DNA of 64,000 nucleotides from Owenia fusiformis (taxonomy: Eukaryota; Annelida; Polychaeta; Sabellida; Oweniidae): the NCBI GenBank assembly GCA_903813345.2, contig CAIIXF020000011.1, positions 20,133,754 to 20,197,753 on the forward strand, given 5' to 3'. A program made the translations under genes and the position numbers. The notes below the pieces were generated by a model. That model was given only the letters and a program-made list of their open reading frames with translations. It did no database searches and was not told the DNA's origin. Shown here piece after piece: positions 1 to 64,000 of this stretch (the first letter of the stretch is position 1; each line of letters opens with the position of its first letter).

Positions 1-120
<120 letters not shown>

Positions 121-224
121 AATGTTTTGCAATAAAAGAAGTCTAAAACAACATATTAAGACTCACAAAGGAAACCATTCAGCAGGAATATTGTGAGAAA
201 TATTTCACACCAAGAGTAAATAAA
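121..224 (+). pseudogene. Decayed zinc-finger remnants and poly(A) signal
   Basis: After the frameshift, a second finger can be read in another frame ([10 protein letters not shown]), followed by a third degenerate one. They no longer join into an open frame. AATAAA at 219-224 may be the poly(A) signal of the upstream gene. Confidence 0.6.
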
Positions 225-239
225 GAACACTCACTTGTC

Positions 240-1375
240 CGTCTGTCTGTCTGTCCCTTCGTCTGTCTGTCCGTCCGTCAACAATAGTGGCATGTTTTAA
301 AACCTCTGTCGATAGGATTCCTGTTTTAAGTTATTTCTGTTCAACATCAATACAGAAAACTCCCCTATGACTCCTGGTTCAAAAGCTCGCCTATTTTCAA
401 AATGGCCGTCACTTTTGTCTTGCGAAATTCACTTTTGACCCATTTCCTAGCTTTACAAATAATTTCAGGTGTCCTACATTGTAAAAATCCATGTCAATGT
501 AAAGGGTAGATATATGAAATAATTTTGTTACAAAAAATCAGCAGAAAATTATATCCATTTTTTTTATATTCAGCCATTTTAGTTAGCATTGATTTGTCTA
601 TCTGACTCGCGAAATCCACTTTCCGTCAATAACAGTGGCACATTTTAAAACCTCTGTCGATAGGATTCCTGTTTTAAGTTATTTCTGTTCAACATCAATA
701 CAGAAAACTCCCCTATGACTCTTGGTTCAAAAGTTCGCCTATTTTCAAAATGGCTGCCATTTTTGTCTTGCGAAATTCACTTTTGACCCATTTCCTAGCT
801 TTACAAATAATTTCAAGTGTCCTACATTGTAAAAATCCATGTCTATGTAAAGAGTAGATGTATGAAATAATTTTGTTATGAAAAATCAGCGAAAAATTAT
901 ATCCATTTTTTTTTTCAGCCATTATAGTTAACATTGATTTGTCCATCTGTCTCGCAAAATTCACTTTTGGACCATTTACCTTAAACCCTCTGTCGATAGG
1001 ATTCCAGTTTCAAGTTATTTTTGTTCAACATCAATAAAAAAAACTCCCCTATGACTCTTGGTTCAAAAGCTTGCCTGATTTCAAAATGGTCGCCATTTTT
1101 GTCTCGCGAAATTCAATTTTGGCCCATTTCCTAGCTTTACAAATAATTTCAGGTGTCTTGCATTGCAAAAAGCCATGTCACTTAAGAGTAGTTGTATGAT
1201 ATAATTTTGTTACAAATAATTGGCAAAAGATTATATCCGTTTTTTTCAGCCATTTTTTAACATCGATTTGTCCATCTGTCTCTCAGTCAGTCCAAAATAG
1301 TGGCAAGTGGCTTGAAATAATTTTGTTACAAAAATCAGCAAAAAATTATATCTGTTTTTTTTCTGTCACCATGTG
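240..1375. repeat. Diverged tandem repeat, about 349-bp unit, 3+ copies
   Basis: A (GTCT/GTCC)n tract at 240-280 leads into units starting near 280, 629 and 978, with a partial fourth near 1290. Each unit holds the same landmarks in order: CCTCTGTCGATAGGATTCC, ACTCCCCTATGACTC, TCAAAATGG, and a run ending in CAGCCATT. The short minus-strand reading frame inside (713-964) is not supported as a gene. Confidence 0.8.
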
Positions 1376-2184
1376 AGCCCAGTACCCACGGTACTAATTT
1401 ATTTTTTCTCATACATGTCATAAGGCCCAAGGTGAATTGTTCATCTAATTTAAACCCCAAAACTCACTCTTATGAAAGTTAATGGCTATTCAATTGGCCA
1501 ATCTGGAAAATTTCCACATGAATGCTGTTATATATCTAGGTTCCTTCAAACTGTCCATAAGAGATTGGGAATTCTGTAATTTTGAAAGTGGTGTAGACAA
1601 AAGTCATTTCTCAGCACTCAGCTCAAAAGCATTTCAACTTTTTTCATATGATTTTAGTGACATCTTAAGCTGTCAGTGATCTCCCTAGCATTAAAGCAAG
1701 TGGGCGCACCACCCACCTGAGATTTTGAAAACAGGCTTGCACCCACTTGAAAATCAGAAAAATTGGCATATTTTGACCAATTTTGGTCTTAATTGTAAAA
1801 ATGTGAATTTTTTAATTAATGTGGGCAGGTAATATTAACATTAACTGCTTAACTCTGATAAGGCAGTTGCAGAAAATCTGTGAGAAATATTGTATCTGAT
1901 CCAATGTTCACAAGAGACGGGATAATTCAATTAAATTTGATTTTATGTTCACAGTATGTAGGTGTTCACTATAGGATTGTACTTTAACATGGGAATCAAT
2001 GGGTGAAATAGGTTTTTCCAAAAAGAAATGTTCACTGATGATAGGTGATCACTAGAGAGATGTGTTCACTAACTCATGTTTTACTGTACATTAAATCCTT
2101 GAAATTTAATAATGGCAATATTGTGATTTCTAAAAAATAAGCAAAATCAAATATTGTCAACATTTACAGGGTCAGTAGATATTA
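1376..2184. other. Intergenic stretch without recognised feature
   Basis: AT-rich sequence with no coding similarity that I recognise. A 65-codon open frame at 1482-1679 has no domain, motif or paralogue in the window and is not called. Confidence 0.5.
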
Positions 2185-2314
2185 GGGAGTTTAAGCTTGC
2201 AATGTTTGTCACAACCTAAACGTGAACGGAAAATATTTAAGCGATGCATTTGTGTGGGCGATTAGTCATACGTATAGTTTGGTGTTTAGATTTGATATGC
2301 AAGCTTAAACTCCC
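2185..2314. mobile_element. 130-bp MITE, TA target duplication
   Basis: Terminal inverted repeats of at least 17 bp (GGGAGTTTAAGCTTGCA) flank a 130-bp AT-rich core with no coding capacity. TA dinucleotides at 2183-2184 and 2315-2316 are the likely target duplication, in the manner of Tc1/mariner-type non-autonomous elements. Confidence 0.75.
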
Positions 2315-2478
2315 TAATCTTAGAAATGAATCACGTGTAACATTTTATTTCGTGTTGATATTTTTTCATGCATTTTGATACATTTTGAATCAACATAAGA
2401 CTAGTAGGGAAAGAGAAAATTAAAACGCCAATTGTGTTGTTGAATGTTGATATTAATTATCATTTACTTTATTTTCAG

Positions 2479-2645
2479 TGTAAACAGGCATCCGTGTTCT
2501 GGATTGCAATTCAAATTAAGCGATTGTCCATGGTTTTCTCTGAACAAATGCGAATCTGGGATATAATTCAAATGACTACATTTCGCAAGATGCATTCAGA
2601 GACATTTATATATTATTAAACTGTATCAAATATTATCTAAACAAT
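2479..2645 (+). other. 5' UTR part of the last exon of the first complete zinc-finger gene
   Basis: A TTTATTTTCAG acceptor ends at 2478. The sequence after it (CTGGATTGCA, then a stretch ending CTGAACAAATG) recurs at 6286 and 10551 in front of the other two paralogues. The shared acceptor shows that each protein is encoded in one final exon with at least one upstream non-coding exon, which I could not locate. Confidence 0.6.
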
Positions 2646-4217
2646 ATGAGTGGTATATATATAAATGTCTGTCCGCCTCAACAATCAAAAAATGAACCAG
2701 AAATAAAAGAAGAAATCAAGGAATGGTTTGATGAGGACAATATTGATACCAAAGATGCAGCCTTGCCTGCTTCAGTCATCCATAATGATGTGAAAGAAGA
2801 ATTAGATGGAATCGATGGTACAGAGGCTGGTTCAACAGACTACGATGCACTTGATGATATAAAAGAAGAAATCAATGAATCGTTTTATGAGAACAATATT
2901 GCTACAAATGATGCAGCTTTGCCTGCTTGGGTCAGCCATACTGATATTAAAGAAGAGTTAGATGAAATTGGTGGTTATACCGAGACTGGTTCAACAGACT
3001 GCAGTGGACTTGAAAATGTTACAGAAGAGTTGGACTATACAAATTATAATACACAAGTGACTGATGTTGACACAAGTATAAACAATGCTCCAGTTCATCT
3101 TGAAAATAAAGTCTCAGATTTCAGACTGGAGCTTGGATGTTTAGTTGATACTAATGTTTATACTGGGAGTACTCATGTAGGGGTGAAACCATTCAAATGT
3201 GAATATTGTGAGAAGTGTTTCACTCACCAAAGTGTTTTAAAACAGCATATCAGGATTCATACTGGAGAAAAACCATTCAGATGTGATTATTGTGAAAAAT
3301 GTTTCTCACAAAAAGGTCATTTGAATCAGCATAACAGGACTCATACCGGGGAGAAACCATTCAAATGTGATAATTGTGAGAAGTGTTTCGCACAACATGG
3401 CAGTTTGATGCAACATATAAGGACTCATACCGGAGAAAAACCATTCAAATGTGATCACTGTGAGAAATGTTTCACAAGGCAAAATATTTTGAAACAACAT
3501 ATCAGAATTCATATGGGAGAGAAACCATTCAAATGTGAACATTGTGAACAGTGTTTCACTCTTCAAAAAGATTTGATACAACATATGAGGATTCATAAGG
3601 GGGAGAAACCATTTAAATGTGAACATTGTGAGAAGTGTTTCACTCGACAAAGTTATTTGAAGCAACATCTCAGGGATTGTACTGGAGAGAAGCCATTCAA
3701 ATGTGATGATTGTGAGAGGTGTTTCACTCAACAAAGTGGTTTGAAAGAGCATATCAGGATTCATGCTGGAGAAAAACCATTCAAATGTGAATATTGTCAG
3801 AAGTGTTTCGTTCAACAAAGCAGTTTGAAAGTACATATAAGGACTCATATTGGAGAGAAACCATTCGAATGTGATCTTTGTGCTAAGCGTTTCAACCAAC
3901 AATCCCATTTGTTGCAACATTTCAGGACTCATACCGGAGAGAAACCATTCACATGTGATCGTTGTGGGAAGTGTTTTACTCGAATAAGTGATTTTAAACG
4001 GCATACCAGGATTCATACTGGAGAGAAGCCATTCATATGTGATCATTGTGAAAAGGGTTTCACACAACAAGTACAATTGAAAGTGCATATCAGGACTCAT
4101 ACCGGAGAGAAACCTTTCAATTGTGAACATTGTGAGCAAAGATTTTCACTTAAAGGAAATTTAAAAAGACATATCAAGACACATGTCATGAAAAGAGAAA
4201 AAAACATTCAAATATGA
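2646..4217 (+). CDS. C2H2 zinc-finger protein, 523 aa, 12 fingers, two SUMO-motif repeats
   Basis: A single-exon coding region. Residues 20 to about 120 hold two copies of a roughly 53-residue acidic repeat, each with psi-K-x-E motifs (IKEE, VKEE/IKEE). A spacer follows, then twelve C2H2 fingers (about residues 180-515) joined by TGEKPF-type linkers. Finger 6 has H-x3-C in place of the last His (HLRDC), which still permits zinc ligation. Finger 1 is introduced by GVKPFKC. By family it is a sequence-specific nuclear DNA-binding protein; its target cannot be read from the sequence. No KRAB, BTB, SCAN or ZAD domain is visible. The start is the first ATG in the open frame after the shared acceptor. 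It is a close paralogue of the genes at 6435 and 10719. Confidence 0.92.
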
Positions 4218-4520
4218 ATACTTTGAGCAGTGTTTCACTCAACAAAGTTACTTGAAACACAATAACAGAATTCATACTTTAGTGAAATCATCCATATGCA
4301 GGGATTTCATTAGCAGCAGGCAAAGGGCCATTTTCAATAGTTGTTTTCACAAAATCGCCTGTTGTTTTGAGTGACCTTTCAACTTTTCCATATTCAATTC
4401 ATGATTTCCATTAATTTTGGCTGTTGTTATCAATTATTTAGCCTGTTGTGAGAAATTCTAGAGAAACCCCTGCATATGTGAACACGCAACAGAGCAGTTA
4501 AAAGCAATTTATACTGGAGA
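4218..4520 (+). pseudogene. Fossil zinc fingers downstream of the stop
   Basis: After the stop, recognisable but out-of-frame finger pieces continue: a CFTQQ-S-LK stretch, an H-x3-H, then an SSICEH core. The last piece is interrupted by the small transposon at 4299-4472. The gene once encoded more fingers, now part of the 3' UTR or lost. Confidence 0.6.
4299..4472. mobile_element. 174-bp MITE inserted in a fossil finger
   Basis: Ends CAGGGATTTC and GAAACCCCTG are inverted repeats, and CATATG lies on both sides (4293-4298, 4473-4478). Removing the insert restores a continuous C-E-H finger core, which confirms the insertion. The CAG-type termini look hAT-like, but the clear duplication is only 6 bp, so the superfamily is uncertain. 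Confidence 0.65.
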
Positions 4521-4770
4521 GTCACCATTTATATGAGTCCAGGGCTTAAATCCTTAATTAATCCAATCAAAATTATTTGATGAACCCTAGAGAGTTTCCA
4601 ATCTTGATAATTTTTCTCCTTTGAATAGAATATGAGATAATCATTGTTTAATTGCTGAAGGGGTATAATATGGAGAAATCATGTTTCTTTCAATGTGCCT
4701 TTGTGCTTTGACAGTGTAGAAAATTACATCTAACATGTTGATTTGAAAAAGTAAAAATACTATATCAAAT

Positions 4771-4776
4771 AATAAA
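4771..4776 (+). terminator. Candidate poly(A) signal AATAAA
   Basis: First AATAAA downstream of the 523-residue zinc-finger gene, about 550 bp after its stop and after the fossil fingers. Confidence 0.4.
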
Positions 4777-4797
4777 TGTCATCAAATAGTTAATTAT

Positions 4798-5755
4798 CTC
4801 AACGAACGAAGTTCAGTAGGGATAACGTGAAGCCCTCCATCCGTCTGTCCGTCAGTCAGTCCGTCCCTCTGTCCGGAAGATAACTCGAATACAAGTCAAT
4901 AGATTTTCTTTATATTTGGTGGAAAGATGTATATTGGTGAATAGTTTTACGCAAAAAATTTTTTTCGCAGAAATCTTATGTTTTTCATTTTAAACCAAGG
5001 TAATAAATATTATTATTTGAAATTTTGGTAGTATATTAACAACATCTATCTATTTCACATATATCCTGGGATTTTCACCCTGACCCCCAGGGGCCGTAAA
5101 TCTGGGATTTGGAAAACAGGAATTTGCTTTAATTTTGAGATGGTTTTAAAGTATAGCGTTATTATACTCAAATGAGAGGCAATTTAGAGTAGATCGCAAA
5201 TATTGTAGCATTTTTCTGATTAGGGCCTCAAAAAATTCAAAATGGCTGCCTAATGAGGGATTTCGCAATTATTTTCTGATTCTTAAAAGTATGGCTATAT
5301 TATACTCAAAGTGAAGGATTTTCAGAGTACATCACAATTATGGCATCGTTTTTCTGATTTTTGCAAGGAGGATTGGAAGCCAGGGTTCCAACTCGATATT
5401 CTTTAATCTCCACGCATGCGTCATTTGCTATTCGTGTCTGTATAATTTGTACACATGGAGAATAACCCGATACTCTCCAACAAAGCTATCGCTAGGTGAT
5501 TGTTTTGCAGAATATCGGTGTTGCATTCTGGGAGCCAATCCTCCTTGTGATTTTTGCATCTGAAAATTCAAAATGGCTGACTAGAGCAGAAATTCGCCAT
5601 TACTTAGAGTTATCTTGAAAGTATGGTGACATGATACTACAATGATCCAAAATATTTATTGAAGGTAAGAGTAGATGGTAAATATTACATCGTGACTGTA
5701 CATATTGATCATGTTCGTTGGGATTTGCTACTCTGTGGAGTTTCCATTTTCTAGT
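4798..5755. repeat. Dispersed repeat, about 0.8 kb plus nested insert
   Basis: Starts with CGAACGAAGTTCAGTAGGGA and a (GTCC/GTCT)n tract and ends near GGGATTTGCTACTCTGTGGAG. A second copy in the same order lies at 58712-59617 inside an androglobin intron. The copies share TCAAAATGGC blocks and GGTGGAAAGATGTATA. It is interrupted by the MITE at 5364-5547. No open frame is seen. Confidence 0.8.
5364..5547. mobile_element. 184-bp MITE with 9-bp target duplication (MULE-like)
   Basis: Perfect 13-bp inverted termini CAAGGAGGATTGG and CCAATCCTCCTTG are flanked by identical 9-bp direct repeats TGATTTTTG (5355-5363 and 5548-5556). The related repeat copy near 59285 lacks the insert and so represents the empty site. 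A 9-bp duplication is typical of Mutator-like elements. The core has no coding capacity. Confidence 0.85.
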
Positions 5756-6285
5756 TAATTCTATAGTATTTTATCAATAACTACACTCAAGAATTACTGA
5801 ATACTGTAGCTTGTTAGATCATGTATTCAAATAGTATGCAGGGTACTTGATTTTACTAATTGATAAAAAGGTAATGAGGAGGCCTCCATAGGTAATTTTG
5901 CACTTTTCACAAAAGTCACTCTCTTGAGGTTCTTTGGTACTTTGGTATCTACCAAATAATAATAAACTTGTGAAATCTGTGAAATGTTACCGCAGTAAAA
6001 TTTTGTTCTTTCGTTTAATTATGCAACAGTTTGAATCCTCATGGTATAATCTAATAAATATTAGTAAAAATATACAGTGTATAATATTTTGTTTATAAGT
6101 GAGCATCACTTTCTGTATGCTATGTTAAGTGACAACATAAGCCTACTTTTTATCAGATTGTATTCAATAATCAAATTAGGCTAACCAAATAATCAAATTA
6201 GATGAATCTTTAAACTAGAAGCATGCATGCTTTTCTGATCTCATTGTATTGTAGATGTTAATTATTGTTTTCACTATATTTTCAG
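5756..6285. other. Intergenic stretch without recognised feature
   Basis: AT-rich. The last 70 bp or so resemble the sequence before 10551 (GTAGATGTTAAT and a TTTTCACTATATTTTCAG acceptor), reflecting duplication of the gene unit including intron sequence. Confidence 0.5.
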
Positions 6286-6434
6286 TGCAAGGGGGCTTCT
6301 AAATGGTCAACAGTATTCTGGATTGCAGTTGGAATTAAGTGATTTTCATGATTTTCCCTGAACAAATGACAGGTGAGAATAGTCAATATTCAAATCACTT
6401 CATTTCTCACTGAATCAAATATTATCTAAACAAT
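6286..6434 (+). other. 5' UTR part of the last exon of the second complete zinc-finger gene
   Basis: Begins after a TATATTTTCAG acceptor shared with the paralogue at 10551, and continues through GTATTCTGGATTGCAGTT to the ATG. A GACAG followed by GTGAGA near 6370 could be a donor, so part of this leader may be spliced again. Confidence 0.55.
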
Positions 6435-8297
6435 ATGAATTGTATGAATACAGAGGATTGTGTCAAGCAAATCAAGGATGAACCACCTATCAAAGAAGAA
6501 ATCAAGGAATCGTTTGATGACAACAATATTGCTCCAAATGATGCAGCCTTGCCTGCTTGGGTCAGCCATAATGATGTTAAAGAAGAATTAAATGAAGCTT
6601 GTGGTAATACAGAGACTGGTTCAACAGCCTGCAGTGGACTTGATAATATCAAAGAAGAAATCAAGGAATCGTTTGATGAGAACAATATGGCTACAAATGA
6701 TGCAGCCTTGCCTGCTTGGGTCAGCCATCATGATGTTAAAAAAGAATCAAATGAAATTGGTGGTAATACTTATGCTGGTTCAACAACCTGCAGTGGACTT
6801 GATAATATCAAAAAAGAAATCAATGAATCGTTTGATGAGAACAATATTGCTCCAAATGATGCAGCCTTGCCTGCTTGGGTCAGCTATCATGATGTTAAAA
6901 AAGAATCAAATGAAACTGGGGGTAATACTTATGCTGGTTCAACAGCCTGCAGTGGACTTGATAATATCAAAGAAGAAATCAATGATTCGTTTGATGAGAA
7001 CAATATTACTACAAATGATGCAGCCTTGCCTGCTTGGGTCAGCCATCATGATGTTAAAGAAGAAATAGATGAAACTGGTGATAATACAGAGACTGGTTCA
7101 ACAGACTGTAGTGGACTTGAAAATGTTACAGAAGAGTTTGACTATACAAATTATAATACACAAGTGACTGATGTTGACACAAGTAAAAGCAATGCTCCAG
7201 TTCATCTTGAAAATAAAGTCTCAGATTTCAGACTGGAGCTTGGATGTTTAGTTGATACTAATGTTTATACTGGGAGTACTCATGTTGGGGTGAAACCATT
7301 CAAATGTGAATATTGTGAGAAGTGTTTCACTCACAAAAGTGCTTTAAAACTGCATATCAGGATTCATACTGGAGAGAAACCATTCAGATGTGATCATTGT
7401 GAGAAGTGTTTCTCACAGCAAGGTGGTTTGAAACAGCATATCAGGATTCATACTGGAGAGAAACCATTCAAATGTGATCATTGTGAAAAGTGTTTCTCAC
7501 GACAAGACCATTTGATACAACATATGAGAACTCATACTGGAGAGAAACCATTCAAATGTAGTCAGTGTGAGAAGTTTTTCGCTCATCAAAAGGATTTGAA
7601 ACAACATGTCAGAATCCATACAGGAGAGAGACCATTCAAATGTGAACATTGTGAGAAGTGTTTCGCTAGACAAATTTATTTGAAACGACATCTCAGGATT
7701 CATACTGGAGAGAAACCATTCAAATGTGATCATTGTGAGAAGTGCTTTTCTCGACAAAGCTCTTTGAAAGGGCATATCAGGATTCATACTGGAGAAAGAC
7801 CATTCAAATGTGAATTTTGTGAGAAGTGTTTCTCTAAACAAAATTGTTTGGAACGGCATATCAGGGTTCATACTGGAGAGAAACCATTTAAATGTGATTA
7901 TTGTGCAGAGTGTTTCAACCAACAATACCATTTGGTGCAACATATCAGAACTCATACTGGAGAGAAACCATTCACATGTGATCGTTGTGGGAAGTGTTTC
8001 ACTCAGAAAGGTGCTTTTAAACAGCATATCAGGATTCATACTGGAGAAAAGCCATTCAGATGTGAGCATTGTGAAATGTGTTTTACACAACAAGTAAATT
8101 TGAAAGTACATATCAGGACTCATACCGGAGAGAAACCATTCAAATGTGAACAATGTGGGCAACGTTTTTCACTTAAAGGAAACTTAAAAAAGCATATCAA
8201 AACTCATACAGGAGGAAAACCATTCAAATGTGAATATTGTAAGAAGTGTTTCACTCTACAAAGTGATTTGGAACAGCATATTAGAATTCATACTTGA
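6435..8297 (+). CDS. C2H2 zinc-finger protein, 620 aa, 12 fingers, four SUMO-motif repeats
   Basis: A single open reading frame. The N-terminus (MNC..EDC..Q) matches that of the 920-residue paralogue. Residues 19-230 are four tandem 53-residue acidic repeats, then an acidic spacer very close to that of the 523-residue paralogue ([20 protein letters not shown]). Twelve canonical C2H2 fingers follow, from about residue 285 to the end, with TGEKPF/TGERPF linkers. The stop falls directly after the His pair of finger 12, and further finger remains continue in the DNA, so the C-terminus looks secondarily shortened. Presumed nuclear DNA-binding protein; the target is unknown. Confidence 0.93.
   Translation: MNCMNTEDCVKQIKDEPPIKEEIKESFDDNNIAPNDAALPAWVSHNDVKEELNEACGNTETGSTACSGLDNIKEEIKESFDENNMATNDAALPAWVSHHDVKKESNEIGGNTYAGSTTCSGLDNIKKEINESFDENNIAPNDAALPAWVSYHDVKKESNETGGNTYAGSTACSGLDNIKEEINDSFDENNITTNDAALPAWVSHHDVKEEIDETGDNTETGSTDCSGLENVTEEFDYTNYNTQVTDVDTSKSNAPVHLENKVSDFRLELGCLVDTNVYTGSTHVGVKPFKCEYCEKCFTHKSALKLHIRIHTGEKPFRCDHCEKCFSQQGGLKQHIRIHTGEKPFKCDHCEKCFSRQDHLIQHMRTHTGEKPFKCSQCEKFFAHQKDLKQHVRIHTGERPFKCEHCEKCFARQIYLKRHLRIHTGEKPFKCDHCEKCFSRQSSLKGHIRIHTGERPFKCEFCEKCFSKQNCLERHIRVHTGEKPFKCDYCAECFNQQYHLVQHIRTHTGEKPFTCDRCGKCFTQKGAFKQHIRIHTGEKPFRCEHCEMCFTQQVNLKVHIRTHTGEKPFKCEQCGQRFSLKGNLKKHIKTHTGGKPFKCEYCKKCFTLQSDLEQHIRIHT
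6489..7124 (+). repeat. Coding tandem repeat, 4 x 159 bp
   Basis: Units begin at 6489, 6648, 6807 and 6966. Each encodes I-K-(E/K)-E-I, a NDAALPAWV core, V-K-(E/K)-E and a TGST motif. The x position of psi-K-x-E varies between E and K while psi, K and E are kept. Confidence 0.85.
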
Positions 8298-8440
8298 GAA
8301 AAATCAACCATTTGTGAACATTGTGGGGAGTGTTTTACGCAACAAAACAGTTCAAAACAATATAAGAATTCATACTGGGGACAACACGTTCATATGTGAT
8401 CATTGTGAGAAGTGTTTCACTCAAAAAAGCATATGAAAAA
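8298..8440 (+). pseudogene. Fossil zinc fingers downstream of the stop
   Basis: Immediately after the TGA the same frame reads another finger (ICEHCGECFTQQNS) whose His residues are mutated. A further finger follows in a shifted frame ([14 protein letters not shown]), ending in stops. Confidence 0.7.
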
Positions 8441-8719
8441 ACTTATTAGGGATTTGTACTTGAGAGAAACTTTTCAAATGTGAACATTTTGTGATATTCT
8501 CTGCAATCAAAAGGAATTTAAGACAACATATCAAGAAATAATTTCACGCTTTAGTAAATTTAATTTGAAACAAAACAGTTGAAACCAATGTAAAGAATCG
8601 TACTGAAAAAAAACATTTACTTGTAGTCATCATGGTTTTAAAAGGTACACGTATTTTTCAATATTTAGATGATGATGTGGATTAAGGATGTTAGAATTTT
8701 GTGTCATTATGTTAAGGGA

Positions 8720-8725
8720 AATAAA
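8720..8725 (+). terminator. Candidate poly(A) signal AATAAA
   Basis: AATAAA about 420 bp downstream of the stop of the 620-residue gene. Confidence 0.4.
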
Positions 8726-8828
8726 GCAAATAACAGTAACAGTATTCTTCTGATCATGCTGTTGATAAATATGCTAGTTATTGAGGGGAGATATTTGGCT
8801 TGATATCTGATATTGATGATAGTAAATA

Positions 8829-9255
8829 GAGGATATCCTATGATTTATGAGTGATATGATTTTTATCCACGAATGGATATGATATCTGCACGAGCGAGCG
8901 TAGCGAGAGAGTGCAGATATCAATATCCATGAGTGGATTGAAATCATATCACGAGTAAATCATAGGATGTTCTTTTTATTCCATAGTTAAAGTCATCATC
9001 AGAATCGTCGGAAATTAAGTGATTTAATTCGAATTTCCAGACGATCCGGCGATGTTGACACTTAGCCTCGTTTTGAGTCTGAAGTAGCAAAAATCCATAA
9101 ACCATCGCATACGACGTCGTATGTCATGGCTAAAAAACCGTATGTTATGGTTAAGTGAAAATTTGTCAAAAATATCATATTTTACCACTGATTACAAAAA
9201 TACCGTTTTTATTTTCACATGTTATCCCATGCATATCATGCTAACTATGGAATAA
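8829..9255. repeat. Nested inverted repeats (foldback-type element)
   Basis: The inner part, 8829-8970, is an imperfect palindrome (ATCCTATGATTT and GAGTGATATGATTT arms around a GCGAGCGTAGCGAG centre). A second inverted pair (TTTATTCCATAGTTA near 8975 and its complement near 9240) spans the remainder. No coding capacity. Probably a non-autonomous DNA transposon and its relic. Confidence 0.6.
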
Positions 9256-9474
9256 ATGTAGTTATCAATTAGATATTCATTGATTCTGATGTCAAATGCA
9301 GAATACATTTTATTTGTATGTGTTTTGATAGGAATGAGGTCGATCATACCTTGCAATTAGCATGTTAGCTAATAGCTAGCTATAGAGGAATTCAGGATAA
9401 TAACGGTTATTTGTCAAAAATTAAAAACTCTCTGCCCATTTAAATTACTTCAAATCCAATAGATACAGCACTGG

Positions 9475-9790
9475 CGGATTAGGGGGGGGCCTGGGGGCCC
9501 GGGCCCCCCCCCCCCTTGGGTGGGCCCAGAAAAAAAAATTGGGCCCAAAAAAAATTTGGGGCCAAAAAAGGCCTTAAGGCCCCAAAAAGTCAGCCTTTCA
9601 GGTCATTACTTGGCCTTTTAAGGCCTTATTTTTTAAATTTAGGCCAAAATTTGAAGAAAATGGGCCTCAAAATTTGGACCCACTTTTGCCTTTTAGGGGC
9701 CCAAAATTTTTTTACGTGCAAGCGCGGACGTTTTATTCTCTGACCTGAAATTTGGGCCCCCCCCCTTGTTGGTTCCCAGATCCGCCCCTG
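9475..9790. repeat. GC-skewed dispersed repeat with GGGCC blocks
   Basis: Contains long C runs, GGCCTTAAGGCC and the phrase CTTGGGTGGGCCCAGAAA. A second partial copy with the same phrase order lies at 48080-48236. The ends CTGGCGGAT and ATCCGCCCCTG are weak inverted repeats, suggesting a DNA transposon. The open frames seen on both strands are by-products of base composition. Confidence 0.65.
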
Positions 9791-10126
9791 TACAGGTTGG
9801 AGACTTGGGAAGGGATTCCCATATGTGCCCATTATGATGTTTTGTCCTATTTCTCATTGACAGTGAGTTCCAAATACAGGTTGGAGACTTGGGAAGGGAT
9901 TCCCATATGTGCCCATTATGATGTTTTGTCCTATTTCTCATTGACAGTGAGTTCCAAATACAGGTTGGAGACTTGGGAAGGGATTCCCATATGTGCCCAT
10001 TATGATGTTTTGTCCTATTTCTCATTCACAATGAGTTCCAAATACAGGTTGGAGACTTGGGAAGGGATTCCCATATGTGCCCATTATGATGTTTTGCCCT
10101 ATTTCTCATTGACAGTGAGTTCCAAT
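9791..10126. repeat. Minisatellite, 4 x 84 bp
   Basis: Units start at 9791, 9875, 9959 and 10043 with TACAGGTTGGAGACTTGGG and are nearly identical. As 84 is divisible by three, both strands stay open across it. These are not genes. Confidence 0.9.
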
Positions 10127-10550
10127 GCTTAGTGCAACATACCTGTGATCGGGGGAGACTTATGTGTCTTGCTCGTTACTGAGGTTTGTCCACCGAAAGG
10201 ACAAGTCTCGGTTTGGAGAACAGTCACCTGGCTTATCATGTTTTTTATGAAAAATATAGAAATATTACCCAAACTAGGTTATGAATATTCAAAAGAGGAC
10301 ATTCAAATCTATAAGATGTGAAAATATAAAAATTGTCTGAAGAAGGGGTAACGTGAAATAGACCGATGTTATGTTAAGTGACAATGTAACTTTTTATCAA
10401 ATTGTGTTCAATAAACAAATTAGGCTAACCAAAAAAACAAATTAGACTAATCTTAGAACATGGTTATAGTAAAGGTAAACTAAAATTATGCGTGCTGTTC
10501 TAATCTCATCGTATTGTAGATGTTAATAATTGTTTTCACTATATTTTCAG

Positions 10551-10718
10551 TGCAAGGGAGCTTCTAAATGGTCAACAGTATTCTGGATTGCAGTTCAAAT
10601 TAAGTGATTTTCATGGTTTTCCCTGAACAAATGAGAGAAGAGGATATTAATTCAATTGACTACAACAGTTCGTGAGATGCAACAAGAGACTGAATCAAAT
10701 ATTACTTAAACAATTAAT
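10551..10718 (+). other. 5' UTR part of the last exon of the third complete zinc-finger gene
   Basis: Follows a TATATTTTCAG acceptor ending at 10550. The leader is closely similar to 6286-6434 (GCTTCTAAATGGTCAACAG), confirming paralogy of the whole exon. Confidence 0.6.
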
Positions 10719-13481
10719 ATGAATTGTAAAGATATGGAGGATTGTATCCAACAATTAAATAATGAATCAAATATCAAAGAAGAAATCAGTGAACCATTTG
10801 ATGTGGACAATATTTATACCAATGATGCCACCTTGCCTGCTTGTGTCGTCCATAATGATGTTAAAGAAGAAATAGATGAAATTGGTGGTAATAGAAAGAC
10901 TGGTTCAACAGACTACAATGGACTTGATAATATCAAAGAAGAAATTAATGAATCGTTTGATGAGAACAATATTGACACCAATGATGCAGCCTTGCCTGCT
11001 TGGGTCAACCTCAATGATGTTAAAGAAGAAATAGATGAAATTGATGGTAATACAAAGACTGGTTCAACAGACTACAATGGACTTAATAATATCAAAGAAG
11101 AAATCAATGAATCGTTTGATGAGAACAATATTGACACCAATGATGCAGCCTTGCCTGCTTGGGTCAACCTCAATGATGTTAAAGAAGAAATAGATGAAAT
11201 TGATGGTAATAGAAAGACTGGTTCAACAAACTTCAATGGTATTGATAATATCAAAGAAGAAATCAAGGAATCATTCACAGAGGACAATATTGACACCAAT
11301 GATGCAGCCTTGCCTGCTTGTGTGAGCCATAATGATGTTAAAGAAGAAATAGATGAAATTGATGGTAATACAAAGACTGGTTCAACAGACTACAATGGAC
11401 TTAATAATATCAAAGAAGAAATCAATGAATCGTTTGATGAGAACAATATTGACACCAATGATGCAGCCTTGCCTGCTTGGGTCAACCTCAATGATGTTAA
11501 AGATGAAATTGATGGTAATAGAAAGACTGGTTCAACAAACTTCAATGGAATTGATAATATCAAAGAAGAAATCAAGGAATCATTCACAGAGGACAATATT
11601 GACACCAATGATGCAGCCTTGCCTGCTTGTGTGAACCATAATGAGGTTAAAGAAGAAATAGATGAAACTGGTGGTAATACGAAGACTGGTTCAACAGACT
11701 TCTATGGACTTGATAACATCAAAGAAGAAATCAAGGAATCGTTTGCAGAGGACAATAAGGAAACCAATGCTGCAGCCTTGTCAGTTAGGATCTACCATAA
11801 TTATGTTAAATCAGAATTAGAAGATATATATGATAATACACAATATATTCCTATAAACGACAGCAAAGTATCTGTTGTGAAACAAGATTTGAACAGTGCA
11901 AATAATGAGAATGATATTGCTACCAATGGTGTGGCCTTGCCTGATAGGATCTACCATAATGATGTTAAGACAGAATTAGAAGATATATGTGGCAATACAC
12001 AATACTTTCCTATAACTGACAACAAGGTATCTGATGTTAAAGTAGGATTAAATAATGCATATGATGAAGACAATGTTGCAACCATTGAGTTAAATAATAC
12101 AAATGATGAAGACAATGTTACAACAATTGAGTTAAATAATGGAAATGATATTGGACAAAAGATAGATAGCAGTGAACAAAATACAAAACATAAAAGAGAC
12201 ATTATAAGTGAAAATATAGAAACCACAGATGATGAACGAATAATCAGTTTATTTTATGAGCATTCTTATTGTCGTGAATATGATAAACCATTTAAATGTA
12301 TACAATGTGACAATTGTTTTACGAAACAAAGTACTTTGAAGGAACATATGAGGAGTCATATAGGTGGAAATTCCTTCAAATGTGAACATTGTGAGAAACG
12401 TTTCAAAACATCACAACACTTGAAAATCCATGTCAAGCTTCACAAGCGAGATAATTCATACAAATGTAAAAACTGTTCAAAGTATTTTTCAAGACATGAG
12501 AAACTGAGGCAACATTTAAGAATCCATACTGGAGAAAGACCATTCAAATGTGAATATTGCAATAAATGTTTTAAAACCGCTCAACACTTGAAAACCCATG
12601 TCAAGCTTCACAAGGGAGATAAACCATACAAATGTGAAAAGTGTGCAAAGTGTTTTTCCAAAAATGATAAATTGAAGAAACATTTAAGAATTCACTCCGA
12701 AAATAGACCATACAAATGTGAACATTGTAATAAATGTTTTAAAACAGTTCAATACTTAAAGGGCCATATAAGGGTTCACACTGGTGAGAAACAATTCCAA
12801 TGTGAAAAGTGTGCAAAGTTATTTTCAAGACATGACGATTTGAAGAGACACTTAAGATTTCACACTGGAGAGAAACCATACAAATGTGAACTCTGTGAGA
12901 AATCATTCGCATTACAACATACTTTAAAAGAACATATCAAAACTCATACAACATGTAGGCCTACAAGAGAAAAACTATTCAAATGTGAACATTGCGAGAA
13001 ATGTTTCGCACAACAAGGCAGTTTGATACTACATATCAGGACTCATACTGGAGAGAAACCATTCAAATGTGAACATTGTGAGAAGTATTTTTCACGACAA
13101 AGCAATTTGATACAACATATCAGGACTCATACTGGAGAGAAACCATTCAAATGTGAACATTGTGAGAAATGTTTCACAAGGCAAAGTTTTTTGAATCAAC
13201 ATATCAGTATTCATACAGGAGAGAAACCATTCAAATGTGACTATTGTGAGAAATGCTTTAGATGTGGCATATTCTTAAAGAAACATATCCAGACTCATAT
13301 TGGAGAGAAAAAATTTGAATGTGCAGAATGTAAGAAATGTTTCTTTAGCAAATATCCTTTAATTCAACACTTAAGGACACATACTGGAGAGAAACCATTT
13401 CAGTGTGAACAATGTAAAAAATGTTTCTCTCGATCGGGAAATTTGAATCAACATTTAAATATATGTAAATCACTGATTTAG
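10719..13481 (+). CDS. C2H2 zinc-finger protein, 920 aa, 14 fingers, about seven SUMO-motif repeats
   Basis: The largest family member. Residues 19 to about 390 are seven 53-residue acidic repeats (IKEE/VKEE type), followed by two more diverged units (VKSE and VKTE). A low-complexity NNxNDED stretch follows, then fourteen C2H2 fingers from about residue 525. Fingers 1-8 are a distinct subset (YKCEKC, FKTxQHLK cores, LHKGDKPY linkers) and fingers 9-14 are the TGEKPF type seen in the other paralogues. An irregular linker (TTCRPTREK) separates the two blocks, as expected if two finger arrays were joined. The last finger ends H-x3-C (HLNIC). Presumed nuclear DNA-binding regulator with unknown target. 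Confidence 0.93.
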   Translation: MNCKDMEDCIQQLNNESNIKEEISEPFDVDNIYTNDATLPACVVHNDVKEEIDEIGGNRKTGSTDYNGLDNIKEEINESFDENNIDTNDAALPAWVNLNDVKEEIDEIDGNTKTGSTDYNGLNNIKEEINESFDENNIDTNDAALPAWVNLNDVKEEIDEIDGNRKTGSTNFNGIDNIKEEIKESFTEDNIDTNDAALPACVSHNDVKEEIDEIDGNTKTGSTDYNGLNNIKEEINESFDENNIDTNDAALPAWVNLNDVKDEIDGNRKTGSTNFNGIDNIKEEIKESFTEDNIDTNDAALPACVNHNEVKEEIDETGGNTKTGSTDFYGLDNIKEEIKESFAEDNKETNAAALSVRIYHNYVKSELEDIYDNTQYIPINDSKVSVVKQDLNSANNENDIATNGVALPDRIYHNDVKTELEDICGNTQYFPITDNKVSDVKVGLNNAYDEDNVATIELNNTNDEDNVTTIELNNGNDIGQKIDSSEQNTKHKRDIISENIETTDDERIISLFYEHSYCREYDKPFKCIQCDNCFTKQSTLKEHMRSHIGGNSFKCEHCEKRFKTSQHLKIHVKLHKRDNSYKCKNCSKYFSRHEKLRQHLRIHTGERPFKCEYCNKCFKTAQHLKTHVKLHKGDKPYKCEKCAKCFSKNDKLKKHLRIHSENRPYKCEHCNKCFKTVQYLKGHIRVHTGEKQFQCEKCAKLFSRHDDLKRHLRFHTGEKPYKCELCEKSFALQHTLKEHIKTHTTCRPTREKLFKCEHCEKCFAQQGSLILHIRTHTGEKPFKCEHCEKYFSRQSNLIQHIRTHTGEKPFKCEHCEKCFTRQSFLNQHISIHTGEKPFKCDYCEKCFRCGIFLKKHIQTHIGEKKFECAECKKCFFSKYPLIQHLRTHTGEKPFQCEQCKKCFSRSGNLNQHLNICKSLI
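10773..11880 (+). repeat. Coding tandem repeat, seven units of about 159 bp, with a duplicated two-unit block
   Basis: Units begin at 10773, 10932, 11091, 11250, 11409, 11559 and 11718. The fifth is 9 bp shorter. The pair starting at 11091 and the pair starting at 11409 are almost identical, so a two-unit (about 318-bp) block was copied recently. All units keep the psi-K-x-E motifs. Confidence 0.85.
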
Positions 13482-13681
13482 TTGTAAAGAATGCAGAAAT
13501 TCAAATACATTTTAAAGATTTAAATGTTAAATGGACAAACCGTCGATCTAACTATTTATCAAATATGAAAGCGTCTCATAAAAAGAGAACATGTGCGGAT
13601 TATCAAGACATTGATTAAGTACCCACTCCCAAAAGCTAACAACAAGAAATGTATTGTGCTTGAAAATGAAGAAAAATAGTA

Positions 13682-13687
13682 AATAAA
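13682..13687 (+). terminator. Candidate poly(A) signal AATAAA
   Basis: AATAAA 200 bp after the stop of the 920-residue gene, the usual spacing for a short 3' UTR. Confidence 0.5.
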
Positions 13688-15811
13688 ATTGACTTTATCT
13701 TATTCAGCTGATTTTAATTGAGCATTTTGAAATATATAAAAGGTTTTAGCACTACACTATATTTTATCAAAATTAATAATTATACAAATAGAAATAGTTC
13801 AGGTTAAAATTGGAATTAATGATGTTTTATCCAGTTTTCATTTTGAGAATCTTTTTCTTATCACGGGGAGCTCGAAATGCGATGCTCAAAAATTTCAATT
13901 TGAGATACAAGGGCAGATCCAGAAGTTCTGATAAAAATTCTCTAACTTATAGTCCATTTCAATGTTTATTTCATAAAAAAAGAAATGAGGAATTTAAAGA
14001 CCACAGAGCTGTAATATATAGAAAAAAATATATTCACAGTATACACGAATGGCATTTGTCTATTTCAGATTAATTAGTTTTATGCGCAATAAATCTATGG
14101 CCTGTTGTTGTTCAAGGAGTTTCGGCCATGTTCATTTTTTAAAAAACAGAGAATTAAGCATCAAATTATAAGAACCCACACATCTTAGTCAACACAAACG
14201 ATGACAAAATATGACTGAAGAACGTATGGAAACTATTTCAGTTTTTATGTCGCCATCAGAATTTATGACATTCGGTATTGTTAAAGTCTCCAACTTTTTT
14301 GTGACTGGTGTTCGGCGGTCGGCGTCTAAATGGCAGGTGGTGAAAATATGCATGTCAATGCCTTGTTTTTTATTGTCACTTACTTCAACACAACGTATTT
14401 GCGTATTCTAAGTCTACTGTCCCACAAATTGATTAAAACTTTTGTAAAAAAAGAGTGTCAATGAACATGTCCATATAATGAATAGGATCTTATCCAGGCA
14501 ACTTGAACAGTATCAAGACAAATAATTTGATTCTAGATTTGATAATTTTTATAAAATCAATCCCAAAGCAATGAGCCAGTTGAAGGGCAAATCCTTGCAT
14601 GATCTGTTTTATAATGTTGATTTTGTGATCGTTTACTAAAGACCTTGAAAACTAAAGAATTTACTTAACTCGACTTTCCACAATCAATACATTGCTTAGG
14701 GAGCAATTTAACTCTCATTATCTAATAACATCGATTTGCCTCATTATTTGGTTTTCAAACTATCAGCGTCATATCAGTTGAGGTAACAAATGAAAAATAA
14801 ATATTTACAATATAGAATCTTAGTATATGGACTACATGTACGTCATATAACATCTATAGGCCTACTGAACGAACACATATAAAAATGGAAAACGAGAAAT
14901 CAGTATCTTTATATTAGTCTTTTGGTTTTGCGTGAAAAAATGTTTTATGTTCGAGGAACCATACTAATCGTGTCACCAAGTCCCAATTTAACCATGGGCA
15001 TCAATATCTATTGAAAGCCCAATGGCATGATATAACTAATGAACTCGTCAGATGAGACGATTTTGAATATTGGAAACTTATAGATCATTGCCTGGTGTGG
15101 TGCTTACTGTCAAACACGTATATGGCGTATAACTTACCAGGTGGATTCATAAATAAAACACAAGATGCTCATCAATACTGGCTACCGAGATACATCATCA
15201 GTAGTCTCCCTTCCTCGGATTTCGGGCGCTATGCAATGGGACTTTGCCCATGCTCCGACTATATCCGATTATTATTTGGAAGGTGCCCCCAGCAGAGGTT
15301 AAACCTCCACCTGTATTTCCAATGGTTGCCATAGATGGTACTTGCCTACTGGAAAGATACTGGTATTAGAATAACTCCTCGTTGGTGCTTTGTCAGTTGG
15401 TAGATGTTTCTTTCTCAGCATTGAATACTGTTCTGTTCTGCGTGCAGGAGGTCCATAGCATGAGGGTCAGAGGCTCTGTGGGGTTAATCCTCGCCGAGTC
15501 CCTCTACGGCTCACGTAACTATTAAATCACAGCGCTGCAATTTCTCGAAAAGAAATCTGTATTACAGACCCAAAGGTATACCATGACGTGTTTCAAGAAT
15601 ATGTGAGTTATTTGGAATGACGGACTGGGACTGGAAGACATCTGGCACTTCAAATGGATGGAGATTCGGGCAGACTAAAGCAGGTAAACGATTGTCGTCC
15701 TTTTTCCACATCGTCGGTTCCCACGCTGGTCCGAAGCTTGATGAAGCAAGATGCTTTTTCCATAAATCAAAACTAAATCAGCCCATATAAGCCCATGGAA
15801 ATTCGATGAAT
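13688..15811. other. Intergenic stretch, no supported gene
   Basis: Short open frames at 13810-14073, 14211-14411 and 15095-15334 show no motif. The stretch 15130-15350 is more GC-rich than its surroundings. On the minus strand it has a short ATG frame of 44 codons and a donor-like CCTGGTAAGT, which might be an exon or a repeat fragment. I cannot assign it. Confidence 0.4.
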
Positions 15812-15988
15812 TTAGCGCGTATACGTGAATGCAACGTTCGGCTACCGGATTAACCTACTATTTTATGACCGACTCATTTAACCATGAATGTTATAGTGGC
15901 AGGTTCTCTTCATATTTAAATGAGCTGCCCAGAAAATAGTGGATTAATCCGATAGCCGAAAGTTACATTCGCGAATCCAAGTTTAGCT
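15812..15988. mobile_element. Palindromic MITE, copy 1
   Basis: About 70-bp inverted arms sharing TTCGGCTA-CGGATTAA and ACTATTTT blocks around a short centre. A second copy of the same architecture lies at 40914-41093. No coding capacity. Confidence 0.75.
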
Positions 15989-16657
15989 TTGTTTTCCGCC
16001 AAACATAAACTCGGGGTATATTTCATCTGTTTGCAGGATTGTGTTTGGCTACATGTTAACTGGGAGTGACTTGTGATATAAATTTTACCTGATCGTCTTT
16101 GTCCTTTCAGATCACAATTTGACGCTTAGTAGCACCAAGTTACAGCTCTAAACAAATACACACGTATCAATCAAAACCTAAAATCTGTGGTTAACCTGGA
16201 AATTCCGTTGACGGTAATACAGACGGACGTTACTCTTAAGATTCTTGTACTCATACCTCAACCATGGACAATAAACCATGGTGGGTGGTCGATCTTGAGA
16301 AAGCATAAAAACTGTATAATGTAGTCATCTGGAACCGTATCGATAGTGCTTTGGGTAAGATTGAATAGGTTTGATTCTTCGTATACGCTTTTTAGTTATT
16401 CATTCAAATAACGCTTCTATTTGCTTTGGTAAATACTTAGTATATTAGGCTGTCCACCTAACAACACAACTTTACTTATTCCAGCTCTATATTTTCAGAA
16501 CTTCTAGCATTTGAGCAGAAACAAATGTTAGATTTTCAGTGATTTTGATAATGCACTATTTGGTTTTCAAAGTAGACACCTGTAGAACAAGTTACCATAG
16601 TTTTACGCATACCTGCTGAAAACACAATTTAGTCATCATTCATGTTAATATAAGCTT

Positions 16658-17110
16658 AATTGCACTGGGGATCCGCTCGATTACGCTGGTGGCATATTCC
16701 GAAACGGTTCGTTTCGGTAACAAAATGTCGGAACGTCGAAGGTACGATTTTTTCTTTTTTCCTTATTTCACGCGTCGTAGGCAGAATCCCCACGACATGT
16801 TTTCACACAAACGGCAGGGGTTAAACAAACGGTAGGGGTTAAAAGTGCAGATCTTCACTGTTTTCGAAATACCGTTCATGTGACTTAAGTGAGGAATTAA
16901 ATCGACGATTCCGTCGTCTTCTGAACTATTTGTTTGCAAATGTGTAAATTTCTTAAACATATGATACTGATACACGTTTGTGATAAAAATGCCGTGTGAA
17001 TTCTGCCCACAACGTGTGAAATAAGGAAAAAAGAAAAATCGTACCTTCGACGTTCCGACATTTTGTTACCGAAACGGTTCCAGCGTAATCGAGTGGATCA
17101 TCAGTGAATT
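16658..17110. mobile_element. Foldback element with about 115-bp inverted arms
   Basis: The arms near 16658-16796 and 16990-17110 match as inverted repeats, including AACAAAATGTCGGAACGTCG and a CTTATTTCACxCGT block. The left arm carries about 18 extra bases. The unique centre shows no gene. Confidence 0.85.
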
Positions 17111-17285
17111 GAATGGTCTAACCTGCAACAGTGTTACGATTAACAGTAGCAGAAGTTTTGATTTCCAATGTAATTCTTCATATAGCTAAACATACACGCA
17201 GTTCTTCAACAATTCTTTTTGCTTTTATTTTGTAATGCCAATAGGTCTATGTCACTTGTTATTTTGGCATTCATCTTAAATGTAA

Positions 17286-17887
17286 CCCCCCTATCACACC
17301 CAAACTAGTTCTTACCCGTTCTTGCCAGTCCTACGAATCAATACGTCCATCTCGTTCGCAGTTCGTTCAGGTCGCACCACGTCGGTGTGCAACGTCGTAT
17401 AACGCGTCCCTTAGTCTAGAAGGTCATCATGACCTGATTACAGAACGGTATGGTCGCCATCGAATTTTGAATCGATTCAAAATTCTAACTTGTTTGGTGT
17501 GATAGCTATATTTTTGCTAACTCGTTCTTAAATACGTTCTTAATCAGTTTAAACTCGTTTGTGATTAGTTCTACCTCGTTCTCAATACGTCCTCAGACAG
17601 TTCAACTCGTTGTTAAAACGTCTCTAGTAGGATTAAAGTACCACGGTTCCGTTCGTAGTACGTCCAGCTCGTCGTTAGTACGTTGTCACTCGTTCTAATT
17701 GTAGAACGTATCGACCACGAGAACATTTTGAGCATGTTCTAAGTTCTAGAGGACCTACCCGTTCGAGTACGTTCGATGAAGTTTGTAAATAGACCCCAAA
17801 CGGTTCTAAGTACATGCAGTACGTTCGTACACAGTTGAAGCCCGTTTTCGAGAACGTAGTGAGAACTAGTTTGGTGTGATAGTAGGG
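17286..17887. mobile_element. 602-bp non-autonomous DNA transposon, TAA duplication (Harbinger-like)
   Basis: Inverted termini with the core CTATCACACC-AAACTAGTTCT are flanked by TAA at 17283-17285 and 17888-17890. The interior is filled with short degenerate copies of (A/T)CGTTCT. TAA/TTA duplications are typical of PIF/Harbinger elements. No transposase is seen. Confidence 0.75.
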
Positions 17888-18322
17888 TAAATAAAAGTTG
17901 TTGTTAGATTGTTAGAGAAATAAAAATGACCGGGATTACTACTATGGTATTCTGTTTGGATAATATGTTCAAACCTAGGATATATTCAATCCTAGGTTCA
18001 AACGCATAGCCGTACCATTTCTCCTACACAGTGGAGTACGCTATACCAAATGTCTTTATATATGTTGTTCTAAATATGCTTTTCATATTTGACCGATTCG
18101 ACTTCTCACCCGACGTTCATATTGCAACGACTGTCAACTTTTTAAGAAGGGAAGAGTCAATTTACAGAAAACAAGCATAGCATTGTCACCTGCTATATGT
18201 ATTCATGTAAATGTATAACCTGACAACAATATAGTATATATTTCAGACCTATGTTGAACAAATTAGCCAGAGAGGAAAATACAACTTTTATTGAAATGTT
18301 TTAAAAAAAGCACGATCCATTA

Positions 18323-18558
18323 CAGTTGGGGACATAAATAAATGACAGGTGCATTTGCTGAAGTGAGGATTTCCCATGTTAAAAATAACAGAATTAACAA
18401 GAGGCCATAAATCAGTGGATGAGATTATACAAAATGTAAATATACAAATTTTAAGGGATATGTATCTAGAGAATATTGGAAATTATGGGCTTTCAGACCA
18501 CCATAATTAGGAAATGGTGATCGAAAATCGACCTGTCATTTATTTTTGTCCCCAACTG
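18323..18558. mobile_element. 236-bp Tc1/mariner-type MITE
   Basis: 28-bp inverted termini starting CAGTTGGGGACA, with one mismatch, sit exactly between TA dinucleotides (18321-18322, 18559-18560). The core carries no open frame. Confidence 0.88.
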
Positions 18559-19077
18559 TACTTATTGATCAGCCTCGTATTGCATGAGAAATGGGATTAC
18601 GATTTCAAAATACATACGCGACTATAAATAACAGAATAAGATTGCCAATATATTCAACAATGATGAATCGCCTTTACTTAGGGTACAATTTAATAGATTT
18701 TGACATGCACACTCAAAAGACATAAAAACAACAAAACAAAAAGTCAGTGTGTCAATCAATCACATTCAATTGTGAGAATGGTTTCTTTTCAATTAAATTT
18801 GTTGTGAAGAATAATAAAGTAGGAGAGAAAATAAAGTAATAAATGGACTGTAGAGAATAGAGTTTTTCTCAGTAGTATCTAAGCAATCAATTGCCATAAT
18901 TCGCAGATCGAACTAAATGTACACTACTACATTGTACTATGGATCCATGGATATTTTGAACACTTGAAATAATTTTCTGACTTTACTTTCACAATGCCAT
19001 TGCCTTTTTCTCATTGATAAAAGAACTACCATAAAAACAACGAATTATTCAACGTGAACATTTACTGACCGAGTGAA

Positions 19078-19238
19078 ATGAAACGCAGATTTGGCATTGG
19101 GTCTATGGCCCAAGATGCGAGTGGCGGCGATGTTATCAAGGCGACATCTAGTGGAGCCCGTGCTAAGTTTGCAGCGTTTGTCAGGAAGGTTAGCGTTGCC
19201 ACCAAGTCCCCACTATCAGCCGAGGTGAATGAGTTAAG
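19078..19238 (+). CDS. Alternative first coding exon A (53 codons plus 2 bases)
   Basis: ATG follows an in-frame TGA at 19066, so it cannot be an internal exon in this frame. It encodes a small basic peptide (MKRRFGIG start, GARAKFAAFVRKVSVATKSP centre). The frame meets the donor TTAAG|GTATGT in phase 2, the phase shared by nine other exons in the cluster and by androglobin exon 1. The function of the peptide is unknown. KRRF and RKVS are possible basophilic-kinase contexts. It is the most distal and one of the weaker members. It is assigned to the androglobin transcription unit by position, strand and phase only. Confidence 0.5.
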
Positions 19239-21400
19239 GTATGTAGATGAGAATTGTCATTATCTGATCGGCATTTTCCGAATGGGTGTTGACCTTTGAT
19301 ACTCTTAAGGATTTTGAGACTAGATTTTTTTGGAACAGGTCGAACCCGCCATTTGTTTTGTCACTGTTCTTTTGGGACTATGTTCTAGGACTATGTTATT
19401 TAAAATTATTTTCCAGATAAAACGTTGAATTCATTCATTAAACATGCGTGATGCTTCGCTACATGACTTCTGCTGGACTAGGTCAAGTAGCAAAGCACCA
19501 CAGATGTAACATCATTTGTATATTGAGAAAAACGAATTTAAATTAAATATGATTCGTTTCATCAGTCACACGTACAATTATAAAAATTGATAATGCGGTT
19601 GCTAGGGTGTCATGTACATGTACAGGGTATTCAATTAGTATTTTAATAATAATTTTGCTATATCTTTGGTTGTCTTGGCTTTTTCTTCGTGAAACGTTCA
19701 CAGCAAAATGCATCTGACCTTATTCTTTTAAATATTCCTGAAAAGGAACTTAGTTTTGACAAAGTTATGGTTACTATGGTAACCATTGTCGTGGGTATGT
19801 GGGGAAAATTCTGACGTCACGTTTGGACAACATTTTTAATGTTCAAAGCAGGATAACATATTATTGGTTAACTAGGAATATGCAGTACAAATACTAATAA
19901 TCCATTCCAGATTCACTTGCTGATCCATCTTCACGTCACAGGCCTGAAGAAGGGGGTAGGCTTCAGGGGTATTAAACCAACCCCTCCCCACTGGCCGAAA
20001 ATGTTTTTAAAAGCATCCATAGTTTTTCACTATTCTGATTTTGGGCCAGAGTGAAAATGTGAACCCCTGGAATTTTTTTTAAAGTGATGTCCTGGCAAAA
20101 GCTGGTAATTACGGGCTTGATTTCGTGAGGTGCTCAAGATAAATGTAAGCATCAATACACATTTGCTCGCTAATGATACACATATTGTGGAGAAAAAAAC
20201 AGGGAACAGAAGTAAAGGCAAAATTAGCGATACTTATAGAACGCCGTGTACATCATGTGCTATTTCTGGTCTTAAAATGCATATTATGAAGTATATCGAA
20301 GCCTTCAATACGTATCAATCACTCCACCCCCAATATTTCAGTTTTGTTCTTTCTTACTTTTCTGAATATTTAAAGAAAGTGTCATTTGAATTCAGTAATA
20401 TTTAAGCTAAATATTGTCAAAGGCTTAACATTATCAATGTTTTGATAATTATAATTCTTGTATTTCACATTTATGTATTGTTAGACAAATGAAATAGCTC
20501 AGTTGCTACAACTGACTGATAACGTGTGGCATTAACTTTGACAGTGAATGATAAAGTGAACTGACAGCCTGGACCCCGGCCCGTATCAGGTCATTGAATG
20601 ATTACGTCCAGTATATGTCCTTCCCAGCCAAAGAGAGATGAATGTCAACTCCGCTTATATTTCACAACACGTTCCTGGGGACGTTCGTTGAATTTATCTG
20701 AAGTTTTTTTTAATTACATTCATATCATAGAACAATGATGGGCTGTATCATCTGGTTCGTGATCTCATGGTCGCGTTTACTGCGGTTAAATTCATTGTAC
20801 GGTTTGACATTTTTGAATCCTGCACATTTATTATCCCAACTTCCCTGTGCCATTGCATAAAGGCAATGACGACAAAGACGAAATGCTTGTCCATGACGAG
20901 GTCTTTAATTCCATTGCATTATCCAAAACACATTGGAGCTAGAGCGAGTGAATCCGGGGCATCAGGGAGAATTCAGCTTTCTGTAATTGTAATTATGAAT
21001 GGATTAAAGTCCATTTTTCCAGAAGCATGTTTATCAAGCAGTTCTAACAGTTCACATACTCCTTGAATTGGTCAAACACTTCAAAAGGTCTTTGAAGAAT
21101 ATTCACTTCACTTCATGTGTCTATGTGTATTAGATACTGAGGTTCTAATGAAGTTGATAAGATACGTTTATGATGGCAAAGTGTATGTAAATAGCAATAA
21201 GCAGTTAAACAATGATCCTCATATACCAAATAGTACAAAATATAGTTGAACATTGAGGACCTAGAAAAAGAAAGGATTTAAAAAAAGGATTCCTGTAGCC
21301 TCGTAGGATTGGCCTGTGTTTTAGTATTAATAGTTACAAAAGATCCAAGACTGATCAGTTTGATGAAAGTAAGTGAGCGCAGGAAATCGAGATTTAAAAG
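19239..21400. other. Intron or intergenic stretch between exons A and B
   Basis: AT-rich. Open frames at 20130-20405 and 20767-21066 lack donors in phase 2, motifs or homology I recognise. An X-box-like palindrome lies at 19770-19783. Confidence 0.45.
19770..19783 (-). promoter_or_regulatory. RFX X-box match (14/14 on the minus strand)
   Basis: The + strand reads GTTACTATGGTAAC, the exact reverse complement of the site at 45486. On the minus strand it fits RYYNCCATRGYRAC at all positions. It lies about 530 bp after exon A. RFX factors act through this motif at ciliary genes; use here is inferred. Confidence 0.5.
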
Positions 21401-21846
21401 ATGGATGTGCATTTGCCGGATATTCAGTCACATCCGAATTCCCAAAATACAATAAGAAAAAATGAAAGCGCTGATGAAAAAGGTGATTCGAGGCCAAATT
21501 CGTCCAAGGCTAGAGCTAGAGGAGTACGTTTCGGATTTCAAAAATTGCCGGAGGCTTTTGATGCGGATCGTTCATCCGTAACTCCAAGAGGGAGCCCTAC
21601 CACCGAGAAGGATTCATCAGAAACACCTCAAAGAACTCCCTCGCCTAGGCTAAGACGAATCAGTATGTTTGAGAGAAAAACACCAAGCCCTTTGGCCCTG
21701 GCACGACCAAAACGATCGAGTGTCTATCTCGGGGTACTTAATGAAGGCACTGACGTTTTTACTAAATCCACTAGAGTGAGAAGAGTCTCGGTCTCAACAA
21801 CTCCAGAACAAGGCCGTCGGAGATCGGTTTGGCATCATCCTCACAG
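21401..21846 (+). CDS. Alternative first coding exon B (148 codons plus 2 bases)
   Basis: Starts at an ATG and runs to the strong donor CACAG|GTGAGT in phase 2. The peptide is rich in Ser, Arg and Pro, with kinase-type motifs: RTPSPRLRRISMFERK, TPSPLALARPKRSS, RVRRVSVST and RRRSVWHH. Base composition is clearly less AT-rich than the flanks, as expected of coding sequence. No folded domain is visible and the chain looks disordered. Shares RTPSP-x-RRxS with exon I. Probably an alternative N-terminus of androglobin, joined to the phase-2 acceptor at 49706, or to the terminal exon at 45550. Confidence 0.72.
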
Positions 21847-23866
21847 GTGAGTACCAAACCGGAATACTTAGGGTGGCGGTTAAGTTTAATCCATATTTAA
21901 GTAACCATCATTTAAAGTGTGCGCCTGACCCGGCTACGTATAGCACAGAGTTTATACTGGCGGATTAGACTAGTTCATTTTTTATATGTGTGTGAAAGCT
22001 TTCTCTTATTTGCGTTTTTTCGTTTAGTACGGTTTTGTTATAATTGCCGAGGTCATATAACCGGGATAAAACAATGATTATCGTTGACTGCCCACACAAA
22101 AAAACATACGTTGAGTGAACAGTGTTATTACAAACAACAGGCTTTAGAATACAAAGCGTAGTGTGATAATAAGCTGCACACTACCACTGCTGCATGTACA
22201 TATTACTAATTTACTAGGGCTCCCAAAGAGTGGATAGGGAGGTTGTGTTTGTCACTTTTAAATTTTACATTTCAAAATTGTCATTTTACATGTCATAATT
22301 TGTTGGTTTCATTCGTTTAGCCAATCAAAACATTGTAAAACAATAAATTGTCTGTTACGTACAATCAATTTTGTTCAGTTTTGATTAGTTGTCAGAATAA
22401 AGTTACGTTCATCTGAATCCATGTATCAAAACAAAAATCCTATTTTCACTTCAAAATACTTCAGTGAGATGAAGGCTCGGAATTGTCACATGCAATAACT
22501 TATTGTCGTATTCGTTATTTTATCTTCTCGATAGTAGCATTTAGTCGCACATTTGATGCCAGGTCACCTTGTCGCGTACCTCTTGGGGAACCCCACATTT
22601 ATGTGTGTACTCATGGAAGTAAATTCCCCGGTGTAGCCGAGAGCCACAAACTTTTCAACAGATTCGAAATGACCAATTTCTCTCATATATACTCTAAATA
22701 TTTTATTATTTAGCACCTACAAAGTATTGCTAATAACCATATGTAATTTCAATAAGGAAACTTATCTGGCTACATATAAATTCAATATCAACACTAGCTG
22801 TTCTCTCAACACGTCCTGGCTTACCTTGTGGTGACAAACCCTGGATTTTCGCTATTTATAGTTTATCAACACCTGGACGCATGCGCATTTTATAGTTTAT
22901 CGGGCACTTTAAAATGCTTAGAATGCACCATATACAATGTAAGTTTTTAAAAAAAATCAATAAAATTGTGTCTGTATACAGTGATTTGGTATCCGAGGCC
23001 CTGGGTTGTATACTTTCAACTTAACAAAAGAAGTATCGTAAGACAATGTCAGATGAAGGATTGTTTTTTTCTGAAAGAGGTTGTGTCATCATGATATTTT
23101 AAAAACCAGTACTTCGGAAATAGCTTTCGTATACAGGCCTAGATTTTGTTTTGCCAATAATACCTTCTGTGGTCTTCAGTGGAAATTAAGAGCCCGATGT
23201 CATAGTTTAATGAAATGCATTCCTTACATTGAAATAACAATACTCACAAAAGTGATACAGTATATCCTGAAGTGTTTTGGGCGCGAATAACAGTTTAGAC
23301 TGTACCGAAAATCTGCTAGGGTTGTCGATAATGGAAATTGTCTAGAGCTAATAAGATATAATCCGGGGATTAATTGTGAACGGAGAAAGTCAGTGTAATT
23401 AATTATGCGTCTAAAATTCGGTTTTCCCGTCAAAGAAAGTCAGATTCTTCTTCAGCTATTTTGATTGATCAATGTATTTTCGAATTTGATGAATTTAAAC
23501 TGACAAAATCCCTCTAAGGACGAGGAACAAATGTTTTTAACTTGCTATGACCTGAACGTCCAACCCGAGTTTTATATGTATGCACTTCAGATTCTTTATT
23601 TCATGCAAAAATCCTTTGACATATGGAAGAGGAAACCCATAATTTAGATTAGAATTTGAAATGTTGAAACAGATACCGCTACTCTGGTATCACTATTCCA
23701 AATATGACTGAGACTGTTATATCTATAAAAATTATTAATTTTATTCATAAGATCTAATTTAATATTTAATATGATGAAACAAATATAATATAAAAAATAT
23801 TTCGTTTATATGAAAAATATGAAATATATATTATAAGCCTAAAAAAAATAAAAAAAATACAAAACA
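21847..23866. other. Intron or intergenic stretch between exon B and the tRNA gene
   Basis: Nothing supported. Open frames at 22483-22713, 23081-23290 and 23224-23433 have no motif and lie in AT-rich sequence. Confidence 0.45.
23861..23864 (-). terminator. RNA polymerase III terminator
   Basis: T4 on the minus strand begins three bases after the tRNA 3' end. Two further T8 runs (23850-23857, 23841-23848) serve as backup terminators. Confidence 0.85.
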
Positions 23867-23939
23867 AGGCCCTTCTGGGATTCGAACCCAGGATCTCCTG
23901 TTTACTAGACAGGCGCTTTAACCGCTAAGCCAAAGGGCC
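23867..23939 (-). tRNA. tRNA-Thr (anticodon AGT)
   Basis: The 73-base minus-strand sequence folds as a complete cloverleaf. The acceptor stem is GGCCCTT/AAGGGCC with discriminator U, the D arm GCTT/AAGC, the anticodon stem CCTGT/ACAGG with loop CTAGTAA, the variable loop AGATC and the T stem CTGGG/CCCAG with TTCGAAT. The anticodon AGT (at 23904-23906) reads ACU after A-to-I editing. There is no intron, CCA is not encoded, and A and B boxes are intact. It sits inside the first-exon array on the opposite strand. Confidence 0.97.
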
Positions 23940-26051
23940 AACTCTATGCAATTGCTCGATTTTATAGATCATATTAAGAAAGCATGATAACCTTTATTTA
24001 AGCGATAGCATTATAGTATGCGAGATTTGAGATTAGTTAATGTGGCTCGATCTAATAATACTCGACAAATGTTGTTAGACCATGCCTATCTAATTGTTAA
24101 TATCAGTAAATCTACTAATATTGTAAGGTTAGAAACATTTGTTTCTTTGATATTAAAATCTACAACGCTAAATCAATAATAATGAGATGAACATATTATT
24201 TGCGCAAGCAGGTACCCAGCTACAGGATTTTCATTTGTTTCGTTTACGTGGTGTCGGATCGATTGCCTTTATTCATTTCTGAAGACTATTAACGTCTCCC
24301 TCGCCATGACTTGACTATGTAGGGCTGTAGGCATGTACCGAGTAAACATAAGTCTTTAGTAATATAGAATTGTCAAGTTTTGAAAGTATATCATGCCGAA
24401 TAGTCCTTCAACAGTCCCCGGGCAATAGCCCCGGTGCAATAGCCTAGTCCTTCGAGCTTCCTTGTACTGGGCCTCTACCGGTATTTTCCCGGGCCTATCA
24501 TGATCTGGTGAGATTTTACCATTCTGTTCAGCCTCTCATCTAAAGAATGTAGGACAATCCAAGGGATAGTAGAGACTATGGAATAAGGATCCCATGGTTT
24601 AGGACAAGTAGCCTATGGAACGTCAACCCCCCCCCCCCCCCTTCTTGGCAGCTGGCCCCGGGGTTGCGGACTCGGGCGGCAAACGGCTTAAAGTACTCCC
24701 ATATATTGGCTATATGGAGACGTGCCGCTAAAGTGAATCACTTTTTTGCCGAAAATCATTAGATGTGGGTCCCATTTTGAAGAAAAACCCTAAATATGGG
24801 TCCCATTTTGATGAAAAAATCCCTAGAACTTTGGCTATTTTTTGAATCCTAAACCTGGGTACTGTACCGCCGGAAGTGGGTCTTGTCTTTTAAAAATTAT
24901 GAAGTGAGTCTAATTTTGAAAGAAAAACCCTAGATGTAGGTCCAATCTTATAGAAAAAAATCCCTAGATGTGGGTTATGTTATTTTGAGTCCCCCCGGAA
25001 CAAAAAATGTGACCAGTACCCCCCCCCCCCGGGTTTTGGCTAGTTTTGGCCCCAAAAAACTGCTCTTCCCTGCATAACGCGGGCAATTTAAATAACAAAC
25101 TGACATTACTGGGCATGATATTTTTAATTTTGGGTATTACCAGACATTGTTTTTTTTATTTATTGGTCTCTCAAGACTAAAGGCCCAAAACTTCAGCCCA
25201 GCCCATACGGCGTCTTCCTAGTTTTCAAATATGAATGAATTGTTGGTCATTGGTTTAGAAATTTTGGACCCATTGTTTTGAGATCACAAATTGGGGCCTT
25301 TTGGAATCCAACCATAGGCTTTGATATGCTATCCAATGAAAACTTCTGGTTTCCAAACTTATGGAGGGGAGTGTAGGCCACCCAAGCAATAGTGAGGCTG
25401 GCTCCTGCTCATTAGCGAAAATTTACAAATTCATTTGGAAATAATGGACAAGGTGCCAAAAAATGAAATATATTTTGAAAAATTTCCAAATTACATTTTT
25501 GCAATGTTGTCTCTGAATCTAACATCTTTGGCATTGGCAATTGATTTCGCTTTTATAAAAGAGAGCTTCATGGTATTTATTACTTGCCATCAGTCTCTGG
25601 CCATCATGGTTACCAGCGTCTGTATTAGCATTGGTATAGTAAGCTGTATTATTATTATGCAATGGCGTTTTATTGTATGTGTTGTTGAGACCATTACGAT
25701 ATTGATATTTCAGATATAAACAAAAGCTATTCATTTGGCAATATCCATTTATGGATTATGGATTACTTCATCCAATGCAAATGACCCATAAGAATGGTCA
25801 AGAACTAGTCGAGAGGTTTCGTCATTTATATCCATTGAACTAGCACTCTGAGAGAATGTTGCTCTGATGATGAGTGGGGTCAATCTAGTTCCCACTGAAA
25901 TGCAACAATAAGTCGTCAATTATTTTATGGGAATTTACCAGCCTCTGATTAAAAAGAATGAAGACGATTTTACCTGTGCCAGGACTATGTTTAGAATCAA
26001 AATAATTTGTGTCCAGTCGACTCACTGCTAGACTAAAGAAAAAATAACAAA
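23940..26051. other. Stretch between the tRNA gene and exon C, with a degenerate repeat
   Basis: At 24620-25035 two poly(C) runs flank diverged copies of a unit containing TAGATGTGGGTCCCATTTTG and AGAAAAACCCT, probably a decayed repeat element. The hydrophobic open frame at 25435-25719 lacks any motif and is not called. Confidence 0.45.
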
Positions 26052-26218
26052 ATGGATTTATTTCGCAAAAAGGCCAGTGCCATAGCGACTGGAGGGGGTG
26101 CGTCAGGGTTAGGATCAAGTCAGGGAGGACTTACATCTCTTCGACGCATGTCTAGGATTTTAGGGGCAGCTGCATCCGGTACATCTTCGACTTTGAAGGA
26201 TAGGAATCAAAGTCCGTC
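26052..26218 (+). CDS. Alternative first coding exon C (55 codons plus 2 bases)
   Basis: ATG after an in-frame TAA at 26034. It encodes a Gly/Ser/Ala-rich basic peptide (MDLFRKKASAIATGGGASG start) with an LRRMSRIL kinase-type motif and ends at CCGTC|GTAAGT, an excellent donor, in phase 2. The second base pair of the split codon (TC) specifies Ser whatever follows. It is too short to be noticed by frame length, but composition, donor and phase fit the other exons. A near X-box (13/14, at 26076-26089) overlaps the coding part. Confidence 0.6.
26076..26089 (+). promoter_or_regulatory. Near X-box match (13/14)
   Basis: AGTGCCATAGCGAC differs from RYYNCCATRGYRAC only at the second base. It lies 24 bp into exon C. 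It could be coincidental, as the bases are coding. Confidence 0.3.
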
Positions 26219-29200
26219 GTAAGTACATTTTGTCCGCTTTTCTATATTTCCATTCTTTCTTCATATAGATTGGGAACGCAGCTGAAAATTCTGTTCTAAC
26301 GATCTAACTTCGAGATAAATTAAAGGCCAGAAAAAGACCGAATATAAAGGGAATGACCTCGTGTCCTTAATTAGATTTTTCGGTGCTTTAATAAAAATCG
26401 AATAAAATCCACCAAATAAATTAAACCTATCATTAAAATAGACAATTTATCTTGAAATATGTGTAGTGCGTCTACCTTTTCACATTCTCACATAGTATGT
26501 CAAGGCATTAATACAACAAAAAATGACAATTATTAGAATTGCTCTATAAGAGGAGGAATATTTTATATTCGGAATAGATAGACTTCCTTGGAGTTGTGCT
26601 CTTTGAATAGATTTATAGCTAGGGTAAATTCTAAATTATCAGACAACGACAGAATAGGGGACTTTTATTCCTGGTCATCTGGGGAAACAAAAGCATGTTT
26701 TCGAAGATTGTAAATCCGTAGTCGCAAATGAATTGTACATATCTATACACACGGAATACTTTATTCTGTTTAAATGACTACATCAATCAGTGAATGCCAT
26801 AATATAAAAGTCATACCAAATTCATATTATCCGTAGCAAAAACAAGGTAGGGTTTCTAAGGTCTATGAGCGGGTGGTCATTGTTAAGTTCAAGTGTTCCG
26901 TACAATTGATGTTGACAGGTAGAATAAAATTATGAAATAATGTTTCCAGTAAATTATACGATATTATACAGTGGTCCTTGGAATCATCCGTGGCAACCAT
27001 GTTTTTATCCCAGTTTGCATTATTTCAAAGTCTTTGAACAAAACCCCATTTATTCCACTTAAGGTGGGTACAGTATGACACTTATTTGACCTGTTCGACT
27101 TCACTTCTTAAAAGAGAGCTTCGTCTTCACTCTTTCAGTTTACAATAAATCTCTGATCTCACCGAGAACCTATTCGGACTACCTTAATAATGATGTGATA
27201 GATCACAATATAATACACACTATTGACAGTTGCGTTTCTAAATAATATTGTTATCTGAACATTTATTTAAGATACAACCGACCCCCTCCCCCAATTCTAT
27301 CGAAGAAGAATCTGGCTGGGGTGCCGGTGTAAAAGGGTAGGAGGTCCTATTAATTTATGGTTCTACTCTCCATTGATTTATATGGCGAACTCTTTCCCTT
27401 ATTATGTTATACACAATCAGGGCCAGTAAGGGCCTTTAAAAAGGGGGACCATAATCCCTGGGAGACCATCATATCTTTCACACTGGACTTGCGATGACTT
27501 GCGAATTTTGAAATATTGACACTTTATAACCATAACATAAGTTATTTTCACAAAGACTTACACTGCACTAACTTGTTCTAGTAGATCAATGTTTTCGATT
27601 GCCATCATTGACCACGGTCTACGTTTACCAAAGGGTTATGTAATTGCAACGATAATGTCAATTTTCATTGCGTATTAGATAATTTGCAACACCAAGTCGT
27701 ACCCATGATTAAAGTATGGCGAGATAAAAAGTAATGGGCAAGACAAAATGAAGTCCGGATTCAATGTTTTCAACCGGTTTAAGTTCTATCGTTTTAGAGA
27801 TATTTTGCACTGACCTTCGTGAAGGACTAAAATACTAGTCGCCGACAAGTGAAATTGGTTAACTGAAATAGTTAGAGTTTCAAAAGGTTATGACATATTT
27901 TCCGACATTTTTCACGTTTTTCTCATTCTATGTATTTTCTATGTATTTATGATCATACGTATAAACTGTTTTTTCTCCTTCTCTCTGATACGGGAAATAA
28001 AGATACAATAAACGTTTCCAATCAATTCCCTTGAACAAGCACTATGTGGTATTGTGATCGCCTCCGAACTCCTGAACTTGCTGTAAACACGATTTATTCA
28101 CTCCTAAAGCAATGAAATACATTTTCGGCAAAATTAGCCTGTTTTTGAAGACTTGTATGCAATTTGTCGTGCATCAAACACCCTGAGTTTTTAAAGTAAT
28201 AGTCTTTCATCAAAATCCCTATGAACCCCGCTGTCTCCCGCACCTTCTCCGTTCTTTTCACAGTTTGACCTGCCATCTTTCTCAAGTTATAGGGTTTGTT
28301 TTTACACTTTGTTGTTGAGAAAGAACCATAGGAAATATTGGAGAAATATAGCATAAGAAATCAATGCATACAAAGATCTCGGTTCTGATATTTCATGAAA
28401 AATTAACTTCAAAATCAAAATGTTCTGTAACTACTGTATATAGTGTTAGAAATAGCTAGATACTATAGTAGATACACAACACCTTATGAATGGATAGTTT
28501 TATCAAAATGAAAGTCGATCCTTCAGGCATAAATTGTGTTTATTAATTTATTCAGTGAAATGAAAAATAATGTTAGCCTATTCCAATGCTTTTGTGTTTT
28601 CTCTGTTTACACCATTCTTGTCAAAACTTGACATCTTTTAGGGGCTATGAGGCATTTGTTGAAATTAAACATTCTAGACTTACAACAATAATTTTCAATG
28701 CATATCAAATTTTCTCATTTTTTCTTCCTCAATTGATTTGTAACCAATACTTGATTTATCTTTGTGTATTTTTTCAACTATGATATCAAGAATTGAAAAA
28801 ATGAAATTGAGACTTTGGGCTTCTCTAAAGAACGAACTACAATACGAGGCTGTTATAAGGTTTATTTTAGTCTAATGAATAAAAATGTGGGAGTTAAGAT
28901 TTGTCAATGGAATCAGTATGATAATTCAGGTCGTGGTAGAGAGATATATAATTTGCAATTGGAATAATAATCAGCAAAGAGGCATTTCATTGATTTGTTA
29001 TTTTAACAAGCATGATTATACTCAGAGATCGAATGATATAAGAATATATTGAATAAGAAATATATACCATTGTAATAATCTACTTCAGTACTTCAGACCA
29101 CCTATGACGTTTCAGCACGAGTGTTTCCTTAGGTAAAAAGATCAAACCTGAGTTGAAGAGAAACAATGATATTGCTTGACAAATTAAACCTACATACATG

Positions 29201-29568
29201 TGCGAGTGTGTTTAAGAAAAATACAATGAATTTAAAATCGTTTGGGGAAATGAACGGTACATAAAGTCGATGTGGGTGTGATTTTCCGTATGAATGGAAC
29301 ATATGGGGCCAATGCTGATAACTGAACAATAAAATCATATCATTACTGTTATGAAGTGGTTCAATGATTTATCAATTGATACCCTCACGTAATAATTGCG
29401 TGCTCAGCTAGTATTCAAATAAAATAAAGGAAATGTGAATTCCTGGTGAGATTTAGCTTTCTCAGATCCTGAAATTAGGACACAAAGAATAACACATAAT
29501 CATTGCTATTTGATAGTAAAAGTTAGCTTTTGGAAACGTCTCCATTCATTTTGACAATCTCATATACC
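26219..29568. other. Stretch between exons C and D without supported feature
   Basis: AT-rich with no paralogous repeats noticed. Open frames at 28094-28354 (minus) and 28586-28783 (plus) have no motif or matching donor. Confidence 0.45.
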
Positions 29569-29726
29569 ATGGAAAGATTACGGATTACACGGAGATCAAC
29601 CGCATCGTCAATTAGTAACAGTAATAAAGTTGCAAGAAAGCAGTCACGGACAGCATCGTCTCAAAATCACAGAACAGAAGCATCCCCGCAGCAAAGATGG
29701 AAGAAAATTGGGTTCAAAGCCATTGT
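29569..29726 (+). CDS. Alternative first coding exon D (52 codons plus 2 bases)
   Basis: The ATG at 29569 is chosen because the frame upstream contains only a TTG. It encodes a basic Ser-rich peptide (MERLRITRRSTASSISNS start) with RRST and RKQSRTASS kinase-type motifs and stops at the donor ATTGT|GTAAGT in phase 2. No folded domain. Assigned to the first-exon array by its strand, composition and phase. Confidence 0.6.
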
Positions 29727-31098
29727 GTAAGTTAAATGTATACATAATTTACGATTTAAACTGGATATACAATGGGATAAGTGTTGTATTGTGATTCACT
29801 GTTGGTCTCCCCAATTCATACCAAGAATTTCATTGTTGTTACCTTATTTTTATCAGAGCTTCACAATTAGTCTTGCTAATCAGATCTTGTTGATCCTTCT
29901 CGAGGAATTCACTATTCTATTGCTACCTGAGACCATTCTTTCCAATGGTTACGTTTTTAGCCTAGATCATAATTCATTAAGGATTCGCTGGTCTGCTGGT
30001 ACCCTAGCCTATATCTTTTCCAACTTATTCTGCTTGGTTAAAAGAGTTTCATCTACTGGCCATGGGCTCTGATACTCGTTGTACTGAGCCTACATTTCAG
30101 CCATGAAGATTATGAATTTAAAACGTGTGAAAAAATTATATTTATCACTCCATTACCCATTCACTCACATTCTCCACTCATACTATCATACTGTCGAAAT
30201 CAGTTTTCATTTTAAACAATAATCTATAAGTCATCTATTTTACATAATATATTCTCTTGGATTCTGAGTTTTTATTTGTATCAGCTGCCTCTAATTTACA
30301 ATATGTTTTGAGAATTGATTTTTAAAAGGTCATTGACAGTAATTCTGAGAGATGGCGTCTCCATTTTCAATTATATTCAATTTGACATTTTTGCATCTTT
30401 AACCTTGAATAATTTTCATATTTTATCAGGTATCTCAAGTCTTTTTAGGTCATTCATTGCCACATTTAGCACTCTGTATTCTCTACTGCCACTTCAATTG
30501 CAATTCAATTTTCCCAGGGGGTGTTAGATTAGCAAACTATTCATGTGCAAATTTGAAGATTAAGAAGTCGACTATCTGCAATAAGTCCTAAGAATTATTT
30601 CAATCAATAATATGTAATTTCCCATTAACTTTCCAATGTTTCTTTAGCAGTATCTACCCTGAAAAGGTTTTGAAATTATGATTCCAAAATAATTTGGCTC
30701 TTTTCAGATTACTGTTTATCCGTTGGGAAAATATTATGTCCTTTTCTATAAAGGTGCAAAGAACAAGTATATGCTCGATATCAATCTAATACTTTAGCAA
30801 ATTATACCATTTGTAATAGTTAGCAACACGTACAAGTCACCAATGCAGGGTGGAGAACATTGATAAAAATCAAGAAATTGAGTATATTTGTTTTGAATTG
30901 TTTATATAAACTCACAATATGGGCTTGTGGCAGAAATCAAGAAGTTCTGATAAATTTTAGTAGCCTAGCCGCTGATTGAAAATAAAACGCAGGATTTTGT
31001 GGAATTCTATTAATAATATCATAATAAGGTTACCTGATCAGTTTGGACTTTTAAACTTGCATTGTCATAGTTACCAATGAGTGGTTAAAATATCTAAT
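29727..31098. other. Stretch between exons D and E without supported feature
   Basis: AT-rich. Open frames at 29791-30072 and 30315-30527 are hydrophobic, motif-free and probably chance. Confidence 0.45.
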
Positions 31099-31238
31099 AT
31101 GGAATCAACTAATAAAAGAGCTAGTCTATCAGGTGGACCATTGCGCAGTATTCAACAATTGGCAAGGTTGAGCAACAAGAGGTTTAATAGAGCATCCACG
31201 ATAAATCATTTTGCACTGCCCCCAAGACGAGATGATGA
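31099..31238 (+). CDS. Alternative first coding exon E (46 codons plus 2 bases)
   Basis: Short exon from ATG to the strong donor GATGA|GTAAGT, phase 2. The peptide is basic (MESTNKRASLSGG start, ARLSNKRFNRAST centre) with a KRAS-L and an NRAST kinase-type context. The split codon GA|x gives Asp or Glu, the same first two bases as androglobin exon 1. There is no homology outside the cluster. Confidence 0.58.
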
Positions 31239-33276
31239 GTAAGTGTTGCCATCTATTAATACGTTAGCCACATCTTAATTTTGAATATTGGTATTATGCT
31301 TTTTATGTCACCACCACCATTGCGGTCTATATATTGTACAGGGCATGCAGGGCGCTAAGTGATTTCTTACTTTGCCCAGAGAGTAAAAAGGACTATAATA
31401 GTTTGTGAATTATTTGTGTAATTCATTTAAAAGTCAGATATCAATGTAATTATAGAGGAAAAATACAAATGTCTGGTTGATCAAAATACAAGGTTGTGAG
31501 CTCTTGTATCTTATATTTAGAAATATGATAATCTATCATATATTGAATAGCAACGCCACCTATAAACATGCAAAGATATAACTAACATCAATTGATTAAA
31601 TTATGTTTATATGGTAGTTGCTAGATATTAATTGTTTATTCGTTCATTGAAAAAATGTTATTTATTGTTCGTTTTCATATATCGAATACCTATATTATTT
31701 TTTCACATCCAACAGCATAAAAAGTGGCAGACTCTCTAAATCTATACCCTGCGCGCAGTCTAGTTATAAACTACGAAGCTCTCTTTTAAGAAACGAAGTC
31801 GAATGAATGCAAAGGGAACTAATACAGCAAGTGCTTACTATATGTTTGTCTACTAGGCCTACTGACTCTGTCTAAACTGAAAATTGTTTTGTGAATTCGA
31901 ACGGGTTGGTTCTTTAATGTGGCATTCAATTTTATTCTATTGAATCCTACAATGAACACCTACTAATGTGAACACTATTTTCGGTCCCATTTTAATCTGC
32001 CATGCATTTATGTTAAAAACCTCGAAATGTGAACACCTGCTAAACTGAACGCTTCGGACTGGTCCTAGTGGCGTTCCGATTATAACGATTTCACTCTATA
32101 AGTCTGCAGGTGACCCTGCCCTCGTGCTGTGTAAACGAAGAATGCATTGTTGCCACAAGGACGACGTTTGTCTCGTCATGTCCATGAATGCAAGTTATTG
32201 AACTTACTTTAATATCGGGCCATTCATCGCTCGATAAGTAGATCCATGGAACAATTCCCACAGCAAGAAAACATAAAGTGAATAAAATTCAATATTCCTT
32301 TGTATAAATTTATAAAGAATATGGAGGAGATCTTGTATTCTAAAAGAACTCTCTTGCACCAGTCTTAATACAAAATTCCTCAAAATTATACATAATCATA
32401 TTTATACTTGTAATAAATACGTTTTAAACTGAGTTTCCTGGCATCATTAGGAAAAGGTGTCAATACATATGAAGCTTCATCTGTTATTGAAGTTTAAAGG
32501 AGTATAACGACCATAATTTTGTAAGATTTTTCTGTTGTTTCCACACGTACCTTAACATGAAGTTCAATTGTTAATTTTGCATTTTTCTCCATAGAGACAG
32601 GAGATTCCAGGATTATTGCAAACCAGCATTGTATTCCACCTGGAAACCTTTCATTGTAAAACACTTATTACGAATTTCAGGTTTTAAGTTCTGTTCCTAT
32701 GATAAATTCATACCCATATGGTAGCTAGAATTTGCTAAATTAACATTTTAGCAAGGGTTTCTATAGATCGCTTTTTATGGCAACACCGTATCATTGTTGA
32801 ATGTGCCTCTTCAGAACATAGATACCATTATTAGCTACAGGTTTTGTTACTGTTCGAACCGATTTATTTCATGCTGGAACAGAATGGTAAATCTCCTACC
32901 AGGAACATATTGGGATTTAAAATTGTAAAATTAGATGACATTTGATGAGAATATACTAGATACAATATAAATTAGAGGTGAAGAAGATACGACACTTACC
33001 TGTATGTGTATTATAGAATTGGCATATGGATTTATATAACTGATGTTTCATGAAGATGTCTTGGAAGCATACGTTTGTACTCTTATATTCGATCAATACA
33101 AGGGGGATAACAGGCGTATAATTATGGAAGACACAAGTCAATGCAGTGTCAGGACTGAAAACATATAATTATTATTTGGATATAACCATAGAAATTACAA
33201 CGAACGACAAATAATAGATGTCACTATTTCTATAATTGATATAATCGATATCGAATATATATTTTTGAAAATAAAG
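31239..33276. other. Stretch between exons E and F without supported feature
   Basis: AT-rich. The minus-strand open frame 32956-33141 has no motif. I see nothing else. Confidence 0.45.
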
Positions 33277-33419
33277 ATGGCGACAAAGTTGACCAGACAC
33301 GGTTCAGGTGTTAAGGTTCTTAGCAAGATAGATGAAAAACCATCAAAATCACCAACCAGGCCACACTCAAACGTGACCATGGACCATGGAAAATCTGCTA
33401 AAGGTCGAGAGAGTGTCGG
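33277..33419 (+). CDS. Alternative first coding exon F (47 codons plus 2 bases)
   Basis: Starts MATKLTRHGSG and continues as a Lys/Ser/Pro-rich peptide with a KPSKSPTRP proline-directed cluster. The frame ends at the donor GTCGG|GTATGT in phase 2. It has TRHGS instead of a perfect RRxS motif. It is less AT-rich than its flanks. A member of the array by position, phase and composition. Confidence 0.55.
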
Positions 33420-34967
33420 GTATGTTCTCAATTTTAATAACCTTGGTATTATCTGAGACCATCATAAAATGTCAAAATTTTATGTAAGTCTCAGGTACTA
33501 TGAGCCAAGTTGTATTCTACTGTAGGTGATGTTTTGTAGGAGTATTTTTTATGTTGAGCTAAAATGTGACAAATAAGTACCTCCAGTATCTATCTCTACA
33601 TTAAAAATACTCAAACATTTACTTATACACGTATGCTTACATAAACGATACTTATGCAGGATGGAGCTCAGGGCTAATCTGGTCAAAACTCAAAAAGGCG
33701 AGGCATATTTGAAAAGGTGAGGCAAAGATGTAAAAGAGGGTGTAAATCTCACCGTTTAAGTCGACAAAACGCCTAAAATGTAAATAAACTTTGGGGAGTC
33801 ATTTGCCTTACCTGTCTTATAGCAAACTACGCCCATAAGTGACCAAAAACTAATACTCCTTTTCCTTATAAAGTATAGGACTTTTTCTTTCTTCATTCAG
33901 TCAAGCAGTGTTGATAAAGCTAGTTTACTTAAAGGTAGTACGGCATCGAGCTAAAACGGCCATCTCCTCCCCATCCCCAATATCGTCTATCTTTATGGCA
34001 GTGTTTCCTATTATGGGATCATCAATCTGTACTAGGCTATCCCTGCTAAGCTTTAGAGCAAAAGGGGCCCTGATAAATCAGAATGAAAGCTTCCCTTTTC
34101 TTGGCATGTCCATGGGGAATGTAAAGTATATGTCAAACTATAAACAATGTCCACATAACAACATCCTTGAATCTTGGACAATAGTGAGTGCAAGACTTGT
34201 CCATCTCTGTGATTGATCATGTTGTCAACTTTAAGTTGTTTAGTAAGCTATGTGGTGTCAATTGTCAATTACAGTTGTGTTGACCGTCACTATACTCACA
34301 TTAAGAGGTGATGTTTGAAGTGGCACATATTCACCAAGTTCATTTGCGTTTTAAGAACCGCATCTGGGTGTATATATAAATGATGAATGAACATGATGTT
34401 TTAAATTTTAGTAGAAATTGAACAGTGATGGTCAGATATAACTACTGAAATGATACACATATGCATTGAATGGACGAAACACGATTTCAGGGCACGACTT
34501 TGTGCAGTTTTGAGCAAAACAAAACATTGCAAACATTGAAATTCAAGGCAACATTCAAGAATAGCATCTAAAGTGATTGATGACAAGACAAGACATAAAA
34601 TCACACAACATACTGATAAAAAATCAAGAAGAATACGTGTATAAAATTGCGTGACCATTCAATAGAATTAGGCCACCTTAGTATTAATATGAATGTTTAT
34701 TGAAGAACTTATAGAAGGAGAAATAAATTACAATGTAATTGGATCTTAGATAAACACTCGTAGAACAAGTGGGATCAGAATGATTATTTAAATAAAACGC
34801 AAACTTAGGTATAAAGAAATATATGACTGACTATTTGCGGACTACTTTGAAGTGACGTTTCGCTAATGGTCCGAATGAGGTTAGATGGCTTTGTGAGCAT
34901 TGATCCTAAATGAGGTTACTGTTGGTGAACCAATTTTGTTGGATTGAACGAAATACTTAAACATCTT
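33420..34967. other. Stretch between exon F and the long-TIR element
   Basis: A minus-strand frame at about 33930-34070 reads an acidic, protein-like segment (SRDSLVQIDDPIIGNTAIKI), interrupted upstream by a stop. It may be a fossil of an unrelated gene or element. The plus-strand open frame over the same bases (33908-34216) is its shadow or chance. Confidence 0.4.
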
Positions 34968-34972
34968 ATCAT

Positions 34973-36458
34973 CACGCCTAACCATCGCGTAAGCAGGCGT
35001 CATCGTACAGCGTCAAAAAATACAGTAGTACAGTTTTCTGTACGGTGACGAAAATTAACTGAGTTGAAGCAAAAACTATAATGAGGGGTTTAAAAAGATT
35101 AATTAGGTGAAAATAAATACGATTTCGGGTGTAATGAAAACAGCATTCTCTGAGGAATGGTTTTAACTTTCTAATTATGATAAAAGTTTTTCGAGCACTG
35201 CTCGGATTTTTTCTGACTGGATCGGCCCACATAATCGACTCGAGAGAAAAATGGTGTTTTTTTCACTTTTCGTTTGGTTATTATTTTCCCTGTCGTCTGA
35301 GAGTATGGATTATTTTTATGAGAATATGTATTTGTTATCTACACATTTTAGAACAGATGAATATTCGGCAAATAATCATTCAGTGTATTTATTTAAAAAA
35401 GATCAGAACTGTACGGTGACGCATCAGCTGTACGGTGACGCTTCCTTAGATTTTATGAAGTGCTCTAAGCTTACTGTTCGAACAAGAGGTAAAGAAGCGT
35501 CAGATCTACATGTACATTATCACTGGTAAGTATCAAGCGAAGGTTACAGCCGTCACCTTCGCATTTAAGATGGCGGACAGAAAGTATTCATTTCGATATT
35601 TTTAGTTTTCATGGAATTAACTATTTGAAAGTTGATGTAATGCTTTGGTATCATTTGAACTAAACCAGGCTTTTCTCATATGACTAACAAAGATAGCCTA
35701 CACAGCCATCTTGACCCCATGCAAGATATTGCATCTTTCATCCTAAAGAGTCACACGTGCAAGATGAGATTTACTTGTGACATCCCTTGTTTTAAAACAT
35801 CAATAACATAGCAACAAGAGAGTTTTTGGTTTCATGATCTTTACCGTATCATACATTTCCAGTAACCTTCCATTAAGCTGTGGAAGATATCGTTGAACTG
35901 TAGCGCCCATGCACTATATATGAACAAATGATCATACTCCAGAGTTTCTATTTCATACAATCTTAGTCTCATTTAGTTCATCAAAGCATAGCGTCACCGT
36001 ACAGCTGGTGCGTCACCGTACAAATTTGATCTTTTTTAAATATACATAATGAATGGTTGTTTGCTGAATCTTCGCCCGTTCTAAAATGTTTAAGTAACAA
36101 ATACATATTCTCATAAAAATAATCCATACTCTCAGACGGTAGGGAAAATAATAACCAAACAAAATGTGAAAAAACAACCTTTTTTCACTCTGGTCGATTA
36201 TGTGGGCCGATTCACTCAGAAAAAATCCGAACAGTGCTCGTAAAACGTTTATCATAATCAGAAAGTTAAAACCATTTCTAAGAGAATGCTGTTTTTATTT
36301 CACATGAAATCGTATTAGTTTTCATCAAATTAATTTTTTTAAACCCTTGTCATAGTTTTTGCTTCAAAGCAGTTAATTTGCGTTACCGTACAGAAAACTG
36401 TACTCCGCTATTTTTTGACGCTGTACGGTGACGCCTGCTTACGCGATGGTAAGGCGTG
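34973..36458. mobile_element. 1,486-bp DNA transposon with about 470-bp terminal inverted repeats
   Basis: The arms 34973 to about 35446 and 35986-36458 are inverted copies starting CACGCCT(A/T)ACCATCGCG. ATCAT at 34968-34972 and 36459-36463 is a 5-bp target duplication. The motif GTACGGTGACGC (allowing one change) recurs about seven times, subterminally and at the inner arm ends, like transposase-binding iterons. Both arms keep an 80-codon open frame (35177-35419 plus, 36013-36255 minus) with about 70% identical residues. No transposase motif was recognised, so the superfamily is open. It ends 200 bp before exon G. Confidence 0.88.
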
Positions 36459-36656
36459 ATCATATCGATGGACTACTAAACAGCTTTTGGAATGTTATTC
36501 AGGCCTAAGTGGATTAAACATTCTTTGAAGATCATAATATGGCTTGATAGAACACTTTTTTGTGTGTGATAACATTAATAATCGATCTGGGAAGGAAGCT
36601 TTGTTACTGTATACTAGGCAACGGTATATACACAACGTTGCTACGATACAACGAGT

Positions 36657-36670
36657 GTTGCTATGGCGAC
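36657..36670 (-). promoter_or_regulatory. RFX X-box match (14/14 on the minus strand) over the exon G start codon
   Basis: The + strand reads GTTGCTATGGCGAC. Its complement GTCGCCATAGCAAC fits RYYNCCATRGYRAC at every position. The ATG of exon G (36663) is inside the motif, so the transcription start must lie close by if the site is used. Confidence 0.5.
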
Positions 36671-36850
36671 AAGCGTACCTCACAAGCGACGGTCGCAGTC
36701 TCCAGGAGGAAAAAGTGGAGTCTTGTCTCCTTTAGTATCGAATGTTTCCTCTAAAGAGGAACGGATAAGATCAGGTCAAGGAAACAGAAATCGACCCAAC
36801 TCTTCTGGTCCTCGCCAGCCTTCTGCCAGAAAACGATCGGGTAGATATAG
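36663..36850 (+). CDS. Alternative first coding exon G (62 codons plus 2 bases)
   Basis: ATG to donor TATAG|GTGCGTGAGT, phase 2. The peptide is strongly basic and Ser/Pro-rich (PHKRRSQSPGGKSG, then ARKRSGRYR at the end). KRRSQSP combines a basophilic and a proline-directed kinase context. The ending RSGRYR resembles the internal PPSGRYRLER of exon H, hinting at common origin. The upstream neighbour is a 1.5-kb transposon, and an X-box overlaps the start. Confidence 0.7.
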
Positions 36851-39800
36851 GTGCGTGAGTAAAGTTAGTCAGATGATTTGAAAATACCACTTGAGTGCTA
36901 CTTCTGTACATGATTACATGTTCAAGTTGAAATTTTGAGGAGCCAACGATTCAACTTATTTGAATATTAATTGTCTGTTGTTAAATATGTGTCAAACCCC
37001 ATCCCATATCTCATAACATATTCTGGGAAGGGGCAGGAATATGCTGTCAGATTTCTTTCTCGTTTGATGGAGTTTATGTATTGCGTTTTATGTATGTGTG
37101 TTTCTTTGAATTCTGTCCTTTGGGACCCCCACTATAAACCATCAAGCTCATTCCAATGACATTGACCGTTCACTCAACTTGGATTTCTGCTCCATAATTT
37201 TTTTCATTTTGCGTTTGTCTGCCTTGTCATTACCATAGGCCAACATAGCATTCTGCTTCGTTTTCTTCCTGATTGATTAATCTGTAATCTTTCATCTCTG
37301 TCGTTCCTCGTCTAGTAAGTATATCAAAATACTAATAAAGTTAAGTAAGAGTCACTGTTGAGTACTCTCAGATTTCAATAACATGTTGAAGAGTAGATAT
37401 AAGTAGTAATTTATGAGTACCTGTATTATCGCTACACTGCTGAATTATTTTATCAAATTTTGATACCAGTCAGGGTGTAGAAATATTAAATGATGTGTCG
37501 CTACTTATAAAGTAGACTGTCGAGATCAAGAAATTAATTCATTTCCATATTGATCATCGATTATTGACGATTAATTAATACATATAACGTGTAGAAACAC
37601 GGGCCAGTCATTTTGAAAAAATATTTTTTCCTTTTGAAGTTGAATGACATATTTTGCGTTTTCAATTTTATATTGGTAAAATTATGAAACTCTGATTTAT
37701 TCCATATGTGCAAAACATTTTTCCACACTATTCAGTATTGTTTATTTTAAGAAGCGAAACTAAACGAATAAAAATTAAAGGATGTACATGACTGTGCAAT
37801 GGCTTTCAGGAGAAAACCCATCGTATAAGACATACATATTTTATGATTTATACCTATAATTCTGTCTATAAACAAGATTCTGCCATTCCAATGTTGATAA
37901 CATGGGAAGCTAGTATCAGCTAATAAGTAATTATGTTTATTTGTTCATAGGATTTCTAAGTATCCCTATGTAACTCCTGCTTGCCATGTGACTGATAATG
38001 GTATCGATAGTTCGCTTCCCTCTTGTGTTTATATCGTATTTTATAAACAAGTCATGTTTTATATACATTATGTACATTGCAGAAAATCAATTAATATAGT
38101 CACCATTAAGTATTAAAATCCAGAAACTTGGAATTATTAGATTTGGAGTTATAGAGAAATATTGTAAATTTAACATATTAAAATTGTGTCATTCTAACAT
38201 TGGGTTTTAGGATATTAAGGCCAGGCTAAATAAATGAAGTGTTCGTCATACCAATCTCATCATTTTCAAGCTTAATTGACTAGATGCGAGTACTCTTGAT
38301 TTACGTCATGAAATATTCAAAATTCAGTCAAAGTGATGTCATATTTGAAATCTACATGTAAAAGTACATCTATAAATATGGTTTCGAAAATTGTTTATAA
38401 AAATTTATTTATTTTTTGAAAATGTGACTTCTAGTTCTGGTTGATTCCCCATAGACCCCATGTTACAAAATCACATAAGTGAAATATCTTTTCTTGTATT
38501 GGACAGGTATCATTTTTCTTTTTCTGGACATATTTTAATTTGCATAACTATTAGATCGAGGGTGATATGAAAATCGAACCACTAAAACAGATGTAATTTA
38601 AGTTAAAGGGAACTTTCTATACCCGCCATGCTATCTGACCCGAACGAGCCACCTGGTGGTGAAACTGGTAACTACCTACTCGCATCTGCGTTATTGTATG
38701 TGATTGTGAATTGAACCTATTTTCTCCCATATTTTCAAAGAACTGTTTGTTTTATTCTGCATTAGATTGGATAAGTTCTAAGAATTTAACAAAATTAAGA
38801 GCCCTCTCTCCTTCATCCTTCAACAAAACGAAACAATGGCTAACGCATAATTATTTACTTTGGCCTAAATAACTTTCATTGTTCAGAAGTGTATCTCTTA
38901 TAATTTTGTTACCTCTAATCTCTAACATGATTATTATTTGATATCATCCATGTAAGTGAAAGAATTTGAACGTGAAACTTTATTAATAGATCCTCGTTTA
39001 AATTAAAGACAATTTGGTTCGTGCTTTGATAGTGGAGGTGGACTAACAGTAAATGGCATTTCTAATTTCTAATAGCGATGGAATATAGTAAAACGCGATA
39101 AGCTGACGATAGAAGGAGGTATTATATGTTTCTATAAGCGATACATTGATATAAAGTGATATTAATATGACAAGTCAGATTCTTGAAAACAGAGTGAATA
39201 ACGCTTAGAAGTAAAAACAATTTATATTAGATCGACGAGATTCATTTTATGTAACGTAAGAAGCATTATAAGTGAATATCTTACTGACTCATGCAGTACA
39301 GTATTTAAATACAAGAAACTTAATAGGAAAACCGTTTTTGATTTTAAACTAACTGTTGGTGAAACTTGATGACACGTATGACGATTGACGACCGTTGTTG
39401 ATTTAACTAGATCTCCAAGGTGCTGGAATAAGATAGATGAGAAAGGATACATCATTAATTAGATCTAATTAATTCTTGATGGACACAGACAACTAGGCAT
39501 TTTCTCATATTGGTTTAAGACCGAGTGAAAGGTGTCGTGTTCCACAAAGGATCTATTCCTACAATTAGTGAAGTTTATGTGAGCCAGCATCTCGCATATT
39601 CATCTCAAGCTACTTTGCCCTTTGATGTATTTTAAGAGGAATTCCTGGTAAGCCAAGGAAATATTAATGCAAATTGATCAGCCGTTGATCAGAGGCTATC
39701 ATCATGGATTTAAAGGTATAAAGATTCAGCGACATGAATGTGAAAAACTGGGTGTATAATTCAGATATCTTATAATTCATCCTAACTTTAAGACGCAGGG

Positions 39801-39896
39801 ATTCACTCTTTTGGCTCTAAGGAGATTAAGAAGGGGTTTTAAAAACGACAAAATATATGTTGATCCCTTCATTGGAATCGTGCGTTAACTATAGAT
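36851..39896. other. Stretch between exons G and H
   Basis: No supported gene. A very short ATG frame at 38628-38695 also ends in phase 2 at TTATT|GTATGT, but lacks the basic Ser/Arg composition. It is recorded among the rejected candidates. Confidence 0.45.
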
Positions 39897-40426
39897 ATGC
39901 TACAAGCAACACTGTCGACACCTATTGAAAATAAGCGGCAAAGACGGACTGGGGCAAGGAGTCCGGGGTCTAAAAGTCCGTCTAGTACCAATAGACGGAT
40001 ATCTGATGTAACTTCATACATCAGTAGAAGCGCACAAGCGCAAAGTCCAACATTAAAAGCACGTAGGCATAGTCATGACCCCGGCGAGCGCAAATCGCCA
40101 GTCTATTCCAGTTTGGACGAACGTGGCCCGAGGCCCCGGAGTGGTCGTTTTGGGCTAGAGCGACCTGACTCAAGAGGAAACGGGATTTTTACCGAGCGTG
40201 TCCCAAGACCCCCAAGTGGTCGTTACAGGCTCGAGCGAACTGACTCGAGGGGAATTCGGGTTGTCACCCCGGACCAAACTGCCGACCGTAGCCCGAGACA
40301 CTCCCCACTTGAGAGACGTGTATCTAGTAAACGGTTGGAAAGGCAGAACTCTGATGTATCAAAGAAATACAAACCAGAACATAAAGTATCTTCATCGAAT
40401 CGAAGTCGACGTATCTCCCACTACAG
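39897..40426 (+). CDS. Alternative first coding exon H (176 codons plus 2 bases)
   Basis: The longest member. ATG to donor TACAG|GTACGT, phase 2. A disordered, Arg/Ser/Pro-rich peptide with many kinase-type sites (NRRISDVTS, ARRHSHD, RRVSSKR, SRRISHYR) and SP pairs. It contains an internal tandem repeat of about 24 residues: ERGPRPRSGRFGLERPDSRG followed by ERVPRPPSGRYRLERTDSRG. GC content is clearly above the flanks. No folded domain, signal peptide or membrane segment. Its length and composition make it one of the most convincing coding exons in the array. Confidence 0.8.
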
Positions 40427-42801
40427 GTACGTAACAGGTTCATTGTCTCCTCAATCACCTCAGAGCACCCTCATGCGACACGCGTATTCACGTCACGTTT
40501 GGGGCCTCGTTCGTTACATGCGCATTATGTATTTTGTCTCATACAAATGTATATTAGCTAAGTTAGGAATTGTTCGTTACAGGTATCCCGTTGCCCTTCT
40601 ATCTGCCACGTTCGGTAACTAAGGTCACATACCTTTCAGGTCTACATTGTACATCGGTTCCCGCTGTCACGTTTTGAACGTCATGAGAACGTTCAACACA
40701 CAAGAGATTTCATTCAAATGTAGCAAATAAACTTTTATACATTTATAGATGGCGAAAATATCATTTGGTAACTTGATAACACGACAGACACTTTACAATA
40801 ATATCATCAGAGAATATTTATTTAATATTGATCAGTCTATCTGGTATAAGAGTATGATCGAGCCTTGCCAAAGTCGATGTCATTTTTTACTTTTTCTTGA
40901 TGATTTAAGCTTGTATTCGCGAATGCAACTTTCGGCTGTCGGCTGCCGGATTCAGCTACTATTTCATGACCAAGTCATTTAAATATGAATAGAATAGTGG
41001 CAGGTACTATTCGTATTCAAATGAGTTACCCATAAAATAGTAGGTTAATCCGGTAACCGACAGCCGAAGATGCATTCCCGAATACAAGCTAAGATGAGTA
41101 AAAGAAAACCGACTTAGACAATGGATGGCAATTCCATGGAATTTACCAAACAAAAATAACGTTTTAAATAAGTTAAACCATGTGCAGGTAATACTACTGT
41201 ACCTCTCAAAACTCAAAATGGCATGCGCTGAAAAATGTTCTAAAACATAAATGTATAAGCTCCAATTACCATCTTGAAATTGCCATTACAAGAGTTCATA
41301 CAGTCCGACCCTCCCAAAAACGGCTTAATTGACTTTCTTATTTCTATAGAGTCGAACACATTGAATCCAAATGGGTCACAGGAGCATTTATGTCCTGCGT
41401 ATATTCATCATTCTTGATCCTGGTCTTTTCATAAGGATGATCCATCAAAGACCTCAAAATGTATCAATTTGCTTTTGCTTGGCTTATGAATTACGACATG
41501 CTGCAATTTCCTTTAATTTGTAAATCTGTTTGTTTTATAGATTAACACTTATGTGGAATAAGACCAAGAAAATAAAACTAACTTTGATGATTATATTCCT
41601 ATTTTCATTTAGTTTGGCTGATAGCTCCTTTGTTAGTGTAGGTCTTACTCATCGATCAATTGTAATAAAACTCATTGATAATTGTTGACTTAGCAATGAT
41701 CTCAAAATAGTTCTTTAAGAATGTTACTTTCAGAAATACCAGCTAACCAATCATTTTGAAATCCACCTTTAGTGTTTTGTCGTTTTATATATTATTCGAG
41801 AATTCTGCGGCTAAACGTTTGATACAATTCTGGTATGTGAAGAAAGATTAGAGGGGACGGTGTAAGCTTTCCGATGGTGTACTATATTCTTTCTGTTAGT
41901 ATATGACTATATGGAGTATTGGGTTTCTGAGTAATTGGTTTCGGAGTAATGGCGTGAACAAATGAATAAAGTGAAGACAATTAGACGTGAATAAATACTT
42001 TTTATCCCAAATGATCATGAACTGAACTTTCAAGGTAAAAACAGTTCGATAGATGCTGGGCTCGAACTCATGACCTTCAAGTCATGGTGGCACTCTCATG
42101 ATCAGACACTATTGATTTCTAAATGTGTACCATCACTGGTAGGCAAGATGGGGAGGATACGACCCACTCTAAATTGCGTGCAATCATACCCGATGCATAG
42201 AACAACTAGATGGACTTAAAGGATTAAATCTGTGGCTATTATAGACTTTCTATCCACTTGGTCAATACCTGAAGGGTCTTAAAGCCAATTGAAGTGGTAT
42301 CTTATCGATGTTTTGTTTGAATATATTGTTGGGACGTGATTTTGGGCAAAGTAGGTTATATCTCATGGCTGTTAATGTTATTGTTATCAACGGAATATGG
42401 TTATCTTTGGAGTTTATTATAGCCTTGCGTGGACTAATAAATATATGAAACCATCACCTTCACTCTGATGGGACAACAGAGATACAAATCGCTTAAGATA
42501 ATTAGTATCTCAATAGGCCTATATGTGAGACAATAGGCATTTCTTACGAGATAGTATTTGACCTATATCAGGAGATAATTAATATCAAAGTTAAGATTTA
42601 TGGAATTTATGAAAGGCCAAATGAATGAAGAGCCTTCAAATATATTACAACACGAATTTAAATGAGATCATTGATGGAGAGAATAAGACGATTTTGACGT
42701 CATCTAAAACGGATGCTAAAGACTGATTTATGGAAACGGGAAACAGAGAAACAAACAGCAATTAAAACGTTTAGGGATATATCATTTTAAAGGAACTTGA
42801 G
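40427..42801. other. Stretch between exons H and I
   Basis: Contains the palindromic MITE at 40914-41093. Otherwise AT-rich with no supported gene. Confidence 0.45.
40914..41093. mobile_element. Palindromic MITE, copy 2
   Basis: Arms starting TTAAGCTTGTATTCG and GAATACAAGCTAAG enclose TTCGGCTGTCGG, TACTATTT and CATTTAAAT blocks. Same architecture as 15812-15988. Confidence 0.8.
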
Positions 42802-43175
42802 ATGGCATCAAAGAAAGGCAGCAAACCTGAGAAACACCTTACATTTAACCTCCCAGACATAAACGCGTCCAATACCACGGGCGGGGGAAGGAGGAAAAGT
42901 ACCTTTGGGTCTGAGCGTACTCCAAGCCCTAGCAGGCGAAATTCAGGTCACCTTAACACAGCCAAAGACCAACCCACCAGACGCCCCCATCGTAGATCTA
43001 CCCTTTCTGTCATACAGGATCCCGAGGGTGGTGAGACACTGCAGGTCCAAGATCTCGCGAGATCACAAGATAGACGTGGGAGTTCATCACCCAGGCGTGG
43101 GTCAAATTTTGCCATAGCAACGGAAGCTGGAGAAGACATTGAAACAACGATTGAGACAAGACAGAGTTTTGATAG
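42802..43175 (+). CDS. Alternative first coding exon I (124 codons plus 2 bases)
   Basis: ATG after an in-frame TAG at 42772; runs to the donor GATAG|GTCAGT, phase 2. It encodes MASKKGSKPEK, then an Arg/Ser-rich chain with RRKSTFGSERTPSPSRRNS, RRPHRRSTLS and RRGSSSPRRGSNF. The MASKK start is reminiscent of the MASKQTKKK start of androglobin exon 1. It shares RTPSP-RRxS with exon B. Low AT compared with its flanks and free of stops for 144 codons, so coding status is likely. Confidence 0.8.
43108..43121 (+). promoter_or_regulatory. Near X-box match (13/14) inside exon I
   Basis: TTTGCCATAGCAAC differs from RYYNCCATRGYRAC only at the first base. It lies in coding sequence 306 bp after the ATG, so regulatory use is doubtful. 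Confidence 0.25.
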
Positions 43176-45485
43176 GTCAGTTAATAGATGTAGTAATAGT
43201 AGAATTATAGAAGAGAATGTACCCTATCGTAAATGAGGATACGGGTCACAATACATTTGTCACCAAAACAAGGTATTCAGAGTACCTTCATTATGATAAT
43301 CGTTATGATACCTCTAATTGAATGTTGATGCCATATATGAATTAAGAAATTGTTTTTGAGTATACACTATATACAGTAAGTCCAGCCCCTCCCGTAGTTT
43401 GCGGTCCGTAGTAAAAGAGAATATTGTCCGCAGAAATATTGTCCTTGTTGGCATTTAAACCACTGGTCCGAACTACATCTTATGATACATAAAGTCACAG
43501 TAAACGTGAACGTATGAAAATCCGGACAATACGTCCTATATTATTAAAGAAGGGGTAAAGCGTACTTATTTAGATTTGTAACATGATACCCATGAGGGTC
43601 ATTCATGGATATATATGGAAGAAGGACAATAATAATCACTTATAATCATCTCTGGTGATACATCATATTATGTGAAATATTCAGATTTACGCCATCTTTA
43701 TATATGGTCTGTTAATTTTTTCACAAGTAGACCTGCATTCAAACGTTTCATATATTAATCGATTTGATCATCTGATAAACCATGACATCTCATTTCTTCT
43801 CAGCCCTGAGATGTTTCAGGTGAAACAGAAAGATGCTATGAGAATCGGAATGCGATTTGATAATATTTAAGGGTTCTCATCTGGGTCTACTTGAAATCAC
43901 TCTATATCTAAAGTAACATTTATTGGTTGTATAATTGTGCTATTTGGTGCTTTCACTACGACAAAGGATAACGCATTCTATGGGCTTTGTTTCTTTGCGT
44001 TGTGTTACCACAGATTATGCAATCACTAAATCATGTTTTAGTATGCAGTTTTGGTGTTGAGATGACCTTTGAGTTGACTTCAAGTAGAGTTTAGGTCCTA
44101 ATGATAGCTTTGTCGTTGAGTGACTTCAAGTTAAGCTCGTGTAGTTTAGGTCCCAATGACCGGGCCTAATGATAGCTTTGGTGTTGGGTTGATTTCAAGT
44201 TAAGTTCGTGTAGTTTAGGTCCCACAATAATAGCTTAGGTGTTGAGTTGACTTCAAGATAAGTTCGTGTAGTTTAGGTAACAATAATAGCTTAGGTGTTG
44301 GGTTGATTTCAAGTTAAGTTCGTGAAGTTTAGGTCACAATATATGATAGCTTTGGTGTTGAGTTGACTTCAAGTTAAGTTCGTGTAGTTTAGGTCACAAT
44401 ATATGATAGCTTTGGTGTTGAGTTGACTTCAAGGTAAGTTCGTGTAGTTTAGGTCACAATATATGATAGCTTTGGTGTTGAGTTGACTTCAAGTTAAGTT
44501 CGTGTAGTTTAGGTCACAATAATAGCTTAGGTGTTGGGTTGATTTCAAGTTAAGTTCGTGAAGTTTAGGTCCCAATAATAGCTTAGGTGTTGGGTTGACT
44601 TCAAGTTAAGTTCGTGTAGTTTAGGTTACAATGCTAGCTTTGGTGTTGAGTTGACTTCAAGTTAAGTTCGTGTAGTTTAGGTCACTATATACGATAGCTT
44701 TGGTGTTGAGTTGACTTCAAGGTAAGTTAGTGTAGTTTACAGTAGGTCCTAATAATAACTTTGGCGTTGAGTGACTTCAAGTTAAGTTCGTGGAGTTTAG
44801 GTCCCAATGATAGCTTTGGTGTTGAGTTGACTTCACTTCCACTTTCTAGGCTGAGATCAATGAGGGCTTATACCTGGCTGGGGACAATAATTACTTAAGA
44901 GACGTGGTACACTCCAAGAATCCATGTAGGACAATGAACATGCTTTCCTTTAATAAGCCCCTTTGGATATCACACATTATTCGAGATCACACATTAGAGG
45001 ACGATTACCTGGGGTTGACTAAACCTTACCGTTTGTTTGTTTGTTTGTACAGTATGTTTGTTTGTTTGTTTTTATTCATAATTGTGAATTTTCTATATTA
45101 TCGGCACCCTCAAGCCCAGAGGATTTTAGAAATTCACATGAAGTTCTCTTTTATAGAAGCTAAATCAATGTATTGAAAATGTAGTGCTGTGGTGATTATT
45201 TCTGTGGCATGTTTACCTTATTTGGAGCAAGGCAAACAATTCCATGCTATCGCTTCCTTTAACCTGGGCTACTGTAAATGAAATGTTTCCAGTGGCATGA
45301 TTGCCTGTAGTTTAAACATGATAAAGTAGCGTCGAACAGGATCAAAACAGAAGCATCTATCGAAGAGAAGATATACATTTTCATGATAGTAAGGCTTATT
45401 AGTAATAAGAACTGTAAAACTGTAAAACATATCTAATAAAAAATACAATTATATATTAATTGGAAAATAATTACATTCTTACAAT
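43176..45485. other. Stretch between exon I and the exon at 45550
   Basis: Contains the minisatellite at 44050-44836 and a (GTTT)n microsatellite at 45031-45073. The open frame at 44904-45176 runs through the microsatellite and is not called. Confidence 0.45.
44050..44836. repeat. Minisatellite, about 13-14 units of 55-65 bp
   Basis: Unit consensus contains GGTGTTGAGTTGACTTCAAG, TAAGTTCGTGTAGTTTAGGT and (C/A)AAT-(A/G)ATAGCTTTGG. Units vary by small indels, and three central units are nearly identical, showing recent turnover. Confidence 0.93.
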
Positions 45486-45499
45486 GTTACCATAGTAAC
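45486..45499 (+). promoter_or_regulatory. RFX X-box match (14/14)
   Basis: GTTACCATAGTAAC fits RYYNCCATRGYRAC perfectly and is identical, in reverse, to the site at 19770. It lies 51 bp before the exon at 45550 and about 0.8 kb before exon J. Confidence 0.5.
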
Positions 45500-45549
45500 A
45501 GGGATGCTGATAACGCATGATGTTTGTCATGCTCTCGAAAATATTCCAG

Positions 45550-45652
45550 TGACTCTGACAAAACAAGAAAAACCGCAGATATTGAAGTGGAACGGGAGGA
45601 CGTAACGTACTTTGAAAAATTTGGACATCCCTTGAATGAAGAAATCATTTAA
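45550..45652 (+). CDS. Possible shared terminal exon, phase-2 acceptor with stop
   Basis: A TATTCCAG acceptor ends at 45549. After one base to complete a split codon, 33 codons are open (DSDKTRKTADIEVERED, then TYFEKFGHPLNEEII) to a TAA. The frame upstream of the acceptor has a stop and no ATG, so it would be an internal or terminal exon. The phase fits exons A-I, which lie upstream, so it could give them a separate short 3' end instead of, or in addition to, androglobin. No AATAAA lies close by. The peptide looks like real protein but I do not recognise it. Confidence 0.42.
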
Positions 45653-46297
45653 AGATCGACTGAGTTTAATTGAATTTATTGTCCGATAATAATTTTAAAA
45701 AATCTATTTGTTTGACCCATTTTAACTATAACAATACAGCACGATAAACAGTTCGATTTTGAAATACAATCAGTGGTAAACAGAGGCATGGTTTTGAAAA
45801 GGAAAGCAAATAATTTGGATTGACACATCGTTGTGCGTTTTTAGAGAAACCTTGAGCAAATATAATTGTTAACTTCTAGAGAAGTTTTGAATACAAGGTG
45901 TATAGCAACCATACATGGTACTCACAGGAACACTTTACATAAAATGAACAAAATGAGAAATTAAAGTTGATTTGGGATAAAACAATAGCGTAAATGATGT
46001 TAACAAAGTTCTCGATCGCATCTCTACCATAAGACATCAATATTTTGGATGTAATGACAAACTGGAACCTGTTTAAAGTTCAAGTAATCGTGACGTGACA
46101 TAAAAGTCAGGGATAAATTGATTAATGCAATCGATTAATCAGTTAATCAATACTTATTGGTGAACATCGGAATAACATTGACATGCTGACATGCGACAGT
46201 TTCAAATGGAATGCCTTGTAGATATTACAAATGTGCAGTGGGGGTTATAAAGACTATTCTATTGATACCAACAATAGACCTTTAAAATAGACCAAAG

Positions 46298-46614
46298 ATG
46301 AGTCGTCGGGGAGGAGGTGCGAATATGTTGGCGGCGGCCGGGGGGATCAAGAAAGCGTCGATAGAAAGACGCCGTGGAGCTGCAAAAGATGGTGTTCCTA
46401 AGGAGGGGGATGTATTCTATCGCATAGTTAAATCTTATCCTAGAATTCCGGAAATTCCCGAAGAGACTTCGTGCAATATCGCCAAACCTATAGAATTCAC
46501 CCCAGGGTCTGAGAAATACAGGCAACTGGCTGCATCCCCCGGTGGGAGAAGGGCGTCTATACTGAGTGATAAGTCGAGAGAAGATATGACTACACCCATA
46601 TTTGAAGATCATAG
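46298..46614 (+). CDS. Alternative first coding exon J (105 codons plus 2 bases)
   Basis: ATG to donor CATAG|GTATGA, phase 2. Starts MSRRGGGANMLAAAGGIKK, contains KKASIERRRG, a more ordered middle (GDVFYRIVKSYPRIPEIPEE) and GGRRASILSDKSRED near the end. Less AT-rich than its flanks. It lies downstream of the 45550 exon and only 1.2 kb before androglobin exon 1, so if spliced forward the nearest suitable phase-2 acceptor is androglobin exon 2. It is the best single test case for the alternative-first-exon idea. Confidence 0.74.
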
Positions 46615-47793
46615 GTATGAACTGGTATGGATGATGTCAACATCATCTATCATCTTAACTAGGACCCATATTAGTTGTGTCCAAACTGAGCCAATGACTA
46701 GGGTTTTCTCATTCATTGATGATAAATAGTAAATGCAAATATCAAGCTAACTACTGTTCGTTTTAAGAAAAAGCCATGGTATTATTAAGAGGTTTTTCAA
46801 AAGAAACCCTGGTAACAAGATAATTACATTTATTCTTGTCCTCCGATTAGCAATAGGTACATTGGGGAATGGGGATGTTGTGGTTTACTTAGTTCAGGTC
46901 ATTGGTTTTGATAATAGGTGTAGGAGTGTACCATAACCCTCAAATTAGAATCTCAGATTAGGCTTATGTACTTTTGGCGGGGGTGTAGCATCCGGGGGTT
47001 GAAACATCATTTTTACATTCTGATTGGGGGTAGTATTGAACATTCTACTAATTCGTTGCCTGATCTTCCATATTCCAATTGTTAGACCTACATCGTATTA
47101 GATTTGTCAGTGCATCGTTTCTACTCTAGTACATGAGGTCCAAACATTAACACGATGTCGTCACGCATAGACGAAATAAGAGAGGTTACAGTGGATGGTG
47201 AGGTTGTGGTTGTGCCGAGTTGAGATTGTGTTTACGTTTAGTCGTGTCGCCATTCGGATTCTGGCGCAACACGAGAGTCAATGTACATGTATATGGTCAC
47301 TGCCAGTCTTACAGTACCTCTTAAAATATTGAAGTCTTATTTCAGGCTCTTTAATTTAAGATGAAAAACATTGTACGACAATGGCACTCGCACAATTGAA
47401 GTGGATTGTTCTCGATGGATGGGACTGAGGACGGTTATGTTGTGTTTGTAGTTCCAAGTTGTGTGTTAGGCTAATGTGACTGACATTGTGTATGGAACAT
47501 TCAAACTTCATGACATCCTTGTTTATTTAACATTGTACATTGTTATTCGATCCGCAAGGTTCCATGCCATTCAGGAGACTAAAATGTTTTATTCTATAAT
47601 GAAAAGATTTTTGCTACTGATCTGCACTACTGCCACCTTTCAACAGTGACACGAAGTATATTATCTCGGCATTGCGCATGCGTATTGATATTTTGGTAAA
47701 ATTGACCTTGAGATCGTGGCAACCAATTTTATTCTTTTGAATGTCATATTAACCTTTATATGAACAAATATCCGACCCAGATTGGGCTCTAAC
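46615..47793. other. Stretch between exon J and androglobin exon 1; presumed promoter region
   Basis: No gene seen. TATATGAACAAATATCC and a half X-box (GTGGCAACC near 47716) lie in the last 100 bp before the ADGB start codon. No TATA box at a fixed distance can be argued. Confidence 0.4.
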
Positions 47794-50700
47794 ATGGCCT
47801 CAAAGCAGACAAAGAAGAAAGAATCTTCAAATCGTGTGAATTCTGCACAAGGCAAAGAGTAAGTTTCCACCTATTTTTTTCGGAAAAAATAAAAGCTTGG
47901 TTGGAAACAACATGGCTCGCATATTTACATTTTTTTGTCCAACTCCAAAGCCTAAAACTAACCACATGTGTACTAGATATATACCTTACCACACACCTAA
48001 AATAATCTGAAAACTTATGTGTAATGTAGAATAGAATAGAGAGGAGTTGAGCCATCATCGATGTTAGATAGACAAGATTTACCCCTTGGGTGGGCCCAGA
48101 AAAAGAAAATTTGGCTCAAAAAAGGCCTTAAGGCCCCAAAAAGTCGGCCTTTTTGGTCATATATGGGGCTTGAAAGGCCTTATTTTTTAATTTTAGGCCA
48201 AAGTTTGAAGAAAATGGGCCTCAAAATTCCCATCTAGAAACCTCATGACACGATATGTATGGGGATAGAACCAGCAGTAGTAGGCTACATAGAATGAGAT
48301 CATTAGTTGTATGTTGGGAAAAAATGCAATAATTAATACAAGTATGTTTCTAAATCCATACCTGTTTTTTTGTAGCCTCTCTGTTGCACAATTTCACATT
48401 CCAATGTGGATACATACAGAAGGCTACAATGTACATGTACCGTATGTCAAATAAATTGTTTATGATTGATCAATGACCATTATCTATGCAAGCCAGTGTG
48501 TCTTATTTCACAATTGCGACATGAATTAGTATTGCTGCGAACTACATTTGTAGATCACATTGTAGATGAAGTAATGGTAGTATGTATGTATTCACTGCAT
48601 TATGGTATAGAATGGTTCAGGCAGAATAAATTTTTCATAATATATTTATGACAACACAAAACATACACAAATTTCTTATAGATGAGATCAATATTTATAT
48701 CAATAGCTATTGGTCCTTTGAGCATGGTAACCAACCTAAAAAATTTCCAGTTTTTATCCCAAAACTTAGAAATTGCCACCTTTTCTATCTATAGCATCTA
48801 TTAGCATCTGTAAAAATGGCACTGATTCATCTTGAATTCTCACTCAACAAGTTGTTAAATCCTAAATATTAGCTGTTTTGGTCAAAATATTCCGATATTA
48901 CTATCTGCAGGTGGTAACATTTATTTGTGTTAATATAGTAGGTTGTAAATTTTTCTGGCTATAAGTTTGCAAGATGCAAGATTTTAAACATGTAGCATAT
49001 AATTTTCAGCATGCTGCAGAACAATAAAACTACATTTAGAGATGTATAGCAGAACTAAGATTCATTATCCTTGGAATTATTCTGTTTGTGAATATTTAGA
49101 CCAGATTATCATGTGTGTGTAGCTTGTAAGTCAACAGTTACTTAAAATCACATTATAAATTCAGAAATGTTTTTATAAAATATTCTGTGTTTTTATTATT
49201 TGTTAAAAGTACATATGAATGAGCATATTGGATTTCGTTATGGGGAATTGTTTTTGAAAGTATCCTAATCTCATAACACAACATGACCTAATCTATTTAC
49301 ATTTACACGTACAGTGTATATATTAAGCTGTGACCCATTTAGATTTCCACTTGAATCTTGCATGTTCATACTTCACTCTTGACCACATGTATCTGGAGTT
49401 TTAAGAAGTAAAGCATGTAAAATAAACTAATTTATAGCAGCAATACATTATTTGAGTTTTGGATACATTTAACAGTAAGAAAACTCTAGATGTTCTGATG
49501 AGTAAGGATGGCTGTATATTCTTAGATTAGAATACTTGTGGCATACTCTATTGAGTATTCTATTCCATGAATTTGTCTGTATTTCAGTTGTGTGAAAAAA
49601 GGAAATAATACAGGGTGAGCTAAGAAAACATCCATATTTTTTATGACATGACTTGAAATAATGAATGAAAGAGATTGCTAAATTGTCTATTTTTTTTACT
49701 TTCAGAGCGGCAAGTATCGCAGCCAGCGTTGGAGCTACAGAGAAAGCACGTCAAAAGGTCATCATCTGGCCAGAATGGAGCGACACAGATGTCAATGGAG
49801 AAAAATGGGTAATTATTTTTATACAATAAATTTTTTCCATGACTTTCACCTGTAAAAATGGGTAATTGTTTTTATTCCATGACTCCGCCCATAATCTGGG
49901 ATTTTAGAGACTAGAAGAGATGCTGTGCAGTGAAACCTGCCCATGTGTAGTTGATGTGAAAATTTCAAAAAACACATTTCAACAGTTAAATGTGAGCATG
50001 TAGGAGGGATCTAACTCTAATGTGGACCCTGTCATCTACTCTATAATGAAGTCAATTTGAAGAAACTTTACACTATTATGACTATAGAATTTTCCTTCAA
50101 GATCAGACACAATTAAATCACATGAGGCAGGAAAAGGAAAATGAACATGTGCAAAGGATAATGACGGTAATGATTGAGGGTTAAGCAGGAATATGAGAAA
50201 AGAAGGCAAACACAACTTGGTGATATTAGTAACAGTGCCTACATATCTTCTTAGATACGTTACTATATCCTTATTGTATTAATATGATTTCTTCCATAAG
50301 ACCACGGAGATACAAATACATGTACTGTATGTGAGACCCTGAGTACAGGTGCTCATTCGCAATCTAGTATTGCTCTTATATGGCACTGATAAAGGTCTTA
50401 TTTGTATAATTAGAGATTGTGTTGTCTACAAAAGATTGTTAAATAGTTTGAAGGCACTGTACGTAATATACCCAAGAATTTTTTTTATCTCAGAAACAAA
50501 TAAAAAATCTTGTAAAATAGTTGATAATTGAGAATATACATGAGAATATAAAAGAATATATAATGAGAATATAATGAGAATATATAATTGCAAGGACCTT
50601 GTCTTGAATTTGTTTTCAAATGAGGTGGCCTTCTGGTTTTGTTAATTATCCTATCTCTCAGGTAGATACTCATTTTTGTGAATATTGATTTTCTGCCTTT

Positions 50701-53700
50701 CTACCATACCCCTTCAAAAATCCACCCTAGCCAGAACATCATGCAATAATCATAAACTTAAAAGTGTGAGTGGATATACATTGGTGATTTTTTGTTCTCA
50801 TCATTAGTGATCATTATTCAAATTAAATAGTCCATCTATCAATACTTTTACATTCTATTTTACATGTTAATAATAGGGGCGTCTTTTAGTATGATTAGGG
50901 TACCTGATTGGAACATCAGGTAATCCCCATGTTTAAAATCTCTCAAGAAAAACACATTTCACACAATTCCTCATTTAAAAGTAGATTTACATGTAATTCA
51001 TAATTATGGGATTTCTATTTAATATTTTGACATTCATAATCTTGCTAGTTCTTGCTTAGTTTCATTCATCTGGGACTTGGATTTTAAAACAGATCATACG
51101 AGTTAGAAATTATACACAGGGAAATGAGTTTTGCTAGGCAGAACCAATATGAATGTTATAACTGATACAGGCATACAATAGACACCACCTCGTTTTATTT
51201 TCTCTTAGGTTAATTCAATTAGTATTTTTTGGAAGGTTGTACGTGTTAAAGGTGGGGGGGGGGTTGTTGGGGGAGGGGGGGGGGGGGGTTGATGAGCATT
51301 AAAAGATTTCACAATTGACTTTGGAATGGATACATAGGATACACAAAGAATCGTTATAAAGTGGACAGCCAATTTAGCAAGTTCATTAACTACTAATATA
51401 AAGGTGCTCTCGATTTTTACTCATATAGGAAAAAACTTACAACAGGACTACTACAACATGTATGTTACAGCATGTATCATTATAAAATAAAATGATAACA
51501 AATATTAAATAAGTATATGAAAATTATTGGTTGCATCACATCATATGTTATATTTGTTACTCGTCATAATATATTTGCTACAACTAATGATAATGCATGT
51601 CACATCTGATAAAATGTTTGTCACCTGTAATGCTATGCTCGTCACCTTTAATAATGTTTGTCACTTCTATTGATGTGTTTGTTACTTCTGATGATATGTT
51701 TGTCAACCTTAATGATATGTTTGTGATTACTACATGTAATTTTTTAAAACTTTATTTTCAGGATGGCCCTCACAAAGGCAAGGAGAAAGACAAAGGGAAA
51801 TCTCCAGTGGTAAGTCTATTTGTCATTTTGAGTTCTGTAAGATCTTCTCTTCTTCTTCGACACTTATAATTCATTATTATTCACTGTGACCTATTTGAGG
51901 AGATTATGTATCATTAATAATATTTGATTATCATTTTCTGTGGCAATATTATCTTTCTGTTCCATATGATATTTAGTAGTTATAATTATTTTGTAATTAA
52001 TAGAGCTGGAAAACAGCTGTTACAAGCCTTTGCCAGATTTCATCAGATTTTTATATTGATTAACCTTCCAAAAGGGTCACTTGTGTCTGTAATTAATTAT
52101 TCGTTCTAGCCTATATCAAGAAGAGGATATACCCCATAATTCATAGATCACCATATAAAGTTTAACTTCTATAGGTTTATCTATGAATTATGGGATAACA
52201 CCAGTCTTGCCTATATTCAATTGGAACAAAGCTCGGCAGTAAATCTTTGTTCCTTTGGAGCCGATTGGTTCTACTGTTTGAATGGACAATATCTACCAAA
52301 TGTTGCATTTGTAACATCCTGAATACAATGGCTCAGTTCAGAAGTGTAGAAAAAGTAATAAATCTCTCAACAGATTTTACTGAAGTCATAATGGAATATT
52401 GAAAAGAGATGAATTAATAATCCATGACAGAATGAATGTTATGAAATCCTTCGACTTAAGATTTGCACCTTGAAAATTCTGATTTTGGCTTACTGGATGT
52501 CTAAAAAAATTAGACTGCATGTCGATTTCAGAAAAATTTTTGTACCCTTTCATAACAAGCATCTAAATTGGGAAATGACAAAAAATAAAAAGAACAATAG
52601 TCATAAATTAGAAAGGTCTTCCAAGGAAAATTAGGCGAGGAATGTATCAATGAGAAATAACTTGTACAGTATCTGTTAATACAATATATTAGTCTTAGTC
52701 TTACATACAGGAGGGCTTTTAAGATGTCCTTTGTGATAGGAAATTAATAGACACAATCTGTTCTGTCATGATATTAATTAAATCTAGTAAGATATATGAG
52801 CATGTGCCTTGTCATGGCAACAAAAGCCTAAAGGGTATTTCATTAGAAATTTAGAAGTAGTGCTATTCTCCTTGGAGTTCTCTGGGAGATATTCACAAAT
52901 GAACATATTAATTTTACCTGAAAAATTAGTTGTGATCTGCTTAGGGAATGTAATTTGTAGAAAGGTCAACTTTTATTTTGCTGACAAATTGACTAAGATG
53001 ACTTTACAGTGGCTCTTAATCATAAAACCAAAGATTTAGTGACCTCTGAAAGAAGTTCACATTTTATATTACAGAAGCATGTTTACATCTGGTCAAATAT
53101 TTAAGGTCCTGGGCATATTTTGTAAAAAAATCTTTGAGATACTGTAAATAAATGATAGAATAATTTCTTTACTATTGATACATTAAATCTCATGAGTTCA
53201 AGAATGCTTAGAAGTTAAATATAATTCTTGAATTATCAGAAGCTTTTAGTGATTTTTAGCTCATATGTTTAATTTAAACACCCATGAAAAATTGTTCCTT
53301 TGTTTTTATAGTGCTATTACATGTATATCATATTTGAATACAGGAATTTTTATTTTGGTACACTTTAGGTTCAGCACTACTTTGATGACCCTGAAGGAAA
53401 AATAGACCTCCCATCAAGCCTAAAGGTCGATACATGGAAGAGGCCTACAGACTTCATTGAAGAGAAAGTAAGTACTGTTTTCTTGCTGTTTTTTTTGTCA
53501 TAAAAATGGAATCCTGTTAATATCCCAAGTCTATTAGATTACTCATTGAACTTAGCTTACCTTGAATAGTTAAGTTCAAATTCAGGCGAACATTGTTACT
53601 ATATAAGGTATATAATATATCATTATGTACCAATTAAGTGAAATATTGGCAACAAGTGAAATTCAAAAAGTTTGACTCATACTTTCTTTTGTTCCCCTTA

Positions 53701-56700
53701 ACATGAATATCACGAAAATATGTTCAAGTCATCTATGCAGACTGTGTCTATAGAATTAAGGCATAAAAAACTGGCCCTAAAGTTTTAAGTTTATAAAGAT
53801 ATACTCGTGAATAACATCAGTGTGTTTTGAAATATGGAATTGTGCTAATAGTATATAGTCCATAATTTGTTTACTCAAAATTGTTTGATTTCAGACTCCC
53901 ACAGTAGTTGATATAGATGGCTGCGCAAATGGTTTTGATTTGGTCTCATCCAATGAACATATACATGACAGTGAGGTAAATACGCAATAAAATTCTGCAT
54001 TCTGAATCCAACCAGGATTTCAAAACAAAAACAGAAGTTTTAAATGATTTATTAAAATATTTATGTATGGTGTATTTCTTATTGTTGCATGAAAAACATT
54101 TCACTTACACGTTGATTAAAACAAATACTTGATTTGCAGTTGATTCGTACAATCATCAGCCAGGTGTCAGCACTGTGGCAGATGAGTAAGGTCAAGGTTG
54201 AGGTCACGGAGGACGGTGTCACAACAGAGGAAGTGAACTACACATGGAAACCTTGGGAGCATATATACGCCATTCAGAAAGTCGGCAAAGGCCCATATGT
54301 GCCATCTTACAACTCTCATGGAAAATATGTTGTCCGCCTGTATTGGATGGTAGGTTTAGAACTTTAGATGCTCTGAATAAATTGTGTTCTGAGAACAAAA
54401 TCAGCACATTCATTAACGAAGCATAACCTTTCATGGAGATTTTTCTTCTTAAAATAGAGCTTGGTTTTTACTCCTAGACTCTGCAATAAGGGTAGGTGAC
54501 TTTGTAAGGAGCTAACAGAATTGCCCATGTTCACACCACTGAAAATTGTTATTATTTACCATGAACATTGTTATAGGGCACATGGAGGAAGATTATCATT
54601 GATGACACAATACCATTTGATGATAAAGGCAACATGCTTCTACCAGCAACCAGACTAAGCCATGAACTGTGGCCAATGCTGCTTTCTAAAGCACTCATAA
54701 AGGTGGCGGCACTAGAGTGAGTAGCAAAAGAAATTTTAGCATTTCATTTTTACTGATTTGAATACGTCAATGCAATAACTAATAGTTATTCAAATTAAAA
54801 TATGTCCAGTAAAAGAAAATAATATCTGTTTTAGTACAAGAAAAGATATTTCACTTTTTGTGATTTTATAACACGGGGTCTATGGTGAATCAACCCAAAC
54901 AAGAAGTCACATTTTCAAAAAAAAATTAGATTTTCAAAGTTGATAAACAGTTTTCGAAACCATGTTTCTAGATGTACTTTTACATGTAGATTTCAAGTAT
55001 GACATTACTGACTGAATTTTGAATATTTAATGACGTAAATCAAGATTATTTCTACTCGCATCTAGTCTATTACAGCTGCCTTCCAGTCTCTCTCAAACTT
55101 TCAGATTAGTATGAGAAAAACAATAAATATTAGAAAATGAAACCCATATCCAAATAATGTTAGGATTTTCAAAAATACAGAAACAAAATTGATAATTTTT
55201 TTTTTATAATTTTTTTATTTTAATGATTTATATTTCAGTTACAATGGTGGCAGTGCTAATTGCGAATTTGGTGATGTCAACATTATACAGTGCCTGACGT
55301 CATGGTTACCTGAAGTTATACCTTTACAGTAAGTTCTCCTTTTTTGAAGAGTTCTCCAGTGAATTTTCTGCATGATTGAATACTGTCTGAACTTATGAAT
55401 AGTTCTTATTCTTGTTTGAGTTCCTTGCTTTAAAAGTGCTTTGAGATTGAATCCACTGCTTATAGATTATGTAGATGCAAAAAATGCCTCATTTTTTACC
55501 CATCAATATTTTTCTCACATTAAATCTTGATATACTTTTATTTATATCGCTGCTATCTTTATTGCACATTTGAATTGCACATTTGCCACCTATTTATTGC
55601 ACATCTGTTATGCACTTTTACCCCCTTGTCTTTTATCACTGACTTCATTAATATCATTTTTATAAATAAAAGAATTGAAAACAATGGTTATTGTGATGAT
55701 TGATTTCAATGCATAAACATATTCCCCACTCATTTATTCCAAAGGTCTCTGTATATAGAAGACTTGTGTTCGCATAACAAGGTTAAAGATGTGATGGACC
55801 TTGTTCACAAATTAAATCGTTTATCTGAAGAAGGTATCGATGTGCAGAATGATAAAAGCACATTCACAGACAGGCAAGGCTATGTGGAGTTATAGATAAA
55901 TAGTTTCATATTGTTAGATGTTTTATTTGATGTACTTGGGGCCTGTTATGAAAAAGTATCATCTGTAAATCATTATTCGATCATGATGTAATAGTAAATA
56001 GAGTTGTACACTTTTTGAAAGTTTGATTTGCTTCATCTGTTTGGTCCGAGACTCTGATGTTTGGGAGAAAGTAATAACTCTGAAAGATTTGTCAAATTAT
56101 GAATCACAGGATATTTGAGTTGCAGGCCCCAGAATAGATACATAATTACATATATACGTATACAGTAGTCAAGATAAAAGTGTCATCATTGAAATGAATT
56201 AAGGATTTCAGTTGTCTTTAGTTATTAGTTGAAGTAGATGGTGAACTTGATGGGCTGTATTTGTCATTTAATAACATGTTACAACATCTCAAAAACATAC
56301 ATGTATTGAATCATTGATACCAAAAAAATTATTTTAGCCCTATTGTAGTTTGGTCGTCTTCTGCCTTCATATACTCTACTTTAAGACATTTATGAGAGCA
56401 TTGTTTTATTATTTATTGGTACAACTTTTATTTCTGTTGTCGGTAGTTCTTAATTCTACATAATTAACAAGTACATTTTTAAAAGTTACATATGATGTTT
56501 ATATGTTAATGTTGTCCATTTCTAATGATTAATACTAATGTCTCAATTACTATCTATTATCGTATCTGTATGTAATTTTCAGTTGTTTACACATAACATG
56601 TGTATTACTATAGCACATGGATTATACACGTGTATTACTATATCTCATAATTCAGCACATGTTTTGCTATATAACATTATTAGGGGCGGGGTCAAAATAT

Positions 56701-59700
56701 CGATGTTCATATGGAGACGAAAGTAATTTCGTTTGGACAACAACCCCCCCACCCCCCCTCTAGACGAAAGCTTAGGTCACTTAAAAAAAACATTGATTTA
56801 TGAGAGGCATAATCGTATCCTATTTGCCGGGTTATTATTACGGTGAATTAACACACGTTCGCAATTTAACTGCATTGAACTCTTCAAAAGGAGGAGGGAA
56901 AAGTACGGAATTTATTTGAAAAATGATCGAATTATCGTCTTTATCTACCGATATTTTGGACCTATCACACAAAAAAGCTCACGAAAACAAGCCTTTTTAT
57001 CAGAACATAGCGCCAGAAAAAGTGGGTAAGTCCAATTATTTTTTGTATATCAGATCCGAATTATCGATGTTTTTTTGGTCAACGAAAGTGCCCAAAAACC
57101 CCCTCCCCCCTCGCGAAAGTACTTTCGTCTCCATATGAACATTGATATTTTGACCCCGCCCCTTATACATGTGTATTCCTATATAACATTATTATATTCC
57201 TTTAGAACATTATTAAACACGTGTATTGCTATATAACATTTAATTATACACATTTTTTACTATGTAACATGATTATACACATGTATCACTATATAACATT
57301 TTAATACATGTTGTGTATTACTTCAAAGATTATTATGCATTCACACGTGGCTAGTGAAGATGTGTCCGATTCCAGCCAATCCAAATGAAGTATTTCGTGT
57401 AACTGCAGTGCTTTATATAAAAAATCATTGCATCCAAGGTCATCCCTTATGTGGCTATAAAAGTGACAACTTGACTTTTAGATTGAAATTGATGCTTTGC
57501 CAGCTTGATCCTTGCAAAAAGTTTCTTTGAAAGTATATTCTTTTCGTGATTTTGTATCTTTTAGTGACATGGTAGAAACTATTTTGCAATGTGTGTAAAG
57601 ATATTAAACCCAAGACTCAATGCATTGTGAAATGACCATTTCTTTCAGGCCTTGTTTCCCAAAATTTTGGAATGCAACACCTTCAAGGAATGGTCAGTCC
57701 AGGGCTTAAATCCTTAAACATTATTATTTAAGTCTTGTCATTAAACCTGTTTTTATTCCTATTGAAAATATGTTTTTGTTTGTGAATTTTGTCTGACTGC
57801 CTTTACTCTAATATTTACTCAATTTAGAAATTATACATTATAAATAGAAAAACAGAAATATCCACATGAAATGTCATATATATTTTATTAATCATTTAAT
57901 CTTTAACTAATGATTGACTTAATTTTTAGATATGGCCACATGAAGGAGGTGTGGGAGCTCCTCCAAAGCTCAGTGAAGAAATACAAACAGCCTGAGCCTG
58001 AACCAGAAAAACCGGAAGACACGGAAGAAAAGAATCTCGATCCAGCAGCTCAGGTACTTAATTAGGCGATTGTGTAAATTCAATATAATTTTTTTTCTAT
58101 TTTTTATTTTTCTTATTTATTCATCCATTTCATGATGTTATCATGTATTATTATTCAATTCAATTATTCAATTAAATTCAATTTCAAAACTGTCTGCGGA
58201 AATATGTAGCCATTTCTTTTGGCGGTTTTTCAATTTTTAATTTGAAGCCGAATCTTCCAGCTGTTTTTCACATATGATACACCTATGTTATTAATACATA
58301 TCTTTTTATTGTAAACACCTTCCCCCCTTCTGTAAAATACATGCTTTTTGGCTGCTTTTACACTTCCACTCCAATACAAGTTAAAGAGCGAATTTGCTTC
58401 AATGTATCATGCATATATGATTCAGTTACATGTATGTATGCTCTTCAAGTGGGAGGTGTGTCATATCACGATAAACACCATTTCCTGACTTCTGTCACAT
58501 TAACTGATTGATCATGACTTCGTGAGTCAAATGATAACAAATGACTCAGATTAATTATATGCAACACAACATTTTGCGTAACCATGGTATGAATGAAACC
58601 ACGTGCTGACAATTTCATAATAACAAAAAATCATGAATGAAAATACTATCATAACATCTTAGTCTTAGTCACGCTAATGACACGCTAATTACACCCGCAA
58701 TGTTTATGATTATCCCAACGAATGAAGTTCGGTAGGGATATAGTGAAACCCTCTGTCCGCCAGTCAGTCCGTCCATCCGACCGGAAGATAACTCAAATAC
58801 TAGCGGATGGATTTGCTGCAAAATTGGTGGAAAGATGTATAATGGTGAATAGTTTTACGCAAAAAAATGTTTTCAAGATGGCCGGGAATATTTGGCGAAA
58901 ATCTTTAGTTTTTCATTTTAAACAAAAGAAATGAATATTATTGTTTGCAATTTTGATAGTATATTCACATCTATCTATGTAACATATATTCAGAGTTTTT
59001 CAGCCTGACCCCCAGGGGCTGTGTATGGGGGGTCAGGGAAAACAGGAATTTGCATTAATTTTGAGATCTTTCTAAAGTATAGCTTTATTATACTCAAATG
59101 AAAGCCAATTTAGAGTAGATTGAAAATGTTGTATCATTTTTTTAATGTGGGACTCGTAAATTTCAAAATGGCCGCCTTATGTTGGAATTTTGCAATAATT
59201 TTCTGATCTCTTCAAAGTATGGCTACTATATCATGCTCAAATTGAAGGAAACATGGGGTTATAAGAGCACAATTATCGTATTTTTTTTTCTGATTTGTGC
59301 CTCAGAAAATTCAAAATGGCTGCCTAACAGGAATTCTTAGAGATTTTTTTAAAGTAAGTTGACATGATACTTTATTAGATCTGAAATATATTGTCTTTAT
59401 TATTTGTGGGTTTGAAACTTTTAAATTGTCATCAAAATGCTTAAATCAATGGAAATTCTGATATATCTCTAATATTTTTATTTTAATATCTACCGATTAT
59501 ATTTCAAGGGAAGGGTAGATGGTAAATATTACATTGTGACAAATACAGAATCATATATGTTAAAGTGTCCGTTGGGATATGCTACTCCGTGGAGTTGCCA
59601 TTTTCTAGTTGAAATAAGTGTAGAATTCAATTCCTAATTTTAAGAATTATTCAGAAAATTTATTCATACGATGTATTAAAATTTCTTGTGGGGTTGAAAT

Positions 59701-62385
59701 GACTAAACGTACACCGTGTTAAGTGTTATGTGATTGGCTTATGGTTACATTATTGTTTATGAATGGTATAATTATATGAGTTGCGTAAATTATTTCTCAA
59801 TGAAAACTTTTTTTGTAATTTCCTGTAAACATTACCTTTCGTTATATACATTTAATGATTGGTTTAGAGATGTTACATTATACATACTAGATCGTGTTTA
59901 CATTAATGGACATAATTATGTATGTTACATAAATTTATTCATGAATATTCATAAGATAATTTATTCTATTGTGAAATGTCTAGAAGTAACAATAGGTATT
60001 TAAAGCCATGAATTAAAGACTTTGTTGTCAAACTACTAGCTTCAGTCATGGAGCACAGGCAATGGAGCATTAAGTGTTAACATGGGACTGTGTCATGGAG
60101 CATAGGCAATGGAGCATTAAGTGTTAACATGGGACTGTGTCATGGAGCATAGGCAATGGAGCATTAAGTGTTAACATGGGACTGTGTCATGGAGCACAGG
60201 CAATGGAGCATTAAGTGTTAACATGGGACTGTGTCATGGAGCAAAGGCAATGGAGCATTAAGTGTTAACATGGTACTGTGTTATTGGGGTGGGGGCAAAT
60301 GACATATAGAATTCAGTGTGATGGATCATGGAATATGGTAAACTAAATTACTTTTTTTCATACTTTTTATTGGACTAAAATGGTATAATATTTTGCTATT
60401 GTCTTGTGCTACTGAACGGATGGTTGAATACTGTTTGTAACTCTCAGAGCAACGTTACTCATCTCTAAAACAGGATTTTGGCTGATACTGGATCTGATAC
60501 GGGAATTTTAATTCCTCGTTTATTTCCCAGGGAAAACATGTTATTATAAATAAATAAAATGTTTTTTTTTAAATGTTTTTATTCTCAGAGTAACAGAAAT
60601 CATTTGTCATTTATTTTCAAAGCATTTATTTCAAACAGAGATTTTGTATTGAAAGATGAGATGCATTTTCAGGCAGAGCAGGCTCCTGTTGAGGAAGAAA
60701 AGGTTGTGGAGAAACCAAAAGAACCAACAAAGCCAGAAAAGCCTGACCCAAAAGCTGGCAAAGAGAAAGGCAAAGATAAAGGTAAGGCTTCTTATAGTTT
60801 CCAACCTTTTTAGTGGTGGCAGTTGGTGTTCAGCATTCTGCATTTGTATCAAATGGCAGGTCATGACATTTTGCATGTTAATGGCTTTTTTTGCTTTATA
60901 CTATTGGCGAATAACTTATTTGTACCATTTAATTGTTATTCTAAAGTGAAAGTATATTTATAATGCCAATGTGAATTAAAAAGACCCATACAGGTATTAA
61001 CACTTCTTTGTCAAATCTTAGCATATTCAGTTCCTCTAAATATGGGTTAATAATGCGTTAATAATACACAACAGAACACAAAGTTCTGCAAATATAGTTA
61101 AAATGTGGCAGAATCAATCATTAATTTCGCAAATGAACTTTTATGTAAATGCACTTTAAAATTGATGTTGGAGATTTACTGGTACATACTGTAGATTTTA
61201 TTAATTTATTATTAATTTATGCCTGCCTTCAATAAATGACTGTTTTATTTCTGTAGGTAAAGGAGATAAAGGGGATAAGAAAGATAAAGACAAGGGAGAC
61301 AAAGAACGTGATAAACATAGTAAGTTAACAGTCATTCCTTAGATATACAAATGTAGTTCTGCTGGGATCTCTCTCTTGTTGTTATTATGGCATAACTTTG
61401 TAAAGTTACTTTGAAAGTTTATATCACAGGGTCCAGTAATCGATAAATTAAATAAAAGCCAACTTTTTGTTGAGGCAAGTCTAATACTTCAATGGTCCCA
61501 ATTCAAAATGAACTTTCCAAGGGTATGAAACAGTACTTGAACTTGGGACTCACTTTTAGTTGACAAATTATTATTGATAAAGAATTAAAAAACTTATTGG
61601 ACACAAAATTTATTTTTCAGAAGATAAATCTGTATATGGAGATGATGGCCCCATGCCGGAACATCCTGAGTTAGTCGTCTTTGCCAGTTACAGCGACCAT
61701 CCACGATATCCAATCCGTGTCACAGCTCTTGGGCAAATGGCTGATGCTAGCGAGCGTCTAAGACAGACTGGCCTCTCTCACATGTACCCTCACCCTGTGT
61801 TGATCACGCAGAGTCGCGACTGCGATCTAGAACCACCACCACCCCCAGAGAAAATTCCAGCATGGAAACTGATTCGTCCTCGGAAAAAGAAACCATTGCC
61901 GACAGATGAACCTAAAGAGGAGGAAGTTGTCAAGCCGATACAATGCTTAGAAATTACGTCACCATTTGTCAACTATAAAGTCAGTCCTGTTCCTATTCCT
62001 CAAGACACGTAAGTTGTTTTTGGTATTATCTTACTTTCAAAAATTCTTAAATTAAAGCATAGCAAAATATGATATTGTAATATTGACAAAAGCACTGGAG
62101 TTTAAATCACCTTGTCTTGTACTATATAATAATATACACGACCAAATTAGAGAGGTGTTTGGATGGATATACAGGTTTTACTGTACATTATTTTCATTGA
62201 CATTGATTTTATCTAGTCACCGTCCAAAATCCATACTAGAGCGTGGAGGAAGTCGGCCACCAACCGCCCCTGTGGAACCCGTTGAGGAAACAGATGAAAA
62301 TGCTCCTACCCCAGAGCCTGAGAAACCTCCTACCCCCAAACTGGAAGATGTAGAAGAGTTGCCCAAAGTGGAGGTGACAGTCACT
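47794..62385 (+). CDS. ADGB: Androglobin, exons 1-13 (N-terminal 563 residues; gene continues past the window)
   Basis: Androglobin is a chimeric protein with an N-terminal calpain-like domain, a circularly permuted globin core, an IQ motif and a C-terminal coiled coil; in vertebrates it is linked to cilia and sperm formation. Exons read here: 47794-47858, 49706-49808, 51762-51809, 53369-53467, 53895-53975, 54140-54349, 54577-54716, 55239-55328, 57930-58053, 60673-60781, 61257-61319, 61621-62008, 62217-62385; all joins keep frame. Landmarks: MASKQTKKKE start, WPEWS (43-47), DPEGKIDLP, WKPWEHIY (168-175), YWMGTWRKIIIDD (200-212), SHELWPMLLSKA, LPEVIPL, then a Lys/Glu/Pro linker and LSHMYPHPVL, PAWKLIR, EITSPFVNYK. 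As I recall it, the human protein matches at these points. Residue 130 is Asp where I expect the papain-type Cys. The globin part is not in the window. Confidence 0.95.
48080..48236. repeat. Partial copy of the GGGCC-rich repeat in ADGB intron 1
   Basis: Shares CCTTGGGTGGGCCCAGAAA, GGCCTTAAGGCC and GAAAATGGGCCTCAAAATT, in the same order and orientation, with 9475-9790. The rest of intron 1 (47859-49705) shows no feature I can name. Confidence 0.75.
51251..51288 (+). repeat. G-tract (possible G-quadruplex) in ADGB intron 2
   Basis: Four or more runs of at least five G separated by TTGTT or A, ending in a run of fourteen. It could form a quadruplex on the sense strand of the transcript. Function is not implied. 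Confidence 0.6.
51585..51730. repeat. Degenerate minisatellite, about six units of 23-24 bp, in ADGB intron 2
   Basis: Unit resembles ATGTTTGTCACCTTTAATGAT. It produces an apparent open frame (51597-51869) that runs into exon 3 and is not a gene. Confidence 0.7.
55745..55895 (+). CDS. ADGB: Possible ADGB cassette or alternative terminal exon
   Basis: After TTCCAAAG a frame opens that joins the phase-2 donor of exon 8 and reads SLYIEDLCSHNKVKDVMDLV and onward for 49 codons to a TAG at 55893. A GC-type donor GACAG|GCAAGG at 55874 would instead end it in phase 2 at 55873, giving a 129-base symmetric exon that rejoins exon 9 in frame. It would insert 43 residues in, or truncate, the calpain-like region. 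I know no counterpart in human ADGB. It could be chance, but the charged composition looks coding. Confidence 0.38.
56590..57315. repeat. Minisatellite in ADGB intron 8, split by a MITE
   Basis: Units containing ATTATACAC(A/G)TGTATTACTAT and ATAACATT occur at 56590-56680 and resume at 57163-57315. The insertion at 56683-57162 separates them. Confidence 0.75.
56683..57162. mobile_element. 480-bp Harbinger-like MITE, TTA duplication
   Basis: About 45-bp inverted termini beginning GGGGCGGGGTCAAAATATC, with one or two mismatches, are flanked by TTA at 56680-56682 and 57163-57165. The open frame at 56923-57138 lies in the core and has no transposase motif. Confidence 0.87.
58712..59617. repeat. 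Dispersed repeat in ADGB intron 9 (second copy)
   Basis: Collinear with 4798-5755: CGAATGAAGTTCGGTAGGGA start, GTCC tract, GGTGGAAAGATGTATAATGG, CCTGACCCCCAGGGGC, TCAAAATGGC blocks, and GGGATATGCTACTCCGTGGAG at the end. It lacks the 184-bp MITE of the other copy. Confidence 0.85.
60047..60281. repeat. Minisatellite, 5 x 47 bp, in ADGB intron 9
   Basis: Units start CATGGAGCA(C/T)AGGCAATGG at 60047, 60094, 60141, 60188 and 60235 and differ by one to three bases each. Confidence 0.95.
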
Positions 62386-64000
62386 GTATGTATCAGGTTT
62401 CTATATATGTGTGCTGCACTCACTGGTTCTAATGGTACCCTGATTCACCAAAGTTAGCCACACTAACTACACTCTGACTATTACAGACAATTTCACTGTT
62501 TTAAACACGATAAGATCTCAATAATTTCAAATGTTTAAACAGAAAATGTAGTGCCATGATTTACTGACTGCATATTCTGTTTGAATATAGGCTAAATCAA
62601 AAATGATCTGTAATTTAAAGAGTGTGGTTCAGACAAAACTCTGGGAGAGGGTACTCTAATGGCTGGCTGGTTGTTGTTGTTTCATGCACTCAGTGTTTAC
62701 TTTCTAGAACTCAACTTAATATCTAATGCATGCTAAAATTTATTGGCCCTGAATTGGGCCTTTAATGAGTCAGTTTCAAATTTTTTTATCTAAGTTTCTA
62801 ATTTAAATTTACTTTCAAATATTAATTTATTCCTAATCATTTTGCATGGGTGTTTGTTTCATTTCTATAATGCATGTTATGATTATTTAAAATCTCAATG
62901 GATGCTCATTTTGTGAAGAAAAATTTGTTCATACAAGCAGAATGGGTCATCCCCTGATAATATATTTTGTATGTGTTCAGAATGATTAGTCCCTATCATT
63001 TTTGCACAAGAATACACTGACTGGTTTTGTTCAATCCTGATGACTGAAAAAAATGAAACAAAAATCATTCTAATTCAAAATTCAAATTCTAAAATCATGT
63101 GATACCACACAAGTTATACCTTTTGTTTAGAATGGCAATGTAATATAAGAAAAACGTGTGTCAAGATGGATATGTCTAAATTTTCTTCCTAATGATGGTA
63201 TCTTTGATGGAAAATACTGGCTGCAGCAACAATATATATATATAATACCATACACTGTACATTCTCTCTTGGTGTATAAAAATGAGCCAGAATATTGCAA
63301 GAAATATGTGTTATGGGGAAAATGTGGCCTGTCCATCTTGCCTCATAGTTCATCTTGCCCCAGAGGCTCCCCCAGGGGGGTTATACCATATGGACTGTTA
63401 TCAAAGTCTACCTGAATGCATGAAATGTTCCAGTTTTAAATGTATAATGTTGTTGCACACATGTCAAGAAGTCTGATACACTTAGTTTTTAGAATGTCTG
63501 TTTATGTATTTCTGCTGATTTGGTTTTATATAATATTATATAAAGTACCTACTGTATATGGCAAAACCTGTCCAGTAAGCCTTTTTTCTAGATTTTTCTA
63601 GATTTTTCATCCTAAGAATGTAGGGCTGAGAACATTATCCACATTCTTCATATCTATTCAGATATTCGAAAGATATTTTGCCATTGTTTTACATTTTGAA
63701 AATAATATAGCCACTCATTTCATCTTTTTGGTTAGTTACAAATTAGTTTTTGGCCCAGCAAGTGTAAGATGTTTACTGACAGGTTTTACTACAGTGTATA
63801 TATTTAAAAAAATATTTGATGTATTGTGTATACATGTATATTGTTTATACTGTAATTATTGTGTTAATAGTTCATGAATTATGTTTATGAATTTGTTTAG
63901 GGACCAAAAGTGCGGAAAAAATCCAAAGTACATGTAATGAAGCTTTTGTTGTAATTATAGATTGTGAATTTGTCGCTTGGAGCTGATAATTAGATGATGT
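62386..64000. other. ADGB intron 13 and right edge of the window
   Basis: AT-rich sequence without a supported feature, except a possible 27-base exon near the end. Open frames at 63127-63476 overlap each other on both strands and have no motif. Confidence 0.5.
63901..63927 (+). CDS. ADGB: Possible 27-base ADGB microexon
   Basis: A TTGTTTAG acceptor precedes GGA CCA AAA GTG CGG AAA AAA TCC AAA and a GTACAT donor. Both sides are phase 0, matching the phase-0 donor of exon 13. It would add GPKVRKKSK, similar in character to the charged linker. Such a small exon can arise by chance. Confidence 0.35.

Follow-up and report, generated by a model that had tools for sequence, protein, structure and literature searches.

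A candidate array of alternative first exons upstream of androglobin in the annelid Owenia fusiformis

Introduction

The UGT1, clustered protocadherin and GCNT2 loci carry tandem variable first exons that join a constant part in the same frame, and the variable exons of UGT1 are similar to each other, almost identical in length and preceded by a conserved upstream motif (excerpts of PMC1885805). An invertebrate example of tandem 5′ units, each with its own promoter, is the shortened Dscam of chelicerates, whose cassettes are built from duplicated Ig exons, two or four to a cassette (excerpts of PMC4835542). In plectin (PLEC), unrelated N-termini are placed on one body (excerpts of PMC8468861). 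Androglobin (ADGB), a ciliary calpain-globin, is predominantly single-copy across flagellated eukaryotes and tied to cilia, as stated in the excerpted parts of PMC13331133. No array of starts for androglobin was found among the matches listed from the androglobin literature, as far as their excerpted text goes.

Here, we analysed a window of 64,000 nucleotides of the O. fusiformis genome, in which ten alternative first exons (A–J) had been predicted upstream of androglobin and likened to UGT1A and protocadherin arrays. That likeness extends to the tandem arrangement and, apart from the ambiguous exon J, to the common frame. Because the similarity among variable exons and the upstream motif were looked for here and not found, however, the comparison fits poorly: the array exons range from 46 to 176 codons, show little paralogy and share no exact upstream motif. 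Unlike the chelicerate Dscam cassettes, they are single and mostly unrelated. Plectin is the closer parallel. Several ATG exons with donors are found here too (D–F being weak members), but the body is that of androglobin, and the predicted tails are rich in Ser and Arg and bear motifs of the kinase type.

Results

The body and the canonical first exon at this locus are those of androglobin. Canonical exon 1 (positions 47794–47858, plus strand; MASKQTKKKESSNRVNSAQGK plus GA), which we take to resemble human androglobin exon 1, ends in phase 2, and exon 2 (49706–49808, plus strand; WPEWSDTDVNGEKW) enters in phase 2 behind a pyrimidine-rich acceptor, as originally predicted for both phases, and leaves in phase 0. 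Exons 3–8 and about six more follow on the plus strand between 51762 and 62385; exons 3–8 could be phased, and the other edges were set by eye. Among the eight phased androglobin exons, only exons 2 and 8 accept phase-2 input. In the PDB, the calpain-like N-terminal region matched FAP42 with E = 3.6e-11, and its matches to calpain-1 chains had E values of about 1e-3. The gene extends past the window end, where the permuted globin domain with its IQ motif would be expected. Reading exon 1 as an internal exon, by way of an in-frame AG 13 bases 5′ of its ATG, was dropped by eye because of a poor pyrimidine tract. Relatives of androglobin or of exon H in viral contigs, and of androglobin in genome contigs, were sought and none was confirmed.

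All ten predicted plus-strand ORFs and their GT donors are present, each with two bases left over after the last full codon. Donors were scored with a matrix that, like the acceptor rule, was drawn up for this analysis. The claim that all of them are good donors held for exon A (19078–19238; 53 codons; AAG/GTATGT), exon B (21401–21846; 148 codons; CAG/GTGAGT, 9.3), exon F (33277–33419; 47 codons; CGG/GTATGT), exon G (36663–36850; 62 codons; TAG/GTGCGT) and exon H (39897–40426; 176 codons; CAG/GTACGT), with scores of 4.4 to 9.3, and exon I (42802–43175; 124 codons; TAG/GTCAGT) has a fair donor (3.0). It failed for exon C (26052–26218; 55 codons; GTC/GTAAGT, 1.1), exon D (29569–29726; 52 codons; TGT/GTAAGT, 0.6) and exon E (31099–31238; 46 codons; TGA/GTAAGT, 0.8), which combine a perfect intron side with a poor exon side, and for exon J (46298–46614; 105 codons), whose donor at 46614 is weak (1.6). 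The count of ten had missed a short phase-2 candidate at 33661–33716 on the plus strand (MELRANLVKTQKGEAYLK; donor AAG/GTGAGG, 7.9). By eye, an AG one base 5′ of the ATG of this candidate would also allow it to follow F in frame as an internal exon. Neither a 60-bp tandem array (44.1–44.8 kb) nor an inverted repeat (35.0–36.5 kb) overlaps the exons.

When coding signal and donor strength were scored jointly, phase 2 was the best solution for A–I, for exon I only if the coding signal after 43030 was counted. Exon J departs from the predicted uniform phase: it has competing donors at 46624 (phase 0) and 46541 (phase 1), and the phase-0 donor takes 0.71 of the joint weight against 0.22 for phase 2. 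As the phase of the best donor is evenly spread in chance ORFs (47, 45 and 43 of 135 in shuffled sequence), agreement of A–I in phase 2 has a probability of about 5e-5, near the (1/3)^9 first proposed, and phase 2 in nine of ten exons one of about 4e-4. The frame stays open into exon 2 after each of the ten array exons; once the exons share a phase, the further match to exon 2 is no more than a one-in-three coincidence.

We also considered that the array consists of genuine alternative first exons that belong to a different gene on this strand, with its body past the window or in small unrecognised exons. The evidence for the exons is independent of androglobin, such a gene would need only the one-in-three phase coincidence, and the window ends within androglobin. 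Moreover, the exon scans are insensitive: on 13 labelled androglobin exons after the first, the internal-exon scan flagged two and the coding scan six (exons 2 and 10–14), and a small exon shared by the array could thus have escaped them. The acceptor-based internal-exon scan flagged a single site, inside exon I, and as it needed a donor of at least 2, exons C, D, E and J lay outside its reach at their donors. Nevertheless, the array reaches canonical androglobin exon 1, neither of these two scans of limited sensitivity flagged another plus-strand coding stretch between J and exon 2, and a different partner would require a whole downstream gene to be skipped, which would be unusual. We regard another gene as an unlikely owner of the exons, and androglobin, the nearest recognised body in the matching phase, as the probable one.

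An ATG ORF followed by a donor is by itself not rare. Using an ATG, at least 40 amino acids and a donor of at least 0.5 as criteria, 20 shuffles gave 135 such ORFs, or 6.75 per strand in 34 kb; with a donor cut-off of 0.3, the stretch from 13.5 to 47.7 kb holds 16 on the plus strand and eight on the minus strand. As a set, however, the ten ORFs look like coding first exons, judging from composition and start context. GC content is 0.41–0.52 in the exons and 0.31–0.40 in the flanks, with each of the ten exons above its own flank. A purine at −3 precedes all ten ATGs compared with 49% of the 777 ATGs in the region, G at +4 follows seven of ten (20% in the region), and both features are combined in seven of ten (10% in the region). 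An in-frame stop lies 1–36 codons upstream of the array ATGs. Coding-like composition of at least 8 bits in frame was found in A (18.6 bits), B, C, G, H, I and J; this score reflects general amino-acid composition and is partly a GC effect, as antisense frames of the same exons pass too.

In the same in-frame scan, D, E and F had no coding-like segment reaching 8 bits, and it is quite possible, in overlap with the androglobin reading, that A, B, C, G, H, I and J are exons and these three are chance ORFs. The donors of D and E score below 1, the stop that closes each of these two ORFs sits within G-TAA-GT, and shuffling gives the 6.75 comparable ORFs per strand noted above. Against this, all three have a purine at −3, G at +4, raised GC and phase 2, and D and E bear a basic-basic-x-Ser/Thr motif.

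Motifs of this type, the kind used by PKA, PKG or CaM kinases, are enriched across the array. Nine of the ten exons, all except F, contain 25 of them, including four each in B and H and seven in I, whereas 7.2 are expected when these peptides are shuffled, and none of 5000 shuffles gave more than 19. No Pfam family was above cut-off in the ten exon peptides, and a PDB search with four of them gave best E values of only 1.3 and 1.6. Among the 45 exon pairs aligned, only C with H and G with H beat all 200 shuffles, both in low-complexity stretches and before any correction for 45 tests, suggesting weak paralogy among the exons at most.

Upstream of 11 starts, no exact 6–8-mer was commoner than the highest count obtained from 60 random sets; ATTGATA, in 7 of 11 windows, equalled that count. 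The lack of a common promoter motif and the scant sequence kinship would fit separate short genes or noncoding-RNA exons rather than starts of one gene. Their common phase and motif content nevertheless point to one partner, and scans of limited sensitivity flagged no second coding exon beside the array exons, leaving separate genes as a very improbable account.

To look for regulatory signals, we scored a 14-letter motif that we take to represent the RFX X-box. Perfect matches occur three times in the window, compared with one in 20 order-1 shuffles: at 19770–19783 on the minus strand (GTTACCATAGTAAC), about 0.5 kb after exon A; at 36657–36670 on the minus strand (GTCGCCATAGCAAC), across the start codon of exon G; and at 45486–45499 (GTTACCATAGTAAC), which lies 0.8 kb 5′ of exon J and 2.3 kb 5′ of canonical exon 1. 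Column-permuted versions of the motif gave at most two matches in 2999 trials. With a looser published consensus, RTNRCC N1-3 RGYAAC (excerpt of PMC2375033), 60 shuffles averaged 0.37 matches and never gave more than 3, and three or more were reached by 38 of 1000 permuted motifs. Within 300 bp of 12 starts, we found no excess of X-boxes (mean best match 10.5 against 10.4), and none near these starts of FOXJ1-like (0.25 against 0.41), TATA (0.25 against 0.28) or CCAAT motifs (0.83 against 0.69), so the X-box argument is confined to the perfect matches anywhere in the window. The three X-boxes in the array are a hint of RFX control that is suggestive only. In human cells, androglobin mRNA goes up with RFX2, and promoter activity in reporter assays rose with RFX2 only when FOXJ1 and a distal enhancer were present as well (excerpts of PMC7949040); in a choanoflagellate cRFXa mutant, androglobin mRNA is down (excerpts of PMC13331133).

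Discussion

Taken together, frame and position favour reading the array as alternative first exons of androglobin spliced to exon 2. The original prediction is partly supported and gives the best account of the locus, with exon J ambiguous and D–F weak. We think that the array probably comprises about ten largely unrelated first exons in addition to the canonical one, with A–I firm in phase.

Each first exon would be transcribed from its own start, presumably under a separate promoter. Because a first exon has no acceptor, a transcript would keep its cap-side exon and skip the first exons in between, and the phase-2 donor of the cap-side exon would join the acceptor of androglobin exon 2. The predicted products would share a constant calpain-globin body and differ in Ser/Arg-rich, probably disordered tails, most of them with basic-basic-x-Ser/Thr motifs that may be phosphorylated. 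With such varied tails, androglobin could be placed or regulated differently in each ciliated cell type.

A more speculative model, to which we give little credence at present, is an N-terminal address-and-switch code, in which phosphorylatable tails would set the position of androglobin in the central apparatus and its response to kinases in each ciliated cell type under RFX control, diversity arising through about ten starts and not through duplication. Even apart from this model, an array of alternative starts with kinase-type motifs would show how a single ciliary protein can be adapted to many kinds of ciliated cell while its gene stays unduplicated.

Androglobin and its genomic neighbourhood

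The window is AT-rich, with a GC content of 0.30–0.39 in 2-kb bins. It contains three tandem C2H2 zinc-finger ORFs on the + strand (2544–13481, about 2.5–13.5 kb), a proposed array of alternative first exons (19.1–46.6 kb) and androglobin, which runs from 47.8 kb past the window end. The zinc-finger ORFs are apparently a local expansion; in the N-terminal part of the second and third, 159-bp units of the IKEEI type are repeated in tandem.

Judged by its sequence, the gene starting at 47.8 kb is a genuine androglobin. Exon 1 (47794–47858) reads MASKQTKKKESSNRVNSAQGK with two bases over, exon 2 (49706–49808) continues the frame with WPEWSDTDVNGEKW, and both exons joined to six more form a single open frame. 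Once joined, the N-terminal part gave matches to calpains and to FAP42 (E 3.6e-11), a calpain-like-domain protein of Chlamydomonas whose position in the C1b/C1f projection is thought to resemble that of Adgb (PMC8175508). Within an androglobin intron, a 47-bp unit is repeated five times with 97% matches (60045–60281).

Ten candidate first exons upstream of androglobin

The ten + strand ORFs of the original prediction, each leading from an ATG to a splice donor, were found as described: A (19078–19238), B (21401–21846), C (26052–26218), D (29569–29726), E (31099–31238), F (33277–33419), G (36663–36850), H (39897–40426), I (42802–43175) and J (46298–46614). Order-1 shuffles of 34 kb yield 6.75 ORFs with donors per strand, so an ORF with a donor is weak proof by itself; at a nearly equal cut-off the + strand had 16 and the − strand 8. 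The case was built on GC, start context, closed frame, motifs and composition. GC was higher than in the flanks for all ten exons. All ten first ATGs had a purine at −3, versus 49% of 777 regional ATGs (probability 8e-4), and seven had a G at +4, versus 20% (probability 1e-3); for the two features occurring together the probability is 1e-5. Upstream, the frames were closed in-frame at 1 to 36 codons. The encoded peptides contain 25 [RK][RK]x[ST] motifs, spread over nine of the ten, whereas 5000 shuffles of the same peptides gave a mean of 7.2 and a maximum of 19; RRx[ST] alone occurs 15 times (3.3 expected), in six exons. This basic-basic-x-S/T motif suits PKA, PKG or CaM kinases. D, E and F stayed below 8 bits of in-frame composition, a level exceeded by A, B, C, G, H, I and J. 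Part of this signal reflects GC, as the exons' antisense frames pass the test too.

Between F and G, a short extra candidate exon (33661–33716) reads MELRANLVKTQKGEAYLK and ends at a phase-2 donor scoring 7.9. Read by eye, an AG lies one base upstream of its ATG and its frame would also continue F, so it could serve either as a first exon or as an internal exon that is optionally included. The array region also holds a tRNA-Thr (AGT) gene on the − strand between B and C (23867–23939), 56–60 bp units in tandem between I and J (44092–44835) and, between F and G, an imperfect inverted repeat (34967–36464; arms of 357 and 130 nt, 87–88%), perhaps a mobile element, with chance-like ORFs on both strands.

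Splice phase of the array

In the original prediction all ten exons end in phase 2; on the joint donor and coding score this was the best solution for A–I, while J was ambiguous. By donor score alone, with donors at least 20 codons past the ATG, phase 2 was best in A–H, and a phase-1 donor outscored it in I and J. Once the coding signal was added, A–I were all phase 2 (weights 0.66 to 1.0); in J, phase 0 (0.71) led phase 2 (0.22). When donors from 15 codons on were admitted, a phase-1 donor in C at 26097 scored 4.7 versus 1.1 for the phase-2 donor, but it was not ahead in the joint donor and coding score. Donors of C, D and E fall inside the range of the eight androglobin donors as placed (0.0 to 5.4). 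The ORFs of B, C, D and E end just past their donors because a phase-2 GTAAGT or GTGAGT there creates a stop. Best-donor phases in chance ORFs were even (47, 45 and 43 of 135), indicating that this stop leaves the best-donor phase unbiased. The chance of such agreement is 5e-5 for nine of nine exons and 4e-4 for nine of ten.

The partner of the array

On balance, exons A–J probably splice to androglobin as alternative first exons. Canonical exon 1 shares phase 2 with the array. Phasing of eight androglobin exons showed that two of them, exons 2 and 8, can receive it; as exon 8 exits in phase 2, exon 9 should accept it too. Given the mutual agreement of the exons, however, the match with androglobin adds only a factor of three, and the true partner may instead be a body past the window end or a small common exon. 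Against such a partner, two scans of the interval from J to exon 2 picked up no further coding stretch, but their sensitivity was limited: one flagged 2 and the other 6 of 13 labelled androglobin exons after exon 1.

If androglobin is the partner, the array would work like that of plectin, whose exon 2 is joined by any of twelve first exons (PMC8468861). The proposed likeness to UGT1 and protocadherin loci fits poorly: unlike the variable exons there, A–J showed little paralogy and no shared exact motif upstream. No first-exon array for androglobin appeared among the papers listed for androglobin or for Adgb isoforms, and those listed for androglobin in combination with alternative exons, promoters and isoforms did not name the gene. 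Passages on isoforms and exons from androglobin papers describe no such array either.

Regulation and possible function

The sequences upstream of the array starts yielded no exact motif in common, and X-box-like, FOXJ1-like, TATA and CCAAT sites showed no excess within 300 bp of them. X-boxes were examined because androglobin mRNA is linked to RFX in human cells and a choanoflagellate. In human cells, RFX2 raises androglobin mRNA, and reporter activation by RFX2 also required FOXJ1 and a distal enhancer (PMC7949040); in a choanoflagellate cRFXa mutant, androglobin mRNA is lower (PMC13331133). The window has three perfect matches to the X-box, at 19770, 36657 and 45486, the second overlapping the start of exon G and the others at least 0.5 kb from any exon start. 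Their number is very unlikely by chance with a stricter motif and in modest excess with the published consensus (PMC2375033). According to PMC2375033, RFX control cannot be predicted from an X-box alone; the three sites are no more than suggestive of it.

In Tetrahymena, Cfap174 co-precipitates with Adgb, which most likely belongs to the C1b/C1f projection in the central apparatus (PMC8175508); a text search of that study found no mention of PKA, protein kinase A or cAMP. In O. fusiformis, the predicted N-terminal tails, with their kinase-type motifs, could act in signalling or in placing androglobin.
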